A stretch of DNA of 64,000 bases from Rhodoferax sp. AJA081-3. GTDB lineage: Bacteria > Pseudomonadota > Gammaproteobacteria > Burkholderiales > Burkholderiaceae_C. Made by a program: the position numbers and the translations under genes. The stretch is taken from positions 1,860,001 to 1,924,000 of the forward strand of contig NZ_CP059068.1 in assembly GCF_017798165.1 (NCBI RefSeq), written 5' to 3'. The notes beneath the pieces were generated by a model. It saw nothing but the letters and a program-made list of their open reading frames with translations, was not told the origin of the DNA and did not search any database. Shown here one piece after another: positions 1 to 64,000 of the stretch; position 1 is the first letter of the stretch, and each line of letters begins with the position of its first letter.

Positions 1-467
1 ACCGCTCGCTGCCGCTGGAAGACCTGTACACCGGCTACCGCAAAAACGTGATGGCACCGGATGAGGTGCTGGCGTGGATCAAGGTGCCAAAGACAACTGA
101 AGGTGAATTCAGCCGCGTCTACAAGATTTCGAAACGCTTTGAAGACGATATCTCTGCCGTCTGCCTGGCCATCAACCTGCACATTTCCGACGGCGTGGTG
201 CGCAGCGCATCCATAGGCGCTGGCGGTGTGGCCGCCACCCCGGTGCGCGCCCGCAAGACAGAGGCCGCGCTGGTCGGCCAGCCCTGGACTGAGGCCACCA
301 TCCAGCAGGCGATGCAGACCTTGCGCGACGAGTTCAGCCCCATCTCCGACATGCGCGCTACAGCCGGCTACCGCAGCACGGTGCTGGGCAACCTGCTGCA
401 GCGCTTCTGGCTGGAGAGCCAGGGCTGTGTGCAGACCGATCTGCGCAGTCTGGAGGTGGCGGCATGA
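1..467 (+). CDS. xdhA: Xanthine dehydrogenase small subunit, C-terminal part (5' end outside window)
   Basis: The reading frame is open from the first base (codons start at position 3) to the TGA at 465-467, giving about 154 C-terminal residues. The product matches the C-terminal FAD-domain lobe of the XdhA subunit of bacterial xanthine dehydrogenase, with the family phrases LPLEDLYTGYRKNV, GGVAATPVRA and FSPISDMRATAGYR. In the family this subunit carries two [2Fe-2S] clusters and FAD and passes electrons from the molybdenum centre to NAD. The stop overlaps the xdhB start in an ATGA, so the two are translationally coupled. The N-terminal iron-sulfur part is outside the window. Confidence 0.93.
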   Translation, partial: RSLPLEDLYTGYRKNVMAPDEVLAWIKVPKTTEGEFSRVYKISKRFEDDISAVCLAINLHISDGVVRSASIGAGGVAATPVRARKTEAALVGQPWTEATIQQAMQTLRDEFSPISDMRATAGYRSTVLGNLLQRFWLESQGCVQTDLRSLEVAA

Positions 468-2821
468 ACACCCTGAACACATCGGTCAAGCCCGAACATC
501 TGCGGGGCTTGCCAGCAGTGGCCCCATCCCAGGCCGCCGGCGTCAGCCGCCCGCACGAAAGTGCGGTGGCCCAGGTGGCCGGTGGCGCCACCTACATCGA
601 CGACATCCCCGAGGTGCGCGGCACGCTGTTTGCCGCGCCCATACTCTCCACCGTGGCACACGGCCGTCTGTTGGGTGTGGATGCCACGGCAGCACTGGCC
701 ATGCCCGGCGTGCGCGATGTAGTGCTGGCGCGCGACATCCCCGGCGACCCCATGCTGGCCGCTTTTGCCGGTGATGAGCCGGTGTTTGCGATGGATACTG
801 TGCAACACATCGGCCAGGTGATGGGCCTGGTGGTGGCCGACACGGTGATGCAGGCACGCCGTGCCGCACGCAAGGTCAAGCTCAATATCGAAGCCCTGCC
901 CGCCGTCCTGACGATCCAGGACGCGCTGGCCGCGCAAAGTTTTGTGCTGCCACCGGTGTTTGTGAAAAGGGGTGACGCGGCAGCAGCCATGGCCCGCGCA
1001 CAACACACACTGACGGGTACGCTGGAAGTGGGCGGCCAGGAACACTTTTACCTGGAGGGTCAGGTGGCCTACGTGCTGCCGCTGGAGCAAAACCAGTGGT
1101 GGGTCTACTCCAGCACCCAGCACCCGGGCGAGGTGCAACACTGGGTGTCGCACGCGCTGGGCATAGACAACCACGCGGTCACGGTGGAGTGCCGGCGCAT
1201 GGGTGGCGGTTTTGGCGGAAAGGAGACCCAGGCCGGGCATCTGGCCGTGTGGGCTGCCATTGCCGCACACAAGATACAACGCCCCATCAAGCTGCGCCTG
1301 GACCGCGACGACGACTTCATGGTCACCGGCAAACGCCACCCCTTTGCCTACGAATACAGCGCCGGCTTTGACGACACCGGCCGCCTGACCGCGCTCAAAC
1401 TCATGATGGCCGTGAACTGCGGTTTCAGCGCCGACCTGTCCGGCCCGGTGGCCGACCGCGCCATCTTCCACACGGACAACGCCTACTACCTGCAGGATGT
1501 GGACATTGCGTCCTACCGCTGCAAGCTCAACACCCAAAGCCACACCGCGTTTCGTGGCTTTGGCGGGCCACAGGGCGTGATCCTGATCGAGACCGTCATG
1601 GGCGACATCGCCCGCCACCTCGGCATGGACCCGCTGGACGTGCGCATGCGCAACCTGTACAGCGACGAGGCTGTTCCCCACACGAACCAGAAGCGCGACA
1701 CCACGCACTACGGCATGCAGGTGGAAGACAACATCCTGGCCCCTCTACTATCAAAACTAGAGCAGACTGCGCAGTACCGACGGGGGCGGGAGGCCACTTT
1801 GGCTTGGAACGCTGCCAACCCCATCATCAAGAAGGGCCTGGCCATCACCCCGGTTAAGTTCGGCATCAGCTTCACAGCCACGCTGTTCAACCAGGCCGGG
1901 GCGCTGGTCCATGTCTACACCGACGGCAGCGTGCAGGTCAACCACGGCGGGGCCGAGATGGGCCAGGGCCTGAACACCAAGGTGGCGCAGATCGTGGCCG
2001 ATGAACTGGGTGTTCCCTACCACCGCATTTTGTGCACGGCCAGCGACACCAGCAAAATACCCAATGCCTCAGCCACGGCCGCTTCCGCCGGCACCGACCT
2101 GAATGGCCGTGCCGCCCAGTTTGCCGCCCGCCATGTGCGCGACAACCTGGCCGCCTTTGTCAGCGGGCTGGATGCCTGCGGCGCCGGTGCGGTGCGTTTT
2201 GAGCATGGCCAGGTTATCTCCCCCACCACCACCCGCAGTTTTGACGACGTGGTGAAGATGGCCTATGCCAACCGCATCCAGCTGTGGAGCGACGGCTTCT
2301 ACCGCACACCCAAGATCCACTATGACAAGGCTACGCTGAGCGGACGGCCGTTCTACTACTTTGCCTACGGCGCAGCCTGCACCGAGGTTGCCATCGACAC
2401 CCTGACCGGCGAGAGCCGCGTGCTGAAGGTAGACATCCTGCACGACGTGGGCCGCAGCATCAACCCGGCCATCGACATCGGTCAGATCGAGGGCGGTTTT
2501 GTGCAAGGCATGGGCTGGCTGACCACCGAGCAACTGGTGTGGAACGACAAGGGTCTGCTGACCACCCACGCCCCCAGCACCTACAAGATCCCCACTGCGG
2601 GGGATGTGCCCAGCCACTTCAAGGTAGACCTGTGGCCCGAGCCCAACCGCGAGGACAACGTCTTTGGCAGCAAGGCCGTGGGTGAGCCGCCGTTCATGCT
2701 GGCCATCAGTGTGTACGAGGCGCTGCGCGATGCGATTGCGTCGGTGACAGGGACAGACAAAACGGTGCGGTTGACGGCACCGGCTACCGCGGAGAATGTG
2801 TTGAGGGCATTGGCGGCGTGA
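464..2821 (+). CDS. xdhB: Xanthine dehydrogenase molybdopterin-binding subunit
   Basis: This 785-residue protein has the full length expected of XdhB, the catalytic subunit that hydroxylates hypoxanthine and xanthine to urate. An N-terminal hammerhead domain (about 25-135) is followed by two molybdopterin-binding domains. Visible family motifs are GGGFGGKE near residue 246, FRGFGGPQG near 363, AEMGQGLNTK near 490 and GSKAVGEPP near 736, whose Glu is the catalytic base in characterised enzymes. The start overlaps the xdhA stop. The maturation factor xdhC is not adjacent but lies 17.6 kb downstream on the other strand. A degenerate copy of the dispersed RTAGC-N16 element lies in frame at 1748-1799, around residues 429-445. 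Confidence 0.96.
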   Translation: MNTLNTSVKPEHLRGLPAVAPSQAAGVSRPHESAVAQVAGGATYIDDIPEVRGTLFAAPILSTVAHGRLLGVDATAALAMPGVRDVVLARDIPGDPMLAAFAGDEPVFAMDTVQHIGQVMGLVVADTVMQARRAARKVKLNIEALPAVLTIQDALAAQSFVLPPVFVKRGDAAAAMARAQHTLTGTLEVGGQEHFYLEGQVAYVLPLEQNQWWVYSSTQHPGEVQHWVSHALGIDNHAVTVECRRMGGGFGGKETQAGHLAVWAAIAAHKIQRPIKLRLDRDDDFMVTGKRHPFAYEYSAGFDDTGRLTALKLMMAVNCGFSADLSGPVADRAIFHTDNAYYLQDVDIASYRCKLNTQSHTAFRGFGGPQGVILIETVMGDIARHLGMDPLDVRMRNLYSDEAVPHTNQKRDTTHYGMQVEDNILAPLLSKLEQTAQYRRGREATLAWNAANPIIKKGLAITPVKFGISFTATLFNQAGALVHVYTDGSVQVNHGGAEMGQGLNTKVAQIVADELGVPYHRILCTASDTSKIPNASATAASAGTDLNGRAAQFAARHVRDNLAAFVSGLDACGAGAVRFEHGQVISPTTTRSFDDVVKMAYANRIQLWSDGFYRTPKIHYDKATLSGRPFYYFAYGAACTEVAIDTLTGESRVLKVDILHDVGRSINPAIDIGQIEGGFVQGMGWLTTEQLVWNDKGLLTTHAPSTYKIPTAGDVPSHFKVDLWPEPNREDNVFGSKAVGEPPFMLAISVYEALRDAIASVTGTDKTVRLTAPATAENVLRALAA
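1748..1799 (+). repeat. Dispersed element, degenerate intragenic copy in xdhB
   Basis: The copy reads AGAGC (1759-1763), then exactly 16 nt, then ACGGGGGC (1780-1787), followed by AGGCCA. This is the fixed geometry of the seven clearer copies, but the CTA after GGGGGC is replaced by GGG. It is fully in frame and encodes an Arg-rich segment (YRRGREA). The region also looks conserved in the protein family, so chance resemblance is possible. Confidence 0.4.
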
Positions 2822-2842
2822 CAGCCATTGGCTAGTCTAGGC

Positions 2843-3178
2843 TCACGCCACAATGGCTTCGAGACCTTTTTTATCAATCAATTGAAGCAGCTTGGCTGCG
2901 GCGCCACTGGGATGTTTTCCAGAGCTGGGGGACTCCCACTTCTGCACCGCCGATACGCTGACATTTAATATCGATGCCAACACCGCTTGGCTCACCTTGG
3001 CTTTTCCCACGCGAATGGCAGTCACACGCTCCGGCGTGTATTCCGGAGGCGCCTCGCAAATCAGCTGCATCTTGGCCATGTCTTGCTTGGAGATAAGACC
3101 GTGTGGCGCAAGCGCTTGGGCCATCTCCATCATTTCTGCAAGAACACGGCTCTTGGCATGGCGGCTATCACGTGACAT
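2843..3178 (-). CDS. Antitoxin of a type II toxin-antitoxin pair, XRE-type HTH (HigA/NadS-like)
   Basis: This 111-residue protein has a C-terminal helix-turn-helix of the Cro/CI type (about residues 58-105: VSQAVLASILNVSVSAVQKWE). The N-terminal half would bind the toxin. Its start overlaps the toxin gene by 11 bp (3168-3178), and it lies downstream of the toxin, the reversed order typical of HigBA-like pairs. In the family such proteins neutralise the toxin and repress their own promoter. The pair sits between xdhB and an unrelated VOC gene and has no visible link to purine metabolism. The module type is well supported; assignment to a named family is not. Confidence 0.85.
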   Translation of the reverse strand: MSRDSRHAKSRVLAEMMEMAQALAPHGLISKQDMAKMQLICEAPPEYTPERVTAIRVGKAKVSQAVLASILNVSVSAVQKWESPSSGKHPSGAAAKLLQLIDKKGLEAIVA

Positions 3179-3554
3179 TGCAAATCTCCTTCAAAACATC
3201 TGCGGCGACCAGTTCATCCAGTTTTGTGGCGTCGGCCGCCTGGAGGCCCGCACCAATGATCTTGGCGGCATCCACTTCCTGATCTGAGAAATCGGATCCC
3301 GGTTTGCTTTTCTCTCGACCCACCAAAAAGAAGATCGCGTCCTTGTGCTTCTTCGCGACCAATGTGCGCAACGATCCGCTCTTGCCTCGACCAGGCAAGG
3401 CGACACGCTTTTTGCACAAACCACCGCCCAAGTCTGCCTCAAACAAGCCCTGCTCAATTTCACGCGCCGCCTGGCACAACGTGGAATCACACAGCACTTT
3501 GTTGGCCCAGCGGCTGAAGGTCTTGGTCTTGAAGACCCTTTTCTTGATTGACAT
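3168..3554 (-). CDS. RelE/HigB-like toxin
   Basis: The 128-residue product resembles the RelE/ParE-superfamily toxins annotated as COG4737. It has the basic N-terminus KKRVFKTKTFSRWA and a central strand segment with KKRVALPGRGKSGSLRTLVA. The middle pattern GLGGGLCKKRV-like followed by RTL and AIFFLVGREK is typical of this branch, whose members cleave mRNA at the ribosome. The toxin gene is first in the pair and overlaps the antitoxin gene. No good Shine-Dalgarno is seen before the ATG. A degenerate piece resembling the dispersed element lies just upstream (3562-3602). Confidence 0.82.
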   Translation of the reverse strand: MSIKKRVFKTKTFSRWANKVLCDSTLCQAAREIEQGLFEADLGGGLCKKRVALPGRGKSGSLRTLVAKKHKDAIFFLVGREKSKPGSDFSDQEVDAAKIIGAGLQAADATKLDELVAADVLKEICNVT

Positions 3555-3620
3555 TCTATCCAGCTATAGCACTAGGTGCAATACGACGTGACTTACAGGC
3601 GCTGCAAACCGGTAAACCCC

Positions 3621-4034
3621 TTACTCAGGCAAATGGCACACCGCTTCAATGTTGTTGCCTTCCGGATCAATGACAAAGGCGCCGTAGTAGTGGGCGTGGT
3701 AATCCGGGCGCAGGCCTGGGGCGCCATTGTCTTTGCCGCCAGCAGCGATGGCCGCGCGGTAAAAGGCATCCACCTGCGCACGGTTCTCGGCGCGCCACGC
3801 CAGATGGCAACCCGTGGTCGCAGGTGGCCCGCCGTAGGGCGAAGGCCCGTCCAGGAACCACACGTCGGCCTTTTTGCCATCCGGCTCACGAGGGTCTGGG
3901 TAGGCAAACCCCAGTATGTTCATACCGAAATTGCCTTCGAAGGACAGGCTGTAGCCCAATGGCGCAAGGGCCGCGGTGTAAAACGCTTTGGCGCGACCGA
4001 TATCGGTCACGCGGAAAGTCATGTGGTCAAGCAT
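3621..4034 (-). CDS. VOC family (glyoxalase/bleomycin-resistance fold) protein
   Basis: This 137-residue protein has the paired beta-alpha-beta-beta-beta pattern of the vicinal oxygen chelate fold. It begins MLDHMTFRVTDIGRAKAFY, with the first metal-ligand His at residue 4, and ends with FVIDPEGNNIEAV carrying the usual C-terminal Glu ligand. The ATG at 4032-4034 was chosen because AGGAGCG lies 6 nt upstream; the frame continues open further upstream but lacks family similarity. It is divergent from the TRAP operon, with 172 bp between them. The substrate cannot be told from the sequence. Confidence 0.88.
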   Translation of the reverse strand: MLDHMTFRVTDIGRAKAFYTAALAPLGYSLSFEGNFGMNILGFAYPDPREPDGKKADVWFLDGPSPYGGPPATTGCHLAWRAENRAQVDAFYRAAIAAGGKDNGAPGLRPDYHAHYYGAFVIDPEGNNIEAVCHLPE

Positions 4035-4206
4035 GGTGAATCGCTCCTGGTGTGAATGGGGTAGGGTGTGCGTGCTGCACACGAATACTGTATATAACTT
4101 CAGTGTTTGTGACAAGCGTTTTAGCGCCATCCGAGGGTCGCCACCTGTGTCGGTGTGTAACCGGCAGTAATACACTGCGGGTTTCGTTTTCTGCTGTGAG
4201 CCCCCC
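4035..4206. promoter_or_regulatory. Divergent intergenic region between VOC gene and TRAP operon
   Basis: This 172-bp region must hold both promoters. The AT-rich segment ACTGTATATAACTTCAGT at 4087-4104 has ACTG/CAGT inverted ends. It matches the palindrome found upstream of uraH/gntR and puuD at 11 of 16 positions over 4086-4101, too weak to call an operator. No strong terminator is seen. Confidence 0.35.
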
Positions 4207-5214
4207 ATGCCCCAGTCCCACCCGATGAAGCGCCGCACCACATTACTGGGCGCCGCCGCTGCCCTAGGCTCCTTGGCGTTGCCCGCAGTCGCCCAGACCA
4301 AGACCGTGCTGCGCATCTCCACCCCCGCCGTACCCGATGCGTGGCACGCCAAGATGTGGACCGTGTTCAAGGACGCGCTGGACAAAGCCGCTCCGGGCGA
4401 GTTTGATGTGCAGATCAACCTGAATGCATCCCTGTTCAAACAAGGCGCGGAGCCCGCCGCCATGGCGCGGGGCAACCTGGAGCTGACCTCCATGTCACCA
4501 GCCGACATTGCCAAGCTGGTGCCAGAGTTCTCGGTCTTCACCGCCGGCTACATGCTGCGCGACCCGGCGCACCAGCAGAAGGTCTTTACCGGCCCCATAG
4601 GTGCCGAGCTGTTCAAACGGGTGTCCGAAAAAATGGACATCACTGTGTTGTCCACCTGCTACCTGGGCACACGCCAGGTCAACCTGCGCGAGGCCCGTGC
4701 CGTCAAGACCCCGGCCGATCTGAAGGGCATCAAGCTGCGCATGCCCGGCTCCAAGGACTGGCTGTTTCTGGGCAATGCCCTGGGTGCCACGGCAACACCG
4801 TTGGCCTTTGGCGAGGTGTACCTGGGCCTGAAGACCGGCACCATCGATGGCCAGGACAACCCGCTGCCCAGCGTGCGCGCAGCCAAGTTCTACGAGGTGA
4901 CCAAACAGATTGTTCTGACCAGCCATTTGGTGGACAGCCTGTTCATCGCCATCTCCAACAAAAGCTTCAACGCGCTGAATGCGGCCCAAAAGCAGAAGGT
5001 CACCGCCGCAGCACAAGCCGCTGCGGTTTACAACAACGACAACACCGTACAGGAAGAAGCCCAACTGGTCGACTTCTTCAAGAAAGAAGTCCTGCAGGTC
5101 AGCACACCCGATGTGGCGGCCTTCCGCAAGTCCGTACAGGCTGTCTACCAAAGCTCTGACTACGCCAAGGTGTGGCCCGCGGGCTTGGTGGACCGCATCA
5201 ACGCCACACACTGA
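4207..5214 (+). CDS. dctP: TRAP transporter periplasmic solute-binding protein (DctP family)
   Basis: The 335-residue protein has a signal peptide (MKRRTTLLGAAAALGSLALPAVAQ) and the DctP-family body, with FGEVYLGLKTGTIDGQDNPL near residue 205, the segment that contacts the ligand in characterised members. It would capture an organic anion in the periplasm and deliver it to the DctQM membrane unit encoded directly downstream. ATG at 4207 or 4225 (MKRR) are both possible. The ligand is unknown. Position between xdhAB and a guanine-type deaminase suggests a purine or purine breakdown product, but this is inference only. Confidence 0.92.
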   Translation: MPQSHPMKRRTTLLGAAAALGSLALPAVAQTKTVLRISTPAVPDAWHAKMWTVFKDALDKAAPGEFDVQINLNASLFKQGAEPAAMARGNLELTSMSPADIAKLVPEFSVFTAGYMLRDPAHQQKVFTGPIGAELFKRVSEKMDITVLSTCYLGTRQVNLREARAVKTPADLKGIKLRMPGSKDWLFLGNALGATATPLAFGEVYLGLKTGTIDGQDNPLPSVRAAKFYEVTKQIVLTSHLVDSLFIAISNKSFNALNAAQKQKVTAAAQAAAVYNNDNTVQEEAQLVDFFKKEVLQVSTPDVAAFRKSVQAVYQSSDYAKVWPAGLVDRINATH

Positions 5215-5225
5215 TCCAGGTATCC

Positions 5226-5711
5226 ATGGCACGCTGGCTGCAAGGCTTCGCCAACGCGATCGGTGGCGGGCTTTTTCTGACGCTGTTCATCGTTTTTATC
5301 GTCCAGATCACGGCCCGCTTCGGCTTCAAGCTGCCGTTGCCGTGGACCGATGAACTGGCCGTCATCTTGTACATCTGGGTCATCCTGTGGGCGGCAGCTT
5401 TTGTGGTGCCAACACGCGAACACGTGGTGTTTGACCTGGTGTGGAACAGCGTGGGCCGCCGCGCACGGCAGGCCATGCAAATCGCCGGCAACCTGATGAT
5501 CGGCGGCCTGGCGCTGGTGGGCCTGCCCGCCAGTTGGGACTATGTGCACTTCATGGCGCGCGAGGGCACGCCCGTGCTGGAGGTGCCGCTGATGTGGGTG
5601 TATTTACCCTTTGTGCTGCTGATGGTGGCGCTGGTGCTGCGCAGCGCCTGGGCCATCTGGAATGCGGTACGCGGCATAGGTTTGGACGCGACCGAATTGG
5701 GAACCCCATGA
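5226..5711 (+). CDS. dctQ: TRAP transporter small membrane subunit
   Basis: The ATG at 5226 gives 161 residues (MARWLQGFANAIGGG...) with four hydrophobic segments near residues 10-30, 45-65, 85-105 and 125-150, the usual DctQ layout. The phrase PWTDELAVILYIWVILWAAAF is typical of the family. The gene begins 11 bp after dctP and overlaps dctM by an ATGA. It would pair with DctM to form the sodium-driven membrane unit. Confidence 0.9.
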   Translation: MARWLQGFANAIGGGLFLTLFIVFIVQITARFGFKLPLPWTDELAVILYIWVILWAAAFVVPTREHVVFDLVWNSVGRRARQAMQIAGNLMIGGLALVGLPASWDYVHFMAREGTPVLEVPLMWVYLPFVLLMVALVLRSAWAIWNAVRGIGLDATELGTP

Positions 5712-7006
5712 ATTTGGCCTTGTCTGCTTTGGTTGGTGTACTGGTGACCGGCATGCTGCTACGCATGCCCATAGGCTTCTCCATGCTGGTCTCCGGCTTT
5801 GCCTACCTGCTGGTCAAGGGGCAAGACCTGGGCCTGGTTGCCGAGCAAGTCGGCAATGGCCTGTACAACAGTTATGTGCTGCTGGCGGTGCCGCTGTTTG
5901 TGTTTGCGGCCAACATCATGAATGCCGGCACGGTCAGCGAACGCATTTTTGACTTCTGCCGCATCCTGGTGGGGCGCATGCGCGGTGGTCTGGCCCAGGT
6001 GGACATTCTGGTCAGTGTCATCTTCTCGGGTATGAGTGGCAGCGCCATTGCCGATGCGGCCGGCCCGGGCCTGGTCACCATCAAACAGATGCTCAAAAAG
6101 CCGGAGTATTCACGCGGCTTTGCCGGTGCAGTGGTGGTGGCCAGTGCCACGCTGGGGCCCATCATCCCACCCAGTATTCCGATGGTGATTTATGCGCTGG
6201 TGTCGGGCGCATCGGTGGGGGCGCTGTTCCTGGGTGGCGTTGTGCCTGGGTTCTGCATGGCGGTGCTGATGATGGTGGTGGTGCACTTCATTGCCGTTAA
6301 ACGCAACATGCCACGCGAAGACCCGGTGCCGCTGCGCGACTGGCCGGCCATTTTGTTCCGCGGCGCTCTGCCCTTGTCCATGCCCATCGTGCTGCTGGGC
6401 GGTATCTACTCCGGCGCCTTCACGCCCACCGAAGCGGCAGCCGTTGCAGCCTTGCATGCGTTGATCTTGGCCGGTGTGGTCTACCGGGCGCTGACCTGGC
6501 GCAGCTTCTGGGGTGTGGTCATGGAGTCCACCCGCGGCAGCGCCGTCATCACACTGATACTGGCCGGCTCCTTCATGCTGAACTACGCCTTCACCGCCGA
6601 GGGTGTGCCCCAGGCCATGGCGCAGTGGGTGGACAGCATGCAGCTGTCGCAAATCAAGTTTCTGCTGCTGGTGAATGTGATGTTTCTGGTGCTGGGTTGT
6701 TTTTTGGATGTGTCGGTGCTGCTGCTGGTGTTTGTGCCCATGCTGTTGCCCGCGGCCAAGCTGCTGGGCGTGGACCTGGTGCACTTTGGTGTGCTGGTGG
6801 TGTTGAACATGATGATTGGCCTGATACACCCGCCCTTTGGCATGCTGCTGTTTGTGACCAAGGCGCTGACCGGCATTCCCATTGGCGAGATGATGAAAGA
6901 GGGCTGGCCCTTCCTGGTCATGCTGCTGGCGCTGCTGCTGGCCATCACCTGCTTCCCCCAGATCGTGCTGTGGTTGCCACAGACCATGGGCTATGTCACC
7001 CGCTGA
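5708..7006 (+). CDS. dctM: TRAP transporter large permease subunit
   Basis: This 432-residue, very hydrophobic protein has about 12 membrane segments. DctM-family phrases are present: MSGSAIADAAGPG near residue 108, a Ser/Ala-rich re-entrant hairpin region, and LIHPPFGMLLFV near residue 372. The ATG at 5708 overlaps the dctQ stop. It is the transport-competent subunit of a tripartite secondary transporter. The next gene begins 46 bp later on the same strand and may be co-transcribed. Confidence 0.93.
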   Translation: MNLALSALVGVLVTGMLLRMPIGFSMLVSGFAYLLVKGQDLGLVAEQVGNGLYNSYVLLAVPLFVFAANIMNAGTVSERIFDFCRILVGRMRGGLAQVDILVSVIFSGMSGSAIADAAGPGLVTIKQMLKKPEYSRGFAGAVVVASATLGPIIPPSIPMVIYALVSGASVGALFLGGVVPGFCMAVLMMVVVHFIAVKRNMPREDPVPLRDWPAILFRGALPLSMPIVLLGGIYSGAFTPTEAAAVAALHALILAGVVYRALTWRSFWGVVMESTRGSAVITLILAGSFMLNYAFTAEGVPQAMAQWVDSMQLSQIKFLLLVNVMFLVLGCFLDVSVLLLVFVPMLLPAAKLLGVDLVHFGVLVVLNMMIGLIHPPFGMLLFVTKALTGIPIGEMMKEGWPFLVMLLALLLAITCFPQIVLWLPQTMGYVTR

Positions 7007-7052
7007 CGGCAGAGGCCAGAACTGGGTTCTCTTCTATAAAATCTGCACGGAT

Positions 7053-7664
7053 ATGAACACCCCAGACCCCACAGACGCCGAGCCACAACCTGCAGCCACG
7101 CCAGCCATGCGAACCCGGCCGCTGGTCGAGTCTCCTGCGTTAGCGGCCAAGGCCGTTCAGTTTCTCAGTGAAGGCCCGTCCGGATTCCGAATGAGCCAGG
7201 ACGAAGCGCAACGTGTGGTTGCCTACATGCGCTGGGTCAGTTATGCACCCCAATCCTTTCTCTACCGCGAAGGTGACAGCACACGCACCAGTTATATGCT
7301 GATGGTGCTGGAAGGCGATGTGTCGGTGGACACGGCCGCGTCCGGTCGCGCCGACCGGGTCGCTATTTCTGTGTTGGGGCCTGGGGCCTTGATCGGTGAG
7401 ATGGCACTGCTGGACGGCGCCCCCCGTTCGACCAGTTGCACGGCTATCACACCGGTGCAGGCGGCCGGCATGTCGCAAGGTGGTTTGGCGGCACTGGCCG
7501 ACGAGCACCCCGCCGTGGCGTTCAAGCTGATGACCTTCATGGCACGCAGCACCGCCAACCGCCTGCGCGCACTGGGCGAACAGTTGCATATGTACGACCA
7601 GGTGATTGCAGACCTGCACCAAGAAATAGACCAATTGCGCGCCGCCAAAGAAGGCCGCTACTGA
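7053..7664 (+). CDS. Cyclic nucleotide-binding domain protein without HTH
   Basis: The 203-residue product has one CNBD/RmlC-like barrel (about residues 55-165). The phosphate-binding-cassette equivalent is PGALIGEMALLDGAPRSTS, containing the GE and R-S pattern. The remaining C-terminus is a helix (LRALGEQLHMYDQVIADLHQ) that looks like a dimerisation coiled coil; no DNA-binding helix-turn-helix follows. This separates it from Crp/Fnr regulators. The ATG at 7053 was chosen because the preceding residues of the longer frame lack family similarity. It sits between a TRAP operon and a deaminase gene. A second HTH-less CNBD protein lies at 26809-27309. Confidence 0.83.
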   Translation: MNTPDPTDAEPQPAATPAMRTRPLVESPALAAKAVQFLSEGPSGFRMSQDEAQRVVAYMRWVSYAPQSFLYREGDSTRTSYMLMVLEGDVSVDTAASGRADRVAISVLGPGALIGEMALLDGAPRSTSCTAITPVQAAGMSQGGLAALADEHPAVAFKLMTFMARSTANRLRALGEQLHMYDQVIADLHQEIDQLRAAKEGRY

Positions 7665-7714
7665 TATGCCACTGGACGCCATCCGGCACGGTGCACACTG
7701 AGCACCGGCAAACC

Positions 7715-9175
7715 ATGCCCACCCTGCTGATCAAAAATGCCCGCTGTGTGGCAACGTTTGACCACCATGATCCCCAGCAGGCGCGGGAACTGGTCAACGC
7801 CTCCATCTTCATACAGGGCAACCGCATCGCCTTTGTAGGCCCGACCGCAGGCTTGCCCCCCGAAGCGCTGGCCGCTGATGAAGTCATCGACGCCCGCCAA
7901 CACTTGGTCACGCCAGGCCTGGTCAACACGCACCACCACATGTACCAGAGCCTTACCAAGGCGATACCGTCTACGCAAAACGCGGAGCTGTTTGGCTGGC
8001 TCCAAGGGTTGTATCCGATCTGGGCGGGACTGACGCCCGAGATGGTTCGGGTCAGCACCCAGGTGGCCATGGCCGAGCTGATGCTCAGCGGCTGCACCAC
8101 CAGCAGCGACCACCTTTACATCTACCCCAATGGTGTGCGGCTGGACGACAGCATTGAAGCCGCACAGCAGATCGGCATGCGTTTTGTGGCCAGCCGCGGC
8201 AGCATGAGTGTGGGCCAAAGTCAGGGTGGCCTGCCACCCGACAGTGTGGTGGAGCGCGAAGACTTCATCCTCAAAGACACACAGCGCCTGATCGAGCAGT
8301 ACCACGATGCCAGCCATGGCGCCATGCTCAACATCGCCGCGGCCCCCTGCTCACCGTTCAGCGTCAGCCGCGAACTGATGCGTGAATCGGCCCTTCTGGC
8401 CCGCAGTTTCAAGGGACAAGGCGTGCGCCTGCACACCCACCTGGCCGAGAACGACCACGACATCGCCTACTCCCGCGAAAAGTTCAACTGCACCCCCGCC
8501 GAATACGCACAAGACCTGGGCTGGCTGGGCGCTGATGTATGGCATGCCCATTGTGTAAAGCTGGACGATGCCGGCATCAGCCTGTTCGCCGCCAGCCGAA
8601 CCGGCGTGGCCCACTGCCCCTGCAGCAATATGCGCCTGGCCAGCGGCATTGCACCGATACGCCGCATGCTGAACGTGGGTGTACCGGTGGGCCTGGGTGT
8701 GGATGGCTGCGCCAGCAACGACGCGGCCCACATGGTGAACGAGGCGCGCCAGGCCCTGCTGCTGGCCCGCGTGGGCCGTGCCATGCAGCCGCCCGAGGTG
8801 CGCACCCTGCCCAATGGTGATCGCCGCACATTTTTTGGCTGCGACCTGGGCCCGACCGAGATGACCGCGCGTGATGTGCTGGGCATGGCCACCCGTGGCG
8901 GCGCACAGGTGCTGGGCCGCGACCACGACATTGGCCATATCGCCGTGGGCATGTGTGCCGACCTGGCGCTGTTTGACCTGGGCACGCTGGGCTTTGCAGG
9001 TGGCGCGGTGCACGACCCGGTAGGCGCCCTACTGCTGTGCGCCAGCCCGCAGGCCGATTACACCGTCATCGATGGCCGCGTCGTGGTGCGCAAGGGCCAG
9101 CTCACCACGCTGGATCTGGGGCCGGTGGTGGAGCGGCACAACGCCTTGGCCATCCAATTGGCAATGGGTGTATAA
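7715..9175 (+). CDS. Amidohydrolase, probable 8-oxoguanine deaminase
   Basis: This 486-residue protein belongs to the amidohydrolase superfamily, subgroup of guanine, 8-oxoguanine and triazine deaminases. Metal-site motifs are visible: NTHHHMYQSL near residue 68, HTHLAEND near 240, HCVKL near 277 and GVDGCASND near 329. The family phrase LVTPGLVNTHHHMYQ together with SSDHLY fits enzymes annotated as 8-oxoguanine deaminase, which yield urate from 8-oxoguanine. This would feed the PuuD step encoded elsewhere in the window. The exact substrate (8-oxoguanine, isocytosine or another aminopurine) cannot be settled from sequence. The ATG at 7715 begins the conserved MPTLLIKNARCVATFD. Confidence 0.85.
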   Translation: MPTLLIKNARCVATFDHHDPQQARELVNASIFIQGNRIAFVGPTAGLPPEALAADEVIDARQHLVTPGLVNTHHHMYQSLTKAIPSTQNAELFGWLQGLYPIWAGLTPEMVRVSTQVAMAELMLSGCTTSSDHLYIYPNGVRLDDSIEAAQQIGMRFVASRGSMSVGQSQGGLPPDSVVEREDFILKDTQRLIEQYHDASHGAMLNIAAAPCSPFSVSRELMRESALLARSFKGQGVRLHTHLAENDHDIAYSREKFNCTPAEYAQDLGWLGADVWHAHCVKLDDAGISLFAASRTGVAHCPCSNMRLASGIAPIRRMLNVGVPVGLGVDGCASNDAAHMVNEARQALLLARVGRAMQPPEVRTLPNGDRRTFFGCDLGPTEMTARDVLGMATRGGAQVLGRDHDIGHIAVGMCADLALFDLGTLGFAGGAVHDPVGALLLCASPQADYTVIDGRVVVRKGQLTTLDLGPVVERHNALAIQLAMGV

Positions 9176-9226
9176 CCAACACCCTCTTTAAGACAACCGA
9201 CAAACACCAATCAAGGAAGAACCGAC

Positions 9227-9936
9227 ATGGGCGCGCAGTGGAAAGCAAAAGGTAAGGAACTGGCAGCCAATGCCAAGGGCAAGTTGTTTGGCCGCCTGGC
9301 CAAGGACATCATGATCGCGGCCCGCGCCGGTGCCGACCCGGCCGGCAACTCGCGCCTGCGCCTGGTGCTGGAACAGGCCCGCAAGGTGTCCATGCCCAAG
9401 GAAACGCTGGAGCGCGCCATCAAGAAGGGCGCAGGCCTGACCGGTGAATCCGTGCACTTCGACCATGTGATGTACGAAGGCTACGCACCGCACCAGGTGC
9501 CGGTGATGGTGGAATGCCTGACCGACAACGTAAAGCGCACCGCGCCCGAAATGCGTGTGCTGTTTCGCAAGGGCCAGTTGGGCACCTCGGGCTCGGTGGC
9601 CTGGGAGTTTGACCATCTGGGCATGATTGAAGCAGAAGCGACCACGCCAGGTGCTGATCCGGATGGCGCGGCCATCGAGGCCGGCGCGCAAGACCTGGAG
9701 CCCGGCGAAGAAGCGGGTACAACCTTGTTCTATACCGACCCGGCCGAGTTGGACCTGGTCAGCCGCGCCCTGCCCGCCCACGGTTTTACAGTGTTGTCCG
9801 CCAAGCTGGGCTACAAGCCCAAAAACCCGAAAGACCCCGCCAGCCTGAGCGCGGCCGATCTGGAAGAAGTGGAAGCCTTTCTGGCCGCCATCGACGGCAA
9901 TGACGACGTGCAAAACGTCTATGTCGGCTTGGCGGG

Positions 9937-9940
<4 letters not shown>
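9227..9940 (+). CDS. yebC: YebC/PmpR family protein (TACO1-like)
   Basis: The 237-residue product is full length for the family and starts with [28 protein letters not shown], a close variant of the usual MAGHSKW start. Domains II and III follow, including [17 protein letters not shown]. In the literature these proteins act as transcriptional regulators or, more recently, as translation factors that help ribosomes through proline stretches. The His-Ser-Lys-Trp opening is Ala-Gln-Trp-Lys here, which suggests a second, divergent paralogue rather than the ruvC-linked one. The 3' end overlaps convergent modE by 4 bp. Confidence 0.92.
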
Positions 9941-12217
<2,277 letters not shown>

Positions 12218-12221
<4 letters not shown>

Positions 12222-13318
12222 GCAACAACACCCTTGCTGCCAAACGCAGCCACATTCGGCTGCAGCTGGTGCGCCCAGCCTTTGCGCTGGATGTGGAACT
12301 GGACCTGCCGGGTGATGGCATCACCGTGTTATTCGGCACATCGGGCTCCGGCAAGACCAGCCTACTGCGCTGTGTGGCGGGCCTGGAGCACACACCCGGC
12401 GCGCGGGTCAACATTGCCGGGGAAATCTGGCAAGACGACGAGGCTGGCATCTACCTGTCCACCTGGCAACGTCCACTGGGTTATGTCTTCCAGGAGGCCA
12501 GCCTGTTTGCCCACCTGAACGTGCGCAAGAATTTGCAGTTTGGCCTGAAGCGCTCGCACGCCCCCACCAATGCCACCGCGCTAGATGCGGCCATCAACCT
12601 GCTGGGCATTAGTGGCTTGCTGGACCGCGCCACGGGCCAACTGTCGGGTGGCGAGCGCCAGCGTGTGGCCATTGCCCGCGCACTGGCCACACAGCCGCGC
12701 ATGCTGTTGCTGGACGAGCCTTTGGCCTCGCTGGACCAAGCCCGCCGCCAGGACATCCTGCCCTGGCTGGAGCGCCTGCGCGACGAACTCAAAATCCCCA
12801 TGCTGTACGTCACCCACTCTTCGGACGAGGTGGCCCGCCTGGCCGACACGCTGGTGGTGCTGGATGCCGGCAAGGCCAAGGCCTGCGGCCCGGTAGCGGA
12901 GGTGCTGGCCGCAACCGACGCAACATCTGTTCTGGGCGATGACACAGGCGCCTTGCTGGATGCCACGGTGGCCGAGCGTGACGCGCAATGGCACATGGCG
13001 CGGCTGGCATTTACCGGAGGCAGCCTGTGGCTGCGCGACTCTGGCCTGGCCTTGGGGCGCAAGGTCCGCGTGCGTGTGCTGGCACGCGATGTCAGTATCG
13101 CCACACAAGAGCCGCAGTTGACCAGCATCCAGAACCTGCTGCCCTGCGTGGTGCAGTCCATCGTGGCCGATACCCATCCGTCGCAGGCGCTGGTGCGTAT
13201 GGCCTGTGGAGACAGTGTGGTGTTGGCGCGCATTGCGGCCCGGGCGGTGGATGCGCTGCAACTGAAAACCGGCATGGCGGTGTGGGCACAAGTCAAGTCC
13301 GCTGCTTTGGTGGAATAG
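12218..13318 (+). CDS. modC: Molybdate ABC transporter ATPase
   Basis: This 366-residue protein has the ABC ATPase domain in residues 1-230: Walker [10 protein letters not shown], signature [15 protein letters not shown] and Walker [13 protein letters not shown]-terminal TOBE/Mop domain (about 295-366) binds oxyanion and in the family inhibits transport when molybdate is plentiful. It is the last gene of modABC. No hairpin terminator is obvious after the TAG; a dispersed element copy begins 30 bp later. Confidence 0.95.
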
Positions 13319-13347
13319 AGGCTGAAGCAGGAATCCGTACTACGATT

Positions 13348-13409
13348 GCTATGTACTTTGTAGCACTTAAGTTATATGGCACGGGGGCTACAGCCACGAT
13401 TTCCATAAA
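13348..13409 (+). repeat. Dispersed RTAGC-N16 element, intergenic copy after modC
   Basis: GCTAT (13348-13352), 7 nt, GTAGC (13360-13364), 16 nt, ACGGGGGCTA (13381-13390), then CAGCCACGATTTCCATAAA. The first two blocks form a small stem. The geometry is identical to the other copies. Confidence 0.85.
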
Positions 13410-13495
13410 CAATCCCACCAGATTGGGACTTTTGCGACTACGAAAACCCACTACACTCAACGCAAAGCAGGCACACAGCCTGCCGGGAGCCCCAT

Positions 13496-13783
13496 ATGGA
13501 CAAAACAGTTCGCGGCATGTATTGCTTGCGCTGCAGCAGCAAGCAGGTGGTGCGTGGATCGCTCGGTGAGTCAGCGCGTTTCTACCCCTTGCGGGGATTT
13601 TTCAAGGCAATTCTTGGCAAACCGGTCTTCATCAACGACCAGTATTCGCATGCCTGCCTCGACTGCGGCTTGGTCTGGAACGAATTGGAGACCGGCGCCC
13701 TCAAGAAGAACATTCGCAGCTTCGGCCTTGCGCCGCACAGCACCGGAGTCATGCGTGTTGTGCGAGACGACGGGAGCCATTGA
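13496..13783 (+). CDS. Small zinc-ribbon-like protein of unknown function
   Basis: The 95-residue product has two CxxC pairs, CLRC (residues 10-13) and CLDC (54-57), spaced as in zinc ribbons. The region between them has basic and aromatic residues and the end is basic. A Shine-Dalgarno (GGGAG) lies 7 nt before the ATG. I do not recognise the family. It stands alone between modC and a secreted small protein. Confidence 0.7.
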   Translation: MDKTVRGMYCLRCSSKQVVRGSLGESARFYPLRGFFKAILGKPVFINDQYSHACLDCGLVWNELETGALKKNIRSFGLAPHSTGVMRVVRDDGSH

Positions 13784-13909
13784 GCAAACGTCCGCACAGG
13801 GCGACCGCCATGTCTGGCACGGCACCACAAACAACTGGAAAAATCGCCACCAACTGCTACGATTTAGAAGGTCCCCGCAGTTTTAATCACTCGCACACAG
13901 GAGCGTCAA

Positions 13910-14281
13910 ATGCACCACCTACGATTGCCCATTGCGTCACTCTTGCTCGCTGTAGCATGTGCAACCAGCGCGATTGCCCAAGACGGCCCCGTTTCCGGGA
14001 AAGAGATTCAAGAAACATGGGTGGGCAAAGAGCTATTGGGCACAACAGCCAGTGGCGCAAAAGTCAGCATGAAGATCGACGCCAATGGCAAAGCTGCGTT
14101 AAGTGCGGGCAACACCAGTGACACAGGAACTTGGCGCCTGACCGAGCAGGGCTACTGCACCACCTGGTCCACCATCCGTGCGGGGCAGGAAAGGTGCTTC
14201 ACCGTCACACGGTCAGGCAGTGTATTCAAAGTTTTGAATCCAGACGGCTCGCTCAGCGGCAGCTTTCACAGCATCAAGTAA
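13910..14281 (+). CDS. Small secreted protein of unknown function
   Basis: This 123-residue protein has a clear signal peptide (MHHLRLPIASLLLAVACATSAIAQ). The mature part of about 100 residues is rich in beta strands. The pattern GTWRLTEQGYCTTWSTIRAGQERCFTV contains two Cys residues likely to form a disulfide; this GxWxxxxxGxxCxxW...C arrangement recurs in small periplasmic DUF995-like proteins. GGAG lies 7 nt before the ATG. Function unknown. Confidence 0.75.
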   Translation: MHHLRLPIASLLLAVACATSAIAQDGPVSGKEIQETWVGKELLGTTASGAKVSMKIDANGKAALSAGNTSDTGTWRLTEQGYCTTWSTIRAGQERCFTVTRSGSVFKVLNPDGSLSGSFHSIK

Positions 14282-14318
14282 GCGCAAACGCAGCGCAGCT
14301 GCCCCAAGGTGATGGATA

Positions 14319-16367
14319 TCACCACACCTTGCAAGGCTTGGCCGACACCATAGCCGCCCCTGGCTTGCAGGCAAACGCCTTCCCAAACTCCGGCATATTG
14401 ACCACCACCCCATTCACCCGGTACTTGCCGGGTGAATGGGGGTCTGTAGCAGCCTGCACACGCAGCGCCTCGGGCCGGTTGTTTTCACACGCCCATTGCG
14501 CAAACCCGATGAAGAAGCGCTGCTCGGGGGTGAAGCCGTCGCGGCTTTCGGGTTTGACCAAGGTGGTCTGCACCTTCCAGGCGGTCCAGGCCAGCACCAG
14601 GCCGCCCAGGTCGGCCATGTCTTCGCCCAGCGTGAGTTTGCTGTTGATCTTGATGTTGTCCACCACCGTGTATTGGGCGTACTGGTTGACGATGCACTGG
14701 GCACGTTCCTGGAACTTGGCGTTGTCCTGCGGCGCCCACCAGTTCTTCAAGTTGCCCTGGGCGTCAAACTTGCGGCCTTCGTCATCAAAGCCGTGGATCA
14801 GCTCGTGGCCAATGGTGCCGCCGGTGTTGCCGTAGCCGGGCGCGTCGTCCATCTTGGGGTCGAACAGCGGCGGCTGCAACACACCAGCAGGGAAGTTGAT
14901 GTCGTTCATTTGCGCGTTGTAATACGCGTTCACCGTGGGTGGTGTCATGCCCCACTCGCCACGGTCCAGCGGTTTGCCGATCTTGTCCAGCTGGCGGCGC
15001 ACTTCAAACTGCATGGCGCGGGTGACATTGCCATAGAAGTCGTCACGCGCAATGGCCACGCTGCTGTAGTCGCGCCATTGGTCGGGGTAACCAATCTTGT
15101 TGACGATGGTTTTCAACTTTTCGGTGGCCTTGAGTTTGGTGGCAGGGCTCATCCAGTCCAGGTGCTGCAGTTCCATCAGCATGGCCTGCTCGATCTGCTC
15201 GGTCATCACCAACGTGCGCTGCTTCAACTCAGGGCCAAAGGCGCGGTCCACAAACTCCTGGCCCAGGGCCTCGCCCAGTTGCGCATCTACCAGGGCCACA
15301 CACCGTTTCCAGCGCGGCTGTTGCAGCGGTGTGCCGTGCAGGGTCTTGCTGAAAAAATTGAAGTTCTCGGTGACAAAGGCACTGGACAAAGCGGTGGCCT
15401 GTGCATGGGCCACGTGCCAGCGCAGGTAGGTCTTGATGTCGTCCAGGCTGCTGGTCTTCCAGTGCTGGGCCAGGGCTTTGTAGAACCTGGGCTCGGTCAC
15501 GTTCAGCGTGCGCACGTCCGCCAGGCCTGCGGTTTGCAAATACTGGCCCCAGTCAAAGCCGGGGGTCAGGGCCTGCAGCTGGGCCACGTCCATCTTGTGA
15601 AACAGCTTGTAGGGGTCGCGCCGGTCCAGCACAGACAAGGTGGCACGGGCCAGTGTGGTCTCAGTGCGCAGCACGGTCGGAGCGTGTTTCTGGGCCAGTG
15701 CCGGTGCATCGCCCATCAGTACAAACATGCGGGCTATGTGGGCCAGGTACTTGGCGCGTATGTCCTTGGACTTGGCATCCGCCTGGGTGTAGTAATCGCG
15801 GTCCGGTAGGCTCAGGCCACCGCCGGTGGCGAAGGCAATCACGTTGGACGAGTTGGAGAAATCCTGCTCCGAGCCAAAACCAAAATACAGGCCGCTGCTG
15901 GCGATGGACAGGTGCAGCGTGGCCAGCACGGTGGGCAGGTCGGCCTTGCTCTGCATGGCGTTGATGCGGTCCAGCACAGGCTGCATGGGTGTGGCGCCGC
16001 GCTGTTCTACCGCCGCTTCGTTCATGCAGGCGGCATAGTAGTCGCCAATCTTTTGCTGGTTGGCGGTGTTGCCCGTTGTCTTTTGCGACAACGTTTCCAG
16101 AATGCCCCACAGGAAACGCTGGTTGTCCTGGTACAGCTTGCCGTAGACACTCCAGCGCGATTGGTCTGCCGGGATAGGGTTGTTTTGTATCCAGCCGCCA
16201 CAGCTGTACTGGTAGAAGTCTTCACAGGGGTTGGCCGTCTTGTCCATGGCTGACACGTCCAGCCCCGGTGTGTAGGGGAATTCGGTCAGGGGTTTGTCTT
16301 GCGCCGCGCTGGGGGTGCAGACCCACAGGGATTGGGACATCAACAGGGCAAGCAGGGTGCGGCGCAT
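14319..16367 (-). CDS. M13 family zinc metallopeptidase (neprilysin/PepO-like), exported
   Basis: The 682-residue protein has a signal peptide (MRRTLLALLMSQSLWVCTPSAAQ) and the whole M13 architecture. The active site is IGHELIHGFDDEG (HExxH, about residues 515-525), the downstream ligand motif is GEDMADLGGLVLAW, and the substrate-binding motif VNAYYN lies upstream. Cys residues near the N-terminus (NPCEDFYQYSCGGW) match the family. It would cut peptides in the periplasm. A 14-bp perfect inverted repeat lies in its 3' part at 14408-14441. Confidence 0.95.
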   Translation of the reverse strand: MRRTLLALLMSQSLWVCTPSAAQDKPLTEFPYTPGLDVSAMDKTANPCEDFYQYSCGGWIQNNPIPADQSRWSVYGKLYQDNQRFLWGILETLSQKTTGNTANQQKIGDYYAACMNEAAVEQRGATPMQPVLDRINAMQSKADLPTVLATLHLSIASSGLYFGFGSEQDFSNSSNVIAFATGGGLSLPDRDYYTQADAKSKDIRAKYLAHIARMFVLMGDAPALAQKHAPTVLRTETTLARATLSVLDRRDPYKLFHKMDVAQLQALTPGFDWGQYLQTAGLADVRTLNVTEPRFYKALAQHWKTSSLDDIKTYLRWHVAHAQATALSSAFVTENFNFFSKTLHGTPLQQPRWKRCVALVDAQLGEALGQEFVDRAFGPELKQRTLVMTEQIEQAMLMELQHLDWMSPATKLKATEKLKTIVNKIGYPDQWRDYSSVAIARDDFYGNVTRAMQFEVRRQLDKIGKPLDRGEWGMTPPTVNAYYNAQMNDINFPAGVLQPPLFDPKMDDAPGYGNTGGTIGHELIHGFDDEGRKFDAQGNLKNWWAPQDNAKFQERAQCIVNQYAQYTVVDNIKINSKLTLGEDMADLGGLVLAWTAWKVQTTLVKPESRDGFTPEQRFFIGFAQWACENNRPEALRVQAATDPHSPGKYRVNGVVVNMPEFGKAFACKPGAAMVSAKPCKVW
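14408..14441. repeat. 14-bp perfect inverted repeat inside the M13 peptidase gene
   Basis: The arms CCCCATTCACCCGG (14408-14421) and CCGGGTGAATGGGG (14428-14441) are perfect complements around a 6-nt loop. The segment encodes the conserved HSPGKYRVNG region, so it is under protein constraint, but a 14-bp stem is stronger than expected by chance. Confidence 0.6.
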
Positions 16368-16408
16368 AACAAGTGACCCAAAGGGCCGGATAACAAAACA
16401 GCAGGTGA

Positions 16409-16951
16409 TTATGCGGCGGCCAGATTGGCCAGCAGGCCTTGCAGCATGCTGCCGCGCCGCAAGGTGGCACGGGTGCGCAGCTTGCGCTCCAGTACGGCGT
16501 TGGAAAACTTGGATTGGCTTTGCAGCGACTGGCAGATCCAGTACAGCTCCTGGCCATCACACACAAAGTCGTCCTGCGTATTGCGCAGCGGTGCGATGGC
16601 GGCTTCATCATCCGCCGTCAGCTCCCGCTGCAAAAAGGCGACGTTGATGTCGCCCTCGGGCCCTATGCGGCTGCGCAGCGCCAGGGCTTGGGCCGCAACG
16701 GCTTGTAGCTCTGGCACAGCGCGCACAAACGCCTCGGCGCGAAAACCCAAGAGCGGCTCCAGGCCGTCTTCCAGGGCCGTGGCCAGGCGTGAGGTGGACA
16801 GCTGGCGCGACTGGAACAACACGTTGCCGCTGTTGATATAGGTTTTGACGTTGGTATGGCCCAGCGTGCGCACATGTTCTGCCAAGTCCACCATCTTGAT
16901 GAAGCGGCCGGTGACGTTGATAGCCCGCAGAAAGGCGACGTACTGTGGCAA
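16409..16951 (-). CDS. DUF1697 family protein
   Basis: This 180-residue product matches the DUF1697 family along its length: a start of the form PQYVAFLRAINVTGR, then TYINSGNVLFQS near residue 40, and an end rich in basic residues around RATLRRGSMLQGLL. The function of the family is not established. The start is a TTG at 16949-16951 with no strong ribosome site. It follows the GNAT gene by 9 bp on the same strand. Confidence 0.85.
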   Translation of the reverse strand: MPQYVAFLRAINVTGRFIKMVDLAEHVRTLGHTNVKTYINSGNVLFQSRQLSTSRLATALEDGLEPLLGFRAEAFVRAVPELQAVAAQALALRSRIGPEGDINVAFLQRELTADDEAAIAPLRNTQDDFVCDGQELYWICQSLQSQSKFSNAVLERKLRTRATLRRGSMLQGLLANLAAA

Positions 16952-16960
16952 AAAAAATCT

Positions 16961-17449
16961 CTAGGCTTTGGCGACAGGCTTGGCAGCGCCCGATGGTTTG
17001 GCAGCGCGCACATAGTAGTTGTCAAACTCACCCTGCCCCAGCAGCTCAAAACCGTGGCGCAGGTAGAAGCGGTTGGAGTCGCTGTCCTTCAACGAACGCA
17101 GGTGCACGGATTTGCGCTCGGCATCGGCCCGGGCACAGACATGCGCCAGCACCGCTGCACCGATGCCCTGCCCTTGCTGCTCTGGCTGGATGTAAAGGTG
17201 GTCCAGCACCAGCCGTGCGGCTTGCGGCTTGACCACCAAGACGCCCACGCGTGCACCGTTCCACTCGACATGTTGTGTGAACTGGGGCTCGAAACCGTCC
17301 AGGAAACGGTCCCGCGCCCGGGCAAGGTCAAAGCGCCCTATGCGCTCCAGGCTCTCGCGCATGGCGGCTATGCGCAGGGCCACCAGGGCCTCGGCGTCCT
17401 TCGCAACGGCAGCCACTAAAGCCAAGTTGGGGTTTGTGTTGGTGTCCAT
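16961..17449 (-). CDS. GNAT family N-acetyltransferase
   Basis: The 162-residue protein has the GNAT fold; the acetyl-CoA loop is the segment LDHLYIQPEQQGQGIGAAVL (Q/RxxGxG/A type, residues about 87-106). The substrate is unknown. TAGGAGCGC before the ATG is a good ribosome site. It is followed closely by the DUF1697 gene and preceded, 8 bp upstream, by the PDZ protein gene, so the three may form one unit. Confidence 0.85.
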   Translation of the reverse strand: MDTNTNPNLALVAAVAKDAEALVALRIAAMRESLERIGRFDLARARDRFLDGFEPQFTQHVEWNGARVGVLVVKPQAARLVLDHLYIQPEQQGQGIGAAVLAHVCARADAERKSVHLRSLKDSDSNRFYLRHGFELLGQGEFDNYYVRAAKPSGAAKPVAKA

Positions 17450-17457
17450 GCGCGCTC

Positions 17458-17823
17458 CTACCAGGTCTTGGCCGCAGCCACCAGGGTGACCGCTGCCACC
17501 TCGCCATTGGCACGGCGCAACTTCAGTTGCAATGGCTGGCCAATCTCTTTTTCAACCTGTGCCTTCAGGTCGTTGCCCTTGGCGCCAGGCACCGGCTTGC
17601 CAGCCACTTCCAGGATTTCATCACCGGTCACCACACCTGCTTCGGCCGCGGGCGACTTGGGTGCCACGCTGGCAATCTTGACGGAGCGCAGGGTCGGGTT
17701 CCAGAACATCCCGTTCCCGTCGATGGTGAGCGCAAAACCAAAATAACCCTTTTCACCCGCCCATACGGCAGATGTCAGGGAAAAAAGCAGCGCGAATATT
17801 GCCGCAGAAAGTCTGGTTTGCAT
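17458..17823 (-). CDS. Small exported PDZ-domain protein
   Basis: Starting at the ATG at 17821-17823 gives 121 residues with a signal peptide (MQTRLSAAIFALLFSLTSAVWA) and a single PDZ-like domain: SVAPKSPAAEAGVVTGDEILEV followed by the K-Q-V-E-K strand region. No protease domain is attached, so it may be a periplasmic adaptor. A longer start at 17880 would add residues that spoil the signal peptide and overlap puuD, whose stop is at 17852. Partner unknown. Confidence 0.75.
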   Translation of the reverse strand: MQTRLSAAIFALLFSLTSAVWAGEKGYFGFALTIDGNGMFWNPTLRSVKIASVAPKSPAAEAGVVTGDEILEVAGKPVPGAKGNDLKAQVEKEIGQPLQLKLRRANGEVAAVTLVAAAKTW

Positions 17824-17851
17824 GCTGAAAGTGCTCAGTAAAAAAGTGGCG

Positions 17852-19087
17852 CTACTGTACCAGCGCAGCGCCGCTTTCAAACCATTGTTTGATCAAATTG
17901 CGCTCGGCATCGGTGATACCGGTCGCGTTGTTCATGGGCATGGCCTTGGTAATGACCACCTGTTGGTAGATAGCCTGCGCATTGCGCTGAATGTGCTCCA
18001 GGGAATCCAGCCGCACATTCTTCATCTGCGCCTGCTCACCATGGCACAGGGTGCAGCGCTGGTCCATCACCGCCTGCAGGGTCTTGTAGCCAATTTGGCC
18101 TGTAGCCCCCGTAGATACTGGTGGTGTAGCTACAGAATGTGTAGCAACCGCGGCTACCGGCGCGGGCCTGAGCCACACCACCAGAACCACCAGGGCCAAC
18201 ACACCCACCAGCGCGTAGGGCCAGGGGTGGCTGTTGCGCCCCAGTTTGAAGCCATGGCGCAGCACAAAAAACTGGCGGATGGCGGCGCCGGCAAACATCA
18301 TGGCCACCAACACCAGCCAGTTCTGCGGGTGGGTGTAGGTAAAGCTGTAGTGGCCGCTGAGCATGGCAAACAGCACCGGCAGCGTGAAGTAGGTGTTGTG
18401 CACGCTGCGTTGTTTGCCGCGTTTGCCGTGGATAGGGTCCACCGGCTCACCGGCCTTGATGCTGGCGACCATCTTGCGTTGGCCGGGGATGATCCAGTGC
18501 GCCACGTTGGCACTCATGGCCGTGGCCATCATGGCCCCCACCAGCAAAAAGGCCGCACGCCCGGCAAACCAGTGGCAGGCCAGCCAGGCGGCAATCACCA
18601 CCAGCACACCCACCAGCGCGCCAACGATGGCATCCCCATGTTTGCGCTGGGCAAAAATGCGGCAAATGCCGTCATACGCCAGCCAGAACACCACCAGAAA
18701 GCCCAGTGCCACGGCAATGGCCGCGCCGCTCGACCAGTCCATCACCGATTTGTCGATCAGGTAAGTGCCCGCACTCCACAGGTAAGACACCGTGAACAGC
18801 GCAAAACCGCTGAGCCAGGTGCTATAGCTCTCCCAGTAAAACCAGTGCAGATGTTTGGGCAGTTGAGGCGGTGCCCCGGCAAACTTGACCGGGTGGTAGA
18901 AACCACCACCGTGCACGGCCCACAACTCGCCGCTGACGCCCTGGCGCTTGAGGTCTTCGTCTTCGGGCGGCGTGAGGCTGCTGTCCAGAAACACAAAATA
19001 GAACGAGGAGCCGATCCAGGCAATGGCGGTGATGACGTGGACCCAGCGCAGCAGCAGGTTGGCCCAATCGAGCAGGTAACTTTCCAT
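17852..19087 (-). CDS. puuD: Urate hydroxylase PuuD (membrane urate oxidase with cytochrome c domain)
   Basis: This 411-residue protein has about eight membrane helices in residues 1-310 followed by a C-terminal cytochrome c domain with haem motif CTLCH (near residue 345) and axial Met in KAMPMNN. This is the PuuD architecture: it converts urate to 5-hydroxyisourate and passes electrons to the respiratory chain. The linker between the two parts (about residues 315-332) is encoded by a copy of the dispersed element. A near-perfect copy of the gntR/uraH palindrome lies 30-45 bp upstream. Substrate comes from XdhAB and product goes to UraH, both in this window. Confidence 0.94.
   Translation of the reverse strand: MESYLLDWANLLLRWVHVITAIAWIGSSFYFVFLDSSLTPPEDEDLKRQGVSGELWAVHGGGFYHPVKFAGAPPQLPKHLHWFYWESYSTWLSGFALFTVSYLWSAGTYLIDKSVMDWSSGAAIAVALGFLVVFWLAYDGICRIFAQRKHGDAIVGALVGVLVVIAAWLACHWFAGRAAFLLVGAMMATAMSANVAHWIIPGQRKMVASIKAGEPVDPIHGKRGKQRSVHNTYFTLPVLFAMLSGHYSFTYTHPQNWLVLVAMMFAGAAIRQFFVLRHGFKLGRNSHPWPYALVGVLALVVLVVWLRPAPVAAVATHSVATPPVSTGATGQIGYKTLQAVMDQRCTLCHGEQAQMKNVRLDSLEHIQRNAQAIYQQVVITKAMPMNNATGITDAERNLIKQWFESGAALVQ
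18092..18145 (-). repeat. Dispersed RTAGC-N16 element inside puuD
   Basis: Read on the minus strand: GCTAC (18145-18141), 7 nt, GTAGC (18133-18129), 16 nt, ACGGGGGCTA (18112-18103), then CAGGCCAAATT. It lies in frame in the linker between the membrane and cytochrome c domains, in the sense orientation. Confidence 0.85.
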
Positions 19088-19116
19088 GCGGTGTGTGTTC
19101 TCAGTGGAGTGTTTGC

Positions 19117-19132
19117 AAAGTGTATACAGTTT
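19117..19132. promoter_or_regulatory. Probable GntR-type operator upstream of puuD
   Basis: AAAGTGTATACAGTTT differs at one position from the perfect 16-bp palindrome at 28965-28980 between uraH and gntR. It lies 30-45 bp upstream of the puuD ATG, in the gap after the upstream serine hydrolase gene. The TGTATACA core fits sites of FCD-type GntR regulators. Confidence 0.75.
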
Positions 19133-20358
19133 TACTGTGCTTTGGTGGCACCGCTAATGGCCGTGAGTTGGCGAATCAGTTCATAAGCCGTTTCTTGCAC
19201 CGCTTGGCGTGCGGCGTTGGTTCCAGAGTTGGTCATCACTGCCACCGATACACCTAAATCTGGGGCGATGACCAGGAAACTGGCCCCGCCCTCTTGTTGG
19301 CCACCGTGGTGAATGACGGCCGTGGGCTTGTCTTTGCCGAACATCCTGGTAGATGTGTCGATCCTCCACCCCAGCGCATAGTTTTGTTCATTGGCTTGGC
19401 CATCTGCCAACTTGACCGGCGTCCACATGGACTTGCGCGCAGCCTGTGACAAAAAGCTGTCTTTCTCAGCACACATGGCCAGTCGCACAAGATCTGAAGG
19501 TGTTGATACGAGACCTCCTCCGGCAATGCGATTGCTGGTGTCCATGGGGGCTGCCAAACTGTAGCTTCCGCTCTCCGCCTGGTAGAAGCTCGCACGCGCC
19601 TTCATGGGGGCAATTCCGTCGACCGCCGTGTCTTGCATGGCACAGGGTTCAAAAACAAAGGTCTGCAATAGCTGCGGGAACGAAGAACCGGCGGCCAATT
19701 CCAGCTTGCGTGACAACAGCGAGTAGCCCCAAGTCGAATAGAGGAATTTGGTACCCGGTGCAAACCGCAATCTGTCGCCTATAAAACTCTCCAAACCTTC
19801 GGAGACACTTGCATAGTGCTTGGGGCCACTGAAACCTATTGAGCTGGACAATATCTCTGATAACGCGTAGTGGCGTATGCCCGATACATGGGCCGCCAGT
19901 TGCCGCGGGGTAATTTGGCGGTACTCCTCCGAGAGCCCGGCGATGCCCGTACCCAAGGGTGTATCCAGTTCCAGCAGTCCACGGTCTACTAAGCGCATCA
20001 TGGCCACGCCTGTGATCGGCTTTGCCACACTGCCCGTGCGGTAACGCGTGGAGGGCGATGCAAGCGCACGGCTTTCAATGTCGGCCCATCCATAGGATCC
20101 GGCCCATCTGAGCTCACCCTGGGTAGCGATGGCGGCCGACATGGACACCACACCAGCCTGTAGCACCGCGGTGCGCAGTGCTGCGTCCAGGACGGCCGCA
20201 TGGGATGCGGAGAAGCCGGTGGATGACATGCTGGTGCTTGCCGTCGCTGCAGGCACAGCAGGAATGGGTTTTTCTGAAAACGCGTGTGTGGAGTAACTGA
20301 ATACGACCGTTGGCGCGATGGCGAACAATAGCTGCGCGAACTTACGAAGTTTTTCCAT
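19132..20358 (-). CDS. Serine hydrolase of the beta-lactamase/class C (EstB, AmpC-like) family
   Basis: The ATG at 20356-20358 gives 408 residues with a signal peptide ending near STHAFS. The SxxK catalytic motif is in TGSVAKPITG (near residue 111), the Tyr motif in LYSTWGYSLL, and the third motif HHGGQQEG near residue 340. Such proteins include esterases, D-aminopeptidases and penicillin-binding relatives; substrate and resistance role cannot be inferred. Codon use and AT content are slightly higher than in neighbours. It lies between xdhC and puuD on the same strand. Confidence 0.85.
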   Translation of the reverse strand: MEKLRKFAQLLFAIAPTVVFSYSTHAFSEKPIPAVPAATASTSMSSTGFSASHAAVLDAALRTAVLQAGVVSMSAAIATQGELRWAGSYGWADIESRALASPSTRYRTGSVAKPITGVAMMRLVDRGLLELDTPLGTGIAGLSEEYRQITPRQLAAHVSGIRHYALSEILSSSIGFSGPKHYASVSEGLESFIGDRLRFAPGTKFLYSTWGYSLLSRKLELAAGSSFPQLLQTFVFEPCAMQDTAVDGIAPMKARASFYQAESGSYSLAAPMDTSNRIAGGGLVSTPSDLVRLAMCAEKDSFLSQAARKSMWTPVKLADGQANEQNYALGWRIDTSTRMFGKDKPTAVIHHGGQQEGGASFLVIAPDLGVSVAVMTNSGTNAARQAVQETAYELIRQLTAISGATKAQ

Positions 20359-20420
20359 AAGAAGTCCAAAAGTTGCGTGATGAAGAAATGGTATCCCTGG
20401 GGCGCTAGGGTTTGTTCTGG

Positions 20421-21224
20421 CTAGCCACGCAGCTGCAGAATCTGTGCCGCAACAGCCACCGCAATCACTTCCGGCTCTTTGCCCGTGATGCCAGCCACGC
20501 CAATCGGGCAGGTGATGTGGGCCAGCTCGGCCTCGGTAAAGCCACGCGCTTGCAGCCGCTGGCGGAAGGACGCCCATTTGGTCTTGCTGCCGATCAGGCC
20601 CACATAGGGCAGATCAACCCGCGCACGCTGGCGGGCCAGGCAGGCAGCCACCACATCCAGGTCTTCGGCGTGGCTGAAGCTCATGATCAGCACATGGGAG
20701 CCCGCTTGCAGGTCCGCCACCGCGGCGTGCACCGGGTCGGAATGCTCACACTGCACAGCGGGCGGCAGGTCGGCGGGGAATATCTCGTCGCGGCTGTCCA
20801 CCCAGGTCAGCTGCATGGGCAAACGGGCCAGCACCTGCACCACGGCGCGCCCCACATGGCCACCGCCGAACAATGCCACGGGAACAAGCGCGCGGGTCAG
20901 CCGCTGGAGCAGCGCCGGTACATCGGCCGCACCAATCCTTTCAAAATGTAAAACCATCTCACCGCCGCAACACTGGCCCAGGCTGGGGCCCAGCGCATAA
21001 CGCACCACGGTCTCTGCGCTGCCGTGCGCCAGCAACAGGTGGGCATGGGCCATGGCGTCAAACTCCAGGCGGCCGCCGCCCACCGTCGCCACGGTGGTGG
21101 TGGCAAACACGGCCATCCAGGTGCCCACCTCCCGCGGGGTAGAGCCGCGGGTGGACTGCACGGTGACCAGCACTCCAGGCTCATCACGCTGCAGCTGGTC
21201 CAACAAGGCGGTTTGCAAACTCAC
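20421..21224 (-). CDS. xdhC: XdhC, xanthine dehydrogenase maturation factor
   Basis: This protein (267 residues from GTG at 21222-21224, with AAAGG about 8 nt upstream) has the XdhC N-terminal domain (GVLVTVQSTRGSTPREVGTWM), the Cys motif QCCGGEM, and a C-terminal Rossmann domain (GGGHVGRAVVQVLA; VGLIGSKTKW). In the family XdhC binds molybdenum cofactor, has it sulfurated and inserts it into XdhB. An upstream start (21311) would give 296 residues without matching the family N-terminus. It is separated from xdhAB by 17.6 kb. Confidence 0.92.
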   Translation of the reverse strand: MSLQTALLDQLQRDEPGVLVTVQSTRGSTPREVGTWMAVFATTTVATVGGGRLEFDAMAHAHLLLAHGSAETVVRYALGPSLGQCCGGEMVLHFERIGAADVPALLQRLTRALVPVALFGGGHVGRAVVQVLARLPMQLTWVDSRDEIFPADLPPAVQCEHSDPVHAAVADLQAGSHVLIMSFSHAEDLDVVAACLARQRARVDLPYVGLIGSKTKWASFRQRLQARGFTEAELAHITCPIGVAGITGKEPEVIAVAVAAQILQLRG

Positions 21225-21326
21225 ATTCAGATACCTTTTCAACGGATTACGTGCTGTTGCAAAATGGACAATCGGAAACCAAGTATGCATCGACCCTCTG
21301 GCCCACCCCACCTGAAAACCGTAAAC

Positions 21327-21839
21327 ATGCTATTGCAAAAGTTGTATCGCGCCAGCCTGTGGACCGGCATTGTGAGCCTGGTCGTTGCCTGCACCAACCC
21401 GCCACCGGTGCTGCCACCGCAGCCCGCGCCTGCACCGCCGGTAGCCGCCCCCCCTGTATCGGCCGATAGCCCGGCCACCACCGGCATATCCACCCGCACG
21501 TCGTACGCCGCCACACCCCGCGACTACCGCCGCGACGGTGCGGCCCACCTCTACGCCCGTAACACCCAACGCATCTTCAGCGGCAAGATGCCACCCCTGC
21601 TGTACGCCATTGGCGTGATCCAGGTGGACATCAATGCCAGCGGCGCGGTGACCGCCATCCGCTGGATGCGCGCCCCCCGCCATGCACCCGAGGTGGTGGC
21701 CGAGATTGAACGTTCGGTACGTGCAGCAGCGCCCTTCCCCGCCCCCATCAAGATGGGCAAGGTCACCTACACCGACACCTGGCTGTGGCACAAAAGTGGC
21801 CAGTTTCAGCTGGATACGCTGACCGAAGGCCAGCTCTAG
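21327..21839 (+). CDS. Putative lipoprotein with TonB-like C-terminal domain
   Basis: The ATG at 21327 gives 170 residues beginning with a lipoprotein-type signal (SLWTGIVSLVVAC, lipobox VVAC). A Pro-rich segment (PPPVLPPQPAPAPPVAAPP) follows, then a C-terminal domain resembling TonB C-termini (VIQVDINASGAVTAIRWMRAPRH). Earlier ATGs at 21264 and 21285 would put residues before the signal and are less likely. It may link envelope layers; no ExbBD genes are near. A 78-bp structured repeat begins 23 bp after the stop. Confidence 0.72.
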   Translation: MLLQKLYRASLWTGIVSLVVACTNPPPVLPPQPAPAPPVAAPPVSADSPATTGISTRTSYAATPRDYRRDGAAHLYARNTQRIFSGKMPPLLYAIGVIQVDINASGAVTAIRWMRAPRHAPEVVAEIERSVRAAAPFPAPIKMGKVTYTDTWLWHKSGQFQLDTLTEGQL

Positions 21840-21862
21840 ACTCACTGGCCGATTCCCACGAC

Positions 21863-21940
21863 AAATCCGCGCAGGGCCGCCCCAAGCGGATTTAGCCCCC
21901 TCGGGGGGCAGCGACCCGCAAAGCGGCGGAGCGTGGGGGC
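21863..21940 (+). repeat. 78-bp structured repeat, copy 1
   Basis: The segment contains AAATCCGC...GCGGATTT, GCCCCCTCGGGGGGC and CCGCaaaGCGG inverted repeats. A copy identical at 75 of 78 positions lies on the opposite strand at 42123-42200. Both start 22-23 bp after a stop codon in the same orientation to the gene. No T tract follows. Confidence 0.9.
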
Positions 21941-22062
21941 ACAATTTCACGCCAACCGGCGGCATTTCGCGCCGCGGTTCGCCATTTCGTCTCAAAGCAG
22001 CTGCGTGAAAGGCGCGGCGTTCAGACACTGCAGTCCTCATTCACTTTTACGAGGACGCAGCC

Positions 22063-22725
22063 ATGAACCACCGCACCACTTTTTCCCGCCGTATTCGCCA
22101 CATCGCGCTGGCAGCCAGCCTGGTCTGCCTGAGCGCTACCACCATGGCTGCGCCCGAGGCGCAGTTCCAAACCGCCTTCAAACATTTCATCCAGGCCAGC
22201 CAGGGTGACAGCGCAGCCATCGAGCAGGCCGCAGACGCATTTGCCGGACTGCTGCTGAGCGACCCCACCAACCCCGTGCTGATGGCCTATGCGGGTTCGG
22301 CCACCTCCATGAAGGCCAGCACCACCATGCTGCCCTGGAAGAAGATGGCCTATGCCGAGGACGGCCTGGCCAAACTGGACAAGGCCCTGGCCCTGCTCGG
22401 CCCCGCCCACGACGCACCGGTGCAACACGGCACACCCGGCGTGCTGGAAGTGAAGTTCGTCGCCTCCAACACCTTTTTGGCGGTGCCCGGTTTCATGAAC
22501 CGCGGCGAGCGCGGTGCCAAGCTGCTGGGTGAAGTCGTGCAACACCCCCTGCTGGCCACAGCCCCGCTGCCGTTCCGGGGTTCGGTCTGGTTGAGCGCCG
22601 CCAAAGAGGCCAGCAAAGCCAAGAACACAGCCGAAGCCAAGCGTTACCTGGACCTGATCGTGCAACAACAGGCACCCCAGGCCGCACAAGCCCAGGCCCT
22701 GCTGAAGACCCTGTCCGCGTCATGA
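22063..22725 (+). CDS. Exported helical protein, first gene of a LolCDE-like operon
   Basis: The 220-residue protein has a signal peptide (cleavage after ATTMAA) and a mature part that is almost wholly helical, rich in Ala and Leu, with a TPR-like spacing. I do not recognise the family. Its stop overlaps the start of the ABC ATPase gene by ATGA, so it is translationally coupled to the transporter genes. It may be a periplasmic accessory of that transporter. Confidence 0.8.
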   Translation: MNHRTTFSRRIRHIALAASLVCLSATTMAAPEAQFQTAFKHFIQASQGDSAAIEQAADAFAGLLLSDPTNPVLMAYAGSATSMKASTTMLPWKKMAYAEDGLAKLDKALALLGPAHDAPVQHGTPGVLEVKFVASNTFLAVPGFMNRGERGAKLLGEVVQHPLLATAPLPFRGSVWLSAAKEASKAKNTAEAKRYLDLIVQQQAPQAAQAQALLKTLSAS

Positions 22726-23429
22726 ACACCGCTGCACATTCTGACCATCACGCGGTGGTGTCCCTGCACGGCGTGTTCAAAACCTACCGCCTGGGCCAGC
22801 ACACCATCCCCGCGCTGCAAGGTGTGGACCTGACCGTGCAGCGCGGCGAACTGCTGGCGCTGACCGGCCCCTCTGGTAGTGGCAAAAGCACCATCCTGAA
22901 CTTGTGCGGACTCATCGACACACCGGACTCGGGTGATATCGCGCTGGGCGGCCAAAACATCAGCGGCCTGAACGAGGACCAGCGCACACTCATGCGCCGC
23001 GACGCACTGGGTTTTGTGTTCCAGAGCTTCAACCTGGTACCGGTGATGACGGTGGCCGAGAACGTGGACTACCCGCTGTTCCTGGCCGGTGTGCCTGCGC
23101 CTGAGCGGCGCGAACGGGTGGCGGCCCAGTTAAAGGCCGTGGGCCTGCAAGACCACGCCCACCACCGGCCCGATGCGCTGTCTGGCGGACAGCGCCAGCG
23201 TGTGGCGATTGCCCGTGCACTGATCAAACGCCCGCGCCTGGTGATTGCCGACGAACCCACGGCCAGCCTGGACTCCCACACTGCCGACCAGGTACTGGAC
23301 CTGATGCGCGAACGCGGCCACGCCGAAGGTGCGGCTTTTGTCATCGCCACCCACGACAGCCGCCTGACGCGCCGCTGCGACCGTGTGGTGGCCCTACTCG
23401 ATGGAAAGATTGAAGGAGCAGCAACATGA
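22722..23429 (+). CDS. ABC transporter ATPase, LolD/MacB type
   Basis: The 235-residue ATPase has Walker A GPSGSGKST (near 47), signature [15 protein letters not shown] (near 147) and Walker B LVIADEPTASLD. The ADEPTASLD form and length fit the LolD/MacB/FtsE class that powers mechanotransmission rather than substrate passage through the membrane. It overlaps the genes on both sides by 4 bp. The partner permease follows. Confidence 0.92.
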   Translation: MNTAAHSDHHAVVSLHGVFKTYRLGQHTIPALQGVDLTVQRGELLALTGPSGSGKSTILNLCGLIDTPDSGDIALGGQNISGLNEDQRTLMRRDALGFVFQSFNLVPVMTVAENVDYPLFLAGVPAPERRERVAAQLKAVGLQDHAHHRPDALSGGQRQRVAIARALIKRPRLVIADEPTASLDSHTADQVLDLMRERGHAEGAAFVIATHDSRLTRRCDRVVALLDGKIEGAAT

Positions 23430-24640
23430 ACATGTGGCTCAAATTCGCCATACAAAACACGCTGCGCAACCGCCGCCGCTCCCTGGTCACGGTGTCGATT
23501 GCCGCACTGGGAACGGCCGCCATTTTGTTGGCCGGTGGTTTTGCGCTGTTCACCTACCAGGCGCTGGCCCAGGCTGCGGCCCGCACCACCGGCCACCTGA
23601 TCCTGGGCAAGTCCGACCACTTTGCCAAAGACGAAGACGTGCCACTGCAGCACGGTATGGACGACGTGGCCGCGCTGCGCACCGCCCTGCTGGCCGACCC
23701 TGCCGTGCGCCAAGTGCTGCCCAAGGTGGAGTTCAGTGGCCTGATCAGCAACGGTGACAAATCCACGGTGATGATGGCCGCCGGTGTGGACCCGGATAAC
23801 GAGTTCGCGGTCAAAGGCCCCTTTCTGACGATGACCGAGGGCAAGGTGCTGGTATCCGGCAGCGCCGATGCCGAGGTCATGCTAGGCGCCGGCCTGGCCC
23901 GCAGCCTCAAGGCCACACCGGGCAGCAGCCTGACCCTGCTGGCCAGCACGACGGATGGCGCCATGAACGCGATGGACGTGCGGGTCAAAGGTATCTTCAC
24001 CACCGGTGTGCCGGACGTAGACAAGCGCCTGGTCTACACCGACATCGTGACCGCGCAGAAGCTGCTGGTGACACAACGTGTGTCGACCTTGGGCATCTTC
24101 CTGGACCGCATGGAGTCCACCGAGCCCGTGCAGCAGCGCCTGGCCGCCCAGCACCCGCAGTTGACGGTGCAGACCTGGATGGACCAGGCCTTCTTCTACC
24201 GGTCGGTACGTGATCTGTACAACCGCATCTTTGGTGCACTGGGGCTGATCATTGGTGTGATCGTGGTGTTTGTGGTGACCAACGCCATGGCCATGGCCAT
24301 CATCGAACGCACCCGTGAGATCGGCACGCTGCGCGCCATGGGCACACTGCCCGGCCAGCTGCTGCGTACTCTGGCGTTGGAAGGCATGGTGCTGGGCGGT
24401 GTGGGTGCCATCACCGGCGCAGCCCTGTCGCTCGGCATCTCGCTAATGCTCTACGTGGTGCCCGTGCACATGCCACCACCACCCGGCCGCTCGGTGGGGT
24501 ATCCGCTGAACATCGCCATCGATCCGCTGATGTACATCGCCACGCTGGCCGCCATGGTGCTCTTGACCATGCTGGCATCCAGCTGGGTGGCACGTAAGAC
24601 CGTGCACATGCCGGTGGTGGATGCGCTGGCCCATACCTGA
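23426..24640 (+). CDS. FtsX/LolE-like ABC permease
   Basis: This 404-residue protein has one N-terminal membrane helix (about 20-42), a large periplasmic domain (about 45-270) and three C-terminal helices, the FtsX/MacB layout. IIERTREIGTLRAMGT near residue 290 is the conserved coupling segment. In related systems such permeases extract lipoproteins or drive periplasmic partners. The stop TGA forms the first bases of a hairpin repeat. Confidence 0.9.
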   Translation: MNMWLKFAIQNTLRNRRRSLVTVSIAALGTAAILLAGGFALFTYQALAQAAARTTGHLILGKSDHFAKDEDVPLQHGMDDVAALRTALLADPAVRQVLPKVEFSGLISNGDKSTVMMAAGVDPDNEFAVKGPFLTMTEGKVLVSGSADAEVMLGAGLARSLKATPGSSLTLLASTTDGAMNAMDVRVKGIFTTGVPDVDKRLVYTDIVTAQKLLVTQRVSTLGIFLDRMESTEPVQQRLAAQHPQLTVQTWMDQAFFYRSVRDLYNRIFGALGLIIGVIVVFVVTNAMAMAIIERTREIGTLRAMGTLPGQLLRTLALEGMVLGGVGAITGAALSLGISLMLYVVPVHMPPPPGRSVGYPLNIAIDPLMYIATLAAMVLLTMLASSWVARKTVHMPVVDALAHT

Positions 24641-24644
24641 GACC

Positions 24645-24685
24645 TTGCGGGACAGACCGTAGCAAAGCGCAGCTCTGTCCTCAAC
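24645..24685 (+). repeat. Stop-codon-adjacent hairpin repeat, copy 1
   Basis: TTGCGGGACAGACCG starts 4 bp after the permease TGA and ends with GCTCTGTCCTCAAC; GGACAGA pairs with TCTGTCC. The other copy lies at 33707-33752, also 4 bp after a TGA. Likely an mRNA 3' structure; there is no T tract. Confidence 0.75.
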
Positions 24686-24702
24686 TGATCCTAAATACTC
24701 CT

Positions 24703-24760
24703 GAATTCATAGCGATAGAAGTAATGAATTCGGGGGCTAGAGGCAAATTTCTCACAAACA
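24703..24760 (+). repeat. Dispersed RTAGC-N16 element, copy before the LolA-like gene
   Basis: ATAGC (24709-24713), 16 nt, TCGGGGGCTA (24730-24739), then GAGGCAAATTTCTCACAAA. Within it GAATTCAT (24703-24710) and ATGAATTC (24724-24731) form an extra inverted repeat. It fills most of the gap between the permease and the LolA-like gene and may separate two expression units. Confidence 0.8.
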
Positions 24761-24777
24761 CTCTCTGCAGAACGACC

Positions 24778-25536
24778 ATGAACCATTTTTACAAAACCCT
24801 GGCCGCCCTGGCGGTAGCCGCAGCCACGGCAACCCCCGCCCTGGCGCAAGACATCAACACCCTGCTCAAGACCGCCGACCGCTACCGCATGAGCGCCGAG
24901 AACCTGCAGGTGGACACCCAGGTCACCGTGCTCAACACCGATGGCAGCACCGACAAAGAGCGCCGTTACACCGTGTTTGCCCAGTCCGACCGCAAGTCCC
25001 TGGTGCTGATGCAAAGCCCGGTCGAGAAAGGCCAGAAGGTGCTGATGCTGGCCGACGACTTCTGGCTGCTGATGCCCAACACCCAGCGCCCCATGCGCAT
25101 CACGCCCATGCAGAAGTTGTTGGGTGATGCGTCCACCGGCGACATTGCCACCATGAACTGGGCTGGCGACTACACCGGCACCGTGGTCGGTGAAGAACCC
25201 TGCACACCCGACAACAGCAAGGCCACCTGCCTGCACCTGAGCCTGCAGGCCAGCCGCAAGGGTGTGACCTACCAGCGCATCGAGTTGTGGATCGGCAAGA
25301 CCCGCCACGAGCCGGTGCGTGCCGATCTGTTTGTGCAGTCCGACAAGCTGGCCAAACAGGCCCGGTTTGTGATGGACAAACCCACCAACCCGACAACCGT
25401 GTCCGAGATGGTGCTGGTGGACCAGTTGAGCAACAAGAAGGAAACGCGCATCAAGTACCTGGCCCGCAAGGACCGCACGGTGCCGGCGGAGTGGCTCAAT
25501 CCGATGTTCCTGGCCCGCAATCCTTCACTGGAATAG
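24778..25536 (+). CDS. LolA-fold periplasmic protein (outer membrane lipoprotein-sorting protein family)
   Basis: The ATG at 24778 gives 252 residues with a signal peptide (cut after TPALA). The body matches COG2834: repeated strands with VEKGQKVLMLADDFWLLMP, MNWAGDYTG and YQRIELWIGKTRHEPVRADLFVQ-like segments typical of the half-barrel that holds lipid tails. It is not LolA itself, which is shorter and stands elsewhere. It could carry lipid or lipoprotein from the upstream ABC complex to the outer membrane. It is followed after 5 bp by the barrel gene. Confidence 0.88.
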   Translation: MNHFYKTLAALAVAAATATPALAQDINTLLKTADRYRMSAENLQVDTQVTVLNTDGSTDKERRYTVFAQSDRKSLVLMQSPVEKGQKVLMLADDFWLLMPNTQRPMRITPMQKLLGDASTGDIATMNWAGDYTGTVVGEEPCTPDNSKATCLHLSLQASRKGVTYQRIELWIGKTRHEPVRADLFVQSDKLAKQARFVMDKPTNPTTVSEMVLVDQLSNKKETRIKYLARKDRTVPAEWLNPMFLARNPSLE

Positions 25537-25541
25537 AGAGC

Positions 25542-26798
25542 ATGTCTACATTTTTAATGCGCCGCTCTGTGCTTGCTGCGTTGGGAGCCTGCGCGCTGGT
25601 CGGCATGGCCCACGGTGCCGAGGTGTCAGGCCAGGTGCGCGCCGCCTGGGTGGACCGCCAGGTGGCGGATGCCGGGCCGCTGGCACAGGCCAACCAGATA
25701 CAGCCGGGCTCAGCCAGCAGCGAGCCTTCTGCTGGCACCGCGCAGGCCGAGCTGCGTGCATCCGCCAAGGCGGGCCCACTCACACTCCACGCGGTTGCAA
25801 CGGCGCAGGCCCGCAGTCCGCAGGGTGGCACCACCACCAGTGATGGTTGGATCAACGAAGCCTATGCATCCGGCCAGGCGCTGGGCTGGCAGTGGAGCGC
25901 GGGTAAGAAGGTGGTGTCCTGGGACGTGGGTTACGGCTTTAGGCCCAACGACATGGTGCAGCAGGAGGTGCGGCGCACGCTGGCGTCTGAGGCGCTGACC
26001 GGCAAACCCCTGCTGATGGCCGAACACTTTGACGCCGACACGGCTTGGTCGCTGGTGTGGGTCAACCCGCTGGAGGCGCAATCCAACACCGGCGCCAAAG
26101 AGGCGGCGCTTGCAGCACGCGTCTACCGGCGTGCCGGCGCGGTGGACTGGCATGGGTTTGCCCGCCACGGCGAACACACGGGCGCAAGCCTGGGCGTGGC
26201 TGCATCCTGGGTGGCGACGGACGCGCTGGAGCTGCATGCATCCCTGCGCAGCTACCAGCATGCCAACAGCCTGGCCAGCAGCAACACCGGAACCAGCCTG
26301 TCGCCCACCAACCCCTGGCAGGCCACCCGCACCGGCGCCGGTCAGCAATGGCTGGTGGGCGGCACCTGGACCCACGAGAGCCAGATCGGCGTGATGGTGG
26401 AAGCCTGGCACGATGACACGGCATTGAGCGACGCACAGTGGAACGACTGGGCTGCACGCAACCAGGCCCTGCCGCTGTGGCTGACCCGGCGCGTACCGGC
26501 CTCCGCCGTGGCGGGCAACCTGGCCTGGCAGGGACACGCCTTTGGCGCGTCCACCAACCTGCGCCAGGACAATGTGTTTGTGCGCCTGAGCTGGCAGCAT
26601 GAGCGCTGGCAACCCGCGCTGGATGTGCTGTACCACCCGGCCGACCAGGGTTGTGTCACCACCGCATCGCTGCTGTGGTCTGGCGACCATGTGAAGCTGG
26701 AAGCGGGGCTGCGCACCCATGGCGGGCCGGACAGCGCCATCGTGCGCCAAGTGCCGGTGCAGCGCCAGGGATATGTGGTGGCGACCTGGGCGTTTTGA
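25542..26798 (+). CDS. Predicted outer membrane beta-barrel protein
   Basis: The ATG at 25542 gives 418 residues with a signal peptide (cut after GMAHGA). The mature part has many alternating hydrophobic strands and ends GYVVATWAF, with the terminal Phe used as a sorting signal for outer membrane barrels. I do not recognise a named family. Position directly after the LolA-like gene suggests it is the outer membrane end of the same transport system. Confidence 0.8.
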   Translation: MSTFLMRRSVLAALGACALVGMAHGAEVSGQVRAAWVDRQVADAGPLAQANQIQPGSASSEPSAGTAQAELRASAKAGPLTLHAVATAQARSPQGGTTTSDGWINEAYASGQALGWQWSAGKKVVSWDVGYGFRPNDMVQQEVRRTLASEALTGKPLLMAEHFDADTAWSLVWVNPLEAQSNTGAKEAALAARVYRRAGAVDWHGFARHGEHTGASLGVAASWVATDALELHASLRSYQHANSLASSNTGTSLSPTNPWQATRTGAGQQWLVGGTWTHESQIGVMVEAWHDDTALSDAQWNDWAARNQALPLWLTRRVPASAVAGNLAWQGHAFGASTNLRQDNVFVRLSWQHERWQPALDVLYHPADQGCVTTASLLWSGDHVKLEAGLRTHGGPDSAIVRQVPVQRQGYVVATWAF

Positions 26799-26808
26799 GC
26801 CAGTAAAC

Positions 26809-27309
26809 CTAGACCACGGTGACGCGTTTACTCATGTCCTGCATGCGGGTGGCCAGGATGGTGCCCAGGGCCATGCTCACCGCCAATGCCACCGTGGGAT
26901 TGGCGTGGGACAGGCGGTCAAACTCCTCGGGCGGCAGTATCCAGATCTTGCAGTCGCTGTAGGCCGACACGGCGGCAATCCGCGGCAGGTGGGAGAAAAA
27001 GCTGGCCTCGCCCACCACGCTGCCGGGGCCCACGATGGCCAGGTGCACGATGCCCTTGTCGGTGTGCATGTCCACCTTCAGATCGCCCGACTCCACAAAA
27101 TACACTTTGCGGTCCAGTTGGCCCTGGCCAATGACCAGCTCACCGCGCACATGTTTGGCCGGGCGGATGTAGTCCGCCAGCACCTTCCAGCGGTACAGCT
27201 CCAGAAATTTGCGCAGGCCACCGGCCTCGGTGTTGCGCGCCACCGCGGCAATCAGCGCGGTGACATCGTGGGCAGGGTGTTGTGGGCTGGGTGCGGCAGG
27301 GCTTGTCAT
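26809..27309 (-). CDS. Cyclic nucleotide-binding domain protein without HTH
   Basis: This 166-residue product has one CNBD (about 45-150), with VGPGSVVGEASFFSHLPR as the binding-cassette equivalent; the Arg-Ser/Thr pair is not well kept. No helix-turn-helix follows. It ends with TRMQDMSKRVTVV. It is a possible partner of the response regulator encoded 101 bp upstream on the same strand. A related HTH-less protein lies at 7053-7664. Confidence 0.82.
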   Translation of the reverse strand: MTSPAAPSPQHPAHDVTALIAAVARNTEAGGLRKFLELYRWKVLADYIRPAKHVRGELVIGQGQLDRKVYFVESGDLKVDMHTDKGIVHLAIVGPGSVVGEASFFSHLPRIAAVSAYSDCKIWILPPEEFDRLSHANPTVALAVSMALGTILATRMQDMSKRVTVV

Positions 27310-27410
27310 GGCAGTCTCCCCGGGTGGCGTGGATGCGTAAGCACTGCCATCTTGCCCCTGATGGCGGCAAATTGCAACACGCCGTGGCCTTGCCCGCGGC
27401 GGCAGCGCGC

Positions 27411-28532
27411 CTAAGCCGCCTCGGCCTGTTCCGCGCGGGCCAGTTGGGCGTCCTGCAGGGCCAGATTGGCCAGGGTAACGGCGGCCTGTGCGGCCAACGC
27501 CTCCACCAGCGGCTCCAATTCTGGCGGGAATGGGACCACGGCGCCCGTATCGGCATCCAGTTTGTTAATGAACTGCAAAACACCCACCACCTGCCCGCCC
27601 CGCGGGATCAGCGGCACCGTGAGTGTGGACACGGTTTTGAAGCCCGTGGCCTCGTCAAAACTGCGGGTGCCGGTGAGGTCGAACCGGTCCTCGGCATACA
27701 CGTTGTCGATGCGCAGCGTCTGCTTGTGGTTGGCACACCAGGTTGCGGCATACCGGCCATTGGGCAGTCCAGTGGCGTCGTCCAACAGCGGGAGCTCCTT
27801 GTCGGCAAGCTGGTCCCCCCGGGTGCGCATGCTGAAGCGCAGCGTCTGGCGGTCGGTGCGCAGGTACAGCGTGGCCGCATCGCAGTGCAGCAGGCGCCGT
27901 CCCTCAAACAGCGTGTGGCGGATGAGTGCGGTGCGGTCCCGCGTCATGGACATCAGCAGGCCGTTTTCGATCAGCATATTGAGCTTGGCCGTGCGGGCCT
28001 GCACCTCGCGCTCCAGGTTGTTTTTGATGTCCTGGCTGGTTTTGTAAATGTCGTGGATGGTCAGCAGATTGCGCACCCGCAGTGCTACATCGATGGGGTC
28101 TATGGGGCGCACCACATGGTCGTTGGCACCGGCCAGCAGGCCGGCGTTGCACAGTTCGGCCAGGCCATCGTCGCTGATCGCCAGAATGGGCAGCTCGGCG
28201 GCGGAGAAAGTTTCGCGTATCAGGTAGATGGCCTTCAGGCCGTCCAAGTGCGGCATGCGCAGATCCACCAACAGGGCGTCAAAGGGGCTGGCACTGAGTG
28301 TGGACAGCAGGTGGCGCGGGTCGGTGATGGGGGTGACGGACCGGTAACCCATGCCCTCCAGCAGGTTGACCACACTGGTCACATCCACCGCGGAGTCGTT
28401 GAAGACCAGAATGCGGCTGTGGGCGTGTTCGGGTGCGGCGGTGTATTTCTTTTTGGTGATCACGGTCAGGTTTCGATAGGGAAAAGCGAATGACCGTATT
28501 TTCAGGCCGGTGGGCGGAGCCACCCTGCGCAC
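27411..28532 (-). CDS. Response regulator with receiver and GAF domains
   Basis: With GTG at 28530-28532 the protein has 373 residues; a GTG at 28461-28463 is an equally possible start. The receiver domain (about 38-155) has phosphoacceptor Asp in FDALLVDLRMPHLDG. The usual Lys before Pro is Arg (VVRPID). A coiled-coil linker (DIKNNLEREVQARTAKLN) leads to a GAF domain (about 190-360) ending in a helix. There is no output HTH or enzyme domain, so the signal may go through protein contact. No histidine kinase gene is near. Confidence 0.82.
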   Translation of the reverse strand: MRRVAPPTGLKIRSFAFPYRNLTVITKKKYTAAPEHAHSRILVFNDSAVDVTSVVNLLEGMGYRSVTPITDPRHLLSTLSASPFDALLVDLRMPHLDGLKAIYLIRETFSAAELPILAISDDGLAELCNAGLLAGANDHVVRPIDPIDVALRVRNLLTIHDIYKTSQDIKNNLEREVQARTAKLNMLIENGLLMSMTRDRTALIRHTLFEGRRLLHCDAATLYLRTDRQTLRFSMRTRGDQLADKELPLLDDATGLPNGRYAATWCANHKQTLRIDNVYAEDRFDLTGTRSFDEATGFKTVSTLTVPLIPRGGQVVGVLQFINKLDADTGAVVPFPPELEPLVEALAAQAAVTLANLALQDAQLARAEQAEAA

Positions 28533-28571
28533 TATTTCACGGAAGTCCCGATTGGTTGCGTGCGGACATAC

Positions 28572-28925
28572 TCAAGACCCGCGGTAAGTGGAATAACTCC
28601 AGGGGCTGACCAAAAGCGGAACGTGGTAATGCTGGTCTGCATGGGCCACACCAAAGTCCAGGCTGACAAGGTTCAGGAAATTGGGCTCCGGCAGGCTCAC
28701 GCCGCAGCCCCTGAAATACCCCGCCACGTCGAACACCAAGCGGTAGGTGCCCACCTTCAGGTCGGCATGTTCGTACAACAGGCCGTCGGGGTTGCGGCCA
28801 TCCGCATTCAACACAAAAGACTTGACCAGCGTAGCCTGCTCACCCTGCGTGGTGTACAGCGCCACCTGCATGCCGGCGGCCGGTGTGCCATGCATGGTGT
28901 CCAGTACGTGTGTGCTCAAGCCCAT
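28572..28925 (-). CDS. uraH: 5-hydroxyisourate hydrolase
   Basis: The 117-residue protein is a transthyretin-like hydrolase of normal length: start MGLSTHVLDTMHGTPAAGM with the catalytic His, and end SYSTYRGS with the family's YRGS tail. It converts 5-hydroxyisourate from PuuD to OHCU, substrate of UraD. AAAGGAT before the ATG is a good ribosome site. It is divergent from gntR, with the palindromic operator 40 bp upstream of its start. Confidence 0.96.
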   Translation of the reverse strand: MGLSTHVLDTMHGTPAAGMQVALYTTQGEQATLVKSFVLNADGRNPDGLLYEHADLKVGTYRLVFDVAGYFRGCGVSLPEPNFLNLVSLDFGVAHADQHYHVPLLVSPWSYSTYRGS

Positions 28926-28964
28926 GGCGGCATCCTTTCAGTGGGTATTCCGGTCGCAACCGAC

Positions 28965-28980
28965 AAAGTGTATACACTTT
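28965..28980. promoter_or_regulatory. Palindromic operator between uraH and gntR
   Basis: AAAGTGTATACACTTT is a perfect 16-bp palindrome. It is 40 bp from the uraH start and 25 bp from the gntR start. A copy with one mismatch precedes puuD (19117-19132). A possible gntR -35 (TATACA, 28971-28976) lies inside it, so the regulator would control itself and uraH. Confidence 0.82.
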
Positions 28981-28999
28981 TTACCATTGTCGCTATGAT
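28971..28999 (+). promoter_or_regulatory. Possible leaderless promoter of gntR
   Basis: TATACA (28971-28976) and TATGAT (28994-28999) are 17 bp apart. Transcription would begin near 29006, which is the gntR ATG, and no Shine-Dalgarno is present. A leaderless mRNA is therefore plausible but unproven. Confidence 0.45.
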
Positions 29000-29005
29000 G
29001 GCCGC

Positions 29006-29656
29006 ATGGACTCCACCACCACTGGCTTCATTGTCGAAACGCTGACCCGCTCCATCGTCGAGCACCGCCTGCAACCCGGCGCCAAGCTGGTTGAGCAGAC
29101 CTTGGCCGACCAGTTTGGCGTGTCGCGCACGCTGATACGCCAGGCCCTGTTCAAGCTGTCGCAGAACCGGCTGATCCACATGGAGCCCGCACGCGGAGCA
29201 TTTGTGGCGGCCCCTTCGATAACCGAGGCAAAACAGGTGTTTGCCGTGCGCCGCATGCTGGAGGCGGGTATGACCCAGGCCTTTATCCGCACCGCCACGC
29301 AGGAACACATAGACGCGCTCAAAGACCACATCACCGAGGAAGAAGCCGCCGTGATGCGGGGCGACGTGCCGGGCCGCACCACCCTATTGGGCGACTTCCA
29401 TGTGCGCATGGCCCAACTGATGGGCAACGAGGTGCTGGCGCATCTGCTGATGGATTTGTTGTCGCGCTGCGCGCTGATCACATTGATGTACCAATCGGCC
29501 GGCGCCGCCGAACACTCACACGAAGAGCACCGCAGCATAGTGGAAGCGCTGGAAGCGCGTGATGAGGCACGGGCCTTGCGTCTGATGGACGAACACCTGC
29601 TGCACGTGGAAGCGTCGCTGATGCTGGCGCCCACAACAGCCCACGCCACACCATGA
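29006..29656 (+). CDS. GntR/FCD-family regulator, probable regulator of purine catabolism
   Basis: The 216-residue protein has an N-terminal winged HTH (LADQFGVSRTLIRQALFKLSQNRLI) and a C-terminal FCD ligand domain with metal-type His and Asp residues (EEHRSIVEALEARDEARA near residue 170). It overlaps puuE by ATGA and is divergent from uraH, so it probably controls urate-to-allantoate genes and senses an intermediate. A one-mismatch operator copy upstream of puuD supports this. Confidence 0.9.
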   Translation: MDSTTTGFIVETLTRSIVEHRLQPGAKLVEQTLADQFGVSRTLIRQALFKLSQNRLIHMEPARGAFVAAPSITEAKQVFAVRRMLEAGMTQAFIRTATQEHIDALKDHITEEEAAVMRGDVPGRTTLLGDFHVRMAQLMGNEVLAHLLMDLLSRCALITLMYQSAGAAEHSHEEHRSIVEALEARDEARALRLMDEHLLHVEASLMLAPTTAHATP

Positions 29657-30603
29657 AAAATTACGACTCCACACAAGCCTATCCGCGCGACCTGGTCGGT
29701 TATGGCAAAGACGTACCCCACGCGCAGTGGCCGGGCGGCGCCCGCATCGCGGTGCAGTTTGTTCTGAACTACGAAGAGGGTGGTGAGAACAGCGTGTTAC
29801 ATGGCGACGCGGGTTCGGAGCAATTTTTGTCCGAGATGTTCAACCCGGCCAGTTACCCCGAGCGCCACATCAGCATGGAGGGCATCTACGAATACGGCTC
29901 GCGTGCCGGTGTGTGGCGCATCCTGCGCGAATTCGAGCAACGTGGCCTGCCGCTGACCGTGTTTGGCGTGGGCATGGCACTGCAGCGCCACCCGGAGCTG
30001 ACCGCCGCCTTTGTGGAGCTGGGCCACGAGATCGCCTGCCACGGCTGGCGCTGGATCCACTACCAAAATGTGGACGAGGCCACTGAGCGCGAACACATGC
30101 AGCTGGGCATGGCCGCGATTGAACAACTCACCGGCCACAGGGCGCTGGGCTGGTACACCGGCCGCGACAGCCCGCGCACCCGCCGCCTGGTGGCCGACTA
30201 CGGCGGTTTTGAATACGACAGCGACTACTACGGTGATGACCTACCCTTCTGGATGCAGGTGCAGAAGAGTGACGGCACGGTGGTGCCCCAGCTGATCGTG
30301 CCCTACACGCTGGACTGCAACGACATGCGTTTTGCACTGCCCCAGGGTTATTCCCACGCCGACCCGTTCTTCCAGTATTTGAAGGACACGTTTGATGTGT
30401 TGTATGCCGAGGGCAACCCTGCCGGGCACAATCGCCCGTCCATGATGAGTATTGGCATGCACTGCCGCTTGTTGGGCCGCCCCGGCCGCATCACCGCGCT
30501 GCAGCGTTTTCTGGACCACATAGCCCAGCACTCCCACGTGTGGGTGGCGCGCAGAGTGGACATTGCACGGCACTGGAAAGCCACCCACCCGTTCCAGGCC
30601 TAA
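29653..30603 (+). CDS. puuE: Allantoinase PuuE (polysaccharide deacetylase-like)
   Basis: This 316-residue protein matches the metal-independent PuuE allantoinases, with FVLNYEEGGENSVLHGD near residue 37, the NodB-like motif EIACHGWRWIHYQ and the closing MMSIGMHCRLLGRPGR. It hydrolyses allantoin to allantoate. It is translationally coupled to gntR and followed 31 bp later by uraD-allC, giving consecutive pathway steps in one operon. Confidence 0.95.
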   Translation: MKNYDSTQAYPRDLVGYGKDVPHAQWPGGARIAVQFVLNYEEGGENSVLHGDAGSEQFLSEMFNPASYPERHISMEGIYEYGSRAGVWRILREFEQRGLPLTVFGVGMALQRHPELTAAFVELGHEIACHGWRWIHYQNVDEATEREHMQLGMAAIEQLTGHRALGWYTGRDSPRTRRLVADYGGFEYDSDYYGDDLPFWMQVQKSDGTVVPQLIVPYTLDCNDMRFALPQGYSHADPFFQYLKDTFDVLYAEGNPAGHNRPSMMSIGMHCRLLGRPGRITALQRFLDHIAQHSHVWVARRVDIARHWKATHPFQA

Positions 30604-30634
30604 CACCCCCCATTCCTCCTACCGAACACCACCC

Positions 30635-32446
30635 ATGGCGATCACCCTGTCCCAACTCAACCAGGCCACGCTGGCAGATGCCACCCACCTGCTGGCCGGC
30701 CTGTACGAACATTCGCCGTGGATTCCCGAAGTGGCATTGCAGCAGCGCCCTTTTACCAGCCTGGCCCAACTGAAGCACGCGATGGTCGGCGTGCTGAACG
30801 CTGCCGGTGTCGAGCCCCAGTTAGCGCTGATACGCGCCCACCCCGAATTAGCCGGCAAGGCCATGGTGGACAAGAGCCTGACGGCAGAGTCCAGCAACGA
30901 ACAGAGCAAGGCGGGCCTCACGCACTGCACGCCGCAAGAGTTTGAAACCATCCAGCAGCTCAACCGCGACTACAACGCGCGTTTTGGCTTCCCCTTCATC
31001 CTGGCAGTGCGCGGGCCGCGCGGCACGGGCCTGTCCAAGGCCGAGATCATCGCCACCTTTGAGCGCCGCCTGCACGGCCACCCGGACTTTGAACGCCAGG
31101 AGTGTGTGCGCAACATCCACCGCATCGCCGAAATCCGACTGAACGACCTGTTTGGCTACACGCCGGAGTTGGGCAATACGGTATGGGACTGGCAAGAGAC
31201 CCTGGCACAACACACCGACCCCAGTTATGCCGAACTGGGCCAACTCACCGTCACCTACCTGACCGACGCCCACCGCGCCTGCGCACAGCGCATTAGCATG
31301 GACATGCGCCACGCGGGCTGCGATACGGTACACATCGACGCCGTGGGCAATGTGGTGGGTTGTTATAAAAACGATAGCGCATCAAGTCCATCCGACGGGG
31401 GCTACAGGCCAGTTTCTCATAAGACATTGCTCACCGGAAGCCATTACGACACGGTGCGCAACGGCGGCAAGTACGACGGTCGCCTGGGCATCTACGTGCC
31501 GCTGGCCTGCGTGCAGCAACTGGCTGCTGCCGGCAAACGCCTGCCATTTGATATCGAGATCGTCGCCTTTGCCGAAGAAGAAGGTCAGCGCTACAAGGCC
31601 ACCTTTTTGGGTTCCGGCGCGTTGACCGGGCATTTCAACCCGGCCTGGTTGGACCAGGTGGATGCGGACGGCATCAGCATGCGCGCCGCCATGCAACACG
31701 CAGGCCTGTGTGTCGACGACATCCCCAGCATAAAACGCAATGCCGACGACTACCAGGGTTTTGTGGAAGTCCACATCGAACAAGGCCCGGTGTTGAACGA
31801 ACTCGACATTCCGCTGGGCATCGTCACCTCCATCAACGCCGGTGTGCGTTACCAGTGTGAAGTGGTCGGCATGGCCAGCCACGCCGGCACCACACCCATG
31901 GACCGCAGGCGTGATGCGGCAGCGGCCGTGGCCGAGCTGATGCTGTTTGTAGAGCGCCGCGCCGCGGCCGACGGCGATTCGGTCGGTACCGTCGGCATGC
32001 TGCAGGTACCCAATGGTTCCATCAACGTGGTGCCGGGGCGCTGCCTGTTTTCGCTGGACCTGCGCGCGCCCAACAATGCGCAGCGCGACAAGCTGGCAGA
32101 CGACGTTCTGACCGAACTGGCCGCCATCTGCACCCGCCGCGGTGTGCACCACAGCGTCACTGAAAACATGCGCGCCAGCGCTGCACCGAGCGCCCCCGAA
32201 TGGCAGGCCCGTTGGGAAAAGGCGGTGGCAGCCCTTGGCGTTCCCTTGCACCACATGCCCAGCGGGGCAGGACACGACGCGATGAAGCTGCATGAAATCC
32301 TGCCCCAGGCCATGTTGTTTGTGCGTGGGTTGAACTCTGGCATCAGCCACAACCCGCTGGAGTCCACCACCAACGACGACATGCAACTGGCCATCGACGC
32401 CTTTGCACATTTGCTGGCCGACATGGCCCAATCGCCTGCGGACTGA
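30635..32446 (+). CDS. Fused OHCU decarboxylase (UraD) and allantoate amidohydrolase (AllC)
   Basis: The ATG at 30635 gives 603 residues. Residues 1-170 are UraD: IRAHPELAGK holds the catalytic His and AESSNEQSKAGL the Glu. Residues about 175-603 are an M20-type allantoate amidohydrolase with GSHYDTVRNGGKYDGRLG, AFAEEEGQRY and GAGHDAM. The fusion joins two steps that are not consecutive: UraD makes allantoin, PuuE acts next, and AllC follows. A dispersed element copy (31362-31422) encodes residues about 243-262, just before the metal-binding GSHYD motif. I recall similar fusions annotated in related bacteria. Confidence 0.92.
   Translation: MAITLSQLNQATLADATHLLAGLYEHSPWIPEVALQQRPFTSLAQLKHAMVGVLNAAGVEPQLALIRAHPELAGKAMVDKSLTAESSNEQSKAGLTHCTPQEFETIQQLNRDYNARFGFPFILAVRGPRGTGLSKAEIIATFERRLHGHPDFERQECVRNIHRIAEIRLNDLFGYTPELGNTVWDWQETLAQHTDPSYAELGQLTVTYLTDAHRACAQRISMDMRHAGCDTVHIDAVGNVVGCYKNDSASSPSDGGYRPVSHKTLLTGSHYDTVRNGGKYDGRLGIYVPLACVQQLAAAGKRLPFDIEIVAFAEEEGQRYKATFLGSGALTGHFNPAWLDQVDADGISMRAAMQHAGLCVDDIPSIKRNADDYQGFVEVHIEQGPVLNELDIPLGIVTSINAGVRYQCEVVGMASHAGTTPMDRRRDAAAAVAELMLFVERRAAADGDSVGTVGMLQVPNGSINVVPGRCLFSLDLRAPNNAQRDKLADDVLTELAAICTRRGVHHSVTENMRASAAPSAPEWQARWEKAVAALGVPLHHMPSGAGHDAMKLHEILPQAMLFVRGLNSGISHNPLESTTNDDMQLAIDAFAHLLADMAQSPAD
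31362..31422 (+). repeat. Dispersed RTAGC-N16 element inside uraD-allC
   Basis: ATAGC (31374-31378), 16 nt, ACGGGGGCTA (31395-31404), then CAGGCCAGTTTCTCATAA. It is in frame and in the sense direction. The encoded segment (KNDSASSPSDGGYRPVSH) looks like an extra low-complexity loop between the GNVVG strand and the GSHYD motif. Confidence 0.88.
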
Positions 32447-32478
32447 TCCGCGTACTACCACTCCCATCCGACATTCCA

Positions 32479-33702
32479 ATGAACACCTACGAACAACTCG
32501 ACGCCTGGATCGACGCCCACTTTGACGAACAGGTGCACTTCTTGCAGGAACTGATCCGCGTCCCTACCGACACGCCGCCGGGCAACAACACACCCCACGC
32601 CGAACGCACCGCCGAGCTGCTGCACGGCTTTGGCTTTGATGCCGAAAAACACGCCGTGCCCGAAGCCGAGGTACGCACCGCCGGGCTGGAGACCATCACC
32701 AATCTGGTGGTGCGCCGCAAATATGGCGAAGGCACCACGGTGCTGCTCAATGCCCATGGCGACGTGGTACCCCCCGGCGAGGGCTGGACCAAGAATCCCT
32801 ACGGTGGCGAGATTGAAGACGGCAAAATTTATGGCCGCGCGGCAGCCGTCAGCAAGTGTGATTTTTCCACTTACACATTCGCAGTGCGTGCGCTGGAAGC
32901 AGTAGCCAAACCAACCCACGGCAGCGTGGAGTTGTTATTCACCTACGACGAAGAGTTTGGTGGTGAGGTCGGCCCGGCCTGGCTGCTCCAACACAAGATC
33001 ATCAAGCCCGACCTGATGGTGGCCGCCGGCTTCAGCTACCAGGTCATCACGGCGCACAACGGCTGCCTGCAGATGGAAGTCACCGTGCACGGCAAGATGG
33101 CGCATGCGGCCATACCAGCATCCGGCGTCGATGCGCTGCAGGCCGCCAACCACATCCTGACTGCGCTCTATGCGCAGAACACGCTGTACCAGAGCATCAC
33201 GTCCAAGGTCGAAGGCATCACCCACCCTTACCTGAACATTGGCACGATTGAAGGGGGAACCAACACCAATGTCGTGCCCGGGCGCGTCAGCTTCAAGCTG
33301 GACCGCCGCATGATCCCCGAAGAGAATCCCACCGAAGTCGAAGCCACATTGCGCCAACTGATCCAGGACACGGCCGCGGCATTGCCCGGTATCACGGTGG
33401 ATATCAAACGTATCCTGCTGGCGCGCGCATTACAACCCCTGCCCGGCAACCGTCCGCTGGTGGACGCGATCCAGAAACATGGCGAGCAAGTGTTCGGAGA
33501 ACCCATCCCCGCTTTGGGCACACCGCTGTACACCGATGTGCGCCTGTTCTGCGAGGCGGGCATCCCCGGTGTGATCTACGGCGCAGGGCCGCGCACCGTG
33601 CTGGAGTCCCATGCCAAGCGGGCGGACGAACGCCTGGACCTGGAAGACCTGCGCCGTGCGACCAAGGTCATGGCGCGCACACTCAGCGATTTGTTAATCT
33701 GA
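32479..33702 (+). CDS. M20 family metallohydrolase (ArgE/DapE-like)
   Basis: The 407-residue protein has M20 metal motifs: LLNAHGDVVPPGEGW, TYDEEFGGEVGP and LESHAKRADERLD near the C-terminus. The second metal motif reads GRAAAVSKCDF, a variant found in a subgroup of the family. It lies 32 bp after uraD-allC, so a role late in the purine pathway, such as on a ureido acid, is likely but not proven. Its TGA forms part of hairpin repeat copy 2. Confidence 0.85.
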   Translation: MNTYEQLDAWIDAHFDEQVHFLQELIRVPTDTPPGNNTPHAERTAELLHGFGFDAEKHAVPEAEVRTAGLETITNLVVRRKYGEGTTVLLNAHGDVVPPGEGWTKNPYGGEIEDGKIYGRAAAVSKCDFSTYTFAVRALEAVAKPTHGSVELLFTYDEEFGGEVGPAWLLQHKIIKPDLMVAAGFSYQVITAHNGCLQMEVTVHGKMAHAAIPASGVDALQAANHILTALYAQNTLYQSITSKVEGITHPYLNIGTIEGGTNTNVVPGRVSFKLDRRMIPEENPTEVEATLRQLIQDTAAALPGITVDIKRILLARALQPLPGNRPLVDAIQKHGEQVFGEPIPALGTPLYTDVRLFCEAGIPGVIYGAGPRTVLESHAKRADERLDLEDLRRATKVMARTLSDLLI

Positions 33703-33706
33703 AACT

Positions 33707-33752
33707 TTGCGGGACAGACCGCAGCCGCGAAGCGGCAAGCTCTGTCCTCAAC
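33707..33752 (+). repeat. Stop-codon-adjacent hairpin repeat, copy 2
   Basis: TTGCGGGACAGACCG begins 4 bp after the M20 TGA, and GCTCTGTCCTCAAC closes the copy. GGACAGA pairs with TCTGTCC, and the insert adds an inner GCCGCgaaGCGGC stem absent from copy 1 (24645-24685). Confidence 0.75.
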
Positions 33753-33762
33753 ACTTCACACC

Positions 33763-34593
33763 ATGCCCTGGCACGCTCAGCTACAACTGGACTACACCCT
33801 GGAAGCCGGCCGCACCGTGGCCCGCCACAGCCACAGCGGCCCGCTGCGCATTCTGCAAAGCCTCTACCCCGAGGGCGACAGCATTTGCCACAACGTGCTG
33901 GTGCACCCGCCCGGCGGTCTGGTCGGTGGCGACACGCTGGAGATCAACGTGCACGCCCAGGCCGGCAGCCACGCGCTGATCACCACGCCAGGCGCCAGCC
34001 GCTTTTACCGGTCCGACGGCCTGACCGCTTTGCAGAAAACCCATTTGCGGGTGGAAGCCGATGCGCGCCTGGAATGGCTGCCGCTGGAGGCGATCTGTTA
34101 CAGCGCCTGCCTGGCCGAAAACCGTCTGACCATGGAACTGGCGCCGGGCGCCGAACTGATGGGCTGGGATATCACCGCGCTGGGCCTGCCGCTGGCCAAC
34201 CTGCCTTTTGTGGCTGGCCATTTCCGCCAACATATCGAGGTGCCTGGTGTCTGGCTGGAGCGCGGCGCAATAGAAGCCAGCGACAGCCGCCTGCTGGACA
34301 GCCCGGCGGGCATGGCCGGTCACAAATGCGTGGCATCGTTTTTCTTTATCACCGGTCAGCCCATCCCCCGCGAGCGCCGTGAACGCGCGCTGGACAGCGC
34401 CCGCGCCGTGATCGCACAACACGCGCTGGCAGGTACGGCGGGCGCCACCAGCCCCCACCCGCAGGTGCTGGTGGTGCGTGTGCTGGCACCGGTGGTGGAG
34501 CCTGCCATGGCGCTGCTGCGCACCCTGCGCAACACCTGGCGCCAGGAGCTTTGGGCCAAATCGGCCTCTAGCCCCCGTATTTGGTCCATGTAG
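33763..34593 (+). CDS. ureD: Urease accessory protein UreD
   Basis: The 276-residue protein has the UreD phrases HPPGGLVGGDTLEI (near 47), LITTPGASRFYRSDG (near 75) and a C-terminal PRIW motif. UreD binds apo-urease and with UreF and UreG helps load nickel. No ureABC, ureE, ureF or ureG is found in the window; the gene is alone, after the purine operon and next to the convergent urea importer. The last nine codons and the stop lie within a reversed dispersed element. Confidence 0.94.
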   Translation: MPWHAQLQLDYTLEAGRTVARHSHSGPLRILQSLYPEGDSICHNVLVHPPGGLVGGDTLEINVHAQAGSHALITTPGASRFYRSDGLTALQKTHLRVEADARLEWLPLEAICYSACLAENRLTMELAPGAELMGWDITALGLPLANLPFVAGHFRQHIEVPGVWLERGAIEASDSRLLDSPAGMAGHKCVASFFFITGQPIPRERRERALDSARAVIAQHALAGTAGATSPHPQVLVVRVLAPVVEPAMALLRTLRNTWRQELWAKSASSPRIWSM

Positions 34594-34611
34594 TGCTATC
34601 CTTTTGATACT
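34563..34611 (-). repeat. Dispersed RTAGC-N16 element overlapping the 3' end of ureD
   Basis: On the minus strand: ATAGC (34599-34595), 16 nt, ACGGGGGCTA (34578-34569), then GAGGCC. It is antisense to ureD; its complement encodes the ASSPRIWSM tail and stop. Confidence 0.85.
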
Positions 34612-34677
34612 GAACTGCAAAAGCCTTCTCGGACCGCTGCACGCCACGTTATTTTTGGAGCACACTGTGCCAATCTG

Positions 34678-36333
34678 ATGGTCACCCAGGAAGACGACTT
34701 CTCAAACTGCTCCGCCCTGGTGGTGGACGGTAATCCAACGTCCCGCTCCATCCTGGTCTCACAGCTGCGGGAGTTTGGTGTCGGCGCCGTGGTGCAGTGC
34801 GCCCGCGCAGTCGATGCGCGCCGCCAGCTGGAGTTTCGCGCCTTTGATTTTGTGCTGTGCGAGCTGCATTTCGCCGACGAGAACAGCTCTGGCCAGGACC
34901 TGCTGGACGACCTGCGGCGCAACCAGTTGCTGCCCTACTCCACCATCTTCATCATGGTCACCGGCGAGGCCACCTACGCCCGCGTGGCCGAGGCGGCCGA
35001 GTCCGCGCTGGACGGTTACCTGCTCAAGCCGCACCGGGCCATAGACCTGGGCGAACGCCTGGTGCAGGCCCGCGTGCGCAAGGTCTCGCTGCAGGACATC
35101 TTTACCGCGATCGAAAACGAAGCATTCGAAGAAGCGGCCGCGCTGTGCATGGAGCGCTTTGAAAGCAAGGGCAAGTTCTGGCTCTACGCGGCACGTGTCG
35201 GCGCCGAGCTGCTGCTGCGCGTGGGGCGACCAAACGACGCGCAAAAGGTCTACCGCGCCGTGGTCGAGGCCAAGACCCTGCCCTGGGCGCGCCTGGGCGT
35301 GGCCCGGGCCCAGCTGGACGCCGGCCAGATCAGCCAGGCCACCAGCACGCTGGAGAACCTGATCAGCGCCGAGCCCAGCTTTGTCGATGCCTACGACGTG
35401 ATGGGCCGTGCCCAGTTTGAGTTGGGCCGGCTGGACAAGGCGCTGGAAACCTACAAGATGGCCGCCACGCTGACGCCGGCGTCCATCACCCGGCTGCAGA
35501 ACCTGGCCATGATGACCTACTACGCGGGCGACCATGTGGAGGCCGAGAAGCTGCTGGACCGCACAGCGCGCCTGGGCCTGGAATCCAAGATGTTTGACGC
35601 CCAGTGTCTGGTACTGCTGGCCTTCGCCCGGCTGGAGAACGGCGACCGCAAAGGGCTGCAGCGCTGCCTGGACGACTTCAACCGCCTGATGGAAAAGAGC
35701 CCGGACAGCCCGCGCCTCAAGCGCCTGGCAGATATTGTGGTGGTGCTGAGCCTGATACAGCAACACCAGTTTGCGCAGTCTGTCGAGGCAGTGCGTGGCC
35801 TGGCCAAAACCGTGCGCAACAGCGAGTTCGATTTCGAGTCCGCCAGCAACGTGCTGGCCCTGGTCGCCCAGCTGGCCAACAAGGCCATACAGCTCAACGA
35901 GGTGGAATCCATCGTGGAGTCCATTGGTCTGCGTTTTTGCAGCAACCGTTCACAAACCGAGCTGCTGGCCGCCTGCGCCCGGGCCCACCCGCCCTATGCG
36001 GAGCGCATGCAGGTGTGCCAGGCCCAGGTGCTGGCAATCGCCGAAAACGCCATGGCGTTGAGCCTGTCGGGCGATCCGGCGGCGGCGGTCGGCGCGCTGG
36101 TCGAGCATGGCCGGACCACACTCAACGCCCGCCTGATCGACAACGCCCACCAGGTGCTGTTGAAACACGCCGGAAAGATCACCGACGCGGGTGGGCTGTC
36201 GGCCGATCTGCAGGAACTGCGGGCCAAGTTCGGCATACAAAGTGTCAAGGCGGCGATGGGTGAACAACGGCGCCAGTCCGGTGGGCTGGTGCTGCGCACC
36301 GGTGGGCCTAAACCGGCAGAGCCACCGATCTAG
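34678..36333 (+). CDS. TPR-containing response regulator with Asp-to-Glu receiver
   Basis: The 551-residue protein begins with a receiver domain (about 8-135) and continues with tetratricopeptide-like helical repeats to about 500. In the receiver, the phosphoacceptor position reads FVLCELHF, a Glu instead of Asp, and the first acidic pair reads VVDG. Thr and Lys of the domain (MVTGEA; LLKPH) are kept. Glu at this site often mimics phosphorylation, so the protein may be constantly active. TPR repeats suggest a scaffold role. No kinase gene is near. Confidence 0.85.
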   Translation: MVTQEDDFSNCSALVVDGNPTSRSILVSQLREFGVGAVVQCARAVDARRQLEFRAFDFVLCELHFADENSSGQDLLDDLRRNQLLPYSTIFIMVTGEATYARVAEAAESALDGYLLKPHRAIDLGERLVQARVRKVSLQDIFTAIENEAFEEAAALCMERFESKGKFWLYAARVGAELLLRVGRPNDAQKVYRAVVEAKTLPWARLGVARAQLDAGQISQATSTLENLISAEPSFVDAYDVMGRAQFELGRLDKALETYKMAATLTPASITRLQNLAMMTYYAGDHVEAEKLLDRTARLGLESKMFDAQCLVLLAFARLENGDRKGLQRCLDDFNRLMEKSPDSPRLKRLADIVVVLSLIQQHQFAQSVEAVRGLAKTVRNSEFDFESASNVLALVAQLANKAIQLNEVESIVESIGLRFCSNRSQTELLAACARAHPPYAERMQVCQAQVLAIAENAMALSLSGDPAAAVGALVEHGRTTLNARLIDNAHQVLLKHAGKITDAGGLSADLQELRAKFGIQSVKAAMGEQRRQSGGLVLRTGGPKPAEPPI

Positions 36334-37022
36334 ATCGCCACGAGTTTGCGCACGCCGTTGGCTTCCATGTCTTTGCCCAAGCCGCTAGCCACCACGGCTC
36401 CACGTTCCATCACCACATAGTGGTCGGCCAGTTCCTGCGCAAAGTCGTAGTACTGCTCCACCAACAATATCGCCATGTCGCCGCGGTCAGCCAGCATGCG
36501 GATCACGCGGCCAATGTCCTTGATGATGCTGGGCTGTATGCCCTCGGTAGGCTCGTCCAGAATCAGCACCTTGGGCTTGGCGGCCAGCGCACGGGCGATG
36601 GCGAGTTGTTGTTGTTGCCCGCCCGACAAATCACCGCCGCGGCGTCCCAGCATCTGTTTCAGCACGGGGAACAGTTCATACAGCTCCGGCGGTATCGGTG
36701 TGCTGGCGCTTTTGTAGGCCAGGCCCATCTGCAAATTTTCTTCCACCGTCAGGCGGCCAAATATCTCGCGGCCTTGGGGAACAAAACCAATGCCGGCACG
36801 TGCCCGCTCATAAGGCGTGGCCTTGTGGATGGCTTTACCGCCCAGCTCGATAGAACCGGTCTTGATCGGCACCAGACCCATCAGCGACTTGAGTAGCGTG
36901 GTCTTGCCTACGCCGTTGCGGCCCAGGATGACCGTGACCTTGCCGAGCTGGGCTTCGATGCTGACGTCGCGCAGGATATGCGAGCCGCCGTAGTACTGGT
37001 TGATGTTTTTTGCGTTCAACAT
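36330..37022 (-). CDS. urtE: Urea ABC transporter ATPase UrtE
   Basis: The 230-residue LivF-like ATPase has Walker A GRNGVGKTTLLKS, signature LSGGQQQQLAIARAL and Walker B VLILDEPTEGIQPS. It is the last gene of urtABCDE and begins 2 bp after urtD. It overlaps the convergent TPR regulator by 4 bp. Order and similarity identify the urea rather than amino acid system. Confidence 0.92.
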   Translation of the reverse strand: MLNAKNINQYYGGSHILRDVSIEAQLGKVTVILGRNGVGKTTLLKSLMGLVPIKTGSIELGGKAIHKATPYERARAGIGFVPQGREIFGRLTVEENLQMGLAYKSASTPIPPELYELFPVLKQMLGRRGGDLSGGQQQQLAIARALAAKPKVLILDEPTEGIQPSIIKDIGRVIRMLADRGDMAILLVEQYYDFAQELADHYVVMERGAVVASGLGKDMEANGVRKLVAI

Positions 37023-37024
37023 AG

Positions 37025-37906
37025 TCAGCGCCCCAAATAGACTTCAATCACGCGCTCATCCGCCTGCACCTGGTCCAGTGTGCCCTGGGCCAGCACTGAG
37101 CCATCACACAGCACGGTCACGATGTCGCTGATAGTGCGGATAAAACTCATATCGTGCTCCACCACCATCAGTGAGTGTTTGCCCTTGAGTGTCAAAAACA
37201 ACTCGGCGGTGCGTTCGGTTTCTTCATCCGTCATGCCGGCCACCGGTTCGTCCAGCAACAGCAGCTTGGGCTCCTGCATCAGCAGCATGCCGATCTCCAG
37301 CCACTGCTTCTGGCCGTGGCTCAGGTTGCCGGCCTGGCGCCCTACGCTATCCGCCAGGTGGATGGTGTGCAGCACTTCGGCCAGCCGGTCGCCCTGGGCC
37401 GAGTCCAGGCGGAAGAACATCGACGACTTGACGCCTTTGTTGGTGTGCAGCGCCAGCTCCAGGTTCTCGAACACGGTGAGTTGTTCAAACACCGTGGGCT
37501 TCTGGAACTTGCGACCAATGCCCAGTTGCGCAATCTCGGGCTCGGTGTAGCGCAGCAGGTCTATCGTGCTGCCAAAGAACACCGTACCGCTGTTGGGTCG
37601 CGTCTTGCCAGTGATGATGTCCATCATCGTGGTCTTGCCAGCCCCATTGGGGCCGATGATGCAACGCAGTTCACCCGGCGCAATGTCCAGCGACAGGCCG
37701 TTGATGGCCTTGAAGCCATCAAAGCTGACGTGTACATCTTCCAGGTACAGGATGCGGCCATGGGTGATGTCGACCTCGCGGTCCTTCACCACGCGCCCAA
37801 TGCCTGCCGAGCGGCCACCGGATTCGGTTTGCCCGGCGCGCGCCGCCAACGCAGCGGCACGGGCCTCTGCGCGCTTGGCGCCTTGTTCCAACAGTTCGGG
37901 CGTCAT
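37025..37906 (-). CDS. urtD: Urea ABC transporter ATPase UrtD
   Basis: The 293-residue LivG-like ATPase has Walker A GPNGAGKTTMMD, signature LSHGQKQWLEIGMLL and Walker B LLLLDEPVAGMT. An N-terminal extension of about 45 residues rich in Ala and Glu precedes the domain. UrtD and UrtE form the ATPase pair. The gene overlaps urtC by 4 bp. Confidence 0.92.
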   Translation of the reverse strand: MTPELLEQGAKRAEARAAALAARAGQTESGGRSAGIGRVVKDREVDITHGRILYLEDVHVSFDGFKAINGLSLDIAPGELRCIIGPNGAGKTTMMDIITGKTRPNSGTVFFGSTIDLLRYTEPEIAQLGIGRKFQKPTVFEQLTVFENLELALHTNKGVKSSMFFRLDSAQGDRLAEVLHTIHLADSVGRQAGNLSHGQKQWLEIGMLLMQEPKLLLLDEPVAGMTDEETERTAELFLTLKGKHSLMVVEHDMSFIRTISDIVTVLCDGSVLAQGTLDQVQADERVIEVYLGR

Positions 37907-39036
37907 TTGACTACCCCCTTCATTCCCTTGAGCTTTTTCACCAGGCCCACGACCCCGTCTGGCAAATACAGCGTGACGCCAATGAACAGCGCACCCAGAA
38001 AGTACAGCCAGAACTCGGGGTAGGTCACGGTCAACCAGCTCTTGGCACCGTTGACGATAAAGGCACCGACGATAGGCCCGATCAGCGTGGCGCGCCCACC
38101 CACCGCCGCCCAGATCGCGATCTCAATCGAATTGGCCGGGCTCATCTCGCTGGGGTTGATGATGCCGACCTGCGGCACATACAAGGCTCCCGCCACACCA
38201 CACATCATGGCCGAGATGGTCCAGATGGTGAGCTTGTAGCCAATGGGGTTGTAGCCCGAGAACATGACCCGTGTTTCAGCATCACGCACGGCCTGCAACA
38301 CACGGCCAAACTTGGCATTGACCAGCCAGCGCCCCAGCAGGAAAAAGGACAGCAACGTGAGCGACGTCAACACAAACAGCACCATGCGCATGTTTGGCGT
38401 GGCGATGGGGATGTCCAGGATGCGCTTGAAATCAGTGAACCCGTTGTTGCCACCAAAACCGGTCTCGTTGCGAAAGAACAGCAGCATGGCCGCAAAAGTC
38501 ATGGCCTGGGTAATGATGGAGAAGTACACCCCCTTGATGCGCGAGCGGAAGGCAAAATAACCAAACACAAAGGCCACCAGCCCCGGCACCGCCACCACCA
38601 GGAACAGCGTGGCAGCAAAACTATCGCTAAACGTCCAGTGCCAGGGCAGCTCTTTCCAGTCCAGGAACACCATGAAGTCGGGCAGGTTGCTTTTGTAGTT
38701 GCCATCGGTACCAATCTGGCGCATCAGGTACATGCCCATGGCATAACCGCCCAACGCAAAGAACAGGCCATGGCCCAGGCTCAGGATGCCGGTGTAGCCC
38801 CAGATCAGGTCCATGGCCAGCGCGCAGATGGCATAACACATGATCTTGGCCGCCAGCCCCACGGCAAAGTCACTCAGGTGGAAGACGCTGGTGGCAGGCA
38901 CCACCAGGTTCAGCACCGGCACCAGCGCACACAAGACGATCAGTGCGACCAGCCACGCGCCCCAGCCGGAGCGCGTCAACAACGGCGCTCGGGACGGCAA
39001 AACCAAAGTAGAAGTAGTTGTCGTTGTGGTGCTCAT
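37903..39036 (-). CDS. urtC: Urea ABC transporter permease UrtC
   Basis: From the ATG at 39034-39036 the protein has 377 residues and about ten membrane helices, of the LivM type. The start MSTTTTTTSTLV is followed by the first helix. The phrase DLIWGYTGILSLGHGLFFALGGYAMGMYLMR and the insert around GNYKSNLPDFMVFLDW are typical of UrtC. It overlaps urtB and urtD by ATGA. Confidence 0.94.
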   Translation of the reverse strand: MSTTTTTTSTLVLPSRAPLLTRSGWGAWLVALIVLCALVPVLNLVVPATSVFHLSDFAVGLAAKIMCYAICALAMDLIWGYTGILSLGHGLFFALGGYAMGMYLMRQIGTDGNYKSNLPDFMVFLDWKELPWHWTFSDSFAATLFLVVAVPGLVAFVFGYFAFRSRIKGVYFSIITQAMTFAAMLLFFRNETGFGGNNGFTDFKRILDIPIATPNMRMVLFVLTSLTLLSFFLLGRWLVNAKFGRVLQAVRDAETRVMFSGYNPIGYKLTIWTISAMMCGVAGALYVPQVGIINPSEMSPANSIEIAIWAAVGGRATLIGPIVGAFIVNGAKSWLTVTYPEFWLYFLGALFIGVTLYLPDGVVGLVKKLKGMKGVVK

Positions 39037-40613
39037 GCTTCTGCACTCCGGCCCTTCATGGCGAAGATGCCTTGTGGACGTTTCTGGATAAAGATGATGA
39101 TGAAGACCAGCACGGCAATCTTGGCCAGCACCGCACCGGTCCAGCCTTCCAGAAATTTGTTCAGGATGCCCAGGCCCAGCGCCGCATACACAGTGCCCGC
39201 CAGTTGGCCCACACCGCCCAGCACCACCACCATGAAGGAATCCACGATGTAGCCCTGGCCCAGGTCCGGCCCCACATTGCCAACCTGGCTCAGCGCACAA
39301 CCCGCCAGACCGGCGATGCCAGAACCCAGTGCAAAGGCATAGGTGTCGATGCGGGCGGTGTTGACGCCCATGCAGCTGGCAATGGGGCGGTTTTGCGTGA
39401 CGCCGCGCACAAACAGGCCCAACCGTGTTTTCTCGATCAAAAACCACACACCGGCCAGCACCGCAATCGCAAAGCCCACGATGACCAGCCGGTTGTAGGG
39501 AAGGGAGAGGTTGCCCATCAACTGCACACCGCCACTCATCCAGCTCGGGTTTTCCACACCCACGTTTTGCGCGCCAAAGATCGTGCGCACCAGCTGCATC
39601 AGCATCAGGCTGATGCCCCAGGTGGCCAGCAGCGTCTCCAACGGGCGGCCGTACAGGAAGCGGATCACGCTGCGCTCCAGCGCCGCGCCCACCAGTGCCG
39701 ACGCCAGAAAGGCCACCGGCACCGATGCCAGCAGGTACCAGTCAAAGGCGCCGGGCAAATACTTCTGGAACAGGCCTTGCACCACGTAGGTGGCGTAGGC
39801 GCCAATCATCATCAGCTCGCCGTGGGCCATGTTGATGACACCCATCAGCCCGTAGGTAATGGCCAGGCCCAGCGCGACCAGCAGCAAGATGGACCCGAGA
39901 CTGATGCCGCTGAAAATGGCGCCCAGGCGGTCGCCCCACGCCAGGCGTGACTCCACCTTCCCCAGGCTCATCTGCAGAGCGCCTTTAACGCCTGCGTCGG
40001 TCTCCACCTGCAGGCGTTCAATCAATAGGGTTTTGATTGCGGCCTGCGAACTGTCGGCCAGCAGCTTGGCCGCCTCCAGGCGTTTGGCCGTATCCGCGCT
40101 GCTCAGCAACGCAGCGGCGCGTAACAGGCCCAGGCGTTCTTTCAGCTCCGGCACCGTCTCTTGTGCGAATGCCTTGTCCAGCATGGGCAGCTTGCTTTCG
40201 TCCACCTCGCCCTGCAGGGTCTTGATGGCGGCGGTGCGCACCGCCACATCGGGCGACAGCAGCTTGAGTGTCGCCAGTGCGCTGTCAATTTCGCCGCGCA
40301 TGCGGTTGTTGTTCATCACATCTTCGGCAGTGTCCGGCAGTGCCGACTCTGTCCCAGTTACAGGGTCTACCGCCTTGTCGTCCTTGACGACGACTGGCTT
40401 GCCCGCCACCACCTTGACCGCGTCGTCGGATAGGGCCTGGATAAATTGCACGGTCTTCTCATCGGCACCGGCTACCGCTGCGCGCAAGGCTTCGACACGG
40501 GTGTCGCTTTCTCCGACGGCAATGGCTTTTGCGGTCTCGGCCGTTAGGGAATATGCATGGCCAGCTATAAAAATAGCAGCAGCTGCAAGCAATCTGGATA
40601 GTCGATATGGCAT
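39033..40613 (-). CDS. urtB: Urea ABC transporter permease UrtB
   Basis: The ATG at 40611-40613 gives 526 residues with a signal peptide (MPYRLSRLLAAAAIFIAGHAYS). An N-terminal soluble region of about 200 helical residues, characteristic of UrtB, is followed by a LivH-type permease (from about residue 225; GLMGVINMAHGELMMIGAYATYV). A start 27 bp upstream (40640) has GAGGGAG too close to the ATG. It lies after a stem-loop that separates it from urtA. Confidence 0.92.
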   Translation of the reverse strand: MPYRLSRLLAAAAIFIAGHAYSLTAETAKAIAVGESDTRVEALRAAVAGADEKTVQFIQALSDDAVKVVAGKPVVVKDDKAVDPVTGTESALPDTAEDVMNNNRMRGEIDSALATLKLLSPDVAVRTAAIKTLQGEVDESKLPMLDKAFAQETVPELKERLGLLRAAALLSSADTAKRLEAAKLLADSSQAAIKTLLIERLQVETDAGVKGALQMSLGKVESRLAWGDRLGAIFSGISLGSILLLVALGLAITYGLMGVINMAHGELMMIGAYATYVVQGLFQKYLPGAFDWYLLASVPVAFLASALVGAALERSVIRFLYGRPLETLLATWGISLMLMQLVRTIFGAQNVGVENPSWMSGGVQLMGNLSLPYNRLVIVGFAIAVLAGVWFLIEKTRLGLFVRGVTQNRPIASCMGVNTARIDTYAFALGSGIAGLAGCALSQVGNVGPDLGQGYIVDSFMVVVLGGVGQLAGTVYAALGLGILNKFLEGWTGAVLAKIAVLVFIIIFIQKRPQGIFAMKGRSAEA

Positions 40614-40671
40614 GGCTGAACCTGTTACGTCAAAGGCCATCTCCCTCGAAGTGAGGTGATGGCCGTAGCGA

Positions 40672-40696
40672 GCGGTCCGATGTGTGATCGGACCGC
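40672..40696 (-). promoter_or_regulatory. Stem-loop between urtA and urtB
   Basis: GCGGTCCGAT and ATCGGACCGC form a perfect 10-bp stem with a 5-nt loop just after the urtA stop. No T tract follows in the direction of transcription, so it more likely stabilises the urtA message or partly attenuates transcription, raising binding-protein output over the membrane subunits. Confidence 0.7.
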
Positions 40697-40712
40697 GCAG
40701 AAGGCTAGCGCC

Positions 40713-41984
40713 TTACTTTGCTACCGGCTCGTCAGGCTTCTTGTCGTTGCCTTCGATGAACGGAGACCATGGCTTGGCTTTCACAGGGCCGGGTGTCTTC
40801 CACACCACGTTGAACTGGCCATCAGCCTTGATTTCGCCGATGAACACGCTCTTGTGCAAGTGGTGGTTTTTCTCATCCATCTTGCTCACGATGCCGCTGG
40901 GTGCCTTGAAGGTCTGACCAGCCATGGCTGCGATGACCTTGTCGGTATCGGTGGACTTGGCTTTTTCAACAGCCTGTTTCCACATGTTGATACCGATGTA
41001 GGTGGCTTCCATCGGGTCATTGGTCAAAGGCTTGTCGGAGCCAGGCAGCTTCTTGGCCTTGGCGTAGTCAGACCACTTCTTGATGAAGGCCGTGTTGTCT
41101 GGGTTCTTGATGGACTGGAAGTAGTTCCAGGCTGCCAGGTGGCCGACCAGCGGCTTGGTGTCCACGCCGCGCAGCTCTTCTTCACCCACCGAGAATGCGA
41201 CCACGGGCACGTCCTTGGCCTTCAGGCCGGCATTGCCCAGCTCTTTGTAGAAGGGAACATTGGAGTCACCGTTGATGGTGGACACCACGGCCGTCTTGCC
41301 ACCGGCAGCGAATTTCTTCACGTCAGCCACGATGGTCTGGTAATCGGAGTGGCCAAACGGTGTGTATTTTTCGTCGATGTCAGACTCTTTGACACCCTTG
41401 GACTTCAGGTAGGCGCGCAGGATCTTGTTGGTGGTGCGGGGGTACACATAGTCGGTACCCAGCAGCACCCAGCGCTTGGCGCCGCCGCCTTCTTTACTCA
41501 TCAGGTAATCCACCGCGGGGATGGCTTGCTGGTTAGGGGCCGCACCGGTGTAGAACACGTTCTTGGACAACTCTTCACCTTCGTACTGCACGGGGTAAAA
41601 CAGCAGGCCGTTCATTTCTTCAACGACTGGCAGAACCGACTTGCGCGACACCGATGTCCAGCAACCGAAGATCACGGACACCTTGTCCTGGCCCAGCAAC
41701 TGCTTGGTCTTTTCGGCGAACAGGGGCCAGTTGGAGGCTGGGTCCACGATCACGGGTTCGAGCTTCTTGCCCAACACACCGCCCTTGGCGTTGATTTCGT
41801 CAATCGCCATCAGCACGGTGTCTTTCAACACGGTTTCCGAGATGGCCATGGTGCCCGAAAGGCTGTGCAAAATGCCGACCTTGATGGTGTCAGCGGCAAA
41901 GGCTGGCACTGCGGTCAGTGTGGTGAGGGCAACGGCAGCCGTAAGCGCCTTCAGGGTAAACCGGCGTGAGTTCGTAGATTGCAT
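40713..41984 (-). CDS. urtA: Urea ABC transporter substrate-binding protein UrtA
   Basis: The 423-residue protein has a twin-Arg-like start (MQSTNSRRFTLKALTAAVALTTL) and signal cleavage near AFAA. It matches the UrtA branch of the leucine-binding family: GILHSLSGTMAISETVLKDT, FGCWTSVSRKSVLPV and LFYPVQYEGEE. It binds urea in the periplasm. It is the first gene of urtABCDE; urea from the purine pathway or the outside would feed urease, whose structural genes are not in the window. Confidence 0.96.
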   Translation of the reverse strand: MQSTNSRRFTLKALTAAVALTTLTAVPAFAADTIKVGILHSLSGTMAISETVLKDTVLMAIDEINAKGGVLGKKLEPVIVDPASNWPLFAEKTKQLLGQDKVSVIFGCWTSVSRKSVLPVVEEMNGLLFYPVQYEGEELSKNVFYTGAAPNQQAIPAVDYLMSKEGGGAKRWVLLGTDYVYPRTTNKILRAYLKSKGVKESDIDEKYTPFGHSDYQTIVADVKKFAAGGKTAVVSTINGDSNVPFYKELGNAGLKAKDVPVVAFSVGEEELRGVDTKPLVGHLAAWNYFQSIKNPDNTAFIKKWSDYAKAKKLPGSDKPLTNDPMEATYIGINMWKQAVEKAKSTDTDKVIAAMAGQTFKAPSGIVSKMDEKNHHLHKSVFIGEIKADGQFNVVWKTPGPVKAKPWSPFIEGNDKKPDEPVAK

Positions 41985-42122
41985 GGGTGTGACCTTCCGA
42001 AGTTAAAGAGAAACCAGCTTCGCTGCGCTCGGGCTGTGGCAATAACAGTCCTTGCTCAACGATGGGTTCACTGTAGGGAAGGTCGGGGGAACGCGAAATA
42101 CGCCGAGTGGCGTATGAACATA

Positions 42123-42200
42123 GCCCCCACGCTCCACCGCTTCGCGGGTCGCTGCCCCCCGAGGGGGCTAAATCCGCTTGGGGCGGCCCGGCGCGGATTT
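42123..42200 (-). repeat. 78-bp structured repeat, copy 2
   Basis: The reverse complement matches 21863-21940 at 75 of 78 positions. It begins 20 bp after the phosphodiesterase stop codon, in the direction of that gene. It holds three inverted repeats. It may end or protect the phosphodiesterase transcript upstream of the urtA promoter. Confidence 0.9.
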
Positions 42201-42220
42201 GCTGCCCCCAGGGGGTCGCC

Positions 42221-43453
42221 TTATTTCAAGCCCACGCAGTTCGCGTAGTAGGTCACGGTGGCCGGCCAGTCTGAAAAAATGCCGAGGATGCCGACGTCCT
42301 TGGCCAACACATCCAATGCCTGCAGGATGTCGCCTTCTCGGTGTATGGCCTGGTTGACCGTCTGGTAGTACCAGCCGCCCTTGCCGGTGGCCATGACACC
42401 GGATCGCTCCAGGCTCCAGGTGATGATGCCCAGGCCCGCTTGTTTGGCGTTCTTCGCATAGGTCGATGCCACCAGCTTGCCGTCCTTGGTATCCAGCAAG
42501 GCAAAGATCGGTGGCGCCACGATTTGGATGCCGTCCTTCTTGTAGCTGATCAGCTTCTCCAGGTCGGGCAAGTCCGCGGCCTTTTCCGCGCTGTCCAGAA
42601 AGACGGCCTGCTTGCCAAAGGCAGGTTCGGCCTTGATCCAGTACAACACATCGTTCTTGTTGAAGGACTGCGCAAAAACCTGGCTCGGTGGCACGTTGGC
42701 AGCCTTGTATTCGTCCAGCATTTTTTGCGCGTAGGCCTCTTGGCTGAAACCGTCAAACGGCATCGCCACGCTGGCGGACTTGAGCTCAGGTGTCATCTTC
42801 ACGCCCATTTTCTTGAACAGGGCGATGCTCTCCTGGTGCGTCATCAACGTACCGCTGGTCGGGCCGCTGTACAAATCGGTGCGCCAGTTGGCCGTACCAC
42901 CCATGAACTCCTGCACGGTTTTGGCCATGGGGTTGAAGGCGTCCATCTTGCCGCGCAGGGTCTTGAACTCGGCCAGTGTGATGTCGCTGGTGCGGCACTC
43001 GGCGCTGGCTGGTATCTTCTTCTCGGCGTCATAGGGTGTGAACGCCTTGGTGCATTTGGCGGCCAGCGGTGTGGCCAGGATATTGGTCGTGGTGTGCAGG
43101 TCGTTCTGGGCGTGGCGGCAGACCAGCTCCTTGTCCTTGGTAAAGGTGACGTCGCATTCCACAATGCCGGCACCCATGCGCACAGCAGCTTCATACGATT
43201 CCTTGGTGTGCTCGGGGAACTGCATGGCTGCTCCACGGTGGCCTATGGAAAAGTTGGTCTTCTCAAACGGTCCATTGGCACAACTCTGCAGCTTGGCCTT
43301 GAGCGGGCTCTCGGCCATGTCCGACACCAGGAAGTAAGGGCGTGGCCCGAGCTGGATATTGGTGATAGCGGCGGGGCTTTGGGCCAGTGCCGAGAACGTG
43401 CAGCCCAGAAGCGCCAGGGCAAACGGGAGACGGGTGGAGCGCAGCAGATGCAT
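42221..43453 (-). CDS. Glycerophosphodiester phosphodiesterase family protein, exported
   Basis: From the ATG at 43451-43453 the protein has 410 residues and a signal peptide ([25 protein letters not shown]). GAGGA lies 7 nt upstream, which decides this start over 43459. GDPD motifs are visible: [31 protein letters not shown] and a His in [10 protein letters not shown]. The family releases glycerol phosphate from lipid-derived diesters in the periplasm. An insertion (about residues 150-280) makes it longer than the basic GDPD. Confidence 0.9.
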
Positions 43454-43713
43454 GGTCATTTCCTCAAGTTCCCCAACATTGGGCAAACGCCCATAGTAAT
43501 TAACTAGCGTGACCAATCAGTGACGCGGCAAATTCAATTGGAAAACCCTGTGTTTACAAAAGCTTGCATTTCATGCACGGGCCGCACACACAAGCTGGCC
43601 TTTTTTGGTTTAACCTCGCCGCTCCATGTGACGTCACGAACCTGCGTGCGCATTTGCGAACCACACGCACTCTCACCTGACCACATGGTGGTTTTCCAAA
43701 GGAGAGAAAGAAC

Positions 43714-44154
43714 ATGAACCCCGTCCCTACACCCGCCACACCCCCCTTGGCCACGGCCAACTGCACCGCATCGGAAGCCGAGATTGCGCAGCTGGTGGGC
43801 CAGGTGTATGCGATTGCACCCCCCACCGTGCGCACACGCTTGCTGGAGCATCTGCTCAAGCCCCTGGGTGTGCTCTCTCTGGTGGCCATTGCCAATGGCA
43901 TCTTTGCCACGATACGGTTTCGCAGCGGCTCGTCCGACCTCCACGTGCGGGTGGAGGATGCGCAAAACGTGCAGCCTGGTGACGTCATCACACTGGTCAG
44001 CCACGTGCAGCAGGTCAGCATCCACGCCGTCGACGGCCTGGCCGACATGCTGGCCACGTCGCCGGTGATGACCGGCTCGGCAGCCGCTGCCTTATTGATG
44101 ACGCTGCTGATGCAGCGCGCCCGCAACCGCCGCGCAGAGGATCGCGAGGTCTGA
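43714..44154 (+). CDS. Conserved small protein of unknown function
   Basis: The 146-residue protein has no signal peptide. The middle holds a hydrophobic segment (LGVLSLVAIANGIFATI, near 51-67) and the end has a second one (PVMTGSAAAALLMTLLMQRARNRR) followed by basic residues, so two membrane segments are possible. AAAGGAGAGAAAGAAC before the ATG is a strong ribosome site. I do not recognise the family. Confidence 0.75.
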   Translation: MNPVPTPATPPLATANCTASEAEIAQLVGQVYAIAPPTVRTRLLEHLLKPLGVLSLVAIANGIFATIRFRSGSSDLHVRVEDAQNVQPGDVITLVSHVQQVSIHAVDGLADMLATSPVMTGSAAAALLMTLLMQRARNRRAEDREV

Positions 44155-44166
44155 TTTTTCTTCGGC

Positions 44167-44928
44167 TTACAGCGCGGTCACACCACCATCCACCGGCAGC
44201 GCAACACCCGTCGTAAAGCCCGCCGCATCGCTGCACAGATACAGCACAGCAGCGGCAATTTCTTCTGCCTGGCCGATGCGCCCAATGGGGTGCATGGCCC
44301 GTGCAAAGGCGCCCTTCTTGGGGTCTGTGGCCTCGGCGCGGCGGAACATCTCGGTGTCAATCACCGCAGGGCACACCGCATTGACGCGGATGTTTTTCTT
44401 GCCATACTCCACCGCGGCCGACTTGGTCAGGCCGATCACCGCATGTTTGGTGGCGCAGTAGATGCCCATCTTGGGCGCTGCAATCAGGCCCGCTATTGAG
44501 GCCGTGTTGACAATGGCGCCGCCACCCTGTGCCAACATGATCGGGATCTGGTGCTTCAGGCATAGCCATACACCTTTGACATTGACGTTCATCAGCGCGT
44601 CGAACTCCGCCTCGGTGCTGTCGGCCAGCCGGCCTTGTTCAATGTCGATGCCGGCGTTGTTGAAGGCATAGTCGAGGCGGCCATAGGTGGCGACGGTGGC
44701 ATCCACCAAGGCCTTGACCTCGGCATCACGCGTTACATCGCAGCGCACAAAGCTGGCCGTGCCACCCGCGTCGCGGATCTGGGCCACGGTGCCCTCACCG
44801 CCATTGGCGTCCACATCCGACACCACAACCTTGATGCCCTGTGCGGCAAAGGCCAGCGCAGTGGCGCGACCGATGCCGTTGCCGGCGCCCGTGACCAGGG
44901 CGACCTGGCCGGAGAATGTTTTGCTCAT
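44167..44928 (-). CDS. SDR family oxidoreductase
   Basis: The ATG at 44926-44928 gives 253 residues. NAD(P)-binding TGAGNGIGRA is near residue 11, NNAGID near 88, and the catalytic YxxxK is YCATKHAV near 155, so it is a complete classical short-chain dehydrogenase. The C-terminus keeps GVALPVDGG. It begins 13 bp after the acyl-CoA dehydrogenase on the same strand; the pair probably forms an operon acting on an acyl-CoA or hydroxy acid. Substrate unknown. Confidence 0.92.
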   Translation of the reverse strand: MSKTFSGQVALVTGAGNGIGRATALAFAAQGIKVVVSDVDANGGEGTVAQIRDAGGTASFVRCDVTRDAEVKALVDATVATYGRLDYAFNNAGIDIEQGRLADSTEAEFDALMNVNVKGVWLCLKHQIPIMLAQGGGAIVNTASIAGLIAAPKMGIYCATKHAVIGLTKSAAVEYGKKNIRVNAVCPAVIDTEMFRRAEATDPKKGAFARAMHPIGRIGQAEEIAAAVLYLCSDAAGFTTGVALPVDGGVTAL

Positions 44929-44941
44929 AAACGTGTTTCTT

Positions 44942-46174
44942 TCATTTGGCCAAAGCGGCGGGATAGGGTGCGAGTTCTTGCTTGGCAATCGCGTTGTTGT
45001 GGACTTCGTCCGGGCCGTCTGCGGTACGCAGGTGGCGGGCGTAGGCGTAATAAGAGGTCAGCAAAAAATCCTGGCTGAAGCCGCCCGCACCATGGGCCTG
45101 GATGGCCCAGTCAATCACCTTGCAGCAGTTGTTGGGGGCGGCCACCTTGATCATTGCAATCTCCTTGGCCGCCACTTTATTGCCAACCGTGTCCATACGG
45201 TGTGCCGCATGTAACACCAGCAGCCGCGTCTGGTCGATCAGCGTACGGGATTTGGCAATACGCTCGCGCCACACACTCTGGTCCGACAGCGGCTTGTGGA
45301 AGGCCACACGCGACACGACACGTTTGCACATCAGCTCCAACGCGGCCTCGGCCATGCCGACCACCCGCATGCAATGGTGGATGCGTCCGGGGCCGAGGCG
45401 GCCTTGGGCGATCTCAAAACCGCGGCCTTCGCCCAACAACAGGTTGCTGGCCGGCACACGCACGTTTTCAAACAAGACCTCGGGGTGCCCGGCCGGGGGG
45501 TCCATAAAGCCGTACAAGGCCATGTCGCGCACGATGGTCACGCCCGGCGTGTCCTTGGGTACCAGGATCATGGACTGCTGGCGGTGCCGGTTGGAGTTGT
45601 CGGGGTCGGTCTTGCCCATCAGGACAAAGACCTTGCAGGCCTCGGCCGCCGCACCGGTGATGTACCACTTGCGGCCATTGATGACGTAGTCGTCGCCATC
45701 GCGCGTGATGCGGCATTCGATGTTGGTGGCATCCGACGAGGCCACTGCCGGTTCGGTCATCGCAAACGCGGAACGGATCTCGCCGGCCAGCAGGGGCTTG
45801 AGCCAGCGCTCCTTTTGTGCCTCGGTGCCGTAGCGCTCCAGCACCTCCATATTGCCGGTGTCGGGCGCCGAGCAATTGAACACCTCGGCCGACCAGTACT
45901 GGTGGCCCATCATTTCGGCGATGGGTGCGTATTCCAGGTTGCTCAAGCCAAAGCCGTGGGCGGATGCGGGCAGGAACAGGTTCCACAACCCCTGGGCCTT
46001 GGCCTTGGCTTTGAGTTCCTCCATCAGCGGGTAGTTGACGTAGGCGTTGCCGGCCTTGGCATTGGCGGCGATTTCTTCCTCGCGGCGCTGCCATTGCGGG
46101 AAAACCTCGGCGTGCAGGAAGGCCTTGACCTGGGTGTGCAGGTCCCTGACCTTGGGTGAAAAGTCGGTGTACAT
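44942..46174 (-). CDS. Acyl-CoA dehydrogenase family protein (ACAD10/11-like)
   Basis: This 410-residue protein has the acyl-CoA dehydrogenase fold: [15 protein letters not shown] near residue 134, [10 protein letters not shown] near 168 and FAD/subunit-contact sequences [11 protein letters not shown] near 356. The motif [15 protein letters not shown] near 375 fits the ACAD10/11 group that acts on 4-hydroxy or branched acyl-CoA. A LysR regulator is divergent. Substrate unknown. Confidence 0.92.
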
Positions 46175-46316
46175 GGGGATGTCCTTGTGGCGGTGTGGGT
46201 GTGTAGGTGTGTCGATCTATGGGCTTGAGATTAGCGGCCCAGCCCCCTGCTGACCAATGCTTTGTTTTCAGCAAAACTATTCATTTGGTGCATGGTCCGG
46301 CTATAGTGACCCCGCC
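46175..46316. promoter_or_regulatory. Divergent promoter region, acyl-CoA dehydrogenase / LysR
   Basis: The 142-bp gap holds ACCAATG (46253-46259) and CATTTGGT (46282-46289), a spaced near-inverted repeat suiting LysR binding. TATAGT (46302-46307) could be the LysR gene's -10, placing transcription start within a few bases of the ATG. Confidence 0.45.
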
Positions 46317-47282
46317 ATGATCCATATCAGCCGCATCGACCTGAACCTGTTTGTCGTGTTCGACGCCATCTACACCGAAGGCGGCATCACCCGCGCCAGC
46401 GAGATCCTGAAACTGACACAACCGGCGGTCAGCCACGCGCTGGCGCGCCTGCGCACACTGGTGGACGACCCGCTGTTTGTGCGCCAGGGTCATACCATGT
46501 CACCCACACCCGTGGCGCATGAGCTGATTGGGCCGGTGCGCCGCGCCATTGCAGAAATCGAGGGGTCGCTGAGCCAGTTGTCACGTTTTGACCCACAAAC
46601 CTCGCAGCGTGAATTCAAGATCGGCATGCATGCCATCGTGGAGCTGGCGACCATTCCGGCGCTGATGGAGCTGATAGGCGCGGCGGCGCCCGGCATACAG
46701 ATTTCGTCCGTGGTCCATAACCGCAGCGATTTCCAGACCCAGCTAACCAGCGGAAAACTGGCCGCCGCCATCGACGTGCTGGTGCCGGTCACCCACAACA
46801 TCCACAAACAACGCCTGGCCGGCGGCAAGATGGTGGTGGTCGCCCGCAAGGACCACCCGGTGGTCCAGGGCCGCATCAGCCTGGAGACCTATCTGGCGCA
46901 CGAGCATGTGTTGTCCAGCACCCGCATGGAAGGCCCGGGCATGGAGGATGTGGAGCTGTCCCGACTGGGCTGGACGCGGCGCATCAAACTGCGCTGCCAG
47001 AACTACTGGACGGCCTGCAAAATCGTCAGCACCACCGACCTGCTGCTGACCATGCCTGAGCGTTACGCACGCGCTGCCAATGCACCGCTGGACAACCAGT
47101 TGCTGTCCTTCCCCATCCCCATGAACGCACGCGACATTTACCTGTACTGGCACGCCAGCGTAGAAAGCGACCAGGCCAATCGCTGGCTGCGGGACAACCT
47201 GATTGCTTCGTTTGATGCGCCCGCAGCAGAGTTGGGGCAAACGCCGACGTTCGTGTCCTCCGCCCTGCGGGCTCCCCCTTGA
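46317..47282 (+). CDS. LysR-family transcriptional regulator
   Basis: The ATG at 46317 gives 321 residues. The N-terminal HTH is RIDLNLFVVFDAIYTEGGITRASEIL..TQPAVSHALARLR (split here), with DPLFVRQGHTMSPT following. The C-terminal part is the usual inducer-binding domain. It resembles the NodD/SyrM-like branch that starts with DLNLFVVFDAI. It is divergent from the acyl-CoA dehydrogenase and SDR genes, which it probably controls. Confidence 0.92.
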   Translation: MIHISRIDLNLFVVFDAIYTEGGITRASEILKLTQPAVSHALARLRTLVDDPLFVRQGHTMSPTPVAHELIGPVRRAIAEIEGSLSQLSRFDPQTSQREFKIGMHAIVELATIPALMELIGAAAPGIQISSVVHNRSDFQTQLTSGKLAAAIDVLVPVTHNIHKQRLAGGKMVVVARKDHPVVQGRISLETYLAHEHVLSSTRMEGPGMEDVELSRLGWTRRIKLRCQNYWTACKIVSTTDLLLTMPERYARAANAPLDNQLLSFPIPMNARDIYLYWHASVESDQANRWLRDNLIASFDAPAAELGQTPTFVSSALRAPP

Positions 47283-47325
47283 CCTCACTTTGGCGCTTAC
47301 CCCAACCCTGCTGCTCGTGATATCT

Positions 47326-47946
47326 ATGCCGAAACCTATGAACACCGCAAGCCAACGCACGCTGGCCCATTACAACGAACATGCCCAGGACTTTTTTGCC
47401 GGCACGCGCGACCACGACGTGCGACAGAACATGGACGCCCTGCTGCAACACATCGAAGGCACAGCGCCGTTCACGATTCTGGACTTTGGCTGCGGCCCGG
47501 GCCGGGATCTGAAAGCCTTCAGCGCGCTGGGCCATACAGCGGTGGGCCTGGAGGGTGCCGAGCGTTTTGCGGAGATGGCACGTGCCTACAGCGGCTGCAC
47601 GGTGTGGCACCAGGACTTTTTGGCGCTGGACCTGCCAGCCGAACACTTTGATGGCGTGTTTGCCAACGCGTCACTGTTCCATGTGCCCAGTGCGGTGCTA
47701 CCGCGGGTGCTGCGGGAGGTACATGCCACGCTGAAACCCCGCGGCATTTTGTTCAGCTCCAACCCACGGGGCAACAACGAGGAAGGGTTTAACGGTGAAC
47801 GGTATGGCGCCTACCACGACATCGCCGCCTGGCGCGCCTATGTGACCGCGGCAGGCTTTGTCGAACTGATGCACTACTACCGGCCACCGGGTTTGCCAAT
47901 CGAGCAGCAGCCCTGGCTGGCCAGTGTGTGGCGCAAGACCTCTTAG
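47326..47946 (+). CDS. Class I SAM-dependent methyltransferase
   Basis: From the ATG at 47326 the protein has 206 residues (47338 is an alternative start). The SAM motif I is ILDFGCGPGRDL near residue 49, followed by GLEGAERF and DFLALDLP motifs. FDGVFANASLFHVP fits the family of small-molecule methyltransferases. The end of the gene overlaps convergent fapA by 4 bp. Substrate unknown. Confidence 0.88.
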   Translation: MPKPMNTASQRTLAHYNEHAQDFFAGTRDHDVRQNMDALLQHIEGTAPFTILDFGCGPGRDLKAFSALGHTAVGLEGAERFAEMARAYSGCTVWHQDFLALDLPAEHFDGVFANASLFHVPSAVLPRVLREVHATLKPRGILFSSNPRGNNEEGFNGERYGAYHDIAAWRAYVTAAGFVELMHYYRPPGLPIEQQPWLASVWRKTS

Positions 47947-49553
47947 CGGATCGGCTTCACACGCCCCGCGGGGTCGGTCCACACCACACCGGTCTCAGGG
48001 TCCAAGGAAAAAACACCCTGGCTGTATTCGGTCCGCAAGTGTGCCGTGGTACTGACCACCGTGAGGTCCACCGGCCCAGCCACACCGCCCGCGCCGACCT
48101 GTACTTTGGCCCTCTGCATGACCGCCAATTGTTTTTCCAACTCCGTCCGCTCGGCCAGTGACCGGGACCACACCTGTACCGCCTGTTGCCAAGACGCTTT
48201 GACCCGTTCGAGCATACCCTTGGGGTCGCCAGTGGCGGTCAGTTGTTTGGTCAACTTGCTCAGGTTTTCTTCATGGGTCTTTTCGGTTTCCAGGCGCTGT
48301 AGCAAGGCCTGCATCTGCGCTTCCAGCTCAGCATTGGCGCCCACGGTCACACGGGTCAACCCGCCTTTGTCGGAACCCAAGAGCGGGCACCGGACCAGCA
48401 TCATGGCCTTGGCACTGCCGCCCACCAAACGCCCGCGCTTGGGTGCTTTTTCACCAACGATGATCTGGTTGCCGGACTCCAGCGCGCAGTCCAGCGCCAT
48501 GTCTTCCAGCATGATGGTGGTGCCCGCGTGGATGCTGCAGTTCTCGGCAAAACGGGCAGAGACAGCACCCTCCGCCTGGACCTGGGCCTGCGCAATGATG
48601 CCGCCGGCCACACGGATATCGCCACCGGCGTCCAGCAGACCGCCATCCACCGTGCCCCCCACCACAATGTCGCCCTTGGCCTGCACTTTCATGCCGTGGG
48701 AGACTTCGCCGTCGATCTGTACCGTGCCGTCAAAGTAGATGTTTCCCACGGCCAGGTTGACCCCGGCCAAGCGCAGTACCGGCTCCACCATCACCCCATG
48801 GGTCACCAAAACAGGCTGACCACCCAACGTGGCCTTCAACAGATTGGAGTCTTCCAGGGCGGCCTGCGCACCGACGAGTGACGGTGCAAAGGGCGCATCC
48901 CGTCCGGCACGCGCCGGCAGCTCCCGCCCCAGCACGGTGTGGCCCGCAACACCGGGTGTGGGCGGAATGCGGCGCATCAGGGGCTCACCGACCTGGACCA
49001 CGGTGATGCCGCCGTGCTCGCGGTAATCGATCAATCCATTGGCATCGACTTTGGGTGCACGGTCAGCGGTTTCGGGTATCAGCGCCTGGAAGACGGTGTC
49101 GTGGCCGTGTTCGGGTGGGATTGCAAACGCCACTTCCACATGGTCTGCCTGGCCTAGTGCACAGGCTTGCTCCACTGCGGCGGTGTCAATGCCAAATGCC
49201 ACACTGGCCTCGACCAGGGCCCGCAAGACATCGGCAGCCGTGGCCGGTTTGCCACCCTGTGGCGCTACCAGGCTGATCTGCGCGGTCATCTCATCGGCGG
49301 CCATGTGTACCTGCACTTGTGCATCGCGCCGCTCGGCGACCTGGACCACAAACGATACCGGATGGGTGTTGCAGTCGCTCGCGGCCTGGGCAATGGCCGT
49401 AACGTCTTTGGCGCACTGCTCGAACCCAGCCTGTGCCAGCGCTGCGGTAAGCATGCTGGGGTCAACTGCAGGACGTCCTGCTACCGGCAGGTTGTGCAAG
49501 AACACCTGCCCGTTGACCTCTGTAAAGGAGATGCCCGGCAAGTCCACGTCCAT
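47943..49553 (-). CDS. FapA family protein (DUF342, polymer-forming)
   Basis: The 536-residue protein has an N-terminal region (about 1-180), a central FapA beta-helix domain (about 185-400; GNIYFDGTVQIDGEV, MKVQAKGDIVVGGTVDGG) and a C-terminal coiled coil (LLQRLETEKTHEENLSKLTKQ). FapA relatives link to flagellar assembly or cell shape. No flagellar gene is nearby. Its function here is not clear. Confidence 0.87.
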   Translation of the reverse strand: MDVDLPGISFTEVNGQVFLHNLPVAGRPAVDPSMLTAALAQAGFEQCAKDVTAIAQAASDCNTHPVSFVVQVAERRDAQVQVHMAADEMTAQISLVAPQGGKPATAADVLRALVEASVAFGIDTAAVEQACALGQADHVEVAFAIPPEHGHDTVFQALIPETADRAPKVDANGLIDYREHGGITVVQVGEPLMRRIPPTPGVAGHTVLGRELPARAGRDAPFAPSLVGAQAALEDSNLLKATLGGQPVLVTHGVMVEPVLRLAGVNLAVGNIYFDGTVQIDGEVSHGMKVQAKGDIVVGGTVDGGLLDAGGDIRVAGGIIAQAQVQAEGAVSARFAENCSIHAGTTIMLEDMALDCALESGNQIIVGEKAPKRGRLVGGSAKAMMLVRCPLLGSDKGGLTRVTVGANAELEAQMQALLQRLETEKTHEENLSKLTKQLTATGDPKGMLERVKASWQQAVQVWSRSLAERTELEKQLAVMQRAKVQVGAGGVAGPVDLTVVSTTAHLRTEYSQGVFSLDPETGVVWTDPAGRVKPIR

Positions 49554-49660
49554 CAGCCCGTCCTTTCTGTGGCCGAACCATGCAAAAAGTGTAGGAGCTC
49601 TATACGCAGACGCAAGGGACTATTTTGTAAGCACAGGGCACAGGCCGCTGGTCCACGCAA

Positions 49661-49725
49661 TTAGCTATAGTATTAATAGCATACTCTATTTATTGCACGG
49701 GGGCTAGAGGCCAGTTTCTTATAAA
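49661..49725 (+). repeat. Dispersed RTAGC-N16 element next to the IS
   Basis: GCTAT (49664-49668), 7 nt, ATAGC (49676-49680), 16 nt, ACGGGGGCTA (49697-49706), then GAGGCCAGTTTCTTATAAA. It ends 6 bp before the IS and originally lay just after the GNAT gene's stop. Confidence 0.9.
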
Positions 49726-49731
49726 CCCTCT

Positions 49732-49761
49732 AGTCTTATCCAATGAGGTTTGATCCTGAAC
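49732..49761 (+). repeat. Left terminal inverted repeat of the IS
   Basis: Starts AGTCTTATCCAATGAGG and ends with the shared AGGTTTGATCCTGAAC. A partial direct copy (TTCCAACGAGGTTTGATCCT) follows at 49773-49792, a possible second transposase-binding site. Confidence 0.88.
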
Positions 49762-49851
49762 GGCTTTTTTGATTCCAACGAGGTTTGATCCTCAGGCGAT
49801 TCAGTAAATTGGAACCGGCGGCAGGTGAGCAAGCCAGTCGATCATCAATGA

Positions 49852-51114
49852 ATGGTGATTGACATGAACCTACTGAAGCTCAAGACGATGGCGCAGTTGC
49901 GCCAGTTTTTGGACAGTACACAGGCTTTGGAGTTCGCAAGCCTGGCCGACACCACAGCGTGTTATGCCCATGTCGCGCAGACCATCCAACGCTTCGCCCA
50001 CGCCAGCCTGTGTCGCTCGGATCGTTCCGTGGTGCTGCGCTACCTGGAACGCACCAGCGGCTACTCCAGCGCACAGGTCAAACGCCTGGTATCGCGTGCT
50101 CTGGACGGGGAAGTTCTACAGCGTCGCTACGTGGCACCCAACACGGCCTACGCACGACGCTTTACGGACCAGGACATTGCCCTGCTGGCCCAGACCGACC
50201 GCGCCTTTGACACCCTCTCCGGGGCGGCCACAACCCATGTGCTGTGGCGCCAGTGGCATGTGTATGGGGACGCCCGCTTCGAGCGCCTGAGTGCTATCAG
50301 CGTTTCGCACCTGTACAACCTCAGAAACAGCGTTCGCTACGAGCGCGAGCGTGTGTACCGCAGCAAGACCACCGCGTCGCCGCGCTGCACCCAGATCGGC
50401 GAGCGACGAGCGCCAACACCGCAAGGCCATGCTGGTCACATCCGCATCGACAGCGTGCACCAGGGCGACCTTGACGGTCTCAAAGGGGTCTACCACATCA
50501 ATGCAGTTGATATCGTCACCCAATGGCAGGTGGTGGTGTGCACGGAGTACATCAGCCACAGCTTTATGAGCATCGTCGTTGAGCTGCTGATCGAGCAATT
50601 CCCCTTCCAGCTACGCGGCATTCACGCCGACAACGGCGTGGAGTACATCAATGAACGCATGCTGGAGCTGATGGAGAAAGCCCGTATCGAGCTAACCAAA
50701 TCACGCCCCCGGCGCAGTACCGACAACGCGCTGGTCGAAGGCAAGAATGGCGCGGTGGTGCGCAAGATGTTTGGCTTCAAACACATCGCGCGCAGCAAAG
50801 CGGGGCTGATCAATGACTTCAACCGAGAGCACTTCAACCCGCTGAACAATTTGCACAGGCCCAGCCTGTTTGCAAGCCTGAAGGATGACCCCAAGAAGCC
50901 TGGTCGCACCCTGAAGCGCTACTACGCCCGGGATGCCCAAACTCCGCTGGAGAAGTTGGCCAGTTTGCCAGCACGCCTGCGTCACCTCAAGGCGGGGGTA
51001 ACGATCAAAGATTTGTTGGCGCAGGCGAACAAGCAAAGTGACTTGCAAGCCGCTCAGGCTCGTAACGCCGCCTGGGAGGAACTGGCTCCAAAGCTATATG
51101 GCAAATGCGCTTGA
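49852..51114 (+). CDS. Transposase with integrase-type DDE domain
   Basis: This 420-residue protein has an N-terminal helical DNA-binding region (residues 1-120) and an rve-type catalytic core. The catalytic acids are the Asp in HIRIDSVHQGD (near 201), Asp in IHADNGVEYIN (near 261) and Glu in NALVEGKNG, 35 residues later (DX35E). The frame is open throughout with no stop or frameshift, so the enzyme may be active. It has no second ORF. Confidence 0.93.
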   Translation: MVIDMNLLKLKTMAQLRQFLDSTQALEFASLADTTACYAHVAQTIQRFAHASLCRSDRSVVLRYLERTSGYSSAQVKRLVSRALDGEVLQRRYVAPNTAYARRFTDQDIALLAQTDRAFDTLSGAATTHVLWRQWHVYGDARFERLSAISVSHLYNLRNSVRYERERVYRSKTTASPRCTQIGERRAPTPQGHAGHIRIDSVHQGDLDGLKGVYHINAVDIVTQWQVVVCTEYISHSFMSIVVELLIEQFPFQLRGIHADNGVEYINERMLELMEKARIELTKSRPRRSTDNALVEGKNGAVVRKMFGFKHIARSKAGLINDFNREHFNPLNNLHRPSLFASLKDDPKKPGRTLKRYYARDAQTPLEKLASLPARLRHLKAGVTIKDLLAQANKQSDLQAAQARNAAWEELAPKLYGKCA

Positions 51115-51272
51115 ACGCGGTGTGGCAAGTCTGCAAGAGGGGGGCGGCGCAAGCGCCGCGAGCATCCGATTAAAAGATCAAAGAAGTCAAAAACCAGGCA
51201 GTTTCGGTGATCCCGTAAACTGCCCGTACCTTAACCAATCGACTGGACCTGAACACAGCCGCTATGCCCACT

Positions 51273-51303
51273 GTTCAGGATCAAACCTGATTTGGAAAAG
51301 ACT
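51273..51303 (-). repeat. Right terminal inverted repeat of the IS
   Basis: The reverse complement reads AGTCTTTTCCAAATCAGG and continues to GATCCTGAAC, matching the left end with one gap and few mismatches. Confidence 0.88.
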
Positions 51304-51308
51304 CCTCT

Positions 51309-51776
51309 CTAGCCCAAGGCATAGTCATACCGGATAAAGCCGTGGTGCATGGCAACCCGGTCGTACAGCCCCCGGGCGCGGGTATTGTCGCGGTGGGTCA
51401 GCCAGTACAGCTTGGGGGCGCCGCGTGCCCTGGCGGCATTGGCCACCTGTTCAATCAGCGCCTGGGCCAGGCCCTGGCCACGGGCGGCCTCGTCCACAAA
51501 CAAATCCTGCAGGTAACACACATCGGCCGACCAGATGCTGGGCTGGAACAGGTAGTGGGTGATGCCCAGCAGCTGTCCGTCGACCCGCGCCGCCAAGCCG
51601 TGGATGCCGTCGCCCTGCATCAGGCGCTGCCAAGTGCGCGCGTAGGTTGCCTGCGGAAACTCCCGCTCGTAAAAGCGGTTGTAACCCGCGCCCAGGCGTT
51701 GCCAGGCAGCGTAGTCGGAAGGCTGCAGCGCGTCGATGGTGACGGCTGCCTTGGGGCTTGTGGTGCGTGTGTTCAT
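51309..51776 (-). CDS. GNAT family N-acetyltransferase
   Basis: The 155-residue protein has the acetyl-CoA motif LFVDEAARGQGLAQALIEQ (near residues 90-108) and the closing LYDRVAMHHGFIRYDYALG-type strand of GNAT enzymes. Its ATG overlaps the stop of the PaiB-like gene (ATGA). Substrate unknown. The IS lies directly after its stop codon. Confidence 0.9.
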   Translation of the reverse strand: MNTRTTSPKAAVTIDALQPSDYAAWQRLGAGYNRFYEREFPQATYARTWQRLMQGDGIHGLAARVDGQLLGITHYLFQPSIWSADVCYLQDLFVDEAARGQGLAQALIEQVANAARARGAPKLYWLTHRDNTRARGLYDRVAMHHGFIRYDYALG

Positions 51777-52414
51777 GCCTTGATCCTTTGCTGCACCAGC
51801 GCAGCCATTTGTGCGGCGGCATCACCGGGCTGTCCGGCCAGGCCGGCAGCCACGCCCTGCTGGTCAGACGCCGGGCGGTTCTGGCTGACCTTCCATTTGC
51901 CGACCCAGCGCTGCACGGGTATCTCTATACCCACGATGACACGCAGCAGCTTGTGGATGAAGTCGGCCGGTGCGTCGGACACCTGCCAGGGCAGGGCCTG
52001 GTTGGCTTCGTGTACCTGGGTCAGCCGTGTCACCACATCGAGGATGCGCTCGGCATCTTCAAAGGCCTGGGGTACGCCGTGGGCGTGTACGGTGGCGTAG
52101 TTCCAGGTGGGCACGGCCATGCCATTGGCGTGTTTGCTGGGGTACCAGTTGGGCGACACATAGGCCTGTGGCCCGGTGAACACTGCCACCGACTGGGCAC
52201 CCGCTGCCAGCGCCTGCCATACCGGGTTGGCACGCGCCACGTGGCCCACCAGCGTGCCATGTTCACCCCGGTGGGTATCCAGCAGCATGGGGATGTGGTT
52301 GACCAGCAGTTCGCCTTCATGCTGCACCACCCAGGTGGCCAGCGGATGGCTGCGCACCAGGGCATGCAGCGTGGCGGTGTCGGTCTCGGCAAAGTGCGGG
52401 GGCGAATAGGTCAT
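51773..52414 (-). CDS. PaiB-type FMN-binding protein
   Basis: The 213-residue protein starts MTYSPPHFAETDTATLHALVRSHPLAT, the PaiB/FMN-binding split-barrel pattern, and has NYATVHAHGVP near 127. PaiB was first named a transcription regulator, but the family binds flavin. With a GNAT gene downstream, as in the PaiA-PaiB pair of Bacillus, and a MocR gene divergent, this is a recurrent neighbourhood. Confidence 0.92.
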   Translation of the reverse strand: MTYSPPHFAETDTATLHALVRSHPLATWVVQHEGELLVNHIPMLLDTHRGEHGTLVGHVARANPVWQALAAGAQSVAVFTGPQAYVSPNWYPSKHANGMAVPTWNYATVHAHGVPQAFEDAERILDVVTRLTQVHEANQALPWQVSDAPADFIHKLLRVIVGIEIPVQRWVGKWKVSQNRPASDQQGVAAGLAGQPGDAAAQMAALVQQRIKA

Positions 52415-52431
52415 GGTCGTCGGGGCCTTAC

Positions 52432-52899
52432 TTAGAGAACGGGCTCACACACCACCTCGGTCTTCACCGAGTTGGCAATAAAACAGGAAGCATGGGCGCG
52501 GTGGTGCAGGTCCTGCAGCGCCTGTGCCGTGGGGCACTGGCCCGGCGCAAACTGCACGGCCGGGCGCAGCACCACACGTGTCATGGCCTGCTGGCCTTCG
52601 GCGTTACGGGCCAGCGTTCCGATCGCCTCGTCACGGTAGCTGTCCACTACCCAGCCGGCGCGCGCGGTGATGTCCAGAAACCACAACATGTGGCAGCTGG
52701 ACAGGGATGCGACAAAGGCTTCCTCCGGGTCCACCGCCGCCGCGTCGGAATAGGGCAAGGGCACCACGTGTGGTGACGAGGAACCGGGCACCACCGCGCC
52801 CCCATCAAAACGCCATGTATGGCGGCGGCTGTAACGGTGGTCGGTGAAGGCGGCGTTGTCGTCCCGCTGCCAGAGGATGGTGCTGCTGTGTTGGGCCAT
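52432..52899 (-). CDS. OsmC family protein
   Basis: The 155-residue protein matches OsmC-like peroxidases: the two redox Cys are in LSSCHMLWF (near residue 69) and ASCFIANSVKTEV (near 137). OsmC family members reduce organic hydroperoxides. It is first of a three-gene run (OsmC, PaiB-like, GNAT) and divergent from MocR. Confidence 0.92.
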   Translation of the reverse strand: MAQHSSTILWQRDDNAAFTDHRYSRRHTWRFDGGAVVPGSSSPHVVPLPYSDAAAVDPEEAFVASLSSCHMLWFLDITARAGWVVDSYRDEAIGTLARNAEGQQAMTRVVLRPAVQFAPGQCPTAQALQDLHHRAHASCFIANSVKTEVVCEPVL

Positions 52900-52920
52900 G
52901 GTGTGTAGGGAAGGTGAATG

Positions 52921-52937
52921 CTAAAGTGGCTCTTTAG
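52921..52937. promoter_or_regulatory. Inverted repeat between OsmC-like and MocR genes
   Basis: CTAAAG (52921-52926) and CTTTAG (52932-52937) form a perfect 6-bp inverted repeat around TGGCT, in the 77-bp gap between the divergent genes. It suits an operator for the MocR protein. Confidence 0.5.
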
Positions 52938-52976
52938 TTTAAGAATAAATTTCATCTATCAAGGGGCCAATTTTCC

Positions 52977-54437
52977 ATGACCCAAAGAACCAATCCCACC
53001 CGCCCTAAGCACCGTGGGGAAACCGTGCGCCAGCAGGTTTACCTGGAGCTGCGCCGTGCCATCGAGCAAGGCACGTTCAAGCCCGGCACACGCTTGCCCG
53101 CATCGCGCGAGCAGGCGGTCACGCTGGGTGTGTCACGCAACAGCGTGTTGTGGGCGCTGGAGCGGCTGCAGTCTGAGGGCTATGTGGTGGCGCGTGTGGG
53201 TGATGGCAGTTATGTGGCCGACAACCTGGGGGCCTTGGTTTCCTCCAGTCTGGCCACCAAGGGCCTGCGCCCTGCGGTTACCGCAGGCCTGTCACAGCGC
53301 GGGCAACTGGTGGCCGACACGGTATCGCGCTGGAACCCGCCACTGGTGGCGGCCCACCCCTTTCGTATTGGCGCGCCGGAGATCGGCACGTTCCCGTTTG
53401 CGGTGTGGGACCGGCTGGCGCGCCAAGCCTCCAAAGAGCAGCGCATGGCCCAGGCCCAGTACCTGGACCCTGCCGGTGCACCCGCGCTGCGCGATGCGAT
53501 TGCACAGTGGTTGTGGGTGTCGCGCGGCATACGCTGCGAGGCGGCGCAGGTAGTGGTGTGCTCGGGTTCGCAGCAGGGCATAGACCTGGTGGGTCGGCTG
53601 CTGCTGGACGTGGGTGACGAGGCCTGGGTCGAAGACCCGGGTTACCCCGGCATACGCGCCAGCCTGGTCGGCCACGGTGTAACTGTGCGGCCGGTGCCAG
53701 TGGACAGCGAAGGCCTGGTGGTGGACCAGGCCGCAGCACTGTGGCCCGCAGCCCGGCTGGCCGTGGTGACACCCACCTCGCAGTTCCCCACCGGCGTGCG
53801 CATGAGCCTGCAGCGCCGCTTGGCCCTGTTGGACTGGGCCAATGCCCAACGCGCCTGGATTGTGGAAGACGACTACGACGGCGAGTTCCAGTACGGCACC
53901 CATCGCCTGCCCGCGCTGTGCAGCCTGCCCCATGCACAGCGGGTGCTGTATGTGGGCACCTTTTCCAAAACGCTGCACCCCGGGTTGCGCCTGGGTTTTA
54001 TCGTGCTGCCCCATGCACTGGCAGGAGCCTTTGCGATGGCCCGCGCACTGACCGACCGCCACGCGCCCGGCGATACGCAGGACGTGCTGGCCCGCTTCAT
54101 CACCGAAGGCCATTTGCTGCGCCACCTGCGCCGCATGCGTGAGCTGTACCCGCAGCGCCAACAGGTCCTGATTGAGGCTATGGCCAAGGCCAGCCAGGGC
54201 CAACTGGTGTTGCAGTCCAGTGAACAGGGCATGCACCTGCTGCACGAACTGCCCGCGGGCCAGGACGACCAGACGCTGTCCGCGCGCGCCCAACAGGCAG
54301 GCCTGTTGTTAGCACCGCTGTCGCGCTACACCATTGCGTCCAGGCGGCGGGGGTGGTTGTTTGGGTATGCGGGGTATGACACGGCTGCGCTGCGCAAGGC
54401 GGCAACCGTTTTGGGGAAACTGCTGCGCAATGTATAG
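52977..54437 (+). CDS. MocR/PdxR-type regulator (GntR HTH plus aminotransferase domain)
   Basis: The 486-residue protein has an N-terminal GntR HTH (RRAIEQGTFKPGTRLPASRE, then LGVSRNSVLWALERL) and a large PLP-binding aminotransferase-like domain (from about residue 115). The PLP Lys is in YVGTFSKTLHPGLRLGF near residue 330; EDDYDGEFQY near 299 is typical. MocR regulators sense PLP or amino acid derivatives. It is divergent from the OsmC/PaiB/GNAT genes, its likely targets. Confidence 0.94.
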   Translation: MTQRTNPTRPKHRGETVRQQVYLELRRAIEQGTFKPGTRLPASREQAVTLGVSRNSVLWALERLQSEGYVVARVGDGSYVADNLGALVSSSLATKGLRPAVTAGLSQRGQLVADTVSRWNPPLVAAHPFRIGAPEIGTFPFAVWDRLARQASKEQRMAQAQYLDPAGAPALRDAIAQWLWVSRGIRCEAAQVVVCSGSQQGIDLVGRLLLDVGDEAWVEDPGYPGIRASLVGHGVTVRPVPVDSEGLVVDQAAALWPAARLAVVTPTSQFPTGVRMSLQRRLALLDWANAQRAWIVEDDYDGEFQYGTHRLPALCSLPHAQRVLYVGTFSKTLHPGLRLGFIVLPHALAGAFAMARALTDRHAPGDTQDVLARFITEGHLLRHLRRMRELYPQRQQVLIEAMAKASQGQLVLQSSEQGMHLLHELPAGQDDQTLSARAQQAGLLLAPLSRYTIASRRRGWLFGYAGYDTAALRKAATVLGKLLRNV

Positions 54438-54533
54438 CGCACAGCCCTCGCAGTTAGTCCATTTGGACTATTGAGGTTTCGCCAGCAAAAGGCAGAATGC
54501 ACTGCGACATTTTTTTACCTACTGGAGAACACA

Positions 54534-55241
54534 TTGAGATTCAAGACTGCTTTTTCGGCTTCGGCCATTGTTGTAGCCAGTTTGTTTGGCATGACCCAAT
54601 CTGCCAATGCTGCAGATAGTTACATTTTCGGTTACAGCAATCTGAACGCTGGCAATCGTTTGAATGTCAATGGATCCACTTTCTTGTCGACGATTGATTC
54701 GGGCTGGTACAACAACAGTGGTGCCCACGATCCATCCAACACCAACTACATTGTTGGTGCCTGCTGTGGTGCTTCAGAGTTCCGCAATTGGTTTGTGTTT
54801 GACATCAGCGGACTCACATCGCCTGTGTCGTCATTGTCTTTTGACTTGTATTCTTACAGCGTGACCCTGACTTCTGGCAACTACTACGTCAACGACGTGA
54901 GCACATCTATCTCCAGCCTGGTGGGTGGCACAGGGGGTTTGTCGGCTTTCAACGATTTGGGAACCGGATCTAACTACGGGTTCAACTTCTACCAGAGCGG
55001 CACAGACTCCAACCAGTTCCACACCATCAGCCTCAACAGTGCTGCTGTTTCCAGCTTGAATACGTCTATCGCTTCAAATGCTGGCACGTGGGCACTCGGC
55101 GGCGCATTTGCTGCTGGCAATGTGCCAGTGCCTCCCATCAGCCCAGTGCCAGAGACTGAAACCTATGCCATGCTGATTGCAGGTTTGGGTTTGATGGGCG
55201 CTATTGCCCGTCGCCGCAAACTGAAACGCGCCGCCGTTTAA
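54534..55241 (+). CDS. PEP-CTERM sorting domain protein, exported
   Basis: A TTG at 54534 with GGAG 7 nt upstream begins a 235-residue protein with a signal peptide (cut near SANA). The C-terminus is a PEP-CTERM sorting signal: VPETETYAMLIAGLGLMG followed by ARRRK, with PET instead of PEP. The body is rich in Ser, Thr, Asn and Gly, as in secreted surface proteins. The exosortase that would process it is not in the window. A strong terminator follows. Confidence 0.87.
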   Translation: MRFKTAFSASAIVVASLFGMTQSANAADSYIFGYSNLNAGNRLNVNGSTFLSTIDSGWYNNSGAHDPSNTNYIVGACCGASEFRNWFVFDISGLTSPVSSLSFDLYSYSVTLTSGNYYVNDVSTSISSLVGGTGGLSAFNDLGTGSNYGFNFYQSGTDSNQFHTISLNSAAVSSLNTSIASNAGTWALGGAFAAGNVPVPPISPVPETETYAMLIAGLGLMGAIARRRKLKRAAV

Positions 55242-55260
55242 TTTCTACGGTTTGATCGAA

Positions 55261-55288
55261 CAAAACGGGAGCCTAGGCTCCCGTTTTG
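55261..55288 (+). terminator. Strong hairpin terminator after the PEP-CTERM gene
   Basis: CAAAACGGGAGCCT and AGGCTCCCGTTTTG are perfect complements with no loop bases beyond the central ones, 28 bp in all, 19 bp after the stop. The A and T runs at the arms make it work on both strands. Confidence 0.85.
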
Positions 55289-55361
55289 CATGGTGACGAG
55301 CTATGCGTACATCGTTACCGATAGGTGCAAGCGGCGCAAGACGATCACCATTTTCAAAAAA

Positions 55362-55416
55362 CTGCTACGTAATCAATAGCACACCAGGCAATATAAACGG
55401 GGGCTAACGGCAGTTT
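55362..55416 (+). repeat. Dispersed RTAGC-N16 element overlapping the 3' end of the pilin gene
   Basis: GCTAC (55364-55368), 7 nt, ATAGC (55376-55380), 16 nt, ACGGGGGCTA (55397-55406), then ACGGCAGTTT. Antisense to the pilin gene: the CTA at 55404-55406 is its TAG stop. Confidence 0.85.
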
Positions 55417-55883
55417 AGAGGCAGATACTCTTTGGAAATGCTGGTCTTGTTCTCACCCATAACCGTCATATTGTCGGGGCCATTGGCAAAACCACACACC
55501 CAGGTCACCGGCACCACCTGCGCATCTTCCACCACGGCCGGGCGCAGCGTCAGTATCTTGTCCTTCAGGTGGCCATTGGCACGGTTGCCGTAGGTGATGT
55601 GGATGGCACCATCTTGCACGGTGACGGCGCGCACCAGGTTGTTGACGATCTTGTCGGCGGCGGGCAAGGCGATGCTGGCGTTGTCGACCGGCAAGGTTTT
55701 GGTCGCGCTCCATTGGGCGGCTATCGGGTCTTTGGCAAGCTTCGCCAGGGCGCTGCCCTCCACAATCTGGTCCCGCACCAGCTTGCCCTGGTAGCTGGGC
55801 AGGGCCATCAGCGCCAGAATGGCCAGCACGGCGACCACCATCATCATCTCGATCAGCGTAAAGCCTGGGTTCTGTTTTTTCAT
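55404..55883 (-). CDS. Type IV pilin-like protein (PilA type)
   Basis: The ATG at 55881-55883 gives 159 residues. The prepilin signal is MKKQNPG cut before FTLIEMMMVVAVLAILAL, with Glu at position 5 of the mature protein, the type IV pilin pattern. Two Cys near the end (TWVCGF and LNCR) could form the D-region disulfide. The last residues and stop (NCR, TAG) are encoded by a dispersed element copy. No other pilus genes are near, so this is an orphan pilin. Confidence 0.88.
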   Translation of the reverse strand: MKKQNPGFTLIEMMMVVAVLAILALMALPSYQGKLVRDQIVEGSALAKLAKDPIAAQWSATKTLPVDNASIALPAADKIVNNLVRAVTVQDGAIHITYGNRANGHLKDKILTLRPAVVEDAQVVPVTWVCGFANGPDNMTVMGENKTSISKEYLPLNCR

Positions 55884-56052
55884 GCGGGGACATTCAGCAG
55901 CGAGTACGGCCTGATTGTCACCGGTACGCGCCCCTATGCCACCCGGCGGCCGGACCTGTGCGGTGAAACAAAAAAACACAGGTTGAACGGTCTGATTCCG
56001 GTTTAATGTTTGAACATCAAACAAAACGAAACAACCCCAAGGAAAACGATCT

Positions 56053-56607
56053 ATGGCATTCCCGCGCAGCACCCCCGGCCCACAGTTCCTGCTGGTCAGC
56101 CTCATCATCATGGGCCTTGGGGCACCGGCACACGCCCTGGACATGCCCAAGCGCAAAAGCGGACTGTGGGAGATCACCACCAGCATGGAAGGTATGCCCA
56201 AGGGCATGGGGCCCATCCAGCACTGCATCGACCAGAACTCCGACAACCTGATGCAGCAAAGCGCCGAGAAATTCAAGCAGCAGTGCAGCACCAACGACAT
56301 CAAGCAGCAGGGCGACCGCATCACCGTCCACTCGGTCTGCAAGATGGAGACCACCAAAAACACCACCACCACGACCACCATGAACGCGGTGTTCACCGGT
56401 GCTTTTGACTCCGCCTACCGCGGCGACATACAAACCCGGTTCAACCCGCCCCTGCACGGCATGGCGGAATCCAAAATGGCCATCACCGCCAAATGGCTGG
56501 GCGCCTGCAAACCCGGTCAAAAGCCAGGCGACATCGTCATGCCGGTCAAAGCCGGCAACTTCAACCTGGATGACGCGATGAAAAAACACAACGCGCAGAA
56601 ACCTTAA
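56053..56607 (+). CDS. DUF3617 family exported protein
   Basis: The 184-residue protein has a signal peptide (cut after PAHA) and matches DUF3617: RKSGLWEITTSMEG near the N-terminus, HCIDQNSD, and KMETTKNTTTTTTMNAVF. Two Cys (QHCID and QQCST) are kept. Function of the family is not known. It is divergent from the pilin gene and followed 9 bp later by the SUKH-like gene. Confidence 0.88.
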   Translation: MAFPRSTPGPQFLLVSLIIMGLGAPAHALDMPKRKSGLWEITTSMEGMPKGMGPIQHCIDQNSDNLMQQSAEKFKQQCSTNDIKQQGDRITVHSVCKMETTKNTTTTTTMNAVFTGAFDSAYRGDIQTRFNPPLHGMAESKMAITAKWLGACKPGQKPGDIVMPVKAGNFNLDDAMKKHNAQKP

Positions 56608-56616
56608 ACCCGCACC

Positions 56617-57834
56617 ATGACCCCGCTGATGGAGCTGCTGTCGCAGCGCGAGTCCGTATCCGCCAGCGAACTGTTGGTGCAGTTGAAAGAAGGCCTGCCC
56701 CGTGTGTCCGCGCAGTCGGGCACCGGTGCCGCCACGCACCAGTTGCTGCTGGACTTTTTCAAACTCGATGCCAAGGCCAGTTCCAGCAGCTTCGGCGATG
56801 CCTTCAAGCGTTACCCACAGACCGCACAAGCGCTGCTGAATCTGTGCCAGGACCAAGGGCTGGTTGAGTTATGCGCCTTGATGCAATCGGTGATAGACGC
56901 CAAACCCCGCCCCTCCGGTGTCTTTAAAGAAAGCCTCCAGACCCAGGTTGACGAAGCCAAGCCAGCGCTTGCCAAGGGTATAGCCGCCTTCATCCAAGGT
57001 TTCTCCAGCGTCGCCTTTGCCAACCCCGACAGCGAGGCCGACATTGAACTCTCCCTGGCCTGGAGCGCGGTGGAAGACTGCCTGCTGGACCAGGTGGCCG
57101 CACATGCCGATGTGATCGCCTTCGACTGGGGGCCCGCGGTGCGCGCGCAACGCCAGCGCGAGCAGACGGTACGCAAGGCGCTGGCCGGTAGAAGCGCCTT
57201 GCAGATGCTGCAGTCCTTGTTGAACGACACCGCGCCCCAGGTCATCGCCCAACCCTGCGACTACGACATGGGCCACGCCGGCGCGCCCCGGCAGCCCGTG
57301 CACATCGCCGTCCACCACGTGGGACCGCACCAGGCATTGCCGGCCGCGCAAGCCACCAACCTGGCCCGTTACCCGGTTGCAGCGCAGTTGCTGGCCGTGT
57401 ACCAGACCCTTAACGGAGCCGCCCTGTTTTGCACCGATGCCCATGACCTGTGGTCCGCAGGTTTTGTGTTTCTGCCGGCACAGCAATGGGAGACCGCAAG
57501 CGCCGAGGTGGTGAACTGGCTCAGCAGTGTGGACTTTCAGGACGACCCCAACGCCCTGCCCAACTGGGTGCGCAGCGCCATCGCTTTCGGAAAAATACCC
57601 GGTGACGCCAGCTACTGGATCCTGCCAGTGGAGGGGCCCTACGCCGGCACGGTGATGTTGTCCAACGACGATGTGAGCGCCGAAGAACCGCGCTACGCCA
57701 GTTTTGACACCTTTGTGGCCACGCTGTGCCTGCAACCGGAATTGGTGTTGGGCTGCGGTGGATATGTCAGCTACCCGGCGGCCAGCAACAACTACAACCT
57801 GTACCCTGTGGGCTACCGCAGCGGCGACACCTGA
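56617..57834 (+). CDS. Unknown protein with a possible SMI1/KNR4 (SUKH)-like C-terminal domain
   Basis: The 405-residue protein has a helical N-terminal half (about 1-200). The C-terminal half (about 240-400) carries LLAVYQTLNGAALFCTDAHD and a late YWILPVEGPYAGTVMLSNDD strand pattern resembling SUKH domains, which in bacteria are often immunity proteins. No signal peptide is seen. No toxin gene is adjacent, so the immunity role is speculation. Confidence 0.6.
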   Translation: MTPLMELLSQRESVSASELLVQLKEGLPRVSAQSGTGAATHQLLLDFFKLDAKASSSSFGDAFKRYPQTAQALLNLCQDQGLVELCALMQSVIDAKPRPSGVFKESLQTQVDEAKPALAKGIAAFIQGFSSVAFANPDSEADIELSLAWSAVEDCLLDQVAAHADVIAFDWGPAVRAQRQREQTVRKALAGRSALQMLQSLLNDTAPQVIAQPCDYDMGHAGAPRQPVHIAVHHVGPHQALPAAQATNLARYPVAAQLLAVYQTLNGAALFCTDAHDLWSAGFVFLPAQQWETASAEVVNWLSSVDFQDDPNALPNWVRSAIAFGKIPGDASYWILPVEGPYAGTVMLSNDDVSAEEPRYASFDTFVATLCLQPELVLGCGGYVSYPAASNNYNLYPVGYRSGDT

Positions 57835-57845
57835 ACAGTGTCCCT

Positions 57846-58856
57846 TCAAGCCAGCCTGCGCCGGTAGCGCGCTGGCGTCTCCCCTACCCTGCTGGCAAAC
57901 AGACGGGAGAACGTGGGCACATCGGCATAACCAACCGCTTCGGTGATCTGCGCAATGCTCCACGCACTGTCGCTGAGCAACTGCTTGGCCTTGTCCACCC
58001 GCGCCTGTTGCAACAGGGCCAGCGGTGAATTCCCCGTCTGCGCCTTGACCCGGCGAAGGAGCGTGCGGGTGCTGACATGGAAGGCCTGGGCCAGGCGCTC
58101 CAGATCATAGGTTTCGGTCAGGCGTGTGCTCAGCCACTGCGCCACGCCGTGTGCAAACGATGGCAGGTCGGGCGGGCCCAGGAGTGCGCGGTCGACAAAC
58201 GGCGCCTGGCTGGCCCGGGGTTGGGACAACAAGGCCAGCCGGGCAGTGGCGGTCGCCACCTCGGCGCCCAGCGTCTTCTTCACCAGGTGAATGGCCAGGT
58301 CAAACGCCGAGCTGACCGCCCCCGTGGTGGTGACCGCACCGTCTTCCACCAGCACGGCATCGGTACTGAGTGCGGCTGCCGGATAACGCGCGGCCAGCTC
58401 GGCCGCGCACAACCAGGCGGTGGTGGCCTTGCGGCCCTCCAGCAGTCCGGCCTCGCCCAACAAAAACGTGCCGATGCATACCGAGGCCACCGGCGTGCCG
58501 CTGGAAAAGCTTTTGCGGATAAAGGCCAGCTCGCGGCGCAACGGGGCGAGCTTGGAGTCCCATTCATCCAGGCGGCGGATCTCCAGCCCCGGCACGATGA
58601 GCAGGTCGTACACACCCGCGGGCTTTTGCACCCCAACCGAAAAACCACCGGCCACCGTCACCGTGCGCCCACCAACGCCCACCACATGGACCTCAAAAGG
58701 TGGTGACGCGGATTTGCGCATCGCACGGGCAACGTGGGTGGCGATCAGCAGCACATCGGCCACGGCAAAAATTTCGGTCGCCATACAGCCTGCATAGGCC
58801 AGGATGGCTATGCGTGGGGGTCTGCTTTTTTGGGGGGATGGTGGTTTAACGGGCAT
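57846..58856 (-). CDS. GlxA-type transcriptional regulator (DJ-1/PfpI plus AraC HTH)
   Basis: This 336-residue protein has an N-terminal DJ-1/PfpI-like domain (about 13-190, nucleophile-type Cys in SVCIGTFLLGEAG) and a C-terminal AraC HTH pair (about 235-335: LERLAQAFHVSTRTLLRRVK and the second helix ITEAVGYADVPTFSRLF). It is divergent from the MBL-fold hydrolase gene. Two direct repeats overlap its own start, suiting autoregulation. Confidence 0.93.
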   Translation of the reverse strand: MPVKPPSPQKSRPPRIAILAYAGCMATEIFAVADVLLIATHVARAMRKSASPPFEVHVVGVGGRTVTVAGGFSVGVQKPAGVYDLLIVPGLEIRRLDEWDSKLAPLRRELAFIRKSFSSGTPVASVCIGTFLLGEAGLLEGRKATTAWLCAAELAARYPAAALSTDAVLVEDGAVTTTGAVSSAFDLAIHLVKKTLGAEVATATARLALLSQPRASQAPFVDRALLGPPDLPSFAHGVAQWLSTRLTETYDLERLAQAFHVSTRTLLRRVKAQTGNSPLALLQQARVDKAKQLLSDSAWSIAQITEAVGYADVPTFSRLFASRVGETPARYRRRLA

Positions 58857-58887
58857 ATGGCGATAACACCATCAAATATGGCAATAC
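58855..58887. promoter_or_regulatory. Direct-repeat operator at the glxA-type gene start
   Basis: ATATGGCGATAAC (58855-58867) and ATATGGCAATAC (58876-58887) are direct repeats 21 bp apart, two helical turns, matching the usual AraC-family binding geometry. The first overlaps the regulator's start codon; both lie upstream of the divergent MBL gene. Confidence 0.7.
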
Positions 58888-58969
58888 CGCCACTCTATCC
58901 GATCACACCGTTTTTGGACAATGGACCGGTACAGCACATTCCCGCACCATCCCCACCGGAGCACACCCC

Positions 58970-59746
58970 ATGCGAATCACCCAACTGCGCAACGCCACCC
59001 TCATCGTGCACATCGGCGAACGCCATATCCTGGTCGACCCCATGCTGGCGCCCCAGGGTGCCCTGCCACCGTTGCGCCTGCTCGACGGCAAGCGCCTGCG
59101 CAACCCCACGGTGGACCTGCCTAAACAAGCGGTGGCTGCGCTCGGCCAGGTCACCCACTGCCTGATCACCCATTGCCAAAAGGGCCACTTTGACCACCTG
59201 GATGGCTTTGGTAAGCAGTGGCTGCGTGAGACCCAGCTGCCCGTCATCTGCACACCGCACGACGCCGTCTATTTGCAAAAACGCGGTCTCAACGTGCAGC
59301 CCCTGCCCGAGGGCCACAACCAGCCCCAAGCTTTTTTTGAGGGACACATCCGAACCGTGCGCTGCACCCATGGCGAAGGTGTGGTGGGCCGCATGATGGA
59401 GCACGGCGTGGGCTACCTGATCGAGATGCCGGGCGAACCCCGCCTCTACCTGGCGGGCGACACCATCCTCACGCCGCGCGTACGCGACTTTGTCAGTCAG
59501 CACCAACCCGGCGTCTGTGTGGTGCCCGCAGGCGGGGCCCGTTTTGACATCGGCGGGGACATCATCATGGGTGTGGACGATGTGATGGCCTTTACACGGC
59601 TGGCAACTGGCACCGTGGTGGCCAACCACTTGGAGGCCATCAGCCACTGCCCGGTGACGCGCACCGAGCTGCTGGCCGCCGGCCGCCGCGCCGGTGTCAG
59701 CCAGCGCCTGTTGGTGCCGGCCGATGGTCAGACCCTGGAGGTCTAG
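58970..59746 (+). CDS. MBL-fold metallohydrolase
   Basis: The 258-residue protein has a metallo-beta-lactamase fold of the UlaG-like type: starts MRITQLRNATLIVHIG, with the metal motif THCQKGHFDHLDG near residue 64 (the first His position altered from HxHxDH), AGDTI near 163 and NHLEAISHCP near 222. It is divergent from a GlxA-type regulator that likely controls it. Substrate unknown. Confidence 0.88.
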   Translation: MRITQLRNATLIVHIGERHILVDPMLAPQGALPPLRLLDGKRLRNPTVDLPKQAVAALGQVTHCLITHCQKGHFDHLDGFGKQWLRETQLPVICTPHDAVYLQKRGLNVQPLPEGHNQPQAFFEGHIRTVRCTHGEGVVGRMMEHGVGYLIEMPGEPRLYLAGDTILTPRVRDFVSQHQPGVCVVPAGGARFDIGGDIIMGVDDVMAFTRLATGTVVANHLEAISHCPVTRTELLAAGRRAGVSQRLLVPADGQTLEV

Positions 59747-59808
59747 TCGGCACCCTGTTCCCGGGCTGCAAATGGCAGGCCCTGCCGCGCATCTTTGTAA
59801 ACTCAGGG

Positions 59809-61923
59809 ATGGCCGATCCACACGACACCGACACCTATCTCGTACAGGCATGGGCACATTACGAAGCCCACGCACTGGACGCCGCTATCCAGGCGGCGCG
59901 CAGTGCCTGCGAGGCCAGCCCTGACAGGCCGGACAGTGCTGCGGCGCTCGGATGGTTCCTGCTGGAGAGTGCGCAGCTGCCGCAAGCCACGGAAGTGTTG
60001 CGCCATGCGCTGGAGCGGCACCCGGATTTCCCCACCCTCCATTGGTATTGGGGCATGCTGTGCTTTCGTGAACGCAGGCTGGATGCTGCACACCAATCAC
60101 TACAGCGGGCGCTGCAGCTGGACCCGCAACTCGATGAAGCCGCCTCTGCATTGGCGTGGGTACTGCACGACATGGGTCGGCTGCCCGAAGCGTCGCAGTG
60201 GGCACGGACCGCGCTAGATGCCAAGCCAGGGGCGCAGCGCCATGCACAACTGGGATGGCTGCTGTTGGCGCAGGAACGGTGGGACGAAGCACTGGTTCCG
60301 TTGCGCGCGGCTTTGGCCCTGGAGCCGGATCTGGCTTCAACGCGCACCCAGCTGATCCAGGCACTGACACAGCTGGATCGTGCCGCGGAAGCCGATACGG
60401 TGCGAGCAGCCGGTTTTGTGCGGGAAGATGAAGCCCGGCTCCGACGCGCCGCTTCCCGGCCGGGGCCACAGGGCGCACAGGAATCCATCGTGCTGCCGTT
60501 TGGGGACTACGTGTCCCCCGGCCTGAAAGTCGTGCAACCCGACGCGCACTTTCCGCACATGGTGCGGGGCGACACGAGCCGCTGCGATTGGCCGTACTTC
60601 CGGCGGGAGATTCCCCACAACTGGTATGTTGATCCGCACGACCCCGAGTGCGGGTTCATCAGCCGTGATGAGGCACTGGTGCTGTACAACACCGCATTGA
60701 TGTTCAAGGGCAAGCAGGCGCTGGAGATCGGTTGCTGGATGGGCTGGTCGGCCTGCCACATGGCACTGGCTGGCGTCCATCTGACCGTGGTCGATCCGGT
60801 GCTGGACAAGTCACCCAATCGGGAGCGTGTAGCGCAGTCTCTGTCGTCCGCCATGCAGGCGTATGGCAGCGTCGGTGATCTGTCGCTGGTCACCGGGCTC
60901 AGCCCGCAGGCCGTTGACGCGCTGGCCGCAGGGGAGCGAAAGTGGTCCTTGTTCTTCATTGACGGCAACCACAGTGGTGATAACCCGTTGAATGATGCGA
61001 TGGTTTGCGAACGGCATGCCGAGGCCGACGCGCTGATCCTGTTCCACGACCTTGCGTCGCCTGATGTGGCGCAGGGTTTGAACTACCTGGCACGCAAGGG
61101 ATGGCACACCATGGCCTACAACACCATGCAGATCATGGGGGTGGCCTGGCGCGGAAATGTGGAACCGGTTGCGCACATTCCGGACCCCAAGATTCCGTGG
61201 ACCCTGCCACCGCACCTGCAGCACACCGCAGTCAGCGGCGTATCGCAAACCGAGGACGCCGGTGAGTTCCTGCAACTGCTGGCCAGTATCAGACCCTTTA
61301 CGCTGCTGAGCACCGAGCGCCTGTTCTCGCTGTACACGCACGCCAAGTTGCTGTGCCAGCGCGATATACCCGGCAATTTTGTGGAATGCGGCAGCTACCA
61401 GGGTGGCGCGGCGGCGCTGCTGGCCAGTGTGGTCCAACGCCACAGCCTGCGGCCCCGCAAGGTCTATGCGTTTGACACATTCCAGGGCATGCCAGAGCCT
61501 GCCGAGGTGGACCGTCACAACGGCACACCGGCCAACGACACTGCGTTTGGCGCCGGAACACTGGCAGCCCCTGTGGCCGAATACCTCGCCGTGGTCTGTG
61601 CGCGTTTGGGCGTTACCTCCATTGTCGAACCGGTTCCAGGGCTGTTTGCCCACACACTGCCTGCGCGCAAGGCAGATGTCGGTCCCATTGCGTTGTTGCA
61701 TGCCGACGCGGACTGGTATGCATCCACCATGGACATTTTTTCCACCCTCTACGACGCGGTCAGCACGGGTGGTGTGGTACAGATCGATGACTTTGGCTAC
61801 TGGGAGGGATGCCGCAAGGCGGTCCGCGATTTCGAGCGGATATCCGGCGAGGTGTTTGCTCTGCAAAGGATAGACCACACCGGGGTCTGGTTTCAGAAGA
61901 AGTCCTCCACTCCCTGCGGCTAA
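59809..61923 (+). CDS. TPR protein with two SAM methyltransferase-like domains (MT24 and TylF types)
   Basis: This 704-residue protein has TPR repeats in residues 1-200 (ALGWFLLESAQLPQATEVL; WYWGMLCFRERRLDAAHQSL), a class I methyltransferase domain (about 300-460; ALEIGCWMGWSACHMAL, FFIDGNHSGDNPL) and a C-terminal TylF/macrocin O-methyltransferase-like domain (about 505-700; NFVECGSYQGGAAALL, DTFQGMPEP, DADWYASTMD, DDFGYWEGCRKAV). The three-part arrangement is unusual and suggests a glycan or natural-product decorating enzyme. No sugar pathway genes are near. Confidence 0.82.
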   Translation: MADPHDTDTYLVQAWAHYEAHALDAAIQAARSACEASPDRPDSAAALGWFLLESAQLPQATEVLRHALERHPDFPTLHWYWGMLCFRERRLDAAHQSLQRALQLDPQLDEAASALAWVLHDMGRLPEASQWARTALDAKPGAQRHAQLGWLLLAQERWDEALVPLRAALALEPDLASTRTQLIQALTQLDRAAEADTVRAAGFVREDEARLRRAASRPGPQGAQESIVLPFGDYVSPGLKVVQPDAHFPHMVRGDTSRCDWPYFRREIPHNWYVDPHDPECGFISRDEALVLYNTALMFKGKQALEIGCWMGWSACHMALAGVHLTVVDPVLDKSPNRERVAQSLSSAMQAYGSVGDLSLVTGLSPQAVDALAAGERKWSLFFIDGNHSGDNPLNDAMVCERHAEADALILFHDLASPDVAQGLNYLARKGWHTMAYNTMQIMGVAWRGNVEPVAHIPDPKIPWTLPPHLQHTAVSGVSQTEDAGEFLQLLASIRPFTLLSTERLFSLYTHAKLLCQRDIPGNFVECGSYQGGAAALLASVVQRHSLRPRKVYAFDTFQGMPEPAEVDRHNGTPANDTAFGAGTLAAPVAEYLAVVCARLGVTSIVEPVPGLFAHTLPARKADVGPIALLHADADWYASTMDIFSTLYDAVSTGGVVQIDDFGYWEGCRKAVRDFERISGEVFALQRIDHTGVWFQKKSSTPCG

Positions 61924-61948
61924 GATACCGCCTCGAAAAGGGGCCGCC

Positions 61949-63811
61949 GTGGACAGAGCAGATTTCATTCATTTGGTTCGGTTGAACGAACACGCCAGCG
62001 CCGAAGACAGCGCCGCCTACCGCCGCAGCGTGGCGGGGTTTGCGGCCCTGGGCTACTTGTGGGTGGTGGGCTGTTTTGCAGTGGCCGTTGCGCTGCTGGT
62101 GTGGACACTCGCCACCATGGCCCACGGGCGTGTCAAGGGCTACCACTTCATACTGCTGATCACCGGCGCCGGTCTGTTGTGGACCAGCTTGCGCGCGCTG
62201 TGGCTGCGCCTGGAGGCGCCACACGGTAGCCCTATCACCGCCGCCGACGCCCCCGCGCTGTTTGAGGCCCTGGCCCGCATCCGCAAAAAGACCAAAGGCC
62301 CAGCCATAGACCATGTGCTGCTGGACAGCAGCTTCAACGCCAGCATCAGCCAGCTGCCGCGTTATGGCCTGTTTGGCGGCGCCACCAACTACCTGACCAT
62401 TGGCCTGCCGCTGCTGTTGGCCATAGACAAGCCGCGGTTTCTGGCCGTGATGTCGCACGAATACGGTCACCTGCGGGGTGGACATGGGCAATTCGCCGCG
62501 TGGATCTACCGCACACGCCTGAGCTGGATGAAGCTGGAACACGGCATGCGTGACGACTCCGGCGTCATCGCCATGGCCACCCAGGCGTTTTTGCGCTGGT
62601 ACTTCCCGCGCTTCATGGCCAAGACCTTTGCACTGGCCCGCCAGGACGAATACGAGGCCGACCGTATTGCCGGCAAACTGCTGGGGCGCGATGTGGCTGG
62701 CGCGGCACTGACAGAGATTGCCATCAAAGGCAGATGGCTCAACACGGAGTTTTGGCCGCTGCACTGGGGGGCGGCCGCCAAGAGCCCCCAACCCGTGGGC
62801 CCGTTTACCGCCATGCGCACCCTGCTGTCACAACCCGTGGTCGACGATTTTGCCCGCGACGCCTTGCGCCAGTCGCTGGTGCAACTCAGTGATGAGGATG
62901 ACACCCACCCGGTGCTGCGGGACCGGCTGGAAGCCCTCAAGGTGACCAAACAACTGCCGGCCTGGTCCACACGCCCGGCACTCGAACTGTTAGGCCCCAG
63001 CGCCACCAAGTGGCTGGCCCACTTTGACAAGGAATGGTGCGTGGAGAACGCCAGCGACTGGAAGCTGCACCACGCCTACCTGCAGCGTGTGCAGGTGCGC
63101 ATAGACACCCTCACAGCCAGCCTGCAGCGCAACAACGCGGACGAAATGGCACAACTGGGCGACCTGAAGAAGCGCCTGGATGCCAAGGCCGACGTGCGCA
63201 GCTGTTATGAACGTGCACTGCAGATAACACCCGGTCACGCCGGCGCCCTGCGCGGTTTGGTGGGTTGTCTGCCAGAAACCGACTTTGCCAACCGCATCCA
63301 GTGCCTGACCCAGTTGTTTGAAACCAGTGCCGCCAACAAGTGGTGGGCCTGCCGCACGGCCGTGCGTATGCTGGAGAAAAGTGTGGCCGCAGGCAACCTG
63401 GACGACAAGGCGCTCAAGCTGTGGCGTGAACGCCTGAAGCAAGCCGACGAGGCCGAACAACGCGCCTGGAACGAAATGACGGACACCCCGTGTTTCCACT
63501 CCATTGCACGCCACGACCTGAATGACTTTGAACGCGGAGAGTTTGAGTCCGACATGGCACGCTGCAAACCCGTGCAACGCGCCTGGCTGGTGCGCAAGGC
63601 GCTCAAGGAGTTTGCCTACCGGCGCTGCTACATCCTCTTCATCGAACTACCGGGCATGGCCGACGAAGACCGCTACCACCTGTGCCGCAGCCTGGAGCGC
63701 ACGCTGGACCTGCCCGGCCCGGTACTGGTGTTGTGGGCGGGCCATTCACCCACCCTGCAAGAGATCCAGAAGTACGCGTTTGACGCGGTCTACGCCAGGG
63801 CGCTGCGCTGA
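61949..63811 (+). CDS. M48 family metallopeptidase-like membrane protein
   Basis: The GTG at 61949, with AAAAGGGG upstream, starts a 620-residue protein with two membrane helices (about 30-50 and 60-80) and an M48 protease domain. The HEYGH zinc motif is in VMSHEYGHLRGGH near residue 170 and the third ligand region is RQDEYEADRIAG near 231. The C-terminal 250 residues have helical TPR-like repeats. It may act in membrane protein quality control. Confidence 0.9.
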   Translation: MDRADFIHLVRLNEHASAEDSAAYRRSVAGFAALGYLWVVGCFAVAVALLVWTLATMAHGRVKGYHFILLITGAGLLWTSLRALWLRLEAPHGSPITAADAPALFEALARIRKKTKGPAIDHVLLDSSFNASISQLPRYGLFGGATNYLTIGLPLLLAIDKPRFLAVMSHEYGHLRGGHGQFAAWIYRTRLSWMKLEHGMRDDSGVIAMATQAFLRWYFPRFMAKTFALARQDEYEADRIAGKLLGRDVAGAALTEIAIKGRWLNTEFWPLHWGAAAKSPQPVGPFTAMRTLLSQPVVDDFARDALRQSLVQLSDEDDTHPVLRDRLEALKVTKQLPAWSTRPALELLGPSATKWLAHFDKEWCVENASDWKLHHAYLQRVQVRIDTLTASLQRNNADEMAQLGDLKKRLDAKADVRSCYERALQITPGHAGALRGLVGCLPETDFANRIQCLTQLFETSAANKWWACRTAVRMLEKSVAAGNLDDKALKLWRERLKQADEAEQRAWNEMTDTPCFHSIARHDLNDFERGEFESDMARCKPVQRAWLVRKALKEFAYRRCYILFIELPGMADEDRYHLCRSLERTLDLPGPVLVLWAGHSPTLQEIQKYAFDAVYARALR

Positions 63812-63837
63812 CGCAGCGGGCGACCGCGGGGGCCCAT

Positions 63838-64000
63838 TCAAGCGGGTTTGGCCATCGCCCGCTGGAGGATGGTGCCAATGTCAGTGGTGATGCTGATCAG
63901 CTCGGTGGCCACCACCGCAAACTCATTGCCCACTGCGCCCGCACGGGCCGCCACGATGCGGGCATTCATGGCGACCACCTGCGCCTGTTTGGAAATGGTC
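63838..64000 (-). CDS. C-terminal end of a chemoreceptor-like signalling protein (partial)
   Basis: The minus-strand frame open to the window edge codes for about 54 C-terminal residues: ISKQAQVVAMNARIVAARAG, then GNEFAVVATELISITTDIG. It resembles the hairpin tip of methyl-accepting chemotaxis proteins (LLALNAAIEAARAG; GFAVVADEVRKLA), but conserved Glu residues are changed, and the protein ends only about 25 residues after the tip, much earlier than a full receptor. The rest is outside the window. Confidence 0.75.
   Translation of the reverse strand, partial: TISKQAQVVAMNARIVAARAGAVGNEFAVVATELISITTDIGTILQRAMAKPA

What the first reader, a model, noticed from the sequence alone, without database searches (positions are those of the whole stretch)
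1748..55416. A short dispersed element with fixed geometry, RTAGC-N16-WCGGGGGCTA, in eight copies
Eight copies (1748, 13348, 18092, 24703, 31362, 34563, 49661, 55362) share a constant 16-nt gap between RTAGC and WCGGGGG although the 16 nt themselves vary. The xdhB copy is the most degenerate, with AGAGC in place of RTAGC and no CTA. Four also have GCTAY 7 nt before RTAGC, giving a small stem, and most continue with NAGGCCANNTT. Variable filler with invariant spacing argues for a folded RNA or protein-binding unit rather than drift from a mobile copy. Both orientations occur. I recall similar sequences between genes of Comamonadaceae but no described function.
Basis: seen in the sequence. Interest (0 to 1): 0.78.

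Follow-up and report, generated by a model that had tools for sequence, protein, structure and literature searches.

The report
Genome-wide 65-base motif with species dialects
Bacteria of the family Comamonadaceae carry hundreds of evenly spaced copies of a 65-base signal that has been written letter by letter into gene ends and even into working genes, with a spelling typical of each species, which suggests a self-recognition signal rather than a jumping repeat.

Summary
The repeat is real and far larger than reported. RTAGC-N16-WCGGGGGCTA occurs 338 times in the 5.17 Mb genome (reversed control 0), with a gap of strictly 16. A weight matrix finds 155 copies in 1.264 Mb, about 65 bp and 60 bits each. 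It is not a mobile insertion: 56 of 155 copies lie inside predicted genes, and around the xdhB site the protein has the same local length in own and 29 of 29 relatives aligned, whether they carry a near-perfect element or ordinary codons. The motif is written over existing codons by substitution. No pairing pattern supports an RNA fold. Copies are spaced more evenly than chance (0 pairs under 800 bp, 14-17 expected), use both strands, crowd gene 3' ends and avoid divergent gaps. Genomes use dialects (CGGGGG, CGAGGG and others), and orthologous coding sites follow them in 18 of 19 cases. None of 291 sampled genomes from other families of the order has it. Much of this matches DNA-uptake sequences of Neisseriaceae and Pasteurellaceae, but the motif is much longer, its spacing stricter, and no receptor or competence-gene link was found; uptake is inferred. 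Two motif fragments were listed in 2017 without function (PMC5217627).

The parts
1743..1808 (+). element copy inside xdhB (gene 464-2821), AGAGC in place of RTAGC so that the TAG stop is avoided
   Evidence: weight matrix 36.0 bits; xdhB by NCBIfam TIGR02965, 1130 bits; same local length in own and 29 of 29 relatives aligned
13344..13409 (+). element copy, intergenic, after modC (gene end 13318)
   Evidence: exact pattern, gene calls, NCBIfam modC
18084..18149 (-). element copy inside the 411-codon gene 17852-19087 (-; no NCBIfam family), in frame, in a length-variable stretch
   Evidence: exact pattern; alignment of own and 29 relatives
24693..24758 (+). element copy, intergenic between 24640 and 24778; GCTAY half degenerate
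31358..31423 (+). element copy inside gene 30635-32446 (allantoate-amidohydrolase-like); loop about 11 residues longer than the two PDB relatives shown
34550..34615 (-). element copy overlapping the 3' end of gene 33763-34593 (+; no NCBIfam family)
49660..49725 (+). element copy, intergenic between divergent genes 47943-49553 (-) and 49852-51114 (+; weak IS481/IS3 transposase match, under the curated cut-offs)
55360..55425 (+). element copy in the convergent gap 55241/55404, overlapping the 3' end of gene 55404-55883 (-)

Best explanation
Shown here: this is a long (about 65 bp, 60 bits) DNA signal that accumulates in place by base substitution at hundreds of evenly spaced chromosomal sites, on both strands. 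It is tolerated mostly at gene 3' ends and in the reading frames that avoid its built-in TAG/CTA triplets, and its central letters differ between genomes as dialects. Inferred: it is recognised on double-stranded DNA by a fast-evolving receptor. The likeliest setting is the type IV pilus DNA-uptake machinery. Fragments that carry the right dialect are taken up preferentially and recombine into the homologous locus, so mutations towards the consensus are driven to fixation genome-wide, as proposed for the DUS of Neisseriaceae and the USS of Pasteurellaceae. If one element per fragment is enough, a second nearby gains nothing, which could explain the exclusion of close neighbours.
For: Strict geometry and 338 exact copies, control 0. 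No insertion: within 15 residues of the xdhB site, 29 of 29 relatives aligned show net gap 0, while matrix scores over the 30 loci range from +44 to -60 (30 best of 101 genomes with a match). In the 411-aa gene net gaps are -3 to +2 over 30 loci. GatB, FolP, DHFR, GcvP and HppA align to PDB relatives with no insertion of element size. Dialects: CGGGGG-dominated against CGAGGG-dominated genomes; the tag at two orthologous coding sites follows the genome dialect in 18 of 19 cases (Fisher p=0.0001, which overstates because the genomes are related and some count twice). Other genomes use GCCG, AAGC, AAGG, GGGC. Spacing CV 0.71 against about 1.0 under two null models, none of 2000 simulations each as even. 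Both strands equally used. In-gene copies obey frame: 24 of 31 same-strand and 23 of 25 opposite-strand copies in one frame; in the 4 same-strand copies of the frame in which TAG would be a stop, TAG reads GAG. Published DUS/USS properties in common: origin by point mutation, 35-65% in ORFs, no orientation bias (PMC1939737, passages); dialects and stop-codon limits on framing (PMC3630211, passages).
Against: Uptake is not shown and no receptor was found. ComEC (93 of 103) and GspH pilins (96 of 103) are present with or without elements. Of the 10 genomes with no ComEC match, 6 carry elements: G012 126, G096 52, G299 50, G026 47, G020 39, G030 37; G299 and G026 are rated 100% and 99% complete, though all are drafts. 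The motif is much longer and richer than known uptake signals. Intermediate sites are scarce: 12 of 161 hits lie between 12 and 30 bits, whereas DUS with one mismatch are about as common as exact DUS (PMC3630211). USS often sit close together (23% within 100 bp of another, PMC7811141), while no two copies here lie within 800 bp; PMC1939737 itself disputes that DUS are evenly spaced enough for a compaction role and says DUS are not biased to places downstream of genes, while this element is. Mean spacing is 7.8 kb, against about 1 kb for USS. AceE and the allantoate-amidohydrolase-like protein have loops 9-11 residues longer than PDB relatives at the element, so local indels are not excluded there. 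Several dialects contain an inverted repeat (GCCGG..CCGGC, AGCGCTT..AAGCGCT).
Confidence: 0.43

Rival explanations
1. An intracellular chromosome signal: binding site of a nucleoid, topoisomerase or recombination/segregation protein that needs one site every few kb. Sites are kept by direct selection, and dialects follow the evolution of that protein.
For: Even spacing with strict exclusion of close neighbours, unlike USS (PMC7811141); 60 bits over about six helical turns suggests a large wrapped complex; sites conserved at orthologous places; absence of the whole set in some genomes could go with loss of the protein; elements in 6 of 10 genomes without a ComEC match.
Against: No significant strand polarity (66 versus 89 leading/lagging, p=0.08). 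Genomes of the same genus rated 99-100% complete have none (G077, G061, G032, G018, G035, G086), so it is dispensable. Rapid dialect change is unusual for core chromosome proteins (general knowledge).
Confidence: 0.3
2. A REP/REPIN-like mobile element moved by a RAYT (Y1 transposase), with old diverged copies.
For: Hundreds of dispersed short copies, preference for gene ends, RTAG motif and inverted repeat in some dialects, a single-copy Y1_Tnp gene whose stop codon abuts an element.
Against: No insertion in the coding sites tested; filler poorly shared between copies; 56 of 155 copies inside predicted genes; Y1_Tnp does not track copy number.
Confidence: 0.1
3. A transcription terminator or other RNA element at gene ends, perhaps bidirectional.
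For: Convergent gaps hold 33 copies against 12.8 expected, p=1e-7; 35 of 38 gene-end overlaps are 3' ends; 27 of 59 convergent gaps of 61 bp or more are occupied. Hairpin dialects exist.
Against: The own dialect lacks the second inverted repeat and shows no covariation. Copies lie in either orientation inside core genes such as gatB, folP and dnaX, where a terminator would be harmful. Avoidance of promoters alone gives the same gap bias.
Confidence: 0.08

Closest known systems
DNA uptake sequence (DUS) of Neisseriaceae and its dialects
   Same: Genome-wide overrepresentation, both strands, copies in genes limited by a built-in stop codon, lineage dialects
   Different: 10-12 bp and thousands of copies against about 65 bp and about 630 (extrapolated); no ComP-type receptor identified here; uptake not tested; few intermediate sites; a bias to gene 3' ends that PMC1939737 says DUS lack
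Uptake signal sequence (USS) of Pasteurellaceae
   Same: Compound signal with a core and AT-rich flanks, many copies in genes, point-mutation origin
   Different: 31 bp and about 1 kb mean spacing with many close pairs, against about 65 bp, 7.8 kb and no pair under 800 bp; a different sequence
Spaced motifs GCTTAT(N)5AAGCG (Acidovorax ebreus, 114 copies) and ATAGCT(N)22CAAAAG (Polaromonas naphthalenivorans, 125 copies), PMC5217627
   Same: The first fits the AAGC-dialect core of this element (GCGCTTAT-N5-AAGCGC, my comparison by eye with sequences); same frequent place between convergent genes
   Different: Only fragments in single genomes; no full unit, dialects, in-gene overwriting or mechanism; whether the second is the same element I could not confirm
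REP/REPIN elements with RAYT transposases
   Same: Short, dispersed, hundreds of copies, RTAG motif
   Different: REPs are extragenic mobile palindromes; this is written into genes without insertion and does not track the Y1 gene
Rickettsia palindromic elements (RPE)
   Same: In-frame presence inside protein genes
   Different: RPEs are insertions (recalled); here local protein length does not change at the sites tested with orthologues
Beta-proteobacterial repeat element (BRE), PMC3110155
   Same: Dispersed repeat shared by Betaproteobacteria including Comamonadaceae
   Different: BRE is about 90 bp, 69% GC in Bordetella, sometimes in tandem, at most 29 copies

Membership tests
DNA uptake sequence / uptake signal sequence | Strong genome-wide overrepresentation on both strands | tested here: met
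   169 forward and 169 reverse, control 0
DNA uptake sequence / uptake signal sequence | Arises by substitution in existing sequence, not by insertion | tested here: met
   29 of 29 xdhB relatives net gap 0 near the site; 5 of 7 proteins aligned to PDB relatives without element-sized insertion, 2 of 7 with 9-11 extra residues
DNA uptake sequence / uptake signal sequence | No replication-strand polarity | tested here: met
   66 versus 89, p=0.08
DNA uptake sequence / uptake signal sequence | Spacing: reported as even, yet with many close pairs in USS | tested here: inconclusive
   more even than chance (CV 0.71, none of 2000 simulations), but no pair under 800 bp, unlike USS
DNA uptake sequence / uptake signal sequence | Lineage dialects | tested here: met
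DNA uptake sequence / uptake signal sequence | Graded overrepresentation of near matches | tested here: inconclusive
   12 of 161 hits between 12 and 30 bits; score spread wider than the matrix predicts (sd 14.2 versus 9.0)
DNA uptake sequence / uptake signal sequence | Cognate receptor or dependence on competence genes | tested here: inconclusive
   ComEC and GspH near-universal with or without elements; 6 of 10 genomes without a ComEC match carry elements
DNA uptake sequence / uptake signal sequence | Enhances DNA uptake in cells | not testable with these tools
   needs experiment
REP/REPIN-RAYT | Extragenic location | tested here: not met
   56 of 155 wholly inside predicted genes
REP/REPIN-RAYT | Copy number tracks a RAYT gene | tested here: not met
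   Y1_Tnp in 96 of 103; no match in element-rich drafts G051, G043, G031, G060; present in element-free G077, G061, G032, G018, G035, G086
REP/REPIN-RAYT | Conserved palindromic hairpin | tested here: not met
   Y/R independent and no pairing series; own dialect lacks the second inverted repeat
Rickettsia palindromic element type | In-frame insertion lengthening the host protein | tested here: not met
   two proteins with 9-11 extra residues
Rho-independent terminator | Stable hairpin plus U run at gene ends | tested here: not met
   no conserved hairpin in own dialect, copies inside core genes; no folding energy or RNA-seq was computed
BRE | About 90 bp, GC-rich, sometimes tandem | tested here: not met
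   about 65 bp with AT-rich blocks, no two copies within 800 bp; BRE description from PMC3110155; BRE sequences themselves were not compared

The most novel reading that the evidence does not exclude
Comamonadaceae have evolved, independently of Neisseriaceae and Pasteurellaceae, a third DNA self-recognition (uptake) system whose signal is an unusually long 65-bp code with lineage dialects, strong enough to rewrite codons of core genes such as xdhB, gatB, folP, mutL and comEC itself.
Probability: 0.4. Interest if true: 0.9.

Novelty: new variant of a known kind. Interest (0 to 1): 0.78.

Why it matters
If it is an uptake signal, it would be a third bacterial family with sequence-coded DNA self-recognition (the other two as named in PMC7811141), and the longest such code known to me. 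It would make receptor/signal co-evolution testable across many genera with visible dialects, and would explain repeats that have sat unexplained in Comamonadaceae genomes. Whatever the function, hundreds of sites, many overwriting codons, with dialects that differ genome-wide, show a drive or selection strong enough to shape protein sequences, and annotators should not treat these sites as mobile repeats or RNAs.

Tried and rejected
Rejected: folded RNA (no Rfam hit in the window at gathering thresholds). Mobile insertion or in-frame palindromic element, which I favoured for a while after seeing the frame bias: equal local length in orthologues ruled it out. RAYT driver. BRE identity, by description only. 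Replication-strand signal. Candidate correlates that led nowhere: ComEC and GspH/FimT pilins, both near-universal. Literature: 'DNA uptake sequence' with Comamonadaceae, 0 papers. Core strings searched as text gave 90 papers, 20 listed, none of the listed titles about this element. Other searches gave long, capped lists (30, 426, 9, 836, 92 and 153 papers, of which 20, 25, 9, 15, 12 and 12 were listed). The library holds only openly licensed papers, so absence is not proof.

Weak points: gene calls come from a home-made hexamer caller, not a standard annotation. The weight matrix was trained on copies it then finds; its control was one plain letter shuffle of one strand (0 hits). The significance of the column correlations was not tested; the strongest distant pairs were -43/-24, -17/15, 15/41 and -35/44, all weak. 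The copy number of about 630 is extrapolated from 1.264 of 5.17 Mb. PDB alignments cover 7 of 54 in-gene hosts and orthologue alignments 2 of 54; the latter used the 30 best-scoring loci (own included) of 101 and 93 genomes with a match. NCBIfam names cover 46 of 54 hosts, 37 with a family, plus xdhB. In the dialect test I used only rows whose tag was CGGGGG or CGAGGG (19 of the 60 rows, own genome in both genes) and typed the counts by hand.
Full report
OBSERVATION. The window holds seven exact copies of RTAGC-N16-WCGGGGG (0.02 expected), each continuing CTA, and a degenerate eighth in xdhB. The window is 1,860,001-1,924,000 of a one-contig 5.17 Mb genome, in which the full pattern occurs 338 times, 169 on each strand, against 0 for the reversed control. 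I took three 400-kb blocks plus the window, 1.264 Mb in all. There a gap of 16 occurs 100 times and other gaps from 6 to 30 occur 0-2 times. An iterated weight matrix finds 161 sites above 12 bits and 155 above 18, with none in one plain shuffle of one strand. The conserved unit runs from about -38 to +27 around the C of CGGGGG, with a weak tail to about +41. Its consensus is roughly WWTTGCTAY-N7-RTAGC-N16-WCGGGGGCTASAGGCC-N-ATTT-N-GCTTAAA (by eye), and its relative entropy is 60.7 bits over -38 to +45.

WHERE IT SITS. By a home-made gene caller, 56 of 155 copies lie wholly inside genes, 34 overlap gene ends and 65 are intergenic. Counting copies whose midpoint lies in a gap (94), convergent gaps hold 33 against 12.8 expected from their length and divergent gaps 10 against 26.6. 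Of 38 gene-end overlaps, 35 are 3' ends. Inside genes, 24 of 31 same-strand and 23 of 25 opposite-strand copies use a single frame. The other frames are mostly closed by TAG/CTA triplets of the motif, and in all 4 same-strand copies of the frame in which TAG of RTAGC would be a stop it reads GAG instead. Of the 54 host genes, 46 were scanned with NCBIfam and 37 found a family; among them are mutL, comEC, dnaX, an addA/recB-like helicase, aceF, metH, mnmE and miaA, and xdhB was confirmed separately. mutL and comEC each hold two copies, and the mutL pair is the closest in the sample (827 bp).

NOT AN INSERTION. XdhB was found in 101 of 103 genomes of the genus and the 411-aa protein in 93 of 103. 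The 30 best loci of each, own included, were aligned. Within 15 residues of the XdhB site the net gap is 0 in all 29 relatives. Matrix scores run from +44.4 (G092) to -60.0 (G061), so the same residues are encoded either by a near-perfect element or by ordinary codons. For the 411-aa protein, in a length-variable stretch, scores run from +65.9 to -56.0 with net gaps of -3 to +2. Against PDB relatives (7 of 54 hosts), GatB, FolP, DHFR, GcvP and HppA show no element-sized insertion. AceE and the allantoate-amidohydrolase-like protein have loops 9-11 residues longer. The element is therefore written over pre-existing sequence at the sites tested, with local indels not excluded in two.

NOT A FOLD. 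In mutual information over 155 copies the 20 strongest pairs lie within three columns of each other. A few distant pairs are weak (the strongest, -43/-24, includes a column outside the unit) and form no pairing series (significance not tested). The Y of GCTAY and the R of RTAGC vary independently (odds ratio 0.95). Some dialects of other genera do contain a second inverted repeat (AGCGCTT..AAGCGCT, GCCGG..CCGGC), but the own dialect does not.

DIALECTS AND RANGE. In the family, GCTAY-N(5-9)-RTAGC-N(10-36)-GCTASAGGCC hits 41 of 200 genomes and 34 of 141 genera (reversed control 0-1 per genome). In the capped list of places I see three that are not 49 bp long, and the four letters before GCTA differ by genome. 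Within the genus, 47 of 103 genomes have the general pattern and several rated 99-100% complete have none. CGGGGG dominates in some genomes (own 338 versus 13) and CGAGGG in others (G003 15 versus 285). At the two orthologous coding sites the tag follows the genome dialect in 18 of 19 cases; the exception is G012. The genomes are related, so the p-value of 0.0001 overstates. In XdhB this is the synonymous pair CGA/CGG. In the order, 4 of 300 genomes match, all in the own family; 0 of 291 from other families. Of 120 stretches found in named genomes, 80 are listed (scan stopped at its limit): Rhodoferax, Polaromonas, Acidovorax, Simplicispira, Ottowia and similar, and unnamed Burkholderiales or other bacteria. 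IMG/VR holds one stretch with the general pattern.

SPACING. Mean spacing is 7.8 kb, CV 0.71, 0 pairs lie under 800 bp (14.1 or 17.2 expected under two null models), and none of 2000 simulations of either model was as even. Orientation relative to GC skew is 66 versus 89, p=0.08.

MECHANISM. Several properties are those published for DNA uptake sequences: origin by point mutation rather than insertion, 65% or 35% of copies in ORFs, no orientation bias (PMC1939737, passages read); dialects and a stop codon that restricts framing (PMC3630211, passages read); with long fragments, nearly even uptake (PMC7811141, passages read). I therefore judge a DNA-uptake-type drive the likeliest single mechanism (0.43). 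The recognition protein and the uptake step are inferred. Against it: length and information content, scarce intermediates, 7.8 kb spacing with no close pairs (USS have many), a bias to gene 3' ends that DUS are said to lack, no correlation with ComEC or GspH pilins, and elements in 6 of 10 genomes without a ComEC match. PMC1939737 also reports both views on even spacing of uptake sequences: Karlin's, and its own that they are not even enough for compaction. The main rival is an intracellular chromosome-binding protein (0.3).

NOVELTY. PMC5217627 (section 13 and passages read) lists GCTTAT(N)5AAGCG in Acidovorax ebreus (114 copies, 107 intergenic) and ATAGCT(N)22CAAAAG in Polaromonas naphthalenivorans (125 copies, 18 in genes) as potential novel motifs without function, and says that Rhodoferax ferrireducens has the most motif pairs of all genomes examined. 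The first fits the core of one dialect. In the listings of my searches (open-licence library, capped lists) I saw no paper that joins them, describes the whole unit, its dialects or its in-gene overwriting, or proposes uptake.

Noticed in passing
window 42121-42169 (-): A GC-rich stretch (AGCCCCCTCGGGGGGCAGCGACCCGCGAAGCGGTGGAGCGTGGGGGCTA) of a different kind; from recall and description it may belong to another Betaproteobacterial repeat class such as BRE.
   Followed up: no
L041:748-3273 (-) and L013:3633-4982 (-): comEC and mutL of this genome each carry two copies of the element (1069 and 827 bp apart); the called mutL ORF is only 450 aa and its best NCBIfam match covers positions 3-344 of 634.
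   Followed up: partly
L099:1462-2163 (+): Single Y1_Tnp (RAYT-like) gene flanked by GGGGTCAGATTCCAAT inverted repeats, with one element abutting its stop codon.
   Followed up: partly
genomes G026 and G299: Rated 99% and 100% complete, with 47 and 50 elements but no ComEC match, unlike 93 of 103 genomes of the genus.
   Followed up: no
window 30635-32446 (+): One ORF whose N-terminal part matches OHCU decarboxylase and whose C-terminal part matches carbamoyl/allantoate amidohydrolases of the PDB, not far from xdhB.
   Followed up: no
positions -7 to -2 of the element: The stretch before WCGGGGG uses a small repertoire of letters (for example TATTTC, ATACCG, GCAAAT, TATTCC) that recurs in relatives, with strong neighbour correlation; unexplained.
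   Followed up: partly
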